A DNA stretch of 64,000 nucleotides, from positions 1 through 64,000 of the forward strand of contig RPFO01001292.1 in NCBI GenBank assembly GCA_009746045.1, read 5' to 3'. Both the position numbers and the translations under genes were made by a program. The stretch is from Mesostigma viride. Taxonomy: Eukaryota > Streptophyta > Mesostigmatophyceae > Mesostigmatales > Mesostigmataceae. Positions 1 to 64,000 of this stretch are shown here, piece by piece (position 1 is the stretch's first letter; each line of letters opens with the position of its first letter). The notes under the pieces were generated by a model. It did not search any database. It saw nothing but the letters and a program-made list of their open reading frames with translations, and was not told where the DNA came from.

Positions 1-319
1 TCCGATCTTACACGTGAAAGTTTTGGCATGGGAGGTATACTTCCCAGTAAGTTGCATCATCGCTGTACAACCCGACACACGTTGGGTTTTCGTACGACAA
101 TAGTATCCGCCATTATAGAAGAGGGACATCTCCAAGAGGGGGGAGGGAAAAACTGAGGTGAATGCTCAATTCCTGGTTGATGTTTTTGTTTTTATGGCAT
201 GGAGCACATGTGCATGCTGGTGCCGCGTACCAAGGTGGAAAATCGCCGCATTTTTTTCAAGGGCATCAGCACGGCAAGGCGACTGGGCAACCAGGGTCTC
301 GCAGATAGCGTTTGCCCAG
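1..319. other. Unassigned flank
   Basis: No gene, RNA or repeat is recognisable here. The only structure is a short purine-rich run near 125-150. The frames open here owe their length to the repeat array that follows. Confidence 0.5.
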
Positions 320-783
320 TGATTGTGTAAGTAGTCCACCACCCACCCACCCACCACCCACCATCCATCCATCCACATCCATCCATCCCACCCACCCACC
401 CACCCACCCACCCACCACCCACCCACCCCCACCACCCACCACCCACCCACCCTCCCTCCCCTCCTCCTCCCTCCCCTCCCTCCCTCCCTCCCTCCCTCCC
501 TCCTCCTCCCTCCCTCCCTCCTCCCTCCCTCCCTCCCTCCCTCCTCCCTCCCTCCCTCCTCCCTCCTCCCTCCCTCCCTCCCTCCTCCCTCCCTCCCTCC
601 CTCCCTCCCTCCCTCCCTCCCTCCCTCCCTCCCTCCCTCCCTCCCTCCCTCCCTCCTCCCTCCTCCCTCCCTCCCTCCCTCCCTCCCTCCCTCCCTCCCT
701 CCTCCCTCCCTCCCTCCCTCCCTCCCTCCCTCCCAGCCTCCCTCCCTCCCTTCCTCCCTCCCTCCCTCCCTCCCTCCTCCCTC
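320..783. repeat. CCCA/CCCT simple-sequence array
   Basis: Imperfect tetranucleotide array, first CCCA-rich and then CCCT-rich, with scattered 3-nt units (CCT) that break the register. It runs directly into the ATCC array. Long open frames on both strands here are products of the repeat period and are not genes. Confidence 0.97.
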
Positions 784-1407
784 CCTCCATCCATCCATCC
801 ATCCATCCATCCATCCATCCATCCATCCATCCATCCATCCATCCATCCATCCATCCATCCATCCATCCATCCATCCATCCATCCATCCATCCATCCATCC
901 ATCCATCCATCCATCCATCCATCCATCCATCCATCCATCCATCCATCCATCCATCCATCCCTCCCTCCCTCCCTCCCTCCCTCCCTCCCTCCATCCATCC
1001 ATCCATCCATCCATCCATCCATCCATCCATCCATCCATCCCTCCCTCCCTCCCTCCCTCCCTCCCTCCCTCCCTCCATCCATCCATCCATCCATCCATCC
1101 CTCCCTCCCTCCCTCCATCCATCCATCCATCCATCCATCCATCCATCCATCCATCCATCCATCCATCCATCCATCCATCCATCCATCCATCCATCCATCC
1201 ATCCATCCAGCCATCCAGCCAGCCAGCCATCCATCCATCCATCCATCCATCCATCCATCCATCCATCCATCCATCCATCCATCCATCCATCCATCCATCC
1301 ATCCATCCATCCATCCATCCATCCATCCATCCATCCATCCATCCATCCATCCATCCATCCATCCATCCATCCATCCATCCATCCATCCATCCATCCATCC
1401 ATCCATG
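784..1407. repeat. ATCC tetranucleotide array with CCCT interludes
   Basis: About 620 bp of ATCC units, interrupted by blocks of CCCT near 960-990, 1040-1075 and 1100-1113 and by a few GCC variants near 1209-1230. The blockwise alternation suggests slippage and conversion between two related repeat motifs. Confidence 0.97.
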
Positions 1408-1433
1408 AAGCAGAAAGGGAGCACGAGTTTAAC

Positions 1434-1552
1434 CTTGCATGAAGTAGCCTAGGATGTCTTAAACGCCATATGCCCCTTCTCATGGATATGTGCTCCATTG
1501 ACTCCCAACGGAGTGATGTTCCTCATTAATTAATTAATTAATGAATTAATTA
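1434..1552 (+). repeat. Retroelement 3' end, family B, with TTAA-type tail
   Basis: This stretch matches 45070-45163: both share GCCATATGCCCCTTCTC, then a small hairpin (ACTCC-CAAC-GGAGT, 1501-1514), then a TGTTCCT box and a TTAA-type repeat tail (about 1525-1552). Hairpin plus short tandem tail is the usual form of a non-LTR retroelement or SINE 3' end, so I infer a 5'-truncated insertion. No coding part is visible here. 1553-1894 holds nothing recognisable. Confidence 0.6.
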
Positions 1553-1894
1553 ACCTATGAATATGACGCCCCACTTGTCTCGTTGCCTTAAAAAGCCTGG
1601 CCCCAGGTTCTGATCACTGCATGGTAAGATGATCATGCCCTCGCGTTAGGTAGGGCATCCACAAAAGGTCATATCAATTGCTTAATCTCGTGCACCCATT
1701 GGCGAGCCACAGATCAGGAGCCCTCGGAGTGATGGAAAGAAACCTTAACCAAGTTATGTAATATTTGATATCCAGGTGTATCATGCAGTGTACATGGAGC
1801 ATAGTTGTCTGATTTCACTTGCAAAGTCTCAGAAAATTTACTAATGGGTCGTTCCCTTACCACGTATATGAATACAGAAAAACATTTAAATAGG

Positions 1895-2262
1895 ATGTCC
1901 CCAAAACTGGGCACACGCAAACTGGGCACGAGCATGACGAATGGGATGCTCACAACCTCAGCCCCATGGCCAACAATATAAATACAATGTCCCCAAAACT
2001 GGGCACACGCAAACTGGGCACGAGCATGACGAATGGGATGCTCATAACCTTAGCCCCATGGCCAACAATATAAATACAATGTCCCCAAAACTGGGCACAC
2101 GCAAACTGGGCACGAGCATGACGAATGGGATGCTCACAACCTCAGCCCCATGGCCAACAATATAAATACAATGTCCCCAAAACTGGGCACACGCAAACTG
2201 GGCACGAGCATGACGAATGGGATGCTCACAACCTCAGCCCCATGGCAAATAATATAAATACA
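1895..2262. repeat. 92-bp tandem repeat, 4 copies
   Basis: Four near-identical copies start at 1895, 1987, 2079 and 2171. Each unit contains a doubled internal word (AAACTGGGCAC twice). The array ends about 60 bp from the 3' end of the transposase-like gene, so it may be a subterminal repeat of that transposon; this is inference. Confidence 0.95.
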
Positions 2263-2319
2263 CTGGCCTCCCTACGTTACAAAATGCCGTGATTATCTGA
2301 CACGCCCATCCTGTGCAGG

Positions 2320-5300
2320 TCATCGTTTCCCATGCTGGTCCGTCACGCCCCCCATGTGCAGGTCACGATAGTACGCTGGGCACGCCCAATCAAACGCATC
2401 GAGCACGTAGTGGTTGTTCCCAAGGTGGTCGTGCTTCACCTGTAGGACTGGTTCTGATGTGGTGTCACCTACACGTGCCGCCACATGCTTTACTTTGCAT
2501 TTGGTTTCGTAACCACGCCGCCAGCACTGATGCAACAGTCGGACCTGTGACCCCAGGTAGGACAGAGGCTGTGGATACTTCCCCGTGGCTTTCCACTGCG
2601 AGGACAGTGTCATGTCTTTGGTGAACACAGGACAGTCCGTCACAGTTTCGTCCATGTTGAACATGGGATTGCCCTGAACGTCCTTTGCATCCCCTGACTC
2701 AAACCAAATCGGGACAAACCACATGCTCCCCATGGCCCCCTCAGCAGGCGTCAGCATGAAGATGGTGCCAACCTCAGCAAACCAAAATTCAGCGTCCACA
2801 TTGTCCGCCGCCTGGTATGCCAATGAGTCTGCTGTCGCCACTTGCCCTGCCGGGTATGCATCAGTGTGGAAGCACCTGACCTCCCCAGTCGTAATGGTCC
2901 TGGCACCGACTACTGCACTAGCATAAACCTTCACGCTGCCAGTTGCTTCATCCCAGGGTGGACAGCCCAGCGGGGCGAGAAGCTCGTCCACCGTCTGCTT
3001 GTCAGCGCCAATTTCGGCCAACGTAGGTGTTGACTTAGGGTTACGGCCGCAAGGCATGCCCCCCATGACCTGCACACACACAGCACCCCATGCAAAACAC
3101 ACAAGTGCCGTTGTTAGCCTGGGCATATGAAGGGAAATGCTGGGTCGGCCCAGCACACCAAGGAATGCCCTAGCCCTAGCGCCAGCGCAGCCATAGCAAC
3201 AGCGCCCATGCGTTTCCTCACCTGCTCGATGCGCCCCAACGCGCAGCGCTCGTGTATGACCGTTGGAAAAGTCGCCCCTTCCCGCACCCACACCTCCCGC
3301 CCAGAAGGACCGCCACTCGCGCCACTACCAGTCGCGGACGCTTTGGGATACAGCTTGTTGAACATCCTGCTTTCCTGCAAGGTTTGCAGCACGCGTTCAT
3401 CGAGCTGGGATGTCTCCTTAACCAGCATGGACTGCCACGCCAAGTAGCCCTGTAGTTTCTGCAGCAAGTAACGCCCCGGCTCCTTGCTGTGGCATTTGGC
3501 CATCGACTCCATGAGAGATTTCAGGAATAAGTGGTACCCCTCAAATTCATGCGGGCCCAAGGACCAGATACGACCCACATCGTCAGTCTGTGCCAAAGCA
3601 TGGCGCGGTATGTGGACGTTATGGCTGGCGGCATTGTCTTGGCGTGCCATCCTCTTCTTCTTCTTCTCCGCGTTCTTCTTCTTCTTCTCCGCGTTTTTCT
3701 TCTTTTCGTCGCCATCCGCTGCCTCAGCCATTGCCCCAGGACCCTTTCCTGCAAGGCTGCCACGCGGCCACAAGGTGCCGAAACACTCTTGAAAAGTGGC
3801 GTAGACGTTGTCCGCAGCCAAGTTGTAGATTGGAGACGTAACGGGACCAAGCATCATCTGCGCCCACTTGGCGAGGTGCATCACCATCTTGCTGATCCGC
3901 CGGGCCTTCCTTTTCTCCTTATCATCTCCCTCATTCCGCCTCCTCAGCAGCAGCATGGGAAGTGCAAAAGGCATTTGGAACAGCAGGGTCAGCAGCTCCA
4001 TTCCCTTGTAATGTGGATACAAGGTAAAAGCTTTCCCCTGCGGCAGCCGGCTCCCGACGCGCGTGGGGTGTGCGCTTACCCAAGCATCCAACTCCGGGTG
4101 CTGGCGAGTGGGAATTCCATCCTCCTCGAGGTAGCGAGCCACCTGCTTACATAGACCCAACGTCAGATTGTGAAAGATATCCATCGGATACTGCCGGTAG
4201 CGGTCAAAGAATCGAAGATCCCGCCAAGGCCACAGCGGCTGATACATCACCCCGGTCTCCTTCGCCTTCTCTTTCCGTGCCGTGGCCGTCGCCATGCCCT
4301 CCATCTCCTCCAATATTTCCGCCGTTTGCTTCTCACTGCGCATGTACTCCGCCACGTCCACCGTCGCATCCGCCCAGTCGTCGTGGTGAACGTTGCAAAA
4401 GGGGCATCCCTGCAGTGGCGCACACACCCACAATGCGCCGCACACCAAGGTACGCAGAAATAAAAGAAGGCCTGATGGTTACGGTGATAACAAACCAACA
4501 CAGCTTCCCAATAATCAAGGTCACATGGGCAGCACCCCGAACCAAGCTACGTGACAACATCACTCACTTTGTCGCCGGTGCAACCCTTGTGCCCCATCGC
4601 GCCGTTGCGGGCGGCCGAATCCATCACGTTCAGGTTCGCGACACGGATTTCCCACCGCTCATTGGCGTTTTGGGAAACTTCACAAGCATGGGCACGCCCT
4701 CTGCCATCGCATCCATGTCCTCCACAAGACACTCAAGGACTGCCTCTCGTGGCACATGTGTATCTCTCACGGTGATGGGGAAGATCATGTCTCTTGACTT
4801 GTTGTCGGCGCGCTCGATGTTCAGAACAGTGAACAAATGCGCTTCCAGCGTCCCATGCCGATGGAGATACTCCTCAAATGAGTCATCCCACAACGCCACT
4901 ACCAAATATAGGATGGGTAGACCAGACTTAGAAGGGCGGTAACAGCGGAATTCGGCTTCCCATCTAGAGAATCTCAGCCTCTTGTACCGAGGCTTGTCCG
5001 GGGACAGGTTGTACGACCTGCGCATGAAGAACACTCGCCCGCCCTCTCGGTCAGCCTCGGCAAATTTCCTCCACTTACGGACGCCAACCACGTCAATGTG
5101 ACCCCCGTAGTTCAGTAAAGAGATCTCCTGCTCATGCTTCGTCCAGAAGACCTCACTGACACGATCGGCATCCCGCGGTACGGTCCCCCCCGGACAATCC
5201 CTTGCGCGGTAGAAGAACCTGCAGGCATCATGACGGCGGGCAAATATATAGGTTGTCATCAATATACAATACTAGATCCATCCAAGCGTGCTGGACGTGC

Positions 5301-6624
5301 ACACGTCAATATCCTCCCACCAAATGTAGTGCACTCTGTGTCATCCTGCGCATGCGTGGTCTCAATTTAGGATGCCGAGGATGCCGAGGAGTGGCTAACC
5401 TCGGGAAAATAGTGTTCGGAACTTTGCGCTCATGCAGGACCAAAAAGGCTACGACATTATTTGGTCTCTAAACACACCACATTGCTGCATAAACACTGTC
5501 ATCATACTTGATATATGGTGCAAACATTGCACTTCCCACAACCCAGTTTAATAACCATGCTTGCACTGGCCCGATGCATGCCCATTACGGCAGTTTATAG
5601 TGGTCAACTGGTACCAACCAACAAGGGAGCCCGGACAGACACCAATCTGTTTTCAGCAGAATGCAATTAACTCAGCATGTGCAATCCCAAGGGCATATCA
5701 TGATGAGTGTACATCGACACAAAAGCACCATCCGTGCCACTTACCGGACTTTCGCCCATGGCTCACGAGTCCGTCAGCGTTTACTTGCATGAAGACAGCG
5801 CGGACAAGGCAAAGTTCTTCTCGCTTTCGCTGCCCCTTGTTGTTGTCCATTAACACCATGATGGTGTCCCCAATGCGGACGACACTCTGCCGCTTCTCAC
5901 TGGAACTTGCTGCCAAGGCGGGAAGCTGCACCTCCTGTTGTTGAACTGTTGGATGGGTGTTGTAAAACTGGGTCTGATTGAAAGTCCACACACGCCGATC
6001 CTCATTCATCTCGTGTTCTAGTAACAGTTTCCCCGTGAACGACTCATTCTGCAGCAGAGCGGATAGCGTTGACTGTATGCTGATGTAAGTGAACTTGACT
6101 GCCTCACGCAAAGGATCGCCCTCTGCCTCCGCTGGGACCCAATTCACAGTCAGTGCGTCCGCAAGGGGCAGGCCCTTCTCCAATGACCGTCTCCTAGCCA
6201 CGCCGAACTCCCCGTGGCTGGTCACACTGTATTGTGGGTGCTTCGCCAGTTCCTGAAACGCTTCGATGCACTTATCAGGAAGACCAAACTCCGTGGCTAT
6301 GCAGAAAAGCGAAGCCTGTGTAAAATCCGCGTTCCCAGACAACGGCTTAGACCATGCCCATGGGTTTCTTGATGCACGGCCGGCGCCGGCCTCAACATCA
6401 CCAGCCGTTCCTCCCCCACCGTCTGTCGTAAGCCCCTCCTCCGCCATCGCCCCCCCTGCCCCACCGTCTGCCGTAAACTCCTCCTCCGCCATCGCCCCCC
6501 ATTCCTCCTCCATTGAGTCATCAGGGCGCGGCTCAGCAGGCTCTACGCCTTCCATGCCCGCCGCATCGGGCTCCGGCGACCGTGTATCCACTTCAGCCAC
6601 TTCAACAGCTTCGGCGGTCTTCAA
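2320..6624 (-). CDS. Tnp2/KDZ-like transposase (probable DNA transposon gene)
   Basis: Minus-strand coding blocks lie at about 6624-5745, 5210-4640, 4409-3222 and 3069-2320. The 3222/3069 junction is clean: donor CAG|GTGAGG, acceptor GTGCAG|GTC, both phase 0. The 5745 donor does not join the next block in phase, so an exon is missing, misplaced or broken. Family-like marks in order are an acidic Ala/Glu-rich N-terminus, a block with WDDSFEEYLHRHG followed by FTVLNIE (like the first Asp region of Tnp2-type transposases), CPFCNVH, then YPMDIFHNLTLGLCK (like the D-x-x-H-n-l-x-x-G motif of CACTA/Plavaka transposases). A Lys-rich run near 3650-3710 comes from a TTC repeat. The likely role is DNA transposition in the nucleus. 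The N-terminal start is unclear: another frame open at 6872-6621 could contribute. Terminal inverted repeats were not found. Confidence 0.55.
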
Positions 6625-7014
6625 CAGCTGTTCACCTTGCGGGCATTCCTGGCGTGGCTCACCAAACAGCCTTCGCCGTTTGGCTCCGTCGTTCCCGCCG
6701 CTGGGAACGGACCAGGAGGCACCGACATTGGGGCGCGCGACGAGCGGTTGTGGACCGATATCGGGGAACGAGAAGGGTGCCTGACGACGAGAACGTTCAA
6801 GGCCTCACCTACGAACGACTTTTGGGGGGACTTGTAATATGCCTGAGATCGACGAGTCTTCAGCCAGCTCATTTGCTTGTCAGGCTGACAATTCCGTGCG
6901 CATCGTTGCCATGCAGTGTCGTCCCATTAATATTGTATACACCTCCAGTTGCAACAAACGCCATGGACGTACAGCAATTACAACACGAGGCTTATACCAA
7001 TACCTAACTAAACC

Positions 7015-7405
7015 GAAGGTGGTACACAACTGCCGCGGGAAGGAGGGGGGTGGTACACAAATACCGTACAGGTGGTACACAACTGCAGCCAGGTCGACAG
7101 CGGGTCGCTGCGTACCTGCCGTGGGAAGGAGGGGGTGGTACACAAAACCGTACAGGTGGTACACAACTGCAGCCAGGACAACAGCGAGTCGCTGCGTACC
7201 TGCCGTGGGAAGGAGGGGGGTGGTACACAAATACCGTACAGGTGGTACACAACTGCAGCCAGGACAACAGCGAGTCGCTGCGTACCTGCCGTGGGAAGGA
7301 GGGGGTGGTACACAAATACCGTACAGGTGGTACACAACTGCAGCCAGCACAACAGCGAGTCGCTGCGTACCTGCCGTGGGAAGGGGGGGTGGTACACAAC
7401 TGCCG
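7015..7405. repeat. 85-bp tandem repeat between divergent genes
   Basis: About 4.5 copies with a period of 84-86 bp; the marker GTACAGGTGGTACACAACTG recurs at 7066, 7150, 7236 and 7321. Each unit contains two GGTGGTACACAA words. The array sits between the transposase-like gene and the plus-strand gene at 7.6 kb, where a shared promoter would lie. Overlapping open frames on both strands are repeat products. Confidence 0.95.
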
Positions 7406-7536
7406 CCAGTATAACAGCGGGTTGCCGCGTTATAGGGTGACCTGACAGCGATGCCGCAAGAACGTGTACCGTGCGATGTTTGGTTTGCCCCTGACCACTG
7501 GGGTTGTAGCCGTCGGATGGCTGCAACCACGTGTGT

Positions 7537-7579
7537 ACGCGAAATTTGACAGTGCACCAGGAGTGCACGCGAAATTTGA
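7537..7579. promoter_or_regulatory. Duplicated ACGCGAAATTTGA motif upstream of the 7.6-kb gene
   Basis: The 13-nt word occurs at 7537-7549 and, with one base changed to CACGCGAAATTTGA context, at 7567-7579, a 30-bp spacing just upstream of the plus-strand reading frame. The core resembles E2F-type TTTCGCG sites on the other strand. Position suggests a promoter element; function is not shown. Confidence 0.3.
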
Positions 7580-7610
7580 AAGTGCGCCTTCACGTCTTCA
7601 CCACGCGTAG

Positions 7611-9084
7611 GTGACTCCAGTTAACGTTTACGCGCAGCTCATCAGTTTCTATGGCGCCCAAGCTCAAGAAGAAGGCCATGATGTCGCGGGAGGAGGAGGA
7701 CATGGGCCGGCGGCGCAAGAAAAGCCGCACTTGCCTTCCTCCGAATCCGAATCCGAATCCGAATCCGATTCCTCTTCCTCGTCGTCCTCCGGCGAGGACG
7801 ACGATATGGCGCCCGGAGCACCGGCCACCACCTCCGCCGGCAGGAACTTGCAAATCGCGGCCAACAGGGCGGAGGAGGGCCTCAGGCAGGAGGTGGCGGC
7901 ATTGAGACAAGACGTCGCCAGTCTCATGACGCGACTGGGCACCAAACTGCCCAGAATTTCGTGGGTTGCACATTACGCATTTATAGCTTATTTGCTGAAC
8001 TTTTTTGCTTTACACGATTCATTATTCCAGATTTCTAACTTCGCACTTTCTCTATCTTGCACATTGCACGTTTGCAGAAGACGACCCCAGCTTTTTCGGC
8101 AGCTGTCGAACACCTCTCCAGGCATTGCCTGAGCGTTCGCCCTGACGTCGGGCAAGCCGTTCAGCTGGACCAGGAGCGGTCCGTCAGGGAGATGGGTCTG
8201 CGTGGCGCGATCGCCATGTTCTTCCAGGAGTCGGGCATCGTGAGAAGCCCCGCCGACTCGGTTCCTGCGGAGGATTACGTTCAAGTCCGGGCTGCGCTGA
8301 TCAAGCGCCTGGCCAACCACCGGTCCAACTTGTACAAGTTTGGCCTGGTGCGTGTGTCCGACGATTACACGCCGTGGTTGGTGGGGACGGCCACCACCAA
8401 TCGCATCAAGAAGTACGCAGACCTTCCAGCATGGCTGAAGGAGGACTTCTGCCGCGTGGTACTTTTGTACTATCTGAAGATGTTGCACTTCACGGTGCAG
8501 GTAAGCAGCCTTCTTATCATTGTTTCGTGGCATGCGCTTACTTTCTTTAACACATTGGTACATAGGCCTATACTGCATGTCACTCCATTTAGTTTTTGTA
8601 TGCCAACAATGACTTATATTGTTTGTTCAATGCATGCACGGTTAAAATGAATGTACTTGCCGTGTGATCATGACACCACAAGCAGGAGCTGCGGGACAAG
8701 CGGCCTGAGCTGTGGGAAGATTGGGAAGACATCGCCTCCAAGTGCTGGGACAAGAAGAAGGTGCGCGAGGCCCTTCAGGCCACGACCGTGATGCGGTCTG
8801 GGCCAAGGCGCGAGTGGGACGACGTGGAGGAACGTTTCAAGGAGGTGTCGAGGACGCGTGCTTCCCACCGGCAGGTGCCAGCGCGTGTCTTGTTCGACAA
8901 CATAAACAACCCGTGGCCCTACTCTGACGCAAGCACAAACTCGCACAACCGCACAAGCATCGGCGCCTCGAGCGCACCAAGCGAGCGCACATCAGAACCT
9001 GCCGAGGAGACCCCATCCATCGGCGCCGCGAGCGGGGATGTCACGCACTCGGCACCGGGACAGCCCCAGTCAGCACCTTTGTAG
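7611..9084 (+). CDS. Unknown protein beside the transposase (possible transposon accessory gene)
   Basis: Three coding blocks: about 7611-7960, then 8078-8500, then 8686-9084 (stop TAG). The last junction is convincing: donor CAG|GTAAGC at 8500/8501, acceptor AAGCAG|GAG at 8685/8686, phase 0. The first block has two competing frames: an ATGGCGCCC start at 7651 in a basic/Pro-rich frame, and a frame without an early ATG that gives a Ser/Glu/Asp-rich stretch followed by a heptad-like helix; I cannot decide the start or first donor. The middle block is helical and charged, and includes RSNLYKFGLVRVSDDYTPWL. No family is recognised. Divergent placement next to a transposase suggests a second transposon gene, but a host gene is possible. 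Confidence 0.5.
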
Positions 9085-9437
9085 AAGACCCCACCCATCG
9101 GTGCCTCGAGCGAGTTTGTCACGCAATCCAATGGATGATAACAAAGCCAATAAAGATTTAAGGATGTCATCAGCCGACTTGGTTATCTGATCATATATTG
9201 TGCTACCATGGTCCGGATTATCCCGATTTCTGGCCTGCGATGGTTGTCTCCTTGATGTCTTGTGTTAGAGTTTCAATGTATTATAAATGCGACAAGGACA
9301 TCGGCTGAAATGTGAGAATGAAGACATATTGGTTAACTAAACTTTGTTTTATGCTGAAATATGAAATAATAAACTCTTTTAGGCTCATTTCATGAAACTG
9401 AACATTGCACAAATTAAAACCAAATAAATAGAAGACA
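9085..9437. other. AT-rich spacer
   Basis: No gene or array is visible between the stop of the 7.6-kb gene and the 15-bp minisatellite. A TATTATAAATG stretch and an AATAATAAAC word occur but cannot be assigned. Confidence 0.4.
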
Positions 9438-9439
9438 TC

Positions 9440-9766
9440 TTAAGTTACAACTCGTAAATTACCAACTCGTACATTACTACCTCGTACGTTAACACCTCGT
9501 ATGTTACTACCTCGTACATTACTACCTCGTAAATTACTACCTCGTAAATTACTACCTCGTAAATTACTACCTCGTAAATTACTACCTCGTAAATTACTAC
9601 CTCGTAAATTACTACCTCGTAAATTACTACCTCGTAAATTACTACTTCGTAAATTACTACCTCGTAAATTACTACCTCGTAAATTACTTCCTCGTAAATT
9701 ACTACCTCGTAAATTACTACCTCGTAAATTACTACCTCGTAAATTACTACCTCGTAAATTACGACG
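9440..9766. repeat. 15-bp minisatellite (CTCGTAAATTACTAC)
   Basis: About 21 units of CTCGTAAATTACTAC. The left edge is degenerate (GTACATT, GTACGTT variants) and the centre is homogeneous, as expected of slippage or unequal exchange. Decayed single units (TCGTAATTTACG, CTCGGATC) continue to about 9890. The 95- to 145-codon open frames on both strands follow from a period divisible by three. Confidence 0.97.
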
Positions 9767-9916
9767 TCGGATCTTACCTCGGATCTAACTCGTAACTTAC
9801 GAAAAAGATCCGAACTCTTATACAAACGGTAAGAGTAGTCTGTGCCGTAAATTACCACCTCGTAATTTACGCCTCGGATCATTTTTACTACCCTCGGACG
9901 AAAAGTATAGTGAAGT

Positions 9917-10066
9917 AAGGAAGGAAGGAAGGAAGGAAGGAAGGAAGGAAGGAAGGAAGGAAGGAAGGAAGGAAGGAAGGAAGGAAGGAAGGAAGGAAGG
10001 AAGGAAGGAAGGAAGGAAGGAAGGAGGGAAGGAAGGAAGGAAGGAAGGAAGGAAGGAAGGAAGGAA
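9917..10066. repeat. AAGG tetranucleotide array
   Basis: About 37 AAGG units with one GAGG interruption, followed by ATTAATTAATA. Its orientation is purine on the plus strand, opposite to the CCCT arrays at 0.4 and 13.8 kb. Confidence 0.97.
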
Positions 10067-10492
10067 TTAATTAATAGACACGTGACTGCGTCACGTGAGC
10101 ATAAGTCCTTAGTGGGGGGGGAACATGGGATGGAATGGATGGTGTAAGCGATCTAGGTCCTAATTACAGGGGCGTGGACACCGCGGCCCGAATCGCTATG
10201 AATGCCATATGCGGTCACACGCTGAGCCCCCACAGACTTGGGGGCACGGTCTCCTCATCACTACTTGCCATCTATCCTTGCATACCATCTGCCGGCCTCC
10301 ATATTACAGACAAACCAGGAGGCTGCCCGGGCGTGATCGGCAAATATAATTCTGAAGATCTATGGCGCCAGGAGCCCTCTCAAACTACGCGATGCGCATG
10401 ATGGCTGGACTCTCTGCCTGCACTGATGGTCTAATTGCCCATGCATGGAAATCATTAATTAATAAATAAAAAGAGACAACTATACACCAACT

Positions 10493-10556
10493 ATACTCCG
10501 CAGTAACTCCCCAACGGGAGCACGAGTCTAATTAATTAATTAATACTCCGCAGTAT
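10493..10556 (+). repeat. Retroelement 3' end, family C, flanked by TACTCCGCAGTA
   Basis: The hairpin CTCCCCAACGGGAG (10507-10520) is followed by TAATTAATTAATTAAT. The word TACTCCGCAGTA stands immediately before the hairpin and again after the tail. The same hairpin-tail unit recurs at 16168, 16425 and, inverted, at 39614. I read it as the tail of a short or truncated non-LTR element. 10080-10490 upstream has no recognisable gene. Confidence 0.55.
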
Positions 10557-12227
10557 ACAGCCATGCTACGTCCTGGCTATCATCAGATTACTTGCCCACG
10601 CTCCTTGTTATGCCATGCTCACAATATGGGTCTTATTGCACCCACAGATTGCCGCCCTTGTGGAGGCCTACGAGCACGCTCAGGACGCGGAGGCGGCCCA
10701 GTGCATCGCGGATGCCAAGGCCTGCCAGGCTCGCAACCAGGGCAAGGACATGTGGTACCACCTCGACCGGCTCGGCGGCCGGCGGCAGCGCACCCCGGTG
10801 GAGCACACGGGGGACGGCACGGCGCCGGTAAGCCTTGACCGCTGGTTGGCCCACAATGTTTCCTTGACCGGTGGGGCTCGCGCCCCCCCCCCGCCGCTTC
10901 ACCCCGAGACGGCCGCCCGCCTCGGGGTCGCCGGACCCCCGCCGCCGCCAGCGCCCGGCCCCTCCTCGGCCGCGGACTACCAAGTCCCCGCCTTGCAGGA
11001 GGGCTGCCTTGCCACTGACGACGTCGTCCCCCCTTCACTTTGAAGGAATTGGACGGCGCCCTTGCTCGCCTGCGGTACGATGCGGCGGTCGGTGCCGACC
11101 ACCTTTCTGCTGAGCTGCTGAAGACCCCTGATCTGGCGGTTAGGGATCTTCTGCTGGCGTTCTGCAACCGTGTCCTGCTCTCTGACGAGCCTCCGCCTGC
11201 TGAGTGGCAGACGGCCATCCGCGTCATGCTGTACAAGAAGGGCTCTGCTGCTGACCCCGGTAACTACCGGGGTGTCTGCCTCCAGAGCGCCGCGCTGAAG
11301 GTCTTCATGCGCATGATGCTGCACAGGCTCCGCGCCGCGCTGGACCCACACCTGGGTGAGTCTCAGATGGGTTTCCGTCGTGGTCGTAACACTGTCATGG
11401 CTGTGTTTGTCGCGCGCCGGTTGATGGAGGAGGTGCGTCGACTTCCCCCTGACAGTTTGCCGCTGGTCTTCATTTTTGTTGACTATATCAAGGCCTTTGA
11501 CACGGTTCTCTGGGAGGCAGTCTTTGGGCCATCCTAGCTCTGGATCGGGTACCACCTGCGTTTATTGCTGCCATTCGCCGTCTGTATGAGGCCGGGTTCA
11601 CAGGCCGTAGTGCGGACTGCGGAGGGCACCACTCCACCATTCCCCCTTCACCACGGGGTGTGGCAAGGTTGTGTCCTGTCCCCATACCTGTTCATTATTG
11701 TCGTGGATCACGTCATGCGCCGGGCACGTGCGCGCTTTACTGCTCTGAAGGGGTTCGAGGCTTCGAGCCAGGCTTGGACATCCTTAACGTGAAGGAGCAC
11801 GGCGGGGTTAGACCTGGTTACCGCCTTGCCGACCTGATTTATGCGGATGATACCACCCTCATCGAGAGCCCCGAGCACATTCAGACCTGGCTGGACTGCC
11901 TGGGCCTGGAGGCGCGGGCGGTGGGGCTGGAGATTAGTGTCAAAACTGAGGCGATGGTGATAGGGGCATCCAGTAAACCACCGCTGCCGCGCCTGCTCGA
12001 CGGGTCGGAGGTCCCGTTCCGCGACCGCTTCAAGCTGTTGGGGAGCTGGCTTCCTGACACCGCCGACGATGTCACATCATTCCAAAAAGCCATTTTTCCA
12101 CCCTGAAAATTATTCTAGGATAGGCTAATTATTAGTTTGGCCTCAAATTTGGCACCAAGGTGCCTAATCAGATATCTTATGGTGGCATGTGGTCAAATAA
12201 TTTTTTGGGAGTCGGCAGCATGGTAAC

Positions 12228-13010
12228 ATGGTGACATTTGCTAGCATAAAAATACCGAATTTTCAGCACTTTCTGGCATGTATGCGTATATAATGACATC
12301 AAATGAACTCAGTTGGGCCTGGAACTTTGCACATGTTATAAACACATCCCATGCAGCATGCCCACAAAGTTTCAGGCTGGTTGGATCACAAAATGGTGAC
12401 AGATGCTAGCATAAATACCCCCAAAATGCAGTTTTTCAGGGTTTTCCAAGGGTTTCATCACACATATGCATATATAATGACACCAAATGAACTCAGTTGG
12501 GCGTGGAACTTTGCATATGTTCTAAACACATCCCATGCAGCATGCCCACAAAGTTTCAGGCTGGTTGGATGACAAATTGGTGACAGATGCTAGCATAAAC
12601 ACCACAAAAATGCAGTTTTTCAGGGTTTTCCAAGGGTTTCATCACACATTTGCATATATAATGACATCAAATGAACTCAGTTGGACCTGGGACTTGGCAC
12701 ATGTTCGAAACACATCCCATGCAGCCTGCCCACAAAGCTTCAGGCTGGTTGGATGACAAACTGGTGACAAATGCTAGCATAAATACCACAAAAATGCAGT
12801 TTTTCATGGTTTTCAAGGGTTTCATCACACATGTGCATATATAATGACATCAAATGAACTCAGTTGGACCTGGAACTTGGCACATGTTCGAAACACATCC
12901 CATGCAGCCTGCCCACAAAGCTTCAGGCTGGTTGGATAACAAATTGGTGACAGATGCTAGCATAAATACCACAGAAAAAGCAGCTTTCTATGTTCTTCCA
13001 AGGGTTTCAT
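12228..13010 (+). repeat. 184-bp satellite-like tandem repeat, about 4 units
   Basis: The word AACTCAGTTGG recurs at 12306, 12490, 12674 and 12857, a period of 184, 184 and 183 bp. Units carry GCTAGCATAAATACC and ATGCAGTTTTTCA. The repeat at 38.87-39.26 kb is related and inverted. The unit is close to one nucleosome repeat in length. Confidence 0.93.
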
Positions 13011-13439
13011 GGCAATCATTCCACCTTGGTGTACAGAAGGTTCCAAACAACACATCATTACATTATGCATCATATTTACAATGCAGGAAGGCATACTTGG
13101 GGGCACATGCCTATAGTACAATGCATTAATAACAAAGCTCTAGCCAGCTAGCTAGCTATATAGTGGCTAATGCCACACCCGGGGGCACGTTCTCACGGCC
13201 CTGCATCCTTTTCCTTTTCTTCTTCTCTGCATCTGACAGGGGCCTGCCCCCCACCTTCTCATCCACCAGCCTGGTGAGCACCCTGACGTTGGTGACTTGC
13301 GTCAGCTACCCTACCCCCATGGCACGCTTGGCCTTACGCTTGGTGAAGGTGGAGGGGACCGTGGGTGCGACAGTTGGTCTGGGTTTTCATCACCCCCTTC
13401 CTACAGTACATGCGTGTGCTCCAACGCCTAAGCAGAGAA

Positions 13440-13540
13440 GCACACACACACACATACACACACACACACGTCGATCCCTTACCCACCCACACACACACAC
13501 ACACACGTACACATGTATCCACCCACCCATGCATACACGT
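13440..13540. repeat. CA-rich dinucleotide repeats
   Basis: Interrupted CA repeats (CACACA with CATACA, CGTCGA and CACGTA breaks) lead into the ACGC array. The region 13011-13439 upstream has no supported gene. Confidence 0.9.
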
Positions 13541-13834
<294 letters not shown>

Positions 13835-13837
13835 ATA

Positions 13838-14246
13838 CCCTCCCTCCCTCCCTCCCTCCCTCCCTCCCTCCCTCCCTCCCTCCCTCCCTCCCTCCCTCCC
13901 TCCCTCCCTCCCTCCCTCCCTCCCTCCCTCCCTCCCTCCCTCCCTCCCCCCTCCTCCCTCCCTCCCTCCCTCCCTCCCTCCCTCCCTCCCTCCCTCCCTC
14001 CCTCCCTCCCTCCTCCCTCCCTCCCTCCCTCCCTCCCTCCCTCCCTCCCTCCCTCCCTCCCTCCCTCCCTCCCTCCCTCCCTCCCTCCCTCCCTCCCTCC
14101 CTCCCTCCCTCCCTCCCTCCCTCCCTCCCTCCCTCCCTCCCTCCCTCCCTCCCTCCCTCCCCCTCCCTCCCTCCCTCCCTCCCTCCCTCCCTCCCTCCCT
14201 CCCTCCCTCCCTCCCTCCCTCCCTCCCTCCCTCCCTCCCCCCTCCC
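13838..14246. repeat. CCCT tetranucleotide array
   Basis: About 400 bp of CCCT units with a few register breaks (near 13945, 14011, 14159 and 14237). It has the same motif and strand as the array at 430-783, and the homopurine strand could form triplex or G-rich structures. Confidence 0.98.
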
Positions 14247-16086
14247 TCATTCATACACCCGTTCATTCATGCATGCAGCCGCTCATCATTAACACGCCTC
14301 CGTTGGGAAACTCACGGGGTATGAACTATGAAACGGGCGGTAAGAAAGGAAGAAGGAGCCGCCTCCCCAACATGCCGCCCGGCAAAGGCAGCGATGGGCC
14401 GTCCAGGAGGGAAACACTGCGCTTTCCCTTGTACGCCGGGGTGCGCAGGCGACGTGCGGGCACTGTCGCGTGTAAATTTGCCTGCCCGCCCCAGTCCTTC
14501 TCGGAACGCCTCCCCAGAGCATGCCGTCATGGTAAGAGCTCTTTTCGCCCGTCGCCGGAAGCTTAAACAACAAGAATACGCCGGTTAATGACCAGAAAAT
14601 GGGGGGTTGTCGACGTTATAAACCAGTAGCTGTGGTTTTTCCCGCACCCCGAGCACACTCCGGACGGGGCCAGCAAGCCCCGCCCGCAGGATAAACACCG
14701 GGCGATGTTGCTGCGCCCAAGGTAAGTCATATAGCTGCAAGAAAAGACGTAAAAGCGATTAAAAGCACGACATGCAGTGTTGCCCCTGTCAGCGCTCCTA
14801 TAATTCTCACTTTTTCGCGGAAGGGGCGTAAAAATCGGAAACGCAAAATTAAGGGAAATCCATCGCTGGGTTTCTTTGAAATGATGTTAGGAACTGGTAG
14901 AATGTGTCCATAACCAACGAGAGCATGTTTTTCCTGTCTGTGTTTTACCTTGCACACACACGGGTCGGGCCGGTTGGTGTGCAAAACGCCCGCCTGCTGC
15001 CCACGTGCCCTCGCTGCAGAAAAAAAAGAAACTGTTTTTCAGGTTTTTTAATGTACGATAATTTTCCTTATGTAATTGCCGTCCGAACAAGCGAAATAAC
15101 GTCCAAAATGGTTGCGTAATCAGCTCGCAATAAATTTTCGCGTCACCATAGCCGTGCACACCGAATTTCAGTCAACATTGCACGGCACACCGAATTTCGT
15201 CAAATTTCGCGCGGGAATTACCGGGGTGCGCAAGGCGCGGCGTCGGACTGATGTGGTGGACACCCGCATCGGCCTTGCCTGGGCCAAGCTCCGTTCGCTC
15301 ACACCCTACTGGCGCTCGAAGGGCCTGGACGGGCACCGCAAGCGCATGCTCTTCAAGGTCCTCGTCCTCACGGTGCTCACGTATGGCGCCGAGGCGTGGA
15401 CCCTCCCACCCAAACTGGCAGCTCGGCTCGACGGCACCGTTTACAGGATGCTCCGGCAGGTCCTTAATGTAGGTTTTTCCGAGCGTCCGTCATCAGAGTC
15501 TCTGTATCATGGCATGCCTCGTGTTTCGGACGAGATTAGGCAGCGTAGGATAGCATTTGTAGGACACCTTGCCCGCACCAGCCAGGTCGACACCACCCTT
15601 GGTCTGCATGGCCGGCCCCCGGCGGCTTGGACAGCCAGGGCGGCACATTCTGACCTGGCCTGGCCCCAAGGACATTCCCAAAAGGGTAGGGAAACCTGTC
15701 ACCAACTACGTTCAGATGTTGCTGGACGACCTAGTGGTCCCAGCCCAGTTTGAGCACCGCATCCACTCTCTCTCCCGTCTTTGGACTGCCATGCAGGACA
15801 AGACGCGGTGGAAGAAGATTGTCAAGGCGCACACGCCCGACCCTGTGGGCAAGCCCCCTCCCCCCAAGCGGAGGAGGCGTTTTGATGAGTAGTGTAGTTA
15901 GGATTTTCTAGATAGAGTTAGGATAGTTCGATCACGCGGCTTCCCCCACCCCATCCATCATGAAATATGTGCTACATGACCTCCCCACGGAGGCATGTTA
16001 TAATTTAATTTAATTTAATTTAATTGCCGGATTGTGTTAGCGTGTCCGTTTAGCTAGCGCGCCCGAGTGCAGCTGTGGCATGCCTT

Positions 16087-16604
16087 AGGCATGAAGGAGA
16101 CTGGGGGTCTCTGCCCTTTCTCCTGTTGTGCACACACAGGGATTAAAAGCACTTCGGTGCTCCGTGACTCCCCGACGGGAGCACGTGCTTAATTAATTAA
16201 TTACTACTATTTAATTAATACTCCGCAGTAACTAGTAGGGGTCTACCTCGGCATGCACATGAGTGCAGATACGTCATGCGTTGACAAGTCATACATAATA
16301 TTCACTTGCAAAAATAAGAAATTATTGAATCGGAGATAGACAAAGGCATGAAGGAGACTGGGGGTCTCTGCCCTTTCTCCTGTTGTGCACACACAGGGAT
16401 TAAAAGCACTTCGGTGCTCCGTGACTCCCCAACGGGAGCACGTGTTTAATTAATTAATTACTACTATTTAATTAATACTACGCAGTAACTAGTAGGGGTC
16501 TACCTCGGCATGCACATGAGTGCAGATACGTCATGCGTTGACAAGTCATGCATACATAATATTCACTTGCAAAAATAAGAAATTATTGAATCGGAGATAG
16601 ACAA
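16087..16604. repeat. 257-bp tandem duplication containing the family C hairpin-tail
   Basis: Copy 1 spans 16087-16343 and copy 2 spans 16344 to about 16604. They differ by single bases (CCGACGG versus CCAACGG; CTCCGCAG versus CTACGCAG) and a 4-bp CATG insertion. Each copy carries GTGCTCC...GGAGCAC outer pairing around CTCCCC(G/A)ACGGGAG (16168-16181 and 16425-16438) and a TTAA-type tail. This is a recent duplication of a retroelement 3' end. No coding sequence is seen. Confidence 0.92.
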
Positions 16605-16882
16605 GGTACCTTCAGGATGGACATTTTGTATTGACATTCATGGTATCCCTACCCCCCTCCAAAGGACTGACGGATATATATACTAGGCCCGAATAAGTAC
16701 ACACAGCTCGAATGCATGACACGGGCAGGCCACATGTGCCGATGATATCAGCCGACAGGATGCCGAGTTTATTAAGTTGCCGGCTGGATAATAATGGGAT
16801 CCTCCAAAGGCGTGCTCCAGGATTACCGAAAGCCATGTGAACCGAGCACCCTGAAGCACCGGAGCAGCACCGACCCTCTTCA

Positions 16883-17513
16883 TCAACTCACGGGACTCCC
16901 TGCAGGCGCCCGTGTCGCGGCCTCTGCCTTCTCCCTCTGCTCATCCCTGATCCTGGCCGCCTGCACGCGAGGGTCCGCCAGGATCTCCTTCAACCGGTCC
17001 TCGGTGACAGGTGGCGGCGGCTCCACCCACGCAGGGAACGGCCGCATGCCTGCCTTGACGCGGTCCCGGTCCTGCACACACCGCAGCAGCTGGCCCTCCA
17101 CCGTCAGCCCGCTCCCGCCCCGCCCCTTGACGACCCCAGCCGCGCGACGCACCTCGATCGTCTTATCGGCGGCGGCGGGTGATGTCAGCACGGAGGCGAT
17201 GACCTCAGCGACCTCGGCACGCGAGATCTTGCCCGCGATGTAGTCCCCTTGCCACAGCTCGACAGGCGCACCCTCGCCTTCCTCGGTGGTCAGCCCTGTG
17301 GGCCGGATGATGGTGTAGCGCAGACCGGAGGAGCGCACGGCCTGCTCCCCGAAGTACTTCCAGTTGAGCGCGCCGCCGGGGTTGAGCTGTTTTGGCAGCC
17401 AAGAGGCGGCGACCGAGAGGCAAGAATGGCATAGAAAGGAATTTCATATAACGGGTGAGAGACCGAGGAGAAAATGGGACGCAAGAACGGCAGGAAGAGG
17501 AGGAAAATGTTGT

Positions 17514-17577
<64 letters not shown>

Positions 17578-17578
17578 C

Positions 17579-17627
<49 letters not shown>

Positions 17628-20233
17628 GGAGGAGGAGGAGGAGGAGGAGGAGGAGGAGGAGGAGGAGAAACTGGGACGGCAAGAAAGGGAAAACAGGTCT
17701 TCCCTGGGTCCAGGGGGCCACAGGGAAGCACATACCTACACGATGGGGATGTCGGCCTTGCGCTGCTCCTTGTCCATAGCCATAGCCAATACCACAGCCA
17801 TACCTAGTATTGATAGTAGCAGCATAGCACCAACCCTACCTGCACGATGGGGATGTCGGCCTTGCGCTGCTCCTCCTCCGTGATCAGCGCGTTCCGCTCG
17901 ACGCCAGCGGTCGACATGAGCACGACCTGCGGGCGAGGGGACTTGTACGCAGAGAAACCCTCGGCCGCAATCTCCAGGTTGAACCGGCCCGGCTTGTACG
18001 AGGGGTTTGGCAGCCGGTTGAACTCGAATCGACTCAGAACGAGCCCCAGGCGCAGCACTCGCTTGGCGGCCGAGGACGTGAGCGGGGGGGCGTTGGGCAG
18101 CGTGGTGGCCATGCGCACGGCCACGAACGCAGACCAAGGCAGCATGACCTCAGTCCACTCCCCAGCCACAGTGTCAAATGCAGCCTGGTATGCCACTTCT
18201 GGCTCCGCCCCTAGCTGGGCCGTCTTAAGGTTGAGCTTGTAACGCTGGCCGTCGCCACGCACACGGAACCGGAGGCCATCAAAGCTGGACAGGTCGGCGC
18301 CTAGCTCGGTGGTGCGAGTACCGCAGAAGCCGCCTCCCTGGGTGATCAAGGTGCCCGACCAGAGCGCGCCACCTGGCCCCTTGTTTCCCTCCACCCCCTC
18401 AGTGCCCTCGGGGGCAATCCAGGACATGGCGCTGGACGAGGAGCCGCCCATGATGACATCGTCTGGATAAGGGGGCGAGGGGGGGACGGGGGGGGGGCGG
18501 GGGCAAAGAGTTTTTGGAGTATGGGAGGCCAATCGCGAGGGGAGAAAAAGGTTAAGAGATGCGGAAGATACAACCCATAACAACAAAAGGTTAGGAGATG
18601 CAGAAGACCAGATCCATATCCACCAACTGTTGAGAGATGCAGAAGATACCATCTGTAGAAACCCAAAAGAAATTCATATTAATGCACAACCAGGTACAAC
18701 CAAGAGGTAACGGGTGCCTCAACAAAGGAGGCGCAGGAATGCATTAGTGGCATGAGAGGAGGGGGGAGCATCGGGGAGCAGGAGGGAGAGAAGGGGGCGA
18801 AGGAGGAAGCAGCACATGGCTCTTGTGCGTGCAAGGGGCATTGCGGGGATAAGGGCAACAAAGCAGCGAGGCAACAAGGTGACAAAGGCTGGGCCTGTGG
18901 AGCTAACGACTTACAAGAGATAACAGGTGCAGGTGAACATCGGGCCGCCACCCACTCTGGTTGACCAGCACAGCTCCTCTGACTCCATGCTCACGCACGC
19001 GCCGCTAGTCTCTGCAGCCTTGCTGGCCATGTTACGGCGACGCGCACAAAAGCTCACCCTGTGTGCCTGTGCTCACCCTACTTGCTTGCAGAGACAACCT
19101 GCGCCTTGTACTCCCTACGACCCTACACATCAAAGAGACAACCTGCGCAGGCCAGAAATCCGAACGTGTTGATCTCATAGGCTGACACATCCACTGATAC
19201 AAGTTTCAAAGACTACAACCGGCGCAGGCCAGAAATCTGGATGAATCCGGCCCATGGTAGCTCGAGCCAGCTGGTATCTTATCCGCGTTTGTCGAGTCGT
19301 TCAGGATGATGGAAATGGAGCTGGATATGTGTAGCCGTGCAAATTAACAATCATGGCTGGCTAACATTCGTCGAGACCTAGACGGTCTAGCTAAAAACAA
19401 CCTCGCGCGAGCAGGGCAGTTGTTCCTAGCGGCCAGGAGTGTCCAGTTGTAAGCACCAATGCTCCAATCATCGATACTGCGATATATGTATAGCACAATA
19501 ACAGGGCAGGCATGAGGAAGGCAAGAGGAAGCACGCACCCAGTGGCTGCCACCGCGCGACATCCGTTGGCGACGCCATGGGCAAGAAGGTGACCGATTCA
19601 AAAGATGCGGCGTCTGCCCTGGCTGCGGCGGCGTCCGGCGCGCTCCCGTTCACCCTCATGCCCGCCTGTGCGGCCGCGAGGATGTTCTTGACCCCGTTGG
19701 CGTCCACCGCCTCATTGGTCATGCCGTCAAGGATGCCCATGCCTCCCTCGGGCAGCTTGCCGAACACGGGACCCACACAGGATACCACCTGGGTGATCCC
19801 CTCAAACAGGTCCGCGGGCATTGTTGATGGGTTGACGATGTTGACCCCCCCCCGCACGATGAGCACGTTCTCTTGGCCCTCCTGCTTGCCAGGTGTCACA
19901 CCCACGGATGCCAGCGCGGCCTCGCAACGGGAGGCGTCGCGCGCGGCACAGACGACGCTGCGGCCGGACTTGACCAGCTGAGCCACCACCTCGCGCCCAG
20001 TCTTCCCCCCGGCTGGGTGTGGGTGTGCATGTGTGGGCGGGTGTGTGCGTGGGCGTATGCGTGGGGGGATGGGTGGGTGAGTGAGTGAGTGAGTGAGTGA
20101 GTGAGTGAGTGAGTGAGTGAGTGAGTGAGTGAGTGAGTGAGTGAGTGAGTGAGTGAGTGAGTGAGTGAGTGAGTGAGTGAGTGAGTGAGTGAGTGAGTGA
20201 GTGAGTGAGTGAGTGAGTGAGTGAGTGAGTGAG

Positions 20234-20313
<80 letters not shown>

Positions 20314-21840
20314 TGAGTGCGTGAGTGCGTGAGTGCGTGAGTGCGTGAGTGCGTGAGTGCGTGAGTGAGTGAGTGAGTGAGTGAGTGAGTGAGTGAGTGA
20401 GTGAGTGAGTGAGTGAGTGAGTGAGTGAGTGAGTGAGTGAGTGAGTGAGTGAGTGAGTGAGTGAGTGAGTGAGTGAGTGAGTGAGTGAGTGAGTGAGTGA
20501 GTGAGTGAGTGAGTGAGTGAGTGAGTGAGTGAGTGAGTGAGTGTGGGGGCGTATGCGTGGGGGATGGGTGGGTGAGTGAGTGAGTGAGTGAGGGGGGGGC
20601 AGGGGGGGGGGGGAGAGCGAGGGCGGACTAACAAGCGGGGGGGGGGGGGGGGGGGGGGGCCATGCATGGGGTCCATGCTTGTGGCGCCCTTTGAAGGGGG
20701 CATCTTACAATATCGGGGCATAAATATACTAGCCTGTGGGTCCAATCGAACCCCTGCGGTCTCATGCATCCAGGCGCAGCTTGAGTCGGGAAGTAATGTC
20801 AGGTGGATATTCCAGTAAACAAAAAGGGCACGTTCATGCATGCCACTAACTGTTAATAGTTATTTGCCGATGGTGTTGATGTGCTACTTGCAAAATATTA
20901 TTAGCACCGGGTGACAACTAGATGGTATAACACAAGATATTACACAGTAGATGGTAATACAACATGGCATTTACCTTTTGAAAGGCCACAGGCACGCATG
21001 ATTGTCCATCGTCCGTGTGAATCACGACAGTCAAGTACTATACGCATCGCAGTATGGCAAGTGTCATTGACGTGACAGTCTCAGGAAGGTGACTACAGGG
21101 AGGAAGGGCACAGGCACGCATGATCGTCCGTGCGCATCACGATAGTCAAGTACTATACGCATCGCAGTCTGGCAAGTGTCATTGACGTGACAGTCTCAGG
21201 AAGGTGACTACAGGGAGGAAGGGCCGAAGTTATCTTCCATCCTGACCCGCTATGCTTCCATGCCAGAAATCTGTCTTTTCCCACTCCAGATACCGACGTT
21301 CGCTGACGAGCTGCACACTTTGCTCACAAAGGCGTCGCGCACGCATGTGAAACCTCGATGCCGGTACCTACCTCCAAACACCAAAACCCCGTTTTCTGGG
21401 ACAAGTCGCGGAGCTTCCACTTGTGCAGGGGCCTCTTTGCTCTTCTCTGGCTCGTTATTACCGTTGTTTTTGGCGAAAAACAGGGCAATTAAACCCACAC
21501 CCACGGCCACTCCAAGACCAGCAAGCTGAGTCGTAATGCCAGCCGATCCGAGAGAGGAAACCATGTCGGCAGCTGGCGAGGTAGTCGCGGGCACAACAAG
21601 GTTCACTGGGTCAAGTGAAGCAACTGCTGTTAGAGTGACTCCGTGCAGTTTGTTACCACGCCTCTGGCTTGAAGAGAATTGGGGTAGCTTCGGCTTGGTA
21701 ACCGGCAAAAGGTCCTTCCGAATCCTGCTCAGGCCCGAAAAGTCCCGGAAAGCAACCGCTTTTCCGCCGTGGAAAAGAGAAGCGCACGGCACAGCAACGC
21801 TCGCCAACGGAGCACTAAGAAGTCCCGAAAATGCCATCAC
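16883..21840 (-). CDS. HCF173-like atypical SDR with an inserted CIA30 domain, plastid
   Basis: Minus-strand model: exon 1 21840-21372, exon 2 20012-19539, exon 3 18462-17840, exon 4 17386-16883 (stop TGA); all borders GT-AG, phases 1, 1 and 0, total 689 codons. Residues 1-70 look like a plastid transit peptide (Ser/Ala/Arg-rich), and a hydrophobic segment lies at about 102-122. GVLVFG (151-156) joins across intron 1 to GAGGKTG, the dinucleotide-binding glycine motif, followed by a Rossmann-like half to about 312. Exon 3 encodes a CIA30 domain opening WQPLDDVIMGG, with GGGFCGTRTTELGADLSSFD and FRVRGDGQRYKL. Exon 4 returns to the SDR fold (NWKYFGEQAVRSSGLRYTII). An SDR split by CIA30 is the layout of Arabidopsis HCF173 (psbA translation initiation) and its paralogue At4g18810; I cannot tell which. 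It is divergent from the starch synthase gene. Confidence 0.88.
17514..17668. repeat. GAT and GAG trinucleotide arrays in intron 3 of the HCF173-like gene
   Basis: About 40 GAT units with one TGATCATGATG break (near 17575), then about 12 GAG units. The arrays lie in the intron between 17839 and 17387. Runs of Asp, Met, His or Ile in the six frames here are not protein. Confidence 0.95.
17736..17768 (-). repeat. Copy of exon 3 end plus splice donor, inside intron 3 of the HCF173-like gene
   Basis: About 33 bp repeats the last codons of exon 3 (the stretch ending ATCGTGCAG|GTAGGG at 17840) and again ends in a donor-like TAG|GTATGT. The copy has diverged by a few bases. It lies about 100 bp inside the intron and could act as a cryptic donor. 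Confidence 0.8.
20066..20590. repeat. GAGT/GCGT tetranucleotide array in intron 1 of the HCF173-like gene
   Basis: About 500 bp of GAGT with a central block of GCGT (20234-20314) and alternating GAGT/GCGT units (20315-20365). The word GTATGCGTGGGG with GGTGGGTGAGTGAG occurs at both ends (near 20054 and 20550). It is followed by poly-G runs to 20659. It lies just upstream of the exon 2 acceptor on the minus strand. Confidence 0.97.
20987..21222. repeat. About 122-bp tandem duplication in intron 1 of the HCF173-like gene
   Basis: Two copies (starts at 20987 and 21109) share CAAGTACTATACGCATCGCAG and CTCAGGAAGGTGACTACAGG with a few differences near their start. Confidence 0.9.
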
Positions 21841-22435
21841 GGTTCACCGGTTGCCCGACGTCTTCGCCCAATCCTGGCTGGCAATTCACCCTACCTGTGT
21901 TGGGAATATGACTACCCGTGAAATCGTCTGCATACGTATGGCTGCATACGTAAACCAAGAACGATGATGTGTCCTCACCGAAGTTCAGGATTTTTCTTGA
22001 CAGCTCCAGCAGGCGCCACGTACACCCCAGTTACAAATGCCAGTGGTCACGTTCAACTTTTCGTGGACTTTGGCCATATCCACCCGCGGGCAGGCGTGCA
22101 TCCAAGTGGCACTGTGGATTTTCCTCGCTGTCTAATCAAGTAATCGTGGTGATCTTCTGGCCTCTGGTCGCGCGCGCACGATAGCGTATCTTACACCTGT
22201 CACTCCACGCACCAAAAGATCCCCCGCAGCGCCTGCACAGGTAAGCAATTTTACCCGTCAGGTTTTACTCGGTCAATAGCTTTAGTGGATACACAGCGCA
22301 CAGGTGGCGCTCCCTAAACGCGCGGGCACTGGCTTGGGCAGCAATCTGTTCGCCTTCATCCGCTCCAGCGGCCTCTACGCCACCCAGTAGGGGCAGAGTG
22401 GGAGGCTGCCGATCCGATTTAAGGTAATAAACAGC
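21841..22435. promoter_or_regulatory. Divergent promoter region, HCF173-like gene / starch synthase
   Basis: About 595 bp separate the two start codons. No TATA box is convincing on either side. The plus-strand part has a possible 5'-UTR intron (CAG|GTAAGCAATT at about 22240 and GCACAG|GTGG at about 22310). Both genes encode predicted plastid proteins, so joint light control is plausible but unproven. Confidence 0.45.
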
Positions 22436-25400
22436 ATGGAGTGCAGGATTGCCATGGCTCGCATGGCGCCTCCGTCAGTGGGGCCACTGCAGTCGTCATT
22501 TACGCCCTCCAATGTGTGCCGACTCCACCGCCGAGCCAGCCCCCTGGTTGCTCCGCGTCAAAGTCTGCCGGTCGTCGTGGCAGACGGCTCTGGAAAGGTG
22601 TGTTGCGGGCGAGAAAGTGCTGCGTTAACACTTTGGTTAACACTCAGTCAGCAGTGCGACCTGCGAATTCTCGAGTTATAGACTTGCCTGCCTGCGCTTT
22701 GCATCGTCGCTTCGCTTGAGTACATCACTACACGAAAATTTGCTGCCAGGACGCGGCAGGTTTCGTATGAAATGTTACGTGTTGCACTGCGTCTGTACGC
22801 TTGGCGGCACACAGCATGTCATGATTAAATTTCTGTCATGCCTTTGGCATCTGTTGGTCGCCTAACTGTTCATCCTTTCTTCCCAGTTTCCCAAGCTGTG
22901 CTCTCGCAAACGCTTTTTTGTGACATGCTCTAGTTAGGCATTGGGACTGAAGAATTGAAGTGTGTTTCTGCGGTTGCTGTGTCTACGCAGTTGAAGAAGT
23001 CCGAGCTGCTTGCAAAGGTGAGCCACTGGTAGTCAATTTGGTGCTGCCAACAAGGATGTCCGTGCATGCCCGCATTAGGCAATTATTGTTACATCCAGTT
23101 TTGTAAGAGGGACAGGGCTTAGATTACTTGCTGCCACGGCTCTATCTTCGGGGCTAGTGCGTTGGTTAATTACGCCGGTAATTTGCCAGGTGCTTTGAAA
23201 GTGCTTGTCGGTGCTGACGGGTGGGCAAGGGGCAGGCTATTCCCGTGTGGAGCCTGCATATGACACGTTGCATGGGTTGAGCCTGCTTGTGCTATCTGGA
23301 ATTGTCTGTATGGCAGTGCCTAGCTGAGATCAATACAACACTACGGCTTACCCTTTGCTTGGTGGGTGCATGACGGACACGTACTACAGGCAGTTTACTG
23401 AAAGACATGGCCTGCACAGTTTCTGTGCAAGAATGGTTTGGCAAGAACGTGCAGGCCATCCATTCCACATGGTCGACTTTGCACTGCTTGAAATCCTCGT
23501 TGTAGCAAGTCATGCGCAGTCACATGCACGCACTTAGCTTTATCCCTGGCTGCCAGGTGGAAGTTCCTGGATGCCCTGTCCGGTAGCTGTGGGTGGATGT
23601 ATCCAGGTGTTCAACCCTTTTCATAATTTCACGTGGCAGCTTTCCGTGACCCGCTGGCATAGGCTCAGCAAATCTACTTTGTGAAAGCCTGTTATCAACG
23701 CTGGATGGTAAGTCGCTGGGGGCATGGGCGCACGCATGCCCCTATGTGACTGTTTCAGATGGCTGTTTTAGGTTACTCCCAGGGTAGCTGTCTGGGACAT
23801 CTCTGAGGTGATCCATACTCCAGCTTGTTGGATGCCATCGATCGCATGCAACCCCCCCACACCCACAGCGGCCGTGCTCCTGCTCCTGCCCACGCTCACA
23901 CTCACGCTCACGAGGCACCGACACTAGAATGGAGGGAAGTTGCCTCATGAGAGAAACGAAGCCGCCAATGCGCAGCCTAGTACTGGCCCACGCCACATGC
24001 TAACCATGCCAACCGTTGCAACCAATCGCCGCTGGCTGTATGGTTTCTGTACGTTCACCTGGCAACGTCAACCCACGGGGTGGTCGTTCCCCCTGGCGTG
24101 ATGCTGCCGGTGCAGCTGCAAGCAGAGAACGAGGCACTGCGCAAGCGCATCCAGGAGTTGGAGAAGGAGAAGAAGGCGAGGTGGGGAGAGATAATATTTG
24201 GCACTATAACATACTGTACTTGGTGCAATGGTTTACAAAGAGATGGTCTTTTGGTGCTGCTGGTGAAGGTGAGGAACGCCATGTGGTTGGAGAAATCCTC
24301 TTGGTTCTATAAGTAAAGGAAGTAAGTTCTATAATGCACTCTAATACACAAGTACAATACATACTACCAGTGGTGCAATAATCCGTTACACTTTTTGAAG
24401 TTTGCTGGTTGTTATAGTTTGTCACCATACGCCAGTAGCTATTTGACGCCCGCTCAGAACTAGTGGGGGCAGAGAATGATGCTGTTCTTGTTGTGCTTGA
24501 ACTTTCTGTTCTTCTGTTTGCAATTATGTGCTGCTGGTAGCCTCGGGCGGTGGTGCCACTTTTTGGTCAGCAGTGTCAGTGGCCTAATAGAGGCAGATAA
24601 TGCGCAATGTCCATGTAGAAGCATGGGTGCAAGAACACAGGCTTGCTCTCCTGATCTAGCCTATCTGCTTGCGGTCCAGATGCGAGTTAAGTACGGCACC
24701 ATGCGACCATCCGACCAAGCCTCCTCCGTTCACTTCTGCCATATCCTTGTCCCTGCATTTACTATGGTTATCCCAACCTCTTGCCTGCCTTTCATGACCC
24801 TGCTTCTGCCTCCTCTTCTGCGTCCCTCTCTGCTGCGTCCCCTGCTCCCTTCTCCTCCTCTTTCCTCTGTCTAAACCCTAACCCCTGATCACCACTCCTC
24901 TGTCTTCCCTCAGCCCGGTTGCGGCGCAAGTACAAGAGCCTGCCGTCGCGGTGGCTGCTGCCGCCCTCGCCACGGGCGAGGATGTCAAGTCCTCCAAGTC
25001 GGGCAAGAAGAAGAAGGCAGCGGCTTTGGTTGCTGCCGAAGCCGCGGTGGAGGACAAGCCGAGCACCGCGCTAAAATTAGACCTCAAGTGGCCATCCCCC
25101 TCGGACGCAGAGCCATTCTGGAAGCGCAATGTGCCCCCCGAGGCGCTCGCGGGCACCGACGCCATTCCGCCAGGCACCAAGGACCCACACCCAAAGTACA
25201 TCGTCCACGTGACCGCAGAGATGGCGCCCATCGCTAAGGTGGGTCGAGGTTGTTGGTTGTATTTGCTTGTACAGCACGGGTGTGCATGGACCAGTGGAGG
25301 TGGTGCCCATTGCGAATGTGGGGTGCGGCTGGTAGTAGTCTCTTCATCGTTGCTACAGTATGGGGGTCCATTTACCCGTGGAAGGTCCGATGGCTAGAGC

Positions 25401-28400
25401 ATGTTGTCCACGAGGTGAGCCAAGCAGCAGTGTGGGATGGAGCGAGAACACGTGTATCATCTATCAAGTAAGGCAACCGATTTGTGTCTACTAAGCGGAC
25501 AGCTGATCCTAGATGCACGCGTATTGCCTGCCTGCTCCTTATTACACGACCAGAACCGTTGCCTGGCCTTCTGCATTTGGCATGGCATGGCAAGGTCCCT
25601 GGATGGTGTGATGCGTTTTCTATATGTTTGTATGGGGCTGGGTGCGATTGTGAGTTCTATGGGATCCTGCTTGTGGCGCGGTTGAGCGTGATTAGTGTAT
25701 TAATGATCGATTGGCTGCGCCATAGCTTGATAGTGAGGGTATGGACCACCTGTTTTATCAATCTTTTATATCTGGGATGGTTGAGCGGCCTGTTCTTCCT
25801 CAAGGATGAGTGTGACGGATGGGGCAGTTGGGTATAAGTTAGCATTCATGAGCAGTCTCTGATCTGATCTCGCACATGTTGTGTGGCTCGGCCTGACCAC
25901 CCCTGTCCCCCTCAGGTGGGCGGCCTGGGGGACGTCATCACTGGCTTGTCCCGCGCCTGCCTCTCGCGGGGCCACTACGTGGAGGTCATCCTTCCCTTCT
26001 ACGAGTGCATGCCAAAGTCACAGGTGAGGTCATCCTTCCCTTCCATGACTGCATGCCAAAGTAGCAGGTGAGGTCATCATTCCCTTCCATGACTGCATGC
26101 CAAAGTCGCAGGTGAGGTCATCATTCCTTTCTATGAGTTCATGCCACAGTAACAGGTGAGGTCATCCTTCCCTTCTACGAGTGCATGCCATAGTCAGGTG
26201 AGGAATGGGAGGCATGCTACACGCTGCCAGTGGAGAAATCGGGGGGGGGACTAGGGCTAGGGGATGGGGGTGGTGAGTAGGAGGGTGAAATGTGGATGTG
26301 GGGGTTGGCATGCGATGGCCCGGGCATACACCTGGTCATGTACGCAAGCATGCTCATCGGGCATATACTCATGGTTGGTTAATGTGCTTGTGGCTTCCTG
26401 AAGGAATCCTACTCTGCCACATCAGTTTTGGGCTTAGGGCTCCCCGGCATCACTTGCGTTGTAGCCTGCGATGACTCACTCTGCGTCCACATGGGTGTAG
26501 AAGCACATGGCGCAATGGGGGCTATCTAGTTGTGCAAGTCACTGCACCTTGGAGTGCCCTTTTACTGCGCAGGCCTTTCGCGTGAATCTTGTCTGTGTTG
26601 CGCCATAATGCTTTGCGATAAATAGATTGCCGACAAACACATTTTTCACGGCAAGCTTTCTAAGCACCACCCATGTGCTACTGTTCTTGTAAGGTTGGTG
26701 TGACCTTCTACGTGGTATATGTCCTGTTTCTGCTGGGCCCACCCCGCGGCATGCACACTGAACATATGGACTGATCTCATCATCTTTTATCACATTCTGC
26801 TGGTCATCAACGTGATCACATTCCTGCTTGTTTGTCTAGCGAATGGCCATGAAGTTTGCCTAGTACAGTATTACTGCAGTTCTGATCTTGACTTTGACAC
26901 TTTGCTTGGCACCATCCCTCCCCCACCCCTCTCACCCCTCACCCCACCCCAGATCGCGGAGCTGAAGCAGCAAGACAACATCAACTCGTACCACCGCAAC
27001 GGCTGGATCGACGTGCAGGTGTTCACGGGCAAGATCGCCGGTGTGCCCGTTGTCCTGCTCAAGCCCTGCAATAACTTCTTCTCGGGAAATCGCATCTACG
27101 GCGGCAACTACAACGAGCTCGAGGCCTATCTCTTCTTTGCGCGCGCCAGCCTCGAGTTAATCGTCGTGAGTGGGGCGGCGGCCTGCGACCGCCTTTGTGT
27201 TGGTTTTTAAAACGGTTTTCTAGCTGGCGACCGGCGGTAGCATTGTCACAGGTCGTGTGCTGGGAGCTGTTTCTGCGATGCGCAGTGGTAGGAAAGGCAC
27301 CGTGTGCGTGATGTATTGTACTTGTTGCTGGTGCTGGAGCATGCACGAGACCTACCGTGTGCTAGCGTACATTATAGGCGTTGCTTACTGGGTGGCGACG
27401 CAGGGCATTACTCCCATACCAGCCTTCTGGGATAAAATCCGTCTTTTTTCTTCTTTTTTTCACGATTGCATCCCTGTACCCTTCCATATGCCTGACGAGC
27501 ATATTCCCTCAGCAGGCAAACCCGTTTTTTTCCTGTAAACAGGACCATACAATTTTTTAGCCTCTTGCTAAATTACCCCGTGCTTGCTTCCCCGTTCATG
27601 CCACGCTGTTCCCAACCAAGCAATTTTTGGTATCCTCGCCCGCTGGTCTGCACCCAACGATATCCTTGCCTTGTCCTGGCGGCCGCACATGCCCACACCA
27701 ACCGCCCCCACAGCGCACCAACCGGCACCCGGACGTCATCCACACGCACGAGTGGCACACGGCGGTGATCGGCATGCTCTACTGGGACATGTACCGCAAC
27801 CTGGGCCTCACGGTGGGTTCACCAACACATGCACCATGCACAAGTGCCACGTCATGCCTTGCACCTCTTCATCTCACTCAGCAACAGCAACGTGCTTCTT
27901 CATCTAATCTAGCAGCTAGATGCCCGCAGTGAGATTTACTCAGCGGTGGCTCCAGGTACTGGGGGCTTGTTTGTTGTTTTTGTCGTGCAAACGTACCAAA
28001 TGCTATTATTGGAGCACGCTGGGAAAGATCTCGCCAGGTATCATCAGGGCCATGCATGTAAGCATCAGGGTATTTGTAAAAGTTGCCAAGATATGAAACA
28101 TCATGCGCGGGGTACAGCGATGCTTTTGCTAATCTGGCATACGAGTTCCTATTCGTGCCGTCTTTTTCTTGCCTGCTTCCCGTTTTTATTCTTGCGGCCG
28201 GCGCCCAACAGAAGCCGCGCATCATGCTGACCATCCACAACATGGAACATTATGGCGAGTGCAGGTGAGCACAGCATGGGGCACTAGGACAACTGCAGGT
28301 CGGCCAGCCATGCCTCGCACACAATTTCACCAACATCTGCTTACCGGCCTTGAGATGCTGAAGTCTTTTCGTGTGCGCAAACTCCTTCCTTCGCAAGATG

Positions 28401-31400
28401 CCGTGGCATGGTCCACTTGCATGATGGCGAGGTTGCACAGGTTCCTGTGCAGGCCTCCCAGGCACTTGTCGCACAAGCAGGAGCTTTCATCTTGCACTTT
28501 CTCTGTTGATCCTTTGACTCAGATTATTTTATGTATAGATATACTAATTGTATTATGTACATAGTAGTACCACTTCTAATGGCATGGAAGGGGAGCCGCT
28601 ACAGCTAGGAAAGATGTAGCGGGCATCGCCTGCTTCAAACTTTGTGTCCGCCCGCACGTCTGTTCTTGGGCATTGGTAATTTCTCCAGGGTGCTTATTCA
28701 GAGGTTTCTCCCGAAGCCACCTTTTTGAGGTTGACGGGTTTGCTAGTATTATTTGGATGATTTGCCGACATCATAGTAGTTCATTGCTGGCCACTCAAGG
28801 GGAATGCCATTGGGCGCCAGGGTAGCAAGCCTGGGCAGGCATACCAAGGACCGGCTTCCTTCTCTAATAACGGCTTCATTCCCAACCTCTTACTCCATGG
28901 TGGCCTGCCTTGGGTGCTCGCAGGCAGGACGAGTTTGGCATCATCGGGCTGGATGGCGCGCATTACATGACCGAGGACCGGGTGCGTGCGGGTGGTGGCA
29001 GTTGCTGGATGATGGGTGCATGCGGGTGGTGGCTGAAGATTCGTTGCAGGATGATGGGCGCGTGCATGTGCGTGCACGGATGTATGTGTGGGTGTGAATG
29101 TGTGCGTCCAGGCTAGATATTGGGCAAGGTGCTTGTGGTTAGAGTAGGGGAGATATAAGCAGCTCGCAAAAGGGAGCACGGCTGGGACATGGCCACCCAA
29201 GGCAGATGCAGTAGGCTCGATGGTGGGCCGGATTTAGGGGTTTACGTGAAGGGGTAAAGGAAAGGCTGTGGCTCTACTACTGTCTTTTATGGTAGGGGGT
29301 GAGGGGGCTCCTAGGCAGACATGTTGACCAGGGGGGTGGCCAGATGGATGGGCAGGTGGGTGTATCTCCCAAGTGTCAAACCTCGTATCTCTTACACGGT
29401 GGCATGCTCTGGTGGCACCGTGTGTGCATTATCTGTCTTTTCGTCTGCCCCCTTCATACCCTGTTTCGGCTTGCCTCTTCCCGCCCCCCCCCCCCCCCCC
29501 CAGGCGATGGACTCACGCACCAAGGGCCACAACCCGGAGCGCGGATCGCTGCTCAAGGGAGGCATCGTATACTCTAACTTTGTCACGTGAGTGGGACCGC
29601 TATAGTTACCGCATCGTGCAATCATTAACGGGACATTACCATGGCGCCATTTTTTAGTTGTGTTAAACGTGATCAAGCCATGTCACAGTAGTAGTATGTG
29701 GTTTGCAACCTGCCTGTATGCAAAAGCTTGGCACTCCATCCTTGATGCTCTTTGAGGAGGATGTGGATTTGGTGTGAGGTGGGAGTGAGGTGGGTGTGAG
29801 GTGGGTGTGAGGTGGGTGTGAGGTGGGTGTGAGGTGGGTGTGAGGTGGGTGTGAGGTGGGTGTGAGGTGGGTGTGAGGTGGGTGTGAGGTGGGTGTGAGG
29901 TGGGTGTGAGGTGGGTGTGAGGTGGGTGTGAGGTGGGTGTGAGGTGGGTGTGAGGTGGGTGTGAATGGGCTGTATTGAGTGGCAAGTGGGTTCAATAGTC
30001 GGGATATACAAAGGGATATATATGTTTGGTGCCCAAGAGAATGAAAATGTCGGTAGATATGTTGGACTCTGCGGTGACCTATGCCCTTTTACGTGTGATT
30101 GCTTGGTGGCCAACGCAAGAATGGGCTATTTTCCCCCCGCAAGCATTGCATTGCCATGGTTTGGGGTGTAGCATTGCCATGGTGTCTGCCCAACCCTAAA
30201 CAGCAGCAAAGTGGGTAGCCACAGCATGGCTAATGACAGCAGCTGAGGGGGCGGTTGTCCCAGCACGATGCCTGCATCAAGGCATTGTGGATTAAGCTGC
30301 TAGCCCGTATGCCGCAGTGTGCGATAATAGCGTGTAGTCCATGCGGATGATGCTTTTCTACTGCTTAGCATCATTTATAGACTAGCATCATTTATAGGCC
30401 AGCATCATTTATAGACCAGCATCATTTATAGACCAGCATCATTAATAGACCAGCATCATTTATAGACCAGCATCACTTATAGACCAGCATCATTTATAGA
30501 CCAGCATCATTTATAGACCAGCATCATTTATAGACCAGCATCGTTCATAGACCAGCATCGTTTATAGACCAGCATCATTTATAGGCCAGCATCATTTGAA
30601 GACCAGCATCATTTACAGACCAGCATCATTTATAGACCAGCATCGTTTATAGACCAGCATCATTTATAGGCCAGCATAATCTATAGACAAGTGCCATTGG
30701 TAGCAGGAATTAAACGAGGAGCAAATCTTCTCCGCAAGCGCCCTGCTCTGCCCTGTGGAGACTAGCGCTGGATGTCAGCGACCCTCCGTGGCTGTTTGTA
30801 AGACATAGCGTGCCTCGGATATATACGTGTGTTGCTGCTGGCTGCCACTGCCCCTGGGTCCCTGCAGCACGGTGTCCCCGACCTATGCCGTGGAGACAAA
30901 GACAAACGGCTCCTTCCTGTCCAGTGTCCTCAACACGCACGCCGTGAAGTGAGTTCATAACAAGGCTAACAACATTATCCATATTACTTTGATATCATGT
31001 GAACACTACTAAGCGATCTATTTACTACAGTTAGGATAGTCGTATCAAGTATCGACATTATGACAATGGGAAACAATATCTGCACATTGGAACAGACCAC
31101 GTATGTGGAGCGCGATGCGGATTCGCGGCTGTGCTTACAGACGGGGTGTAGTAGGAACCATGTGACTGGTTCCATGGCGCGGCTTAGCATTGGCATTCGT
31201 GCTTCCGGTGTTGTCCTGGAAACCGGCTGTGAGGGCTGTGTGGGGCATGGATGCTGGAATTATTTTGGCATGGCCCCAGATATCTCATTCTGTTTACAAC
31301 GGCTGATGCGGGATGTGTCGATTGGCAAACCATGCACAGGTACTTCGGCGTGCTAAACGGGATCGACGTGACCCTGTGGGACCCCACAACCGATGCCACC

Positions 31401-34400
31401 ATCCCCGCCAACTTCTCAGGTAAGGGCTTAGAATTGCCAACTACTCAGGTAGGGGCTTCAAAGTGCAAATACCCCGGTGTGAATGCCTGCCAACTTCTCC
31501 GGTAAGGGTAACAACCTCTCTAGGTGGGGTGCCAACTTCTCAGTAGTGGTGCCCTGTGTGGCCGCTCCTGCCCGCGTCTATGTGCCACCATGGGCAACCA
31601 GAGAGTTTTGTGCCAACAAGGGCAACCAAGAGTACTGCCCTCGCATGACCTTCATGAATTGATTAGGCATCTCTTGATCAGCTGTGATCGTCTTTTGGCC
31701 TTAATGTTCCTGTTGTATGTATAAGGCCTTAATGTTCCTTTTGTATGTATAAGGCCTTAATGTTCCTATAGGCCTTAATGTTCCTATAGGCCTTAATGTT
31801 CCTATAGGCCTTAATGTTCCTATAGGCCTTAATGTTCCTTGTGTATGTGGGCATAAGGACATGGGAAAGGTGTGGTTGGCACTGTGCGTGTGTTTTAAGA
31901 GATGAGGGACGAGCTGCTTAGAAGGCCATAACAAGGGTCATGAACCTCAACCTTTTCTTCTTACCTCATATTTACAGTACGTCAGCATTGCTTTGTTCTG
32001 TTGCCCACCATTGAGGCTCCGTTGAGCTGACAGTCAGTTGACATCAACACCCATTTGCTGCGCAAGGTGGAAGGGGGCCATCACAGCAGCCATTGATCAA
32101 TGTAAAAGTGAAATTACAATGTTGCCCCCTGAAGGGTTGCAGCCGCCCCACCTCTCTTCACCAAATGTTCCAACGCACTGGCATTCCGCTATTTCTCTAG
32201 GTGCGGCTTAAGTGCTCGCGTGCCTAGCTGCTTGATGGGGCCAAATCTCTGACCATCAGTGATGGCATGTGCGCGTTGTTTCATTCGTGGACTCGTGCAT
32301 GTGTGCATGAACACATCCCGGGCGCAAACTGGCAGCGGACGACCTCTCAAACAAGAAGGTCTGCAAGGTGTTTGTCCAAAAGGGGCTGGGCCTGAAGCCC
32401 GACTCGTTGCCGGGCGAGACGCCCAAGGTCCGCACACCCCTCATCGCATGCATCACCCGGCTGGTGCCACAAAAGGGCATCCACCTGATCCGCCACGCCA
32501 TCTTCCGGACACTTGAGCTGGTGAGGGAGCCCCGCATGCTGCCACCTGGCACCTGCCCCCCTTGCTTTTTTGTTGGGCAAGGGATCGATTTGGTTTCCTT
32601 TTCCATCCCATGTCTAATGTATATGTCAAGCTTGCGTATATAATGTAGTAATCGTTTGTAGTTGTAAGCTTCTAGTGGATGAAGCGTCGTGTAGGTGTGA
32701 CATCCTTACCCTGCCTTACCCTGCTTAGTCATGCTGCCCCTGTCCTGCAATGTAATGGTACTAGTACGCTTACTTGTGCCCGGATCCACCCCGTATTCAT
32801 CGGTCCTGAGTCACGGAGCAGAGGTGGCCAGGCAATCGCTTCCCTTGTGGAGAGGGCCGCCAGACACCTTCCCCCCTCCCCCCCATCTGGATCTTTGCCC
32901 CTTTCTGTGAGTAGAGGTAAAAGCAGTTGTGGCACCTCTCACGTGGGACGCTTGGCGGTAGACGGGAGCGGAGCGGTCCACAGGAGCCAGCGTCTAGATG
33001 TTGCCAGGTTAAATATTATTTGCCGCCCATAGCGTGCGCACAGGGACATGCCGTGTCTGACCTGCTGATGTATTGCTATTCTCCTCTTCTCGGTTGCACT
33101 TGTTGGTCCTAATCTTACCATACTCCAGGGCGGCCAATTCATCCTGGTCGGCTCCTCCCCAGGCACCGCCGCGCACAGGGAGTTTGAAAAGCTGGCGGAA
33201 GAGGTGAGCGTGAGCCTGCATTGTGTGCTAGACTATCTCTGTAGCCAGCGGGCAGGAACGCATGCGCGGTAGGCAGGCTCTCATCGTGGTATGCAGAAGG
33301 TTTGGAGCAGTGTAGATGGCGATTGAGTTGTGCAGTAGACCGTATAGGTAGCCAGCGGGTGTGCGCGTGTGCGCAGTTGACAGCATCCCTAACCATTGGG
33401 TGATTGCGCCTGCGTGGTAGACAGCAAGGTTGCACGAGGGGTGAGCGCACGTGCGCCGTAGATCGTGTTGTCAGCGAGTGAGCGTTCCTGCCAGCAGGGA
33501 TGGCTTTTATAGCGCAGCCCATCGGGCACTGGCATAGGTCAGCAAAGGATGTTATATATAACATATGTTATATATATATATATATTTATGTGATGTCTGG
33601 TTTCAGGATACACTGGCTTTTGCAGAGCATTCAACACAAGAATCAGCCATCTCGTGCTTTGTTCCAGTGCTTTATATGTAGTATCTATCAGTTGTAGTGA
33701 CATCCCCAGCCAAGGTTTGCTGGGTGTTAGGGGCAGGCCCCAGGGGCTGTCGGCGGCTGGATGGCCTCAGCCCCCAGGTCTATATGGGGGCTGCAGGTGA
33801 GATACTGAAGCATGTCGGCGGCTGTACCCTGGCCCCCACCCGCTCAGAGCCCCAGACCACTAGTGTACTGCCACGTGTAAACTTCAGCTCGCTGTGTCTT
33901 CCTTGTTGCCACGTGGCACGTCAGAGGTCACCTAAATGCAAGTGCTCTTTCGCGGCATTCTTGTGCCCTGCCAAACAGCTTTGTATTTGGGCACAGCATC
34001 GGTCTATGATAGCAGGCTAGTCGGTAGTACCGGAAGTAGAACTGAAATGTAGGCGGCAGTAGGAAACTCCCTCAACATCGGGGTACCGAATGGCTGGGTG
34101 TAATATGGGGGCCGGCTCTCGGAGCCCTGGTGGCGGGCCCCTAGTCAAGGGCTAGCATACGGGGGCCCAGAAGGTCTGTTAGCAGCGGTCGGCCCTGGCC
34201 CCTGAGGATCATATTTTGGGTCCAGAGTTTTTTGGCCGGCGGTGGCGGTCCTGGGCACACATATATCTTGGCTGGATGTCACTACTCCTTATCTATCCAT
34301 ATTCAAGGTGCATTGGTAGTGAAAAAAACGTCAGGAGTTTTGTTGGCATTCTCCCAGCCGAAACGTTCTCTATTCTGTTACTTTGGGGGGGGCAATCTGA

Positions 34401-37400
34401 CCACGTGCCTGCGCTGCGCTGCATATTGTTGCCTTCTTGTCGACGCTGTGGGGGAACTTCTCGCCTGTTCCGAACCGGCTTGTATGTACCCACTCGACCT
34501 CAGTTCAAGGGCTCTGACAAGGTCAAGCTCATGCTACTGTACAGGTGAGCTTTCTGTACATGTATCCAATGAATTTTTTTATGGTGATGCATGCATCTTG
34601 CATTAGCCAGCAGGTGTGATCGATCACATGGCAGGCAAATTTAGTGGATGATTATGGATGCTTAATGTCTTGGTGTTTAGGACACTTGTGCGTCTACGAA
34701 CATATCTAGCTTCACAGTCTCACACTAAAGTCGTTGCATTGTTTGGCCCCATTTCTCACTGGCAGCTGTGGTTATGCTGCCGCCTGCTAATGGTGAGCAT
34801 TTAAACTCTCACCTAATGCTCGCTAACGAATGTTTGCCCCCAGTTGGTGGCTTCTGTAATCCCCCCCCCCCCACCCCCGCAATCCACCCCCAATCCACCC
34901 CACTCCACCCCACTCCACCCCACTCCACCCCACTCCACCCCACTCCACCCCACTCCACCCCACTCCACCCCACTCCACCCCACTCCACCCCACTCCACCC
35001 CACTCCACCCCCCGCCGTTCTCCACCCCCGCAGTGAGCAACTGGCCCACAGCGTGTATGCGGCCGCGGATGCGCTGCTGGTCCCGTCTATGTTCGAGCCC
35101 TGCGGCCTCACCCAGATGATCGCCATGCGCTACGGCGCGGTGCGTGGGCGTGTGTGCCAGCAGCGCCGCTGCTCTCTTGTCGCCTGTGATAAATGCTTAT
35201 ATGCCTGTGACGTATGCTTCCATGCCTGTGATAAATGCTTCCATGCCTGTGATATGTGCTTCCATGCCTGTGATATATTCTTCCATGCCTGTGATATATG
35301 CTTCCATGCCTCTGATATATGCTTCCATGCCTGTGATATATGCTTCCATGCCTGTGATATATGCTTCCATGCCTGTGATATATGCTTCCATGCCTGTGAT
35401 AAATGCTTCCATGCCTGTGATAAATGCTTATATGCCTGTGACATATGCCCGTAACATGCATGTGTGGATTATGGCGTGTACCATATGCCTGGATTACATG
35501 TCTGTAACGTATACCCGCGTGTGTATTCTAGGTTCCTATGTGTGCGTCATTAGGGGTCATTAATTTATTAATTCGTCTCGTGTCCCCGTTGGGGTCATGG
35601 TGAGCTCCATGCCGTCCTGTGTTGAGTAAGGACGTATTCGAGGGATTCTGGTTAAATGCTTTCGAATGCTGCTCTGGCACGTTACTTACTCACCTGTTCG
35701 TTTGGGGGAAACTGACAGAGAAGAAAATGCGAATCCGGGGATCTGAGTCTTCTTGTCTGATGTTATCGACACAACAGACAGAGAAGTTCTTTGTGTAGGA
35801 AACCAGGCATGTGCCGCGTATCGAAGCAATCCTTCGGCCAGCGCATTGTTTTGGGCCACAACTTGTTGAGGGGGGGCTCTGTTTGTATACAGTCGCATCT
35901 AAAGAAAAGTTTCAGGAAACATCGTAAAGTATATACTAATTGTAGTATTCGTGTACAGTAAGTAGGGCGGAGGTTGCAAGGATACTTGGCGGTCAGATAG
36001 TGGGGGGAGTAGCAGGTATTATAAAGCAGTATTAGTGGGTAGTGCATGGGTTAGTCAAGACATCATGATGCAAAGACCGTCCTTGTCGCATTAGCTCTTT
36101 AACGGCTATATTTCCCACCTGGTTCCTCTGCATACTTTCACCCTTGATGGGACCCCGTGACCCCATGACCCCATGCCCCCACGACCCCACGACCCCATGA
36201 CCCCATGACCCCATGACCCCATGACCCCATGACCCCATGACCCCATGACCCCATGACCCCTTGACCCCATGACCCCATGACCCCATGACCCCATGACCCC
36301 ATGCCCCCATGCCCCCATGACCGCATGACCCCATGACCCCATGACCCCATGACCCCATGACCCCATGACCCCATGACCCCATGACCCCATGACCCCATGA
36401 CCCCATGACCCCATGACCCCATGACCCCATGACCCCATGACCCCATGACCCCATGACCACATGACCCCATGACCCCATGACCGCATGACCCCATGACCAC
36501 ATGACCCCATGACCTCATGACCCCTTGACCCCATGACCCCATGACCCCATGCCCCCATGACCCCATGACCCCATGACCCCATGACCCCATGACCCCATGG
36601 CCCAACAGATCCCCATCGTCCGCAAGACCGGTGGCCTCGCCGACACGGTCTTCGACGTCGACGATGAGTCGCGCAAGGGCTTTGGCAACGGGTACGGTCA
36701 CTGTATGCTCACTATATACTTGCTATGTGATCACTATGTTTTCGCGTGATATTCTCACGAAATGGTCCTCAATACCCAACTCATGATCAGGTCACCACTG
36801 TTCCTGCTCTGCCTCCGAGTTGATGGTGGCTTGTTATTGCTTTCCATAGTCGCGGTGGCTTGCTATGCTTTCCATAGTGGCGGTGGCTTGTTATGCTTTC
36901 CATAGTGGCGGTGGCTTGCTATGCTTTCCATAGTAGCGGTGGCTTGCTATGCTTTCCATAGTGGCGGTGGCTTGCTATGCTTCCCGTAGTCGCGGTGGCT
37001 TGCTATGCTTTCCATAGTAGCGGTGGCTTGCTATGCTTCCCATAGTGGCGGTGGCTTGTTATGCTTTCCATAGTAGCGGTGGCTTGCTATGCTTCCTATA
37101 GTGGCGGTGGCTTGCTATGCTTCCCACAGTGGCGTGCAAGCGCGTGCTTCGAATTCTGACGAAGTATTATGACATCAGATGGGCCCTGCTGTAGGCTCCA
37201 GTGTTGTCATGATTGGGCAAAGCCCACAGCTTGGATTTCTTGGACCTACCAGTTACGCCCTCCCAGGGGAATAGCACCATCTGCGTGTACATGACGCTTT
37301 GGCTTCCATGCGGTGTAAGTCGCCTAGTGCAGCATCCCATGGCTTGAAAACCGCAAGCAAAGCTTAAGATCTGACCACCGCGAAGGGAACCAAGTATTGC

Positions 37401-38351
37401 TTGCTTTTACCTGCATTCCACTTGTTTGGGGCACATTCTTGCTGTGACCACTTGCAGCCACGAGGCCTCCGCATCACCTTCTACAGGGCCGTGCCTTCTG
37501 CTAACGCATCTCCTCTCCCTCCCCCCTTGCATTGCGACATCTCTGCGCGCAGCTTTGTCTTTGGCGGCATCGACCCCGCGTCCGAGAACTCGGCTCTGGA
37601 CCGCATGATCAAGTACTACAACGAAAGTGCGTGCCGCTCTCATGCTGCACGCGTCACGCCTTTCGTGTTTCTCCTTGTGGTTCCCAGTCCACCTCATGAC
37701 CTGTCGGGTATAATTGCCGCCAGCTGGCTCCCACTGAGACCCCAGGCATCAAGTGGTCAAGAAGGATCTAGTTGTGAGAACATGACCAACCCCTGCCCAT
37801 GTGCGTTGCCTATGAATTCCGGTCGACGTCAATGCAGCCACTGCCAGGGCGCTCAGCATCCACTAGGGTTAGCAATCCACACCACCTTTTCTCTTTTCTC
37901 CTTCTGCTGAGCTGATTCCTGTGCCCGCCCTCTCTTCTGTCTCGCTGGATGCTGGCGGATAAGCTCGATCTTTGTTTCTAATTAGAAATGCTAAGGCTGA
38001 TGGTTTGACTAATCTGCTGTTAAGCGATCTGTATTCTTCCGCTTGTGCGTCAAAGCATATCAGGTCGTGGCGCCAGGTCCTTAGCTCCTTGCCCCACCCG
38101 TTCATTCAGCCTTGTTGTCCCACCCATTTGTTCACAGGAAGCTACTGGAGTCAGCAACCCTATTCTTATCACGGTTTAGAGATACTGATGGTGGTCTTGT
38201 GGAATGAATCCTGCGCATGGCATGGATTGCTGTCCCTGCAGAGCCGGAGTGGTGGGAGGCCCTTACCTCCTCCGCTATGCGCGTCGACAACTCGTGGGAC
38301 CGCTGCGCCAACAGCTACCTGGACTTGTACAACCGCATTGGCAACCTTTAA
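22436..38351 (+). CDS. Starch synthase, GT5 family, SSIV-like (SSIII/SSIV group)
   Basis: ADP-glucose:glucan glucosyltransferase of plastid starch synthesis. 19 exons: 22436-22597, 22991-23017, 24116-24180, 24914-25238, 25916-26023, 26953-27165, 27714-27812, 28212-28264, 28924-28981, 29504-29586, 30868-30948, 31340-31419, 32336-32520, 33129-33203, 34504-34544, 35034-35139, 36609-36691, 37553-37626, 38242-38351 (TAA). Total 675 codons, all phases compatible. Residues 1-54 are transit-peptide-like; exons 2-3 form a short coiled coil ([19 protein letters not shown]); exon 4 starts with an Ala/Lys linker. Catalytic marks: [14 protein letters not shown] with KVGGL at 193-197 (ADP-glucose site), [48 protein letters not shown] and a second KTGGL at 593-597. 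LVPQKG and LELGGQF favour SSIV (granule initiation) over SSIII. The coiled coil is much shorter than in plant SSIV. Exons 2 and 3 are the least certain. A TGTAA word at 38606-38610 may be the poly(A) signal. Confidence 0.93.
26024..26197 (+). repeat. Four 44-bp copies of exon 5 end plus donor in starch synthase intron 5
   Basis: The last 44 nt of exon 5 (25980-26023, ending AAAGTCACAG|GTGAGG) are followed by four tandem copies of 44, 44, 44 and 42 bp. Each copy keeps a perfect CAG|GTGAG donor (before 26068, 26112, 26156 and 26198). Some copies carry in-frame stops (TAG in the first, TAA in the third), so use of their donors would usually end translation. Confidence 0.93.
29774..29963. repeat. 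10-bp minisatellite (GTGAGGTGGG) in starch synthase intron 10
   Basis: About 19 near-perfect 10-bp units; only the first unit differs. Every unit contains GGTGTGAG-like words, so the array offers many weak GT donors on the plus strand. Confidence 0.96.
30362..30690. repeat. 17/18-bp minisatellite (AGCATCATTTATAGACC) in starch synthase intron 10
   Basis: About 19 units with substitutions (CATCGTTTATAG, CATCATTTGAAG, TATAGGCC). It sits in the same intron as the 29.8-kb array but has an unrelated motif. Confidence 0.95.
31436..31544 (+). repeat. Copies of exon 12 end plus donor in starch synthase intron 12
   Basis: The exon ends GCCAACTTCTCAG|GTAAGGG at 31419. Related words follow at about 31436 (GCCAACTACTCAG|GTAGGGG), 31489 (GCCAACTTCTCCG|GTAAGGG) and 31531 (GCCAACTTCTCAG|TAG). 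Spacing is irregular, so this is an older, partly decayed version of the pattern at 26.0 kb. Confidence 0.85.
31720..31842. repeat. 18-bp minisatellite (CCTTAATGTTCCTATAGG) in starch synthase intron 12
   Basis: About six units; the first two are longer (TTGTATGTATAAGG insert). Minus-strand frames reading as TLRPIG repeats are artefacts of the 18-bp period. Confidence 0.93.
34895..35009. repeat. 10-bp minisatellite (CACTCCACCC) next to a 3' splice site
   Basis: About 11 units lie immediately upstream of the acceptor of starch synthase exon 16 (CCCGCAG at 35027-35033), so the array supplies the C-rich polypyrimidine tract of intron 15. Confidence 0.96.
35190..35450. repeat. 21-bp minisatellite (TGTGATATATGCTTCCATGCC) in starch synthase intron 16
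   Basis: About 12 units begin about 50 bp after the exon 16 donor. The 21-bp period keeps all frames open, giving spurious ORFs (ACDICFH, QAWKHIS) on both strands. The inverted retroelement-like tail (TTAATTTATTAATT then CCCCGTTGGGG) follows at 35551-35597. Confidence 0.95.
36145..36606. repeat. 10-bp minisatellite (CCATGACCCC) next to a 3' splice site
   Basis: About 45 units fill the end of starch synthase intron 16, right up to the acceptor CCCAACAG|ATC at 36608. Variants (GCCCC, GACCGC, CTTGACC) are scattered. As at 34.9 kb, a minisatellite takes the place of the pyrimidine tract. Confidence 0.97.
36830..37130. repeat. 28-bp minisatellite (GGCGGTGGCTTGCTATGCTTTCCATAGT) in starch synthase intron 17
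   Basis: About 11 units, with two alternating versions at the GGCGG/AGCGG position and CTTTCC/CTTCCC, which suggests higher-order duplication. Confidence 0.94.
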
Positions 38352-38867
38352 GTGGACGGCATGCCAACTGCGGCCCTTCCATTATTATAGCTGATGAATT
38401 TTTCAGCAACAGGAATGCCCCTGGCTGGCACAACAGGGAGCCATATGCAGGCTCTGTGGTGTCCAGCTGGCCATGTCTGCATGAAATGTAGAAGTATAAA
38501 CTCAAACAAGCCCTTCAGCTGAAATCAGAACAAACAAGCCCTTCAGCTGTTTTTAAGGCTGGGGCACACCGATGGTTCCCACATACCTAAACATGTAGGC
38601 CTCCTTGTAAACAGCTGTAGCTCTATATAGTGCAATTCTGCACTGGCTAAGCCTCAGTCCATGTTCGTACGGGTACTACCACTTACAAATGGTCACATAG
38701 ATCCTGCAGTGCTATGTAGCGCTACATATATGTACAACACAATATATAGCTAATCGTGACAAGTTTTTTTCATACATGCTGTATAGGCTGCTAGCAGCCC
38801 TGCATGCAGTGCTCTTTGATATCGATTAAACGGGCCCATGCACTTAAGGGTGTACACAGGGCAAAAA

Positions 38868-39262
38868 ATGGCAAAAAATGCACCATTTATGCTAGCAAAC
38901 GTCACTATTTTGACGTCAAACTGAGCCCAAACTTGGCCCATGGTCTAATCTAGTGGTGTTTAGGTTGCTTCCAATATTTCATAGCTTTATGACGTAGTTT
39001 GATATTGTTTAGTAGCTTACACTGAGCAAAATGCTTGAAAATGGCAAAAAATGCAGTATTTATGCTAGCAAACGTCACTATTTTGAGTTCAGATTGACCC
39101 CAAACTTTGTGCATGGTCTATTCTAGTGGTAATTAGGTTGCTTGCAAATATCCATGATGGTTTGACGTGATTTAGTACTGTTTCCTATTTATTACTATTT
39201 AATTTAATTTAAAATGACAAAAATGTACCTTTATTGCTAGCAAATGTCACCAAGATGACGTC
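38868..39262 (-). repeat. About 172-bp satellite-like repeat related to the 12.3-kb satellite
   Basis: TATGCTAGCAAACGTCAC recurs at 38889, 39061 and, diverged, about 39233. On the minus strand, GCTAGCATAAAT followed by GCATTTTTTGCC matches the 184-bp units at 12.2-13.0 kb. Units are more diverged here than there. No coding sequence is seen in 38352-39558. Confidence 0.85.
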
Positions 39263-39558
39263 CGATCGATGCCAAACTTTGTACGAGGTCTATTTTGGTT
39301 GCAAACATCATGCATGACAATTTTCAGCATAAAAAGACAAACTTCGGTACGAAGCCATTTTGCGTGCTGGAGTACATTCTTAATGGCTGGTAGGGTTTGC
39401 AGCTGTCACAAAAAAAATACCAAAAATACCAGGATTTTTTTCTTGAATTCTATGAGATGTTTCTGACCTGTGTTGAAAGTTTCAGACCAAAAATCGCATG
39501 TTTAATAGGTTTGCCACGTGCCAGATTACAACGCAATACATCGCGTTCTAACCAGGGC

Positions 39559-39582
39559 TACAACGCGATGTATCGCGTTGTA
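39559..39582. repeat. Palindrome with 11-bp arms
   Basis: TACAACGCGAT and ATCGCGTTGTA flank a 2-nt centre. A partial, related word (ACAACGCAATACATCGCGTT) lies 35 bp upstream. The pair may be the ends of a small decayed foldback element just outside the LINE tail at 39.6 kb. Confidence 0.6.
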
Positions 39583-39593
39583 AAAAAACACGG

Positions 39594-41150
39594 GTTAATT
39601 AATTAGACTCGTGCTCCCGTTGGGGAGTCACGGAGCATTAACCCCGATGGATCGATGGATCCATGGATGGGTGCAAACAGTCCTACCGGTCTAATCTATC
39701 TACATCAGCTACCTACAACATCTATCTAACAGCATCACTAACTACAACACTCTATCTAAACAGCATCACGCTGCATGCCCTAGGGGAGCTGTCTGGCGTG
39801 CCTCCCGCGGGTTTGCATACGCGGGCGCTTCCCCACAGGGGGGGGCTCGTTGTCCTCTATGACCTGGGCCCCCTAATTGGCCTTGTCCATCATCTTCTTA
39901 CCAAACGGAGAGGCCTAGGCCCCCCATGTCCTCTACTAGCTGTTCTTTGAAGGTGCGGGCCTTGCGGCGTCTAACATCACGGGGCCCGGCCCACGTCAGG
40001 AGGTGCCGGCCAGGCTGAGCTGGTCGCCGTCCCGCGGGGGGGCCACGTGAGGTGTCTACCTGGTTGGTGCGAGCTAGGTGCCCTACTTAGCTGCAGGCGC
40101 CGCTGCTTAATGGTGCTGGTGATATATCGGGCATGCCCTGGTACTCAGGTCCTCGTTGCGGACATGAGCAGCATATCCTACTCTGAAAATGGAGCGCACT
40201 GGCATGTTGGTGACCGCGCCGTCCAGCTTGCGGGCCATGCAGGTCGGCGGTGAGGGTCCACGTCTCGGCCCCGTACGTGAGAACAGGATGGACGAGGACC
40301 TTAAACAGGTCCTGTTTCTCGATCTTGCCCAGGGGCTTGCGCCACAGGGCCCGGTACTGGCGTAAAGCGTGCCAGGCGAGGGAGATGCGATGGTCCACAT
40401 CAACCTCGCAGCTGGGAAGCAGGCTGCCCAGCAGCTTAACGCGGTCCCGATACAGGACTCGAGAGCCGTCTAGGAGATAATAGAGGGGTGGCGGTGAGTG
40501 GGTGAGGCCAACCGCCAGGGCCTCTGTCTTCTTGCTGACCTCAAGCCCCACTGCACGGGCCTCGATAGCCAGGCATGCAGTCAAGCCATGTCTGCACGTG
40601 CCCAGTGTCCTCGAAGAGGGTGGTGTCGTCTGCGTAGATGATATCTGCCAGCCGAATAGCTCCGTTTCCGCTCCGCCATGCCAGAAGTGGTTAGCAACCT
40701 GCACCCCTGGTTGATCCCAACCCACGATGCAGCCGGGCAAATCGCTTGCGCCCCTGAATCATTACGTATTCGACCACAATAATGAACAGGTAGGGCGACA
40801 GCACGCAGCCCTGCCACACACCCTTCTGTAAAGGACATGGTGGCGTGGTACCGTAAGAAGTGCGCACCGAAGTGGTGGACCCTTCATACAGGTTGCGGAT
40901 GACAGCAATAAGGGGGCGGGGGATCCGGAACAGCTCTAGGATGTCGATCCCAAAGTGCAGGCCAGAAAACCGAATCGAAGGCTTTGATGAAGTCCACCAG
41001 CACAATGTGCAAAGGGGACTCACCAGGCTGAAGGCGTTCCAGTTCCTCCACCAGTCGGCGAGTAGCGAAGAGCGCCTGCACTGTGTTGCGACCTGAGCGG
41101 AAGCCGTGCTGAGTCTCGCTGAGGTGACCGCCCAGCGGCCGTGCGCAGAC
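39594..41150 (-). pseudogene. LINE retrotransposon pseudogene, minus strand (family C tail)
   Basis: Reading the minus strand: HGFRSGRNTVQALFATRRL, then the motif-A block VLVDFIKAFDSVFW (about 40990-40940), GVWQGCVLSPYLFIIVVEYV (about 40830-40765), an Asp-poor remnant of the catalytic region near 40650, then LLGSLLPS, RISLAWHALRQYRALW and LTYGAETWTL (about 40250). The match to copy 1 is clear but with many replacements, so it is a separate lineage. Frame changes break it. The 3' end carries CTCCCCAACGGGAG (39627-39614) and a TTAATTAA tail ending at about 39594. It is 5'-truncated at about 41150, where it meets another LINE head to head. Confidence 0.83.
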
Positions 41151-42494
41151 GGTTCAGGACGTCATCCATGCGCCAGGCACGTGCGCGCTTTGACGCCCAG
41201 GGTTTCGAGCCTGGCTTGGACATCCTTACATAACGATCGAGAATATACGGCGGCGGTCAGCCCTGGTTAGCGCCTGTCCAACCGGATGATACCATGCACC
41301 ATCATTCATCGAGCGCCCAGAGCACAGTTCAGACCCGGGCTGGCTGGACTGTTTGGGCTCGGAGGCGCGGGCGGTGGGGTTGGAGATTAGTGTCCAAAAA
41401 CCAAATGTCCTCATTTGAGGACATAGTCCTCGTTTGAGACGGGGGGGGTCAGGGGCGCGGTTTTGGCGCCAAATTTGGTCCTAGGGTCACTTGGTGGGTT
41501 TTGGCGCGAAACTGGGATAGGTACTGAGCGCGCCAAGCCCCTGGGGTCGACAGGGGTCGACCGTACCTGGAAAATATGAGGCGACGAAAAGTACCTACAA
41601 TAGCAAGAACATCGCAATGCAATCGAGTGTTTTGTCGAGTGGCGGCTATGGGGTCGTGCCAGTTCCGAGGCTTGCCTGAATGTTATAGGGCATTATTTTG
41701 CCCCGGACGAAGACAGCATTTTAGATCGTCATCTAGTGATTTCGAAGATGCTATTCTTCACGTGCAGGTGCTTTGTATATGTCGAAAATTTTGTTCATGA
41801 ACGAATTTTGGCATTGTTGAAGAAAATCTGAGAGCTACGTAGATCGCATGATAGGTCAGTTCGCAGTTCGGTTTTACAATTTCTTTTTCCGCCCAGGCGC
41901 TGCGGATATCGCGAGTATGGGTTATGGTACGCTTCTGGGCTTATGGGCGACATGGGGAGAAGAGGGACTTGGGCAGTTGCATGCGTCAAAGAGTCTCTAT
42001 TTTTTCGTCGTGATGTCGCAGTCGCGCCTGGCGAAAACCAGGGCGAGCGCGAGCCATATTTTTCTTTTGCCGCAAGGCTTGGTGCTTCCCACGCGTCACC
42101 GTCCTTTAATATATATTTCTTGAGCTGGCCCGCGCAGCTGGCGGCCTGGGCGCACGTCAAGAACAAGGATCCGACTGTCATTCTCAACCGCATCCTTCTA
42201 AGTAAGCGTGTTAAGCGGATTGTAACCTATAACTCCCGCAGACATGATAATGCCGGTTGCTTTCAATGCCCAACTTCGTGGTTTTGATTACGTTTATGTC
42301 CGGGGGATAACGGAAGTTTGCTGGGCGCCGGTACTTTCTTTTCCCGTTGCGTCACTGAAAAGGTAAACGGCCTTGCGTTATCAAAACAGAAGCAAGTAGA
42401 AGTCGCTGTGCTTAATTGCGATGTGGTAGTTTGATTCAACACATATACTGCCTTGTTGCTGAGAAGTTTTTCAAGGCTTGCTGGTATGTTGCCC

Positions 42495-42656
42495 ATATTC
42501 TGATCAGACACTCCGCAAAGGTGAAAACCTTTGCGTTCAGTGCCAGGCCGCGGAAAACGCGGAAAACGCGATCTGCAAATGAATCCGACCGGAATCGAAC
42601 TGGGGACCTCTCGCACCAATTTTGCTGACTATAGGACGGACGTCTCCGGATACCAT
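42495..42656 (-). repeat. 162-bp repeat with tRNA-like promoter boxes, copy 1
   Basis: Identical to 42895-43056. On the minus strand it holds CAGTTCGATTCC, one mismatch from the pol III B box, and upstream TAGTCAGCAAAATTGG, which resembles an A box. The distance between them is too short for a whole tRNA, and no acceptor stem or anticodon arm can be built, so this is not a functional tRNA gene. It may be a tRNA-derived SINE head. It also contains GCGGAAAAC twice in a row. Confidence 0.6.
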
Positions 42657-42894
42657 GGCATCGCCAACTTACACCTACAGTCATCCGCAAAAGTTCTCCT
42701 GTCCGGGGAGTGATGCAAGCCTTTCGGATTTGGTACTAGATAAATCACTCGAGATCTGTGTGTAGGAGTACTACACACGTGTCTGCACGCGAGACTTGTT
42801 CAGTCTCGCACCGTGAGACGGGCTGAACACCGGGCTGAATCCTTCTTTTTAGTAGAAGGGGGCGTAGCCGGTACTATCGAAATCAGCCAAGCGT

Positions 42895-43056
42895 ATATTC
42901 TGATCAGACACTCCGCAAAGGTGAAAACCTTTGCGTTCAGTGCCAGGCCGCGGAAAACGCGGAAAACGCGATCTGCAAATGAATCCGACCGGAATCGAAC
43001 TGGGGACCTCTCGCACCAATTTTGCTGACTATAGGACGGACGTCTCCGGATACCAT
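42895..43056 (-). repeat. 162-bp repeat with tRNA-like promoter boxes, copy 2
   Basis: Exact copy of 42495-42656, offset by exactly 400 bp in the same orientation. Sequence between and beyond the copies is not repeated. Perfect identity means a recent event or recent conversion. Confidence 0.6.
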
Positions 43057-44675
43057 ATGTTTCTAATGCTTCAACTCATGTCCAAGTGATCAAGACTGGC
43101 TTGGAAACTTGAGCTTGTCATGTTTACATTGTGCTTGTGTTACAACTTGTGCCTCTTTGCAGTATATGTTTCATATATAACGTAAGGGTTCATGATGGTT
43201 TAGCACCGTGGTGGCAGCCGAGCCTCTACTAACGATCATGGACCTAACCTTGGCAAGTATTTGCATCATACTTCACTCTTTGGACTGAGCTAGCTTTACA
43301 CCTGCTGTTTGGCCTGCACCATGGTCCCTGGCTGCCAGTTCATTTTGTGCCCCCCCGCTGGCAGGCTGCAGGGTCTAGGACTGCGAGGGTGTAACATAGA
43401 CATGTTGTGGGCACCCTGGGTGCATTTTCAGGACCAGCCATGACCTGGCCATGCCTTCTTTCTTGGCATATTGTTGACTTGAGTGCTATTTGGTCACTCG
43501 CGTAGCGACCCCCCTGCATTCATAAATCGTAAACAATTATACAAAGAGCATATTTCATGGATGTTAAGCATTGCAACTCTTGAACATATCATAAATGAAC
43601 ATGGTTCCATGCCGTACCCATGGATGTGTTGACATGTGTTAGTTATTACAAATGGTATCCATGCTAGAAAATGTCCTCATTTGAGGACATTTTCTTGGTG
43701 ATTAGACATTAGCGTCAAAATCGAGGCGATGGTGATTGGGGCTACCAGTTGCCCGCCACGGCTGCTGCTGCTTGACAGGACGGAGGTCCCGTTCCATGAG
43801 CGCTTCAAGCTGCTGGGGAGCATGCTCCCCGATCGATGCCGCATATGATGTGGAAACCAGCATTGGCCTGGCCTGGGCCAGGCTCAGCTCGCTCAACCCC
43901 TTCTGCCGGCACTCGAAGGACCTGGGCGAGGACCGCAAGCGAGTGCTCTCCAAGGTCCTGGTCCTCACGGTTCTCACTGACCTATTACGCCGAGGCATGG
44001 AAGCTCACGGACAAGATGGCCACACGCCGGGCTGGGCAGCACGGTTTGTACAGGATGCTCCGACATGTCCTGAACGTCGGGTTTTCCACACATAGGTCGT
44101 TAGAGTCTTTGTATAATGGTATGCCTTGCATTACGGATGAGATTAGACATCGTAGGATAGCATTCGTAGTCCTGACATCTTGCTCGCACCAGTCAGGTAG
44201 ACCCCCCCCTCGGTCAGTCCGGCCCCCAGCGGCTTGGCCAGCCAGGGCGGCAGCACATCCTGACCTGGCCTGGCCCCAAGGACATTCCTAGAAAGATTGG
44301 TAAACCTGCCATGAACTACACACAGCAGTTGCTGGCCGACCTAGTGGTCCCAGCCCAGTTTGAACACCGCATTTCCTCCCTCTCTCTTGCTTGGACTGCA
44401 ATGCAGAATGTAAAGAAGAGGTGGCAGACCATTGTCCAGGCGCCCGGCCCACCCGCCAGCCCCTGTGGGCACCCCCCCCCTCCCCCCAGGAGGAAGGGGC
44501 GCTCTGCTGAGTAGAGTAGTTAAAGGATTTTCTCGATTAGCTTAGAGTTAGCTTAGTTCGGTTTCGCGGAATCGCTCACCTCCATCCATCAAGCAAGGGA
44601 ATACGTCATGCTATGTACATGATCTCCCCACGGAGTCATGTTATAATTTAATTCAATTTAACTTAATTTAATAGC

Positions 44676-45163
44676 TAGACGCTACATTACCGCCTCGTTT
44701 GCCATTACAGGATAGCATAATAGCTCCAGCCTAGGGGAATACAGCAGCAGTAGTGTAGAATAGTTAGACAGTGGCCTTGTACATGCCCGCCTACTACAGG
44801 CACTATACCAGCTGAGGCCTAGCCTTTTTAGTCATGTACATGTGTGCCTATGATGAGCCACCCTCCAGATGATGCCTAGCTTTATTTAATTATGCCGTGC
44901 CCATGCAGGGAGTAACTCTCTGCTGAGACGCCATGCCCTAGCTTCTGTATAGCTATGCTGATCTTCCCCCCGATGACAAGCTCCCCCTTAGCTGGGCATA
45001 GCTTGAAGCTCATGGGGCTGCAAGTGCCCTGGTGCACGTAGAGCATGACGTCGTTTACATTCCCACCCTTGCAGGAAGTAGCTTAGAATGTATGATAGGC
45101 CATATGCCCCTTCTCTGGGCTATGTGCTACATATACTCCCAACGGAGTTGTGTTCCTAATTAA
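44676..45163 (+). repeat. Retroelement 3' end, family B, interrupted by the TTAA element
   Basis: The last 95 bp match 1434-1530, ending ACTCCCAACGGAGT (45135-45148), GTTCCTAATTAA. Its TTAA repeat tail continues after the inserted element at 47425-47461. Upstream, 44676-45060 has no recognisable coding sequence and may be the body of the same element. Confidence 0.6.
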
Positions 45164-47424
45164 GGGGTCCGGACGGACCTGCCCCCCCCCCAAATTGAAT
45201 ACACATGTTTTGCACTCAATACCCATGCTGGCAATGCAAATTATGATGGGGGACCATAAATATGACCCTTGGGCATGCATCTGGCTACTTTTTGAGTTCA
45301 AGGCCCATCACAATACATGTGCAGGGAGCTTTTTTTGGCGCGCACACCCCCTAAAAGCACGGATTGCCTAGGACAACCCCCCCACACTTGTGTACCAAAC
45401 ACCATATTCCAGTCAAATCCCCACCCAGACCAAGGAATGGAGCTCATTTGCAGCACCAAAATCGCACGTCTGGGCATACTTTGGCAGTTTACCGAAAAAT
45501 ACGTCTTTTTTGTGACTAAAAAAAAAAAATCAAATCAAATGCGCGTGGGTTGGGCCCAGGGAGATATAGATAACTTTCACAGGGTGGGAATATCAATGGG
45601 ACCAATTTTCAGCTCATTCTGACCACGTATGTGAACAGGCATCACTTTTGTATGAAAAAAAAAGCACGAAAATTTACGGTTTTATGCCAAATGGCTGCAC
45701 CAATCACAACCTTGCCCACCACCAAGTGGGGCAAACAAGGAGCCAGCAAGTTATTTATCATGCAAACTATCTTGGAATCAAAATTCAGGTCATTCTGAGC
45801 TAGACTGATGGCATAAACTAGTGTCCTCAACTGCCACCCCTCAACCCTAGTATAGACTGGCATGAGCTCAAACATAACCCTTTTCATCACCTGCCCACCA
45901 CAAATCATCAGAATCCTAACATAGACGGCTGCCAATTGAGTTATACAAACAGCCACCAAATGCATGATCAAGCTGAGCATGAGCCTTGAGTACTAGAGAG
46001 GTCATTCATAGCATGCAGCACCAGTACACTATGGTAGCATAGTTGGCAATCTTCATTGGTAATAACAGAAATGTTTAGAGGCCCAAGCAACGTTCAATAG
46101 CAACAGAAACATGTGGGATTAGATGGGTGACTCGTACATGCTAGCCACACCCCACACCTCACCATGGTTGTAAACCATGCTCAACAATAAGGTGCATAAA
46201 CAGCATGCTCATATACACGTGCTATGCTGACTTAGAGTAGAGGATGATGCCTCAATCAACCAGCAATAATAACACAATGTTCTAACCCTGCAGGTTCACA
46301 TCACCCCGTTCAAAAACCAACCAACAAAACAGAACTGTAAGCGCAAACACGAAATACAGCAAAGCCATAAGAGAAATGGCTTGCAGCCATCCTCATAAGC
46401 ATGGCTAGCATCCTTGAGAGCACATTGATTGTGATGCATAGTGGCTGTGATCCACAAATCTAAAGAGAACACACACGTAAGCATAGCTTACACATATACA
46501 AAGCATGGCCAGCAAGAGAAGTATAGCCACCTTGTTTCCCAGCACGTTGAGACGCACGGTTCATATGCTCGCCAGCTTGTTGCATGCCGCCCTCGAGGCA
46601 TGCCGGGGTACGTGTTGAATATGCAATATAAGCACTCTGCCATCCAAATCCTTCCATATATCATTACATTAACGTAGCAGCTTACCTTGATATTACCCAA
46701 ATCAATCCTAGACAGGATTTCAGAGCTTGCCACGCATAACGTAAGCGAATCGGTTGAAAGCTGCCGGAAAACTAGAGACGTGCATGCAGCAAGCGGCGAA
46801 CAAAACAACGCACCCTTCCAGGAAACCGTGCTGAAAGCTTAGAATAAAGGGATTTCTAAACGCAATAGACTTCGGGGGTAACCACTGGATAATAGACGTA
46901 CAATGGCATGCTATCTTTCCTGACAAGGCGCGCAAGAAATGCCAGCCACCCATGGACGGGTTGACAGCGCATAAAGCAGGACCTGGCGTTTTCTTTCCGA
47001 AAATGACGAGGAAAAGTAATAAAATAAAAGGTTCTTTAACATTTTCAATCTCCCCGTTAATGAACGTTGCTTTCTGCATCGCTAGGGACTAAGAACCTTT
47101 GTAATTATCGCTGTAGGCATGTATTGCTGCTTATTCGTTGCGGCAAGATTTCCGGGCCAGACCCCCTCGCAAACGCGGATGAAAAATGGCATCGATCTCG
47201 TCAATAATGCATCTTCGGCTACGCAAGATCATGATGAAACTTTAATTTGACGCATCTGCATAATTTTCTGCGGTCTTATTGCCATATTACTGCATTTATT
47301 ACCTAACGCACGTCGCCATGGCCAACTTGGCGCAAGGGTTACGCGCATCGTGCACCACAATTTCACGTGACGGGTACCGGCGCGAATTTTTTGGCGCGAA
47401 ATAATTCCGGTCCGTCCGGACCCC
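45164..47424. mobile_element. 2261-bp TTAA-flanked element with perfect 16-bp inverted repeats (piggyBac-like, non-autonomous)
   Basis: Left end GGGGTCCGGACGGACC (45164-45179); right end is its exact reverse complement (47409-47424). TTAA stands on both sides (45160-45163 and 47425-47428), the target duplication expected of piggyBac-type elements. Inside are only short frames with no transposase motif, so I call it non-autonomous. An AT-rich, gene-free interior with a CCCCCCCCCC run near the left end and GGCGCGAAAT near the right end is all that is seen. Because TTAA is also the repeat of the target tail, the duplication cannot be distinguished with certainty from pre-existing sequence. Confidence 0.8.
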
Positions 47425-47461
47425 TTAATTAATTAATTAATTAATTAATTAATTAATTAAT
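47425..47461 (+). repeat. TTAA tail of retroelement family B (continued)
   Basis: About nine TTAA/AATT units after the right end of the TTAA element. With 45070-45163 it makes one hairpin-plus-tail retroelement end. Confidence 0.65.
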
Positions 47462-47499
47462 AGCTCCAATGAGGATTATATCCCCATCTTAGTACTTAC

Positions 47500-47762
47500 T
47501 ATATTGTTGGTGTTGATGCAGACGATATTTGTTTAAACTTTTGTGTAATTATTTTTCTAATGAGATTAGCATAGTACTCCGTGGCATGCCTTTGCGCATG
47601 ACACGCAAGTACTTACTTACTTACTTATATTGTTGGGGAATGACGCAGACAATATTTGTCTGTTTGTTGAATCGAACTTCAGTGTAATTGCTTTTCCAAT
47701 GAGATTAGCATAGTACTCCGTGGCATGCACATACGCATGACACGCGCAAGTACTTACTTACC
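47500..47762. repeat. About 126-bp tandem duplication ending in ACTT repeats
   Basis: Two copies (from 47500 and 47626) share TATATTGTTGG, AATGAGATTAGCATAGTACTC and GTGGCATGC; each ends in AAGTACTTACTTAC. They differ by scattered substitutions. Nothing else is recognised between 47762 and 49413 apart from short frames without support. Confidence 0.85.
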
Positions 47763-49413
47763 AGTGGGCAGGCCACAGAGCGCTCTCTCCACAGCATGGT
47801 GCTGGGGCGCAACACTGTGGGTGCAATACAATACCATAGGTAGGTTGACACATAGCTTATGTTTTTTTTTAAGGTAAGGTGGGCTCAAGACACAAATGCG
47901 TCCTCTAATCCTGCATGTGCACTCACAATATTGACATTACAGATCGGTAGAACTTATAGCTCGTTACATGCCTGCGTGCAAGCACACAAGTGCTTGCTTC
48001 CATAGCAAACCCCTTGTGTCATGTGATCGAAACAAAATATTCAGCGGGGCTCACATAAAGTTGCCCACATAAGGACCGTAAACAGAAGGCTTTGCCACAA
48101 CCCTTGCTTCCATTCTCAGACGACATCCAGACTTCTGGACAGCACATCCACTTAAACAAAAACTGAAGACATGGTTCATGAGTTGTCGACAAACGGGCAT
48201 AGTCTCCAACATTTGACATGCGTTAAACATCTTTGAACCTCTCCTGGATTGTTCTGTCTTTGTAGCAAACGAAGTTTGGTTTGATTCAACCACACATGGT
48301 TGTCATGTGTCAAGTGGGATCCAAAAGCCTACGATCACCCAGCCGCCCTTTCAGACGTGCGGCAGATTTGCCAGTGGACCAATGGACCTGCAAGCAGAGG
48401 CACAAGTTATTCAGCCGGTATGGATGCATTTGGCTTTACATCAGTCTGAGCCAGAAAAAAAAAGTTCCAGCCCAAGTATGGGCCGCCATCATCTGCATTT
48501 GCATGGGAACCCCACCTGGTCTACCTCTCCCCCCTCACTCTTCCTGCCTCGCTCCGTCCCTGTTATGTCAATCTTTCCATCGCAACCTTGCTTCCAAAAT
48601 GCCTCTCCATGCACCTAAAGACAAGAACAACAAACAGGAGGAGAGCTTGAACACCAGCATACGGCCAGGCAGCTTGTTCGGAGGTAGCGAAATACATTTT
48701 GATGAGCAACGAAGCCCATCTGCGAAACTAAACTTGCAAAAAGCATCACACTGCACTACGTTCTTGGCAACATCGTGCCCTTAAGGCCTCCTCGCATAGC
48801 GCAACGTTACGAAGGGAGATGGATCGGGTAAAACCAAACGGCATGGAGAAAAACCTACTCTAGAGATGACAACCAGCCCACTGTGCATGGACATGAGGGT
48901 TCGACAAATAAGCGAACCCAATGGGTACTAGAGGAACATGACCCCAAAACGGACCCAGACCGACGAGCACCCTTGTAGGAGGTCTGTAGATCACCTGCTG
49001 CGCACAGGTATGCATGCTCAGCCATCAGGGCATTTGGGCACCTGGGCACAGACGAGCACGCAAAGCCGCAAGCAAAACCACTTACGGTGAATGACGAACG
49101 CTGCATGGCAAGACCACTTCTGGTTGATGGGGAAACACAGAGGCAGAGACGTGCAATGAAAGGGGCAGGGGGAGTGAAGGGGTTCGGCACACCTGCTTAT
49201 ATCTGGTCTGTATGTATCTTTTGTCAATAGGTGTCTGATAGTATGTCTATGGGTGGCAAGTTGCCACTGCATGCGCCAGGTCAACCCACGTTGTCATGAT
49301 CTCAAGTTGATGGTTCCAACAGACGTCACCATTGACTATACAGGAGTGCAATCCTCCCGCCACGCCAGCGTAATCGCACGACAATGTGCTTACCCCGCTC
49401 CTGTGCAACTGCC

Positions 49414-52400
49414 TCACTGGGCGGCGGCACCCTGCAGGGCCTTCTCAAGCCTGTCCACCTCCGCCGCGGCCTGCCAAAATGCCTTCTCAAGGACCTGCAT
49501 ACGCAGCACAGGTTAAACAGGCGACAATTAGATTCATGCAATTGATTCGATATGCAGCATCCAGCATGATGGTCTCCATACATGCATGCAACTGCCAATC
49601 AACTTGACACCGCCTTGTACACCACAACAAGTGGGCGTGTACCGCACGTGCAACGTGCGGAATGCTCCTAATTGTAGGAGAAAAAAGCAGCAGGGAAGCT
49701 CTTTCGATGGCCAAAATTAGGCTAGCTTGCCTGATATGCAAACATGGCCAGTGCAAGTGCTGCTCTCTAAGAGTGGGCCCCCATTCCACAGTGCCTGCAG
49801 GTCAGAGCGGGATGCACATGGCTACAGAAGGAAGGTCACGTCTCCAAGGCTCGTCTGCCCATGTCTCTGCGACCTCCCAGCAGGGGCATACGATCAACAA
49901 ACGTCTCATCAGCGGGCACAAGCTTATCGACAGCCACTGTACGCCCCCCCCAACCTTTTGCCATACAAGTTATGCAAGTATGCCATTCCATTAGCTCGCT
50001 GGGTGTATACCTGTCATAACGGGGCATGCAGCTTGCCATTCAGTCCAAATACTAGTATCTCTTATTACCTTTACATAGTCCTTCAGTTCTTCCATCTTGC
50101 CGTGAACGTCGGCTTGACTTGCGGGCTGGCTGTCGGCCCCTGTGTGACCAGTTGTGCCAAAGATGTGGATGCAATGCGTGTCCAGGACAGCAGCCATGAG
50201 GCAAGGGGTGAGCGGCAAGCGAGATGCATGTAAAGATCTGCATACATGAAAGACACTGTAGGAGCAAAAAAAAGGGCAAGCCTGCCATCTAAGCATAATT
50301 CAAAGGATGGAGGAAGCAACACCCAGGAGGAGGCACTGGGGAGGCCTGCCTTACCCTCTCTGAGGCCATAGCGGGCCGCATCCGCCCCGTGCACTACCAC
50401 GTTGTCCTTGGAGCCGCGGCCGGCTTTCCGAGCGCTATCAAGGTGCCCATTGATCGGGAGAGCATCCCCCCGCGCCGCCGACAGCTGGCGGAGCCTGCGC
50501 ATCTCCTCCTCCCACCCCTGCAGGGAGCTGTCGGCCCACTCGCAGAGCACGTCCAGCTTGCGCTCGAGCAGGTCCTTCTCGCGCTGGAGCGTCTGCCAGG
50601 GACGTGGGGAAGGCAGGTGCCCAGCGAGTAGTACTTAGGAAAAGAGTGTCCGCAGCCCCAAGCCATAGGTGGTCGTTATGAAGGCGCACCGCAAGCGATG
50701 CAGCCTAAGAATACCTTACTTATCCGTACTGCTAGGGGCACTCTATTGAGCTCTAAGGGTAGCTGATGACAGCATGGATACACCTTGCTGAGTTTGCAGG
50801 GGGGCAAGGAAGTCATGCTTGGTAACACGTGCCAGTGGCCACGGGTCGCATGACTGTGGGCCATGAAGAGGGGGTCACGTGCGCAGCCACCTTCATGCCC
50901 AGCCTTCATGCCCAGCCTTCGTGCCCAGCCTTCATGCCCAGCCTTCATGCCCAGCCTTCGTGCCCAGCCTTCATGCCCAGCCTTCATGCCCAGCCTTCAT
51001 GCCCAGCCTTCATGCCCAGCCTTCATGCCCAGCCTTCATGCCCAGCCTTCATGCCCAGCCTTCATGCCCAGCCTTCATGCCCAGCCTTCATGCCCAGCCT
51101 TCATGCCCAGCCTTCATGCCCAGCCTTCATGCCCAGCCTTCATGCCCAGCCTTCATGCCCAGCCTTCATGCCCAGCCTTCATGCCCAGCCTTCATGCCCA
51201 GCCTTCATGCCCAGCCTTCATGCCCAGCCTTCATGCCCAGCCTTCATGCCCAGCCTTCATGCCCAGCCTTCATGCCCAGCCTTCATGCCCAGCCTTCATG
51301 CCCAGCCTTCATGCCCAGCCTTCATGCCCAACCTTGATGCCCAGCCTTCATGCCCAGCCTTCATGCCCAGCCTTCATGCCCAGCCTTCATGCCCAGCCTT
51401 CATGCCCAGCCTTCATACCCAGCCTTCATGCCCAGCCAATCATGCCCAGCCTCCGTAACCCATTTCCATTACGTGTAATCCATGCCTACCATGTTTGGTG
51501 CAGCTCGCTCACAGGCTCATACACTACGGCCCGCTGTGGCTTGTGATGGCGCGTGGGTGGGTCCCACAAGACCAAGGCGCCTTGCACACACCAAAGCAAA
51601 CAAAATCGCCCCCCTAGCGCCCTAGTGCCCGCACATGGTCCCTAGCTTGCCCGTGAAAAGATTTGCAAGCTGCATTGGAGAATGACAGCTGCCTATTCAA
51701 TACCCCAGTAGAGGTGGATGCGAGGCCGCGAGGCAGGAGGCTGCGCAAACAGGAGGATGGGAGGCTGCGAGGATGCACGAGAGCCATGACTAATTGCATG
51801 ACGCATGGGCACGCAACCGCCCCACTAGCACGCCACGGCTACATGCACGCTACCACCCGCACCCTACCACAACCGCCCGCTCACCACCAGTGACGCCTGC
51901 GTGTCCTGTGCCCGTGCTGCCATCTCCTCCATCCTCCGATACGCCGCCTCCGCCGCCTCCATCACGCCGGCCACGTCCGCCACGCTCAGCTGGCCTCCCT
52001 GTACGGCTCGCTCCACCGCGGCGCCGAGCAACCAGGCCAAGAGCACCACACGCTCCGACAAGTGGCTGGTCGCAGCAGGCGTGTAGTTTGGTGAGCAGAA
52101 ACACATCAGGGTGTGGCAACAATACTAATTTAGATAAGCACATAGTGGTACTTAAGAAAAAAAGGGCAAGGGGGCAATAAATTTCAACATAGCTAAGCTC
52201 TTCACCAAGGTCATGACCACGTCATTGCATGCATGATCAAATGACTCCTCAGCAAGCTTGAGCCGGCCCTCACAGATGCATGCCCAGGCAGCAGACCACA
52301 GCAGTAACAGCCAGCAGCATGCAGCTGCCACGCCATGCCACACCAATCTCCATGCAATCCACGATCAAGTGCACAAGAGCCTCCAATGCCCAGCAGCTGA

Positions 52401-55400
52401 TGGAAATGGGCTGCAGTGCGGGCTGCCTGATACTGGTCATAGCTGCCTAAAACTGGCCAAAGCTGCCTAAAACTGGGCAAATTTGCCGAAAACTGGCTAA
52501 AGCTGCCTAGAATAGACTTTACTACTACTCTACAACTGGCGTACCGAGTGAGCTCCGCTTGTGTTTCCGACAATGCATCTCCCTTGGCAGCTTGTGGAGG
52601 TGGTGCACCTGATGCGACCTTCTTGGCACCCTCTACGCCACCATTTTGTAAGGAAGCCGTGGTAGGTCCCGTGCCCTCGCTACTGCTGGTTGCGGACACC
52701 GCTTCTTTCTTCCCTGCCGACTCTGGCTCATCCACGTGGAGCGACTCCCACAGGGTCTTGTGCGGGCATCCATCAACAGGTGGCAAGCAGCTTGCCATCT
52801 GTAGCCGCTTGCCCGCATTCCGCACCGCATCCTCCACCATGGCCGCTAGACCAGCTAAAATAGCCTCATCGGCAGTGGTGTCCCTGACATCGTTGGCAGC
52901 CGCCACGGCTGCCGCAGGCGCAGCCTCTCTCGCCTTCTCCCTTGCCTCAAGCTCCTTCACAGACGCGGTCAAGCGGGCCGCATGCTGCTCCGCCTCTTGC
53001 TTCTGGCGCTCTAGTGCAGCGATGCGTCGACCCTGGCTCAGCTCGGTGTCCTTCATGGACGCCATGCTGGCTGTCAGGTCCGCCACCTGTCGGGTGACGT
53101 CACAAGAACAATGTGCAAGGGCACAGGATACGCGGATGCATGCGAGAGGGTAAGTTGTCCGCCACCTGTCATGTGACGTAGCCAGATGGATATGCGAGGG
53201 CATGGGACACACAGCATCCAGGCATGTGATGAATGCATGGGTGGGGGACTTATTTTTCTGCTAATCCCGATCGTCGATCCTTATGCCAGAAGCCTTGCAA
53301 ACCCCAAACATACTTCCCAGACTTTGCACCAAGAGCCGCTGCAGGCATGCCCATCCGTTCCATCCACACCGGCATATATTACAAACAGGCACGGAGAAAG
53401 AACACTTTAGTGGATGATTACAAGCAAGCCAACCCTGGAAGGGGACACACCCCTACCTTGACACGGTGACAGACCCGCTTCTTCCCCGCAGCAGCAGGAA
53501 CCAAACACCCATACGAGCACGCCCGCATATAACTCTATACATGCAGACCGAAGCCTAAAATGTATACTTAAAGTAACTCAAGTTCCGCAGCATTCCTACT
53601 CACCATCCCCATGTACGGCTCCACTACCAGTCCGCCTCCATTACCTCCTCCCCCCCCCCACCCCACCCCTATGTCCCCATATTGAGAGGCAGGTAATGCA
53701 TCTCCCCCAGGTTCCCCCTCCCCCAGCAAACCCAAGAGAAGTATACCTCCAGATTCCAGGCCCAAGCTGGTGGTCTCGTTGAGAAACATGAACCCCACGA
53801 GCGTCTACCTGTGAACCCTACGGTCCGCTCACCTGCCAGTTGGCGCTGCTGAGCGCTTCCTCAAGCGACTTCTGCAGCTTGGCATTCTCCTGGAGTCGCC
53901 CCTCGCCCGTGGTCAGCCGCGCCTGCAGCCGCGCGCTCGTCTGCTTCTCTTCCGCAAGCAGCGCGCTGAGTTCCGCCACACGCGCGCGCGACTCTGCCAA
54001 CGCCGCCTCCGCTTCCGCGGCTCCTGCGCTGGAATCCTTGTTTGAGGCACCAGATGGGGACATGCTGCCTCCGGGAGCCATGTTTCGAGATGGCTCCGCC
54101 GCCCCCTCCGCCCCCCTGGGGACACCTGCACCTGCCATGTCGGTGCCGGCATTCGCCACCATGGCATCCGGCACCGAATCTGTCTGCACTTCCCTGTCCT
54201 CTCGAGCCACCGCGGTGGCACCTCCCGCCCTGTCCAGAATGATCCCGGTCGCAAAAGGCCCTGCCGACCGCCCCGAGGCGCTGCGGGGCGTCTCGTCGCG
54301 CGAGAGCTCCAGTTGCTGCCGCAATACGTCACACTCGCTCTCCAGCTCCCCTACGCGTGCGCGCAGCTTGGCCGCCTCCGCCTCCAGCTCCGTGCACAGC
54401 CCGCTCGAGACCGCCTGCGAGAGCTTGAGCGAGGACTTGAGCTCGCGGATCTCCTCGGCCGATCGCGCCGCCGCCACAGCCGCAGCCTCCAGCTCGCCCT
54501 GCCAGGGACGTTGGTCAACAAGTGGCGGACGTTGGTCAAACACGGCGCTTGTTACGGAAACACTTCAGCAGATGTTGGTAGAAAGGTAGCGAGCGTTCTT
54601 CAAGCATGGCAGCCCTCGCAACAGGGTTTGACCCAAGAAGGAATGAAATACCCCCCCGTGTGCGCAGTGCATGGACACATTTGCTGGGAGAACGAGGAGC
54701 AGTGTCAAACGTAGGCGTTTCTTTCATAAGATAAGGGTGGACTACGCTAGTAAGCCAGAATAACTTTTGCAGCATGAATCCAGCCAATTATACCAAACAC
54801 AGCCAAGAAACAAAATAATAGAATAAACGATCACAGCCAGGCCACACTTGCCCACCTTGAGCCGCACATGGTCCCCTCGCGCTGGCTGCAGCGCGCCGTC
54901 ACCAGGGACCACCGCGATCTCGTCCAGCACCCTGCCCACCCTGGCGATGCCCTCGGTCAGCTGCCCCACCGCGGCATCCCCCACAGCCAACGCCGCCACG
55001 GTGACCTTCTCCAGGACCGAGACCGCGCGATCCACCCCCGTGGCCGCCCTCATGCCGACCGCGCCCACCACGCCCACCGCCCGCTGTAGCGCCCGCACTT
55101 GCTCCTTTGCGCGCGCCGCCTCCGCAGCGGCCGCCGCCGCCGCCCGCTTGAGGCTGTGGGTGCGCTTGCCCGAGCGGGTGGCATCCACCTCGTCCTCATC
55201 ATCGCCATCCTCGTGCCAACCACTAGGGGAGAACTCGCCGCTGCGGCTATCCTCCTCTTCCTCCTCGTCCCCGCTCACGGACTCGTGGTACAGCGAGTTC
55301 TCCTGCACCACGTTCCACTCCTGCTTGCCCGTCGCGCTGTGGCCATCCTCGTCACCGTCGCTGCCACTGACGCCTCCCATCTGCATCTCTTCCTCTTCTT

Positions 55401-58400
55401 CTTCCTCGTCTGAGTCAGCCCCTGGGGGGCCAGCCCCAAAGTTGACAGAGCCTTCCGACTCCTCGCCTGCGTCATCAGCGCCCCCGTCGCCCCCCTGCAC
55501 TTGTAGCCCCACCCTCTTGCCGCTGCGCTGTTCATCCTTGCCACGACCCGCATCGTCCATGCCAACCACACCCAAACTATCTTCCAGCAGGCCGCCCTCC
55601 CCAATGCGACTGCCCCGTACACTAAGCTCCTCTTCCTCTTCATCTTCCTCTTCCTCGTCCTCCTCCGCTCCCGCTCTTCCCCACGGCTGCCACTGCTCAT
55701 CGTCCTCATGTTCCTGACCCCTAGGCCCATGGCCCTCACCTGCCCGCTCCGCGCCCATTCCCCCCATGCGGATGTGCTCCAGCCCCACCCTCGACACCAG
55801 CTCGTCCTCCTTCTTGGCCTGCTCCCAGAACCGCCCGCGGTGCTCCATCTCGCGGCGAATCATCTGGTCCATCCAATCCTCCCCTTGCTCCTCCGGCTCC
55901 TCCCCCACTGCCTGCCCCCCGCTGGCCCACGCTGCGCCCCCGTCCTGTGCCCTCCCATGCGCCCCCGACTGGCCACCCAGCGGCGCCCGCACTGGTGCCT
56001 CTCTTTCCACACCATCAACCATGCCACCATCCGCAACATTTTCCTCCTCTTGGACATCCTGGGGGGTTTCCACATGCACGTCGTCCGCTCGCACCAACAC
56101 TTCATGGCGATCTTCCCAAGAGCCCTCCCTAGACGCCCTTCCCAGCTTCCCTTTTGCCTCCTCCGCTGTGTAGCCACCATCCTCGCTCCCCGCATCCCCT
56201 GCCTCGCCCTTCCCTCCAACCCGGCTCGACTCCGCATCCGCGTCGCCTTCCTCCTCCTCCTCCAGGCCCTCCAAGTGCGTCACGCCCTGGCCAGTGTGCT
56301 CCCCATGTCCCGGCGATGACGCGCTGCCCACGCTCTCAACCCCCTCCATGCTCTCCTCTAGTACTGTCTCCAAGTACCCAACGTCCCCCCCTGTGAGCAG
56401 CGCCTCCCGTGCAATCTCACGTTCTGCCCTCCGCTCCTCCTCGGTCAAGTCAAAGTCATCATCCACGTCCTCCAGCGACTCCCCTGCCGACCTCGTGTGG
56501 CTACTGGCACTCGCCGTGTCCCCCTCCACCTCGCCCTCCACATCAACGTCTGAGCCCTCATCACCAGTGGCCGACGCGCCGCCACCTGGCACCTGCGCGA
56601 AATCTGCACCCGCTGATGGCCCCACGGCCCTCGCGCGAGCCGCAATCGTCTCCTTGACAGCATCCTTGACCACAGGGTCCCCCCTTGCAGCTGCCGACAG
56701 CCATCCCCCCAAGGCCAGCCGGCGCTCCCCAGGCCCCCCTGGGCCCTCGTCACTGTCCACATCCTCCTGCTCGTCCGCCGCTTCATACGCGGAATAACCC
56801 ATGCCGGGGGACATCATAGGGGACGCCGACGTGTCCGAATGGCCATCAGGGGACGCAACCGCCCCTGCCTCGCCTTTCTCCTGCGGCGAAGCCCCCGGGC
56901 CCCCATCGCGCTTGGCCGTGGAATAAAACGGCAGCCGCTGACGTTGGGGCGGGGACATGTCAAAGGACCTAGCGGCAGGCCCTCGCACGGGCGTCCCGCT
57001 GTCCGACATGTCGTCGTCTGAGAGCGGAGCACTCCACACGATGCGGCCATCGTCACCGTCCTCGCCCTCACCAGTCTCCTCTGGGCTGGAACGCACCTTG
57101 TACCCAGACTTCCGAAGAACCGACGCGACAGGACCCTTGGCGGCGGCAACCGCGGCGATGCGACTGGGCATGCTGAGAGCCTGCTGAGGTGGTGGCAAGG
57201 GTGTGGCCGTGGCCATGGCGGCCGGTGTGGTCGCCGGTGTGCGCGTGGCCGCCGGTGTGGTCATGGCTGCCAGTGTGGTCGTGGCTGCCGGTGTGGTCGT
57301 GGCAGCTTGTGTGGTCGTGGCAGTTAGTGTGGTCGTGGCAGCTGGTGTGGTCGCCTTGGCTAGCAAAGACGCCCTCGTGGATGGAAGGGGCTTGGCGGAT
57401 GCGGTCCATGACGCCACCACGGGGGAGGCTGCCGGCTGGGATCCCCCGGTGGAGTTAATGGAGGACATGCTGCGTGTGGAAGAATCATGGGATGAAGCCG
57501 GGGGCGCGTCCTTTCTGGCCTGAGCTGTGGAGGACGTGACCGGCTTGGTTAAGGGGGCGATGGATGTTTTCTTGGCTGTGGATGACGCGGTGGTGGTGGA
57601 AGACGTGGTGGCGGAGGCTGGGGTCTGCACGCACGCCCCCGTTCAAGGCATGCATTGATGTGAGTATCCGTGTGCAGCTCCCAGGCACTGGTGGGTGTGT
57701 AAGGTTTACAGACTCACGCGCGTCGGGAGCAGCTGTGGGACAAGGGATCGTGTGGCTAGCCAGCATACATACATAGAATCATGTTTTGAAGAGTATTGAC
57801 GCCGGCCTGTTCATAGCCTCTTGAACATAAAGGGCGCTGTAACGCCGACAACATGATGGTATACAAAATCTACATTAACAAGGAAAGAAAAAAAAATGCA
57901 ACATCACGAAAGCAACTAATCCGTACTAACACGAGCTGATGACAACTTATACACGCGTAAATGGGCACAGGCATGCTTGGCTTATGGTGAGATTACTTCC
58001 AGCCTGTCTATCTGCCTGCCTGCCTGATTGTTCCCCCGCATGCCAGTCGGCCCCCTGGCTAGCTTGCTCCAAGTCAATGTGCCCAACGCCAATGGTCTGG
58101 TAATCCTGTGCTGCTTGTATATCCCTTTTCTAACTGCCAAGCGTTCCGGCATTCCCTTGCTACTTATTTATTGCTACTGGGTGCCGATAGGCTTCAGGTT
58201 TCCTGGGCTGCTCACCGATGGCAGGGGGGTAGTTGGACAGGCAGGAATGACTTGTGGGAGATTGGGAAATGAGGGAACTTAAAGTGCTGCCATGCAGGCA
58301 ACCGTACTTGGGAACCCTCACACACATTTAGTATATCATCCCATCTAAACTAAAACCACGTGTACTACAAAAAAAAAAAGAAAGCATAAAAAGTGAGTTA

Positions 58401-59092
58401 TATTGTCAAGGGTACACGACGTTTCCAATGATGTCATTAAATGAAGAGGAAAACAAATGTTACTGGACCTGCGATGTGATAATAACCACGCTGAACATGG
58501 CTGCAGGCGGTATTAGAAAAGGAGGCACGTAAGACGATCGATGTGGAACTATTACAGAAAGTAGCACTGGCCCAAAGCTCCGTATTCTAATGGGGAAAAG
58601 TTCAATCTGTAAGACTCCATCAAGAAAATCGTATCAGCCCATAACATTCTGAGTATGGCTTGGGCGAGACCATTCCACTTCCTTTGGACGAAAGGAATAG
58701 ATGCGAACGCCCTCTGCTTCCTTTACTTCACCTGCACGCTTTAATCGCGACGTGCTATTACCAGTTTAGATAGAATCCACAGGCCTATTCACCTTGTTGG
58801 CCTTCGATGAAGGCAGGGATTCGGGAGAGCTGCGGCGCGCAGCAGACGCCAAACTCGCAATGCGAGGTGGCGCCGCAGAGGATAACGAGGTCGGGGATGC
58901 ATGTGAGGTGGTCACAGCACCACGACCACTAGAGGAAGTCCCAGTTGGCTTTTGAACCGTCAAAACCCCAGCAGATGGAGACGGGGAAGAAGTGTGTGCT
59001 GTATTGCCTACAGGACTTGCGTGGCGAAGCTTCTTTTCAGCAGGATTATCAGCCGGGGGAGGCGGCTTGGAATGCCGCCTTGTGAACGCCAT
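49414..59092 (-). CDS. Large acidic coiled-coil protein, unknown family
   Basis: Minus-strand model: 59092-58793, 57624-54856, 54498-53833, 53086-52545, 52065-51885, 50592-50355, 50112-50069, 49494-49414 (TGA); all GT-AG, phases compatible, 1606 codons. The ATG opens MAFTRRHSKPPPPADNP. Residues 1-250 are Ser/Thr/Ala/Pro-rich, with a Thr-Ala repeat at about 190-250. Residues 250-900 are very acidic, with several long Glu/Asp runs. From about 920 the chain is Ala-rich helix and then long heptad-like stretches (e.g. LEAEAAKLRARVGELESE, LQREKDLLERKLDVL), ending VDRLEKALQGAAAQ. No motor, kinase or membrane domain is visible. The layout suits a scaffold or cytoskeletal/flagellar coiled-coil protein, but this is only a guess. 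Splice phases joining eight exons are the main support. It is divergent from the gene at 59.8 kb. Confidence 0.75.
50888..51440. repeat. 13-bp minisatellite (TTCATGCCCAGCC), about 42 units, in coiled-coil gene intron 5
   Basis: Extremely homogeneous 13-bp units; the few variants are TTCGTGCC near the left edge, one AACCTTGATG near 51330 and decayed units at the right edge. A 13-bp period is not divisible by three, so frames pass through all registers (HAQPSCPAFMPSL), which makes the long ORFs here artefacts. Confidence 0.97.
52425..52512. repeat. About 18-bp repeat (AAAGCTGCCTAAAACTGG) in coiled-coil gene intron 4
   Basis: About four to five diverged units just downstream (minus-strand sense) of the exon 4 donor at 52545. 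Confidence 0.8.
53157..53182 (-). repeat. Copy of exon 4 start plus acceptor in coiled-coil gene intron 3
   Basis: On the minus strand the exon 4 border reads TGACGTCACCCGACAG|GTGGCGGAC (53086). About 75 bp upstream a near copy reads ACGTCACATGACAG|GTGGCGGAC and keeps the acceptor AG. It is a second candidate 3' splice site. Confidence 0.75.
57196..57360 (-). repeat. Coding minisatellite, Thr/Ala-rich repeat in the coiled-coil gene
   Basis: About eight units of 18 bp around GTGGTCGTGGCAGCTGGT (plus strand) lie in exon 2 and encode TTPAATTT-type repeats. The period is a multiple of three, so copy-number change would keep frame. Confidence 0.85.
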
Positions 59093-59825
59093 GTTTACGT
59101 CCAGGTATGTTTAACGGATACTGCTACTAACGCCATAATTGGCTCAGTGCGAAGCCCCCTTGCATTCTACCTTGCCTATTCTGGCCGTGTACATTAAACT
59201 CGAAAAGATGCCTGGAGCTGCATGACTGAGATCGTGTCAATATCCTTCAGCAATGAAAAGGCAAGTACCGTAAACGTTTTAGTAAATGGGAGCATTTCGA
59301 CTGGATTTAGACTTAAGAAGCTTTCCTGACATGACGTGCCTGATGTCGCGAGCGACGTCCTTGCGCATGAAACGAGCACCCGCCATTTTCAGTTGTCCAG
59401 CTTCCTGTGCTGCCAGTATTACAGTACAGCTGTTATGACCAGAGGCGGTTAGGAGCCCATAAGCCCTGGTAACCGTACGGCGACCAAGTGCTGCTGCCAC
59501 GGGTGCCGAATCAGCTATGCTTAATTGTCAAGAAGCCGTTCATGATACTGCGTGGGACACAACAACAACAACAACAACTGCGCGCTGAATCTCGGCGGAA
59601 TTGCACCAAATGACAGACTGAACCGAGCCCATTCACTGAGATCCTTCATGCTCGCCGAGAGCTCCGTCGGGACGAGAATTACAGCCATAGCTGGCGACAT
59701 TAGGGCACAGGGAGCCAGCAGTAAAGGCTACCTGCCGGTGACCTGTTGTGAAGCCAGACAACGCGAAACTCTTCCCCCCCACTTGTCTGGCGGGGCCCGC
59801 CTTGCATGTAGCCCCGGGATCGGCA
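59093..59825. promoter_or_regulatory. Divergent promoter region, coiled-coil gene / Pro-rich wall protein
   Basis: About 733 bp separate the two ATG codons. Contents include an ACA trinucleotide run (59559-59578). No TATA box or known motif is convincing. Confidence 0.4.
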
Positions 59826-61599
59826 ATGGCGAGGTTATGCTTCCACGTCCTGTTCTCGCTTGCTCTTGTAGTGGTAACGTCAAGGTTAGGGCTTGCTTCT
59901 CCTGGCACTAATCCACCATGCGATCAGGCATACCAGCTAGCTTTCGACACGATGAACTCTCGAATTACCGGCTTCTACAATATCACGGTAGTGCGAGCCT
60001 GTAGCCGTTACAGGGAGGACACGCCATTGCGGTGCCCGAATCTACTATCGGGGATCACAAGATTGCAGCTGTGCAACTGTCTGGATGCGCAGACGAGCGA
60101 GCTTGGAAGCAATAGGACCCTCTGGGTACGATGCATTTTCGCCTCACTTTGTCACTTGGTCCGCTCCTGTTCTATTCGGTCGGTTGTAACGCATGCGCGT
60201 GCCTCTGATCACTGCTGCAGTTTGTGCCGTGAAATGCTTCCGGGCGTCAGTTCCCCCTGGCCCTGATTTGCCGCGGTGTCTGCTTCCCGGTTTCTTACAA
60301 CTTTTCACCACGTTCATATTTTACAATCGCATCGTTTCACAGGAGCCATTGGTGGTTGGAATAAACTCGAATTGCATTATAGGTAAGCTCCCAAACCGGC
60401 TAGATCATGTTGTCTGCTTGGTTGTCTGCTGCTTTGATCGTGTCTGTTGGTTGTTCGGTGACTGGCATTCTACCGACAAAGACCGCCCCGTTAAGTGGGC
60501 CCAGGTCTTGGAACAGATGATAAGGTGGAATAGGAGAGATTTGGTCTGTGTTACTGTGCATGTTGCGGTAGGGGCCTCCCAGTGATTCTTGTACCTGATG
60601 TGAACAGATCTATACTGATTGCTTCCCTTATAGTTATCTTCTGCTAGTGTTTTATCATGGCCCAGTCCTGGCAGATTGCCAAGAAACAGACCTTCTAATG
60701 TATCACATATGCATGGCACCCCGTTGCGTCTAATGTTGGCCCCCCTGGCGATGGGACCTCCCTGGCTTGTCATGTCACCATCCCTAGCGGCCGCTCTGCA
60801 AGGCATAGGATCCCATAGTGTCTGTGATGCCTTGATACACATGTCCTGATCCTGCCTTGCCCCGTGGGAGGGACCGTTGGACCTACATCACATACAACAT
60901 TATGCTTGATGGGACACACAACGTCATGCTTGATGGAACTAGCGGCTGCAAGCAGTACGTGTGTGGTTGTGGGTGGGGGTGGGGGTGGCGGGTGCGGGTG
61001 CGGGATCAGAAGGGGAGGCAAAATGCTAGTTAAGTACTGGCGTCCGGTCAGGTCATGCCCCTCCTTGTCCACCTCTGCTACACGTGGTGCACTTTCCTCG
61101 CCCTGGTGTGTGCTGCTGACAGGGTTTGGCTGCTGGTGGGAGTGATGTCATGGGATAGCGTGCTGCGCTTTGGCCGTGTGCTCTGTGCCCCGGTGGCAGC
61201 ACCACACTCGTGTTGGCCGCTGCCATCAAGCTATAGCTAGCCAGCCAGCACCAGGGCTTTGAACTAAGCTCGCTTGTTCCCCTCTGTCGTCCTTTCCTTG
61301 TATTTTCGCTTCCTCCCGCACACTGCGTTTCGCAATGGTGGGCTCGACCACGCCGCGTGCTGGTTTCCACCAACCAGGCGTGGACACCTGTCCACCGGAG
61401 CAGTACCAGGCCATCCTCCTGGACTGCGCCAACGAGGGCCCGCAATTTCTGGGTATGTTGCTGTGTGGCGCTATATATTGGGCATGGTACGTTGAGCATG
61501 GTAGCAGGGGTAAGGCATGACATCCAAGCTGGTGCCAGAATACCTGCGAAGAAAGGGCTGATGTGGGTGCTGTCAGTCCCATTCTGCAAGCCAGTGCGG

Positions 61600-61637
<38 letters not shown>

Positions 61638-63988
61638 CGCACTAACCAGACGAAACTTTCAGAATAGTAGCCCCCCCCCCTGACATGGACCCACTTAACT
61701 GTCCAATATTGCAGGTTCACCCCGGCGAGTGTAGAAGGGGGAGGGGATCACCGTCCCATTCCGTACGCCCCTAGTGGGGCCCCCCATCCACCCCACAGAA
61801 TGTGCCTATTCTTGGTTAGCGGTGGTATGGTCCCTCGGTAGATGGTTGGGACGTGACAGCCAGTCGCGGCCAGTACCAGTAGTAGTACAGTCATCCACGC
61901 CTTAAGTTGGGTTGGCTTAAGTTGTGTTCACGCCTTAAGTTGGGTCGCATAGGATTTTGGCATTCTAAGTTCAAAGCGGTTCAGGACAGTATGTTTTAGT
62001 ATATCTAGTTCAAATCAGTACAATCTATTAGAGTCATTGACGCCAAGGTAAGTTGGGTTCAGGCCTTAAGTTGGGTTGACCCCTCAAAATCCTCTAACCC
62101 AACTAAAGGCGTGAATGACTGTAGTCGCTGTCATGTGAGCCAGCAAAGTTTATCTATCTGCTCTTGCCAGCTGGCAATCATCCAACCAAGTCGCTGCATG
62201 AGACGGCTATTTACTTGCATGACTATATATACTGTAGTGGTCAAAATCACTTTGCGATGAATACTTTGCGAATTGACCCCGCAAACTTCTATTAATTTGC
62301 TTTATTTTGGCTCGCAAACATGCCAGTGTACTTGTCTTCTAGATTTCGTACCAGTTTCATGGGATTTTACTAGGAAAGCGCCGCGTCACAATTACCATGT
62401 TGAAATAGTTTTGCCTCGCAAATCTAAACTTTTACATGGCTTTGAGGTTGCAAAATATTTTGTTGCAATGTGATTTTGAATACTATGATAGTATACTACT
62501 AGTTGTGTGCTTAAAACGGCTTGCTGGTATTTCCATGTTTTTCTTTCTCGCTCTTTTCCTCGCCTTGTTTTGATTATTTGAGTATTCGATGTTGATGAAT
62601 TTATATAACTGTACACTAGTATATGGGAGCCAATGCATGTGGCATGACTACATACAGCAGCACGGTGGCATGTCCCCGTGGCGTGAGTAATGGGCAGTCA
62701 CACTCGCACTTCCACCTGTGTCCTTGGCAGCAGTGCTGGATGATGCTACCCAGCACACCAGCTTTGCTGCTGCGCGGAGTGGACTCCGGACTACTGCGGC
62801 GCCGCATATCGGTTTGGTCCATTCACGCTTACCTTGAGAGCAGAGAAGCAACACGCATGTTTTTTTTCGCAGCTGGCATGCTCCGTCACGGCCAGCACAT
62901 ACTACACGGGACATGTCCATGCCACAGCAGCAATGAGCGCGACGAGTGGGCCTGTGCTCGCCAGTGCCCTGACATGTCAGTTGTTGTGTTTGTTGTACTG
63001 CAACAGCCGGCTGTAATGGGACACATGGCTGCCGTTTGACTTGGATAAAGGAGGTCCCTCTGGCACCCATTCCATACCGTTTATGCATTCCATACCCCGC
63101 CTGCCTCACCTGTCTGTCACCTGGTGGTACTCTTGAATGCGTTGTGATTGCTGGCATCTGGCCCCCTCAGGTCTGGACACCCGGTACTACAACACCCTGT
63201 TCAGATACGTGGGCTTTCCGCCGCCGCCACCACTGCCAGCTGAGTTGCCACCACCTAGCCCACCCCCTTCCCCACCCCCTTCCCCACCCCCTTCCCCGTC
63301 CCCTTCGCCGCCCCCCTCCCCGCCCCCTTCCCCACCCCCTTCGCCACCCCCTTCCCCACCCCCTTCACCCCCCCTCCCCCGCCCCCTCCTCCCCCCCCTC
63401 CATCGCTGCCTTCGCCACCCCCGCCCCCATCGCCACCCCCACTTTTGGTGCCTCCACCACCCCCGTCACCCCCACCGGTCTTTCAACCTCCACCGCCGCC
63501 TTCACCACCCCCAGTTTTGCGACCTCCACCACCCCCTTCACCACCCCCTTCGCCACCGCCATCACCACCCCCATCACCGCCCCTGTCTCCGCCCCCCTCC
63601 CCCCCCCTTCGCCGCCCCCTTCCCCCCCCCGTCCCCCCCCCTTCCCCCCCCCCTCCCCATCCCCTTCCCCCCCCCCATTGTCAGGCCTCCACCTCCGCCC
63701 CCCCTCCCGCCACCAAAGCTAAGCCCTCCCCCACCTCCCCTCGACATGGTGGCCGTCGCCAAGTGCTTGTCGGCCCAGCAGCGTGTGATGGATGCGTTCC
63801 TGGACAACCTCACGGGGCTTGTCAACACAGATGTGCTAGCAGGCGGCGACATCGTCATGTCTTGCATCAACTATGAGGAGACGGACCACGGCTGCCCCAA
63901 CACTAACGCAGCCAAGATCTCACAAGTGGACCTGTGCCAGTGCATAATGACGATCGTGAACACATGGCATTCCAACCTCCCCTACTGG
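59826..63988 (+). CDS. Secreted Pro-rich glycoprotein, pherophorin-like (3' end beyond window)
   Basis: Exons 59826-60125, 60343-60382, 61378-61452, 63171-63988 with a GTACGTGAG donor at 63989; 411 codons to here, all phases compatible. MARLCFHVLFSLALVVVTS is a signal peptide. Domain A (about 28-150) is Cys-rich with CPNLLSGITRLQLCNC and ends at NRTLW before an exon border. Exon 4 encodes YYNTLFRYVGF, then a Pro/Ser hinge (PPPSPPPSP type), then domain B with CPNTNAAKISQVDLCQC ending LPYW at the next border. Domains A and B look like one duplicated unit. Two globular domains around a Pro hinge is the layout of pherophorins and related hydroxyproline-rich wall proteins of green algae; the pherophorin consensus itself is not clearly matched. 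N-glycosylation sites NIT, NRT and NLT occur. Part of the hinge is read in an unusual frame (see findings). Confidence 0.75.
61600..61637. repeat. Poly-G run in intron 3 of the Pro-rich protein gene
   Basis: About 38 consecutive or nearly consecutive G. It can form G-quadruplexes and is a likely site of assembly error in length. Confidence 0.9.
61888..62121. mobile_element. 234-bp MITE with TA target site (Tc1/mariner-like)
   Basis: The left end begins CAGTCATCCACGCCTTAAG and the right end is its inverse with two mismatches over about 26 bp (reading CAGTCATTCACGCCTTTAG on the minus strand). TA flanks both ends (61886-61887 and 62122-62123). TA duplication and CAGT termini are typical of Tc1/mariner elements. 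The internal sequence repeats the word CTTAAGTTGGGT several times. No coding capacity. It lies in intron 3 of the Pro-rich protein gene. Confidence 0.82.
62122..63170. other. Rest of intron 3, Pro-rich protein gene
   Basis: No exon fits the phase between 61452 and 63171. A possible exon with acceptor TTTTCGCAG at about 62872 was considered but has no matching donor. Confidence 0.4.
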
Positions 63989-64000
63989 GTACGTGAGCCA

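What the first reader, a model, noticed from the sequence alone, without database searches (positions are those of the whole stretch)
17736..53182. The same exon-edge duplication recurs in three genes
Splice-site-bearing exon edges are copied into the adjacent intron at 17736-17768 (HCF173-like, donor side), 26024-26197 and 31436-31544 (starch synthase, donor side) and 53157-53182 (coiled-coil gene, acceptor side). Four cases in about 30 introns suggest a genome-wide process of tandem duplication centred on exon borders, possibly how this genome seeds intron minisatellites. I do not know a described system that matches.
Basis: partly seen in the sequence, partly recalled or inferred. Interest (0 to 1): 0.8.

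Follow-up and report, generated by a model that had tools for sequence, protein, structure and literature searches.

The report
Exon-edge copies seeded into algal introns
In the green alga Mesostigma viride, short stretches of DNA that include the end of a protein-coding exon and its splice signal have repeatedly been copied into the next intron, mostly at the donor side, much like a form of gene instability recently described in birds.

Summary
The four borders named are published splice borders (starch synthase model 675/675 aa identical to Mesvir1/3380), and each has a local copy of its exon edge and splice site in the adjacent intron. Chance is excluded: 1 of 1,212 swapped-intron controls. 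In the window alone the donor rate equals the intron repeat background (3 of 28, 2.6 expected). In other genes of the same genome it recurs, chiefly at donors: overall 18 of 107 donors, 6 of 108 acceptors (P 0.0095); 18 observed against 8.5 expected. It is uneven: kinesins 14 of 53, the rest 4 of 54. Best reading: active short tandem duplication runs across exon borders; donor-side copies are tolerated and stay recognisable because one copy is constrained; acceptor-side copies are lost. A donor hotspot is not excluded. Two kinesin paralogs share an edge array whose copies co-vary with their own exon. 'Exon stuttering' of bird dot chromosomes (PMC12954441) is the same kind of thing. Exon edges start only 3 of 42 intron arrays.

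The parts
17387..17839 (-). HCF173-like gene, intron 3; donor cut between 17840 (exon) and 17839
   Evidence: spliced mapping of P0121 = eukprot Mesvir1/3379
17835..17881 (-). source: end of HCF173-like exon plus first intron bases
   Evidence: 42/47, offset 104
17731..17777 (-). copy of that exon edge and donor inside intron 3 (donor copy TAG|GTATGT)
25203..25268 (+). starch synthase exon edge at donor of intron 4 (cut after 25238), source of an old copy
   Evidence: 42/66, score 114
25282..25347 (+). decayed copy of that edge in intron 4
25982..26023 (+). last 42 nt of starch synthase exon, first unit of the 44-bp array
   Evidence: TRF 25982-26203, period 44, 5.1 copies; donor cut after 26023
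26024..26203 (+). intron 5 part of the array: four further copies each with a CAGGTGAGG donor copy
26024..26952 (+). starch synthase intron 5
28236..28312 (+). weak tandem copy at donor of intron 8 (offset 34, 29/43)
   Evidence: not a hit under the stricter test
31401..31440 (+). starch synthase exon edge at donor of intron 12 (cut after 31419)
31436..31508 (+). two copies of that edge in intron 12 (31436-31469; 31483-31508)
   Evidence: 28/34 and 23/26
31420..32335 (+). starch synthase intron 12
53078..53135 (-). coiled-coil gene: intron end and exon start at acceptor (cut between 53087 and 53086)
53157..53214 (-). upstream copy of that acceptor edge in the intron
   Evidence: 43/58, core 21/23
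53087..53832 (-). coiled-coil gene intron 3 of the mapped model
   Evidence: mapping of P0241 and P0242

Best explanation
A process of short tandem duplication and minisatellite turnover (units mostly about 30-150 bp) acts throughout the introns of Mesostigma viride and sometimes takes in an exon edge with its splice site. On the donor side this is tolerated: the exon-adjacent donor goes on being used, the coding sequence is unchanged, and the copies lie in the intron, where they drift or are homogenised with the exon-linked copy by array turnover. They stay recognisable longer than purely intronic pairs because the exon-linked copy is held by selection. On the acceptor side such duplications are kept less often, probably because a duplicated AG upstream of the true one competes for splicing. 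Shown: the copies, their locality in the DNA held, the recurrence, the donor-acceptor difference, a shared array in two paralogs. Inferred: the mutational step, which donor is used in RNA, and selection as the cause of the asymmetry.
For: Local origin: swapped introns give 1 of 1,212 and 0 of 1,224 hits; five donor-edge queries from C634 matched within that 199-kb contig only at their own border and intron, and the four from the window genes had no hit in the other loci held. Tandem character: gapped alignment of the intron half of the unit scores above other introns (P 0.013 or less) in 9 of 19 donor cases, borderline (0.05-0.09) in 4. Copies look unselected for frame: offset divisible by 3 in 3 of 19; copy donors are never stronger than the true donor (10 equal, 9 weaker of 19). 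Published models use the exon-proximal site at all four window borders. Constraint effect: identity 308/380 in the last 20 exon nt, 105/114 at donor +1..+6, 198/380 at +7..+26; simulation with equal birth rates gives 1.37-1.55-fold more detectable copies at donors. Over all sets, no significant donor excess among pairs at least 0.9 identical (7 vs 5.4). Acceptors 6 of 108 against donors 18 of 107; among pairs at least 0.8 identical acceptors are 3 against 7.5 expected (P 0.009). Turnover: of three homologous donors in paralogs L017 and L042, one array is shared and two copies are present in one paralog only.
Against: After allowing 1.5-fold for detectability, 18 donors are still more than the 12.8 expected (P 0.096). 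The donor excess holds at identity 0.85 or more (12 vs 5.9, P 0.002), and at 0.9 or more the kinesin set alone has 6 of 30 against 1.8 expected, the other sets 1 of 74 against 3.6. Donor-like GT sites outside exons, counted by cluster, are not raised (12 of 230, against 53 of 970 random positions), so a real preference for true donors may remain. In 6 of 19 donor cases no intron-half homology was found beyond the border (P 0.5 or more), which plain tandem duplication must explain by age or deletion. Five of the six acceptor cases keep an AG in the upstream copy (by eye), so the selection argument is not strict. The simulation's rates are assumed, not measured.
Confidence: 0.62

Rival explanations
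1. Donor-targeted duplication: something about a working 5' splice site (co-transcriptional R-loop, G-rich start of the intron, transcription-replication conflict) makes it a preferred place for tandem duplications to begin, so exon edges act as seeds and master copies of intron arrays.
For: Donors 18 observed against 8.5 expected from the same introns (P 5e-5); at identity 0.9 or more the kinesin set has 6 of 30 against 1.8 expected. In 78 introns the profile peaks at the border (15 and 13 of 78 at -10 and 0) and is 5-7 of about 75 at +20..+60. Independent sets alone 15 of 79 against 53 of 970 random positions (P 7e-5). Donor-like motifs outside exons are not raised by cluster (12 of 230).
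Against: Over all sets no significant excess at identity 0.9 or more (7 vs 5.4); further into the intron the profile again reaches 10 of 72 (+160, +180); a constraint-only simulation gives 1.37-1.55-fold; tandem arrays do not favour donors (3 of 42); the effect is concentrated in kinesin genes (14 of 53 vs 4 of 54); dynein 0 of 6. Counted by site rather than by cluster, donor-like GTs are raised (40 of 396).
Confidence: 0.26
2. The copies are kept because they work: decoy or alternative donors that tune splicing or feed nonsense-mediated decay.
For: Copies keep GT in 16 of 19 and match donor +1..+6 at 105/114, above the exon part at 308/380; 10 of 19 copies have the same nonamer score as the true donor.
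Against: The hit rule favours matches around the border, and the true donor itself is constrained, so higher identity there is expected; offsets are not kept in frame (3 of 19 divisible by 3); 9 of 19 copies are weaker, none stronger.
Confidence: 0.06
3. [quoted passage not shown]
For: Units carry AG|GT, as in the model described in PMC4974935 (abstract and introduction read).
Against: That model puts the exon-end copy at the 3' end of an intron one unit long; here copies lie 25-385 nt from the donor of longer introns and in many cases include intron sequence.
Confidence: 0.02
4. Chance similarity, shared donor motif, or assembly artefact.
For: Introns are repeat-rich (interior coverage 0.11-0.19) and the donor motif is shared.
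Against: Swapped-intron null 1 of 1,212; the same array structure, with gene-specific differences, lies on two separate contigs. No reads were available to check the assembly.
Confidence: 0.04

Closest known systems
Exon stuttering / sequence stuttering of avian dot chromosomes (Genome Biol Evol 2026, PMC12954441; abstract, both parts of the results section on repeat expansion and of the discussion, and search passages read)
   Same: Lateral part of a coding exon with its splice donor or acceptor is copied in imperfect local tandem into the neighbouring intron; exon left intact; copies local; exon part 20-187 bp, median 36 there, against 13-42 nt, median 21, over 19 donor cases here
   Different: There it is tied to GC-rich microchromosomes and to length variation between individuals, which I could not test; 190 of 5,572 dot introns (3.4%) by a different screen, against 18 of 107 donors here by mine. 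Its main text names donor and acceptor once, together. Here the host is a streptophyte alga, GC about 0.54 in this window.
[quoted passage not shown] abstract and introduction read)
   Same: Tandem duplication of a segment with AG|GT, in the potato RdRp case across an intron-exon border
   Different: No new intron is made here; existing introns gain copies downstream of their donor.
Ordinary intron minisatellites (general knowledge)
   Same: Unit length, tandem order, homogenised copies
   Different: The first unit includes coding sequence and a splice site in use.

Membership tests
Avian-type sequence / exon stuttering | Introns rich in imperfect local direct repeats of tens to hundreds of bp | tested here: met
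   42 arrays (period 15 or more) touching 84 introns; interior coverage 0.11-0.19
Avian-type sequence / exon stuttering | Edge fragments of coding exons with their splice site copied into the neighbouring intron, exon intact | tested here: met
   18 of 107 donors, 6 of 108 acceptors; starch synthase model 675/675 identical to the published protein
Avian-type sequence / exon stuttering | Copies strictly local | tested here: met
   swapped-intron null 1 of 1,212; five C634 edge queries match within that contig only at their own border and intron. Kinesin queries also hit other kinesin regions: 45 hits in other loci, the 15 shown being between kinesin regions. Genome-wide only the intron 5 edge was searched: itself and one 74% paralog exon
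Avian-type sequence / exon stuttering | Extensive intron length variation between individuals | tested here: inconclusive
   one genome only; twin contigs C2/C622 give the same spacing around an intron with an edge copy and a 2-nt difference elsewhere (coordinates), but may be one allele assembled twice
Avian-type sequence / exon stuttering | Strong preference for small, GC-rich chromosomes | not testable with these tools
   window GC 0.44-0.65 per 2 kb; contigs are not assigned to chromosomes
[quoted passage not shown]
   copies 25-385 nt downstream of donors; the 14 solved introns with a donor copy are 335-1997 nt long
Minisatellite seeded by exon edge | Three or more head-to-tail units, first one in the exon | tested here: met
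   starch synthase intron 5 (5.1 copies) and L018 (3.5 copies), with L017 at 2.4; 3 of 42 arrays, so a minority

The most novel reading that the evidence does not exclude
Working 5' splice sites are favoured start points of tandem duplication, and the exon edge acts as a master copy: arrays in the intron are repeatedly re-seeded from, or exchange sequence with, the coding exon and its donor. In paralogs L017 and L042, at 8 of the 9 sites where the two exon-linked units differ, including a synonymous-looking exon site and donor position +4 (GTGAGA/GTGGGA), each gene's own second unit has its own gene's letter. This would be concerted evolution running across a coding border, in a plant-lineage alga as in birds.
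Probability: 0.22. Interest if true: 0.75.

Novelty: new variant of a known kind. Interest (0 to 1): 0.55.

Why it matters
It would extend a form of gene instability described in 2026 in birds (with a gerbil exception mentioned there) to a deep streptophyte branch, suggesting a general outcome of heavy tandem-repeat turnover in introns. It adds two testable points: in this sample donors carry edge copies about three times as often as acceptors, and exon-linked and intron copies can change together. Copied donors are raw material for alternative splicing and for misannotation.

Tried and rejected
A loose repeat criterion gave 8 of 56 borders; four of these were alignments at 60-70% identity (introns 3, 4, 8 and 14), and that of intron 14 did not match at the border itself, so I moved to a local-identity rule (17 of 24 around the border, HSP score 85 or more, 6 nt each side). 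Looser settings of that rule gave 4-4-1 donors and 10-11 in kinesins. The rule also drops the HCF173 case, which I count only in the 19-pair descriptive tables.

Site-level counts of cryptic donor-like GTs (14 of 109 and 30 of 334; 40 of 396 with known donors' neighbourhoods removed) first suggested a motif effect; arrays count many times there, and by cluster it is 12 of 230. True donors against such sites: P 0.059. Chance, shared motif and intron gain by AGGT duplication were rejected for the reasons given. Tandem arrays gave no donor preference (3 of 42). The starch synthase paralog exon on C1567 (L002) has no edge copy. No plasmid match, no Rfam match, no tRNA.

Sampling limits: 79 of the 129 kinesin exon rows were used (that call scored 122 of 252 candidates); 30 introns solved in 18 of 27 regions, pairs with profile gaps over 14 skipped; 23 single donors and 24 single acceptors accepted by splice score and margin; 12 of 44 dynein rows used, 6 of 8 pairs solved; 20 introns come from my own unverified gene predictor. 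The donor of the shared L042 array was not solved and is in no count. One search dropped 3 donors and 4 acceptors without enough usable interior. PF00133 was not used for introns; PF00118 did not complete.

Full report
WHAT THE WINDOW IS. The starch synthase encoded from 22436 to about 38.3 kb translates, with 18 GT-AG introns, to a protein identical over 675 of 675 residues to eukprot jgi/Mesvir1/3380, whose label I read as Mesostigma viride (the reading of 'Mesvir1' is recalled; taxonomy). The minus-strand coiled-coil gene is Mesvir1/3382 and 3383. The window is the first 64 kb of contig C634 of a 440-Mb assembly held as G000.

THE OBSERVATION. At each, the exon edge with the splice site recurs in the adjacent intron. 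The clearest is starch synthase intron 5: a 44-bp unit repeated 5.1 times, the first copy being the last 42 exon bases plus GT.

IS IT MORE THAN CHANCE, AND MORE THAN BACKGROUND? I scored a border as spanned if an ungapped direct repeat (score 85 or more at +5/-4, offset 12-400) covered it by 6 nt each side with at least 17 of 24 matches around it, the copy lying on the intron side. Attaching each border to other introns gave 1 of 1,212 donor and 0 of 1,224 acceptor hits, so hits are real local copies. Random non-exonic positions of C634 are spanned in 53 of 970. In the three window genes 3 of 28 donors and 1 of 28 acceptors are spanned, about what their introns' interiors predict (2.6 for 28 donors, 2.0 for 27 acceptors). 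The window alone therefore does not show an excess.

INDEPENDENT GENES. I fetched regions of the same genome chosen only by kinesin and dynein domain matches and solved introns from profile coordinates and splice scores. Kinesin donors are spanned in 14 of 53 (9 of 30 in solved introns, 5 of 23 single donors), kinesin acceptors in 5 of 54, dynein borders in 0 of 6 and 0 of 6, and borders from my own gene predictor on C634 in 1 of 20 donors and 0 of 20 acceptors. In all, 18 of 107 donors and 6 of 108 acceptors (Fisher P 0.0095; donors against random positions P 8e-5; acceptors against random P 1.0). With each intron's own interior as the expectation, donors give 18 against 8.5 (P 5e-5, n=104) and acceptors 6 against 9.2 (n=104). 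Along 78 introns the profile peaks at the border itself (15 and 13 of 78 at -10 and 0) and drops to 5 of 74 at +20, though further in it again reaches 10 of 72. The rate differs between kinesins and the rest (14 of 53 vs 4 of 54, P 0.010), so I do not claim one rate for the genome.

WHAT THE COPIES ARE. Among 19 donor cases (the 18 plus HCF173) the exon part is 13-42 nt, median 21, and the offset to the copy 25-385 nt. Gapped alignment of the intron half of the unit scores above other introns (P 0.013 or less) in 9 of 19 (starch synthase introns 5 and 12, L017 first donor, L018 both, L020, L022 both, and the predicted C634 donor), is borderline (P 0.05-0.09) in 4, and shows nothing (P 0.5 or more) in 6: HCF173, L021, two L026 cases, L033 and L042. 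Identity is 308/380 in the last 20 exon bases, 105/114 at donor +1..+6, and 198/380 at +7..+26; the offset is a multiple of 3 in 3 of 19, and GT is kept in 16 of 19. Copy donors score equal to the true donor in 10 and weaker in 9 of 19, never stronger. This fits silent, decaying copies better than selected alternative donors.

WHY DONORS MORE THAN ACCEPTORS. A pair with one copy under selection stays recognisable longer than a pair of free intron copies. In a simulation with equal birth rates and assumed substitution and indel rates this alone raises detection 1.37-1.55-fold at donors and 1.28-1.56-fold at acceptors (a smaller run gave 1.37-1.63 for donors). Scaled by 1.5, donors are 18 against 12.8 (P 0.096) and acceptors 6 against 13.8 (P 0.016). 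By identity: at 0.8 or more, donors 15 against 6.6 (P 5e-5) and acceptors 3 against 7.5 (P 0.009); at 0.85, donors 12 against 5.9 (P 0.002) and acceptors 2 against 5.9 (P 0.006); at 0.9, donors 7 against 5.4 (P 0.26) and acceptors 2 against 4.9 (P 0.02). At 0.9 six of the seven donors are in the solved kinesin set (6 of 30 against 1.8), which speaks for a hotspot at least there. So the asymmetry is at least as much a lack at acceptors as a surplus at donors. I infer that duplicated acceptors are more harmful because the 3' site is commonly chosen by searching for AG from the branch point (established knowledge, recalled; only a search listing seen). Donor-like motifs outside exons are not themselves favoured when counted by cluster (12 of 230), so a residual preference for true donors cannot be ruled out.

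A SHARED ARRAY IN TWO PARALOGS. Kinesin genes L017 (C2189) and L042 (C1579), 88% identical over 375 nt here, carry at the same donor the same array: two 70-bp units and a third cut at about 30 nt. The exon-linked units differ at 9 of 70 sites; at 8 of these each gene's second unit has its own gene's letter, and at the two sites that the third unit covers it agrees as well. First and second units differ at 0 of 70 sites within L017 and 4 of 70 within L042. The common structure suggests an array older than the gene duplication, followed by homogenisation that includes the coding edge and the donor (inference; independent duplication with the same ends is the alternative). At two further homologous donors only one of the two genes has a copy, so copies come and go.

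COMPARISON WITH WHAT IS KNOWN. 'Exon stuttering' on avian dot chromosomes (PMC12954441: abstract, both parts of the results section on repeat expansion and of the discussion, and search passages read) describes lateral exon parts with donor or acceptor copied in imperfect tandem into the neighbouring intron, over 90% of sources within 1 base of the exon border, 190 of 5,572 dot-chromosome introns. The anatomy is the same. I could not test its feature of length variation between individuals. A search for 'sequence stuttering' with 'intron' found that one paper. Searches on tandem duplication at splice sites, minisatellites and intron gain listed 4 of 4, 2 of 2, 20 of 47, 20 of 32, 10 of 16, 8 of 25 and 0 papers; I saw in those listings no report of this in green algae, which is no proof of absence. 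[quoted passage not shown] The Mesostigma genome paper (PMC6947507; passages and one section read) reports repeats in 30.1% of intron space; edge copies are not in the parts I read.

VERDICT. Real, recurrent and donor-biased; most likely the meeting of very active short tandem duplication with ordinary selection on exons and splice sites, with a donor hotspot as the serious rival. A new variant, in a distant lineage, of a kind described in 2026 in birds.

Noticed in passing
G000 contig C2011, 273-623 kb: Several aminoacyl-tRNA synthetase matches in long open frames on one contig; it looks bacterial, an associate or contaminant in the algal assembly.
   Followed up: no
G000 contigs C2:6330541-6334132 and C622:17695-21288: Matching kinesin exon rows with the same spacing but for 2 nt in one interval: haplotigs or a redundant contig.
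   Followed up: partly
window 20073-20592: About 520 bp of (GTGA)n inside intron 1 of the HCF173-like gene.
   Followed up: no
window 50890-51452: 13-bp unit repeated about 43 times inside an intron of the coiled-coil gene.
   Followed up: no
window 335-1406, 12281-13010, 13543-14248, 16087-16604: Long tetranucleotide, 184-bp, 4-bp and 257-bp tandem arrays: heavy tandem repetition outside the three genes too.
   Followed up: no
window 55261-55797 (minus): Model Mesvir1/3382 (P0242) lacks a stretch of acidic low-complexity coding sequence, mapped here as an intron with a weak acceptor (GAG|); probably an annotation artefact.
   Followed up: partly
window 19539-21837 (minus): The HCF173-like gene seems to have N-terminal coding sequence missing from the published model P0121 (688 vs 469 aa in my model).
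   Followed up: partly
L042:2013 and L017:3116; L017:2381 and L042:1221: Homologous donors of two kinesin paralogs where only one gene has an edge copy.
   Followed up: yes
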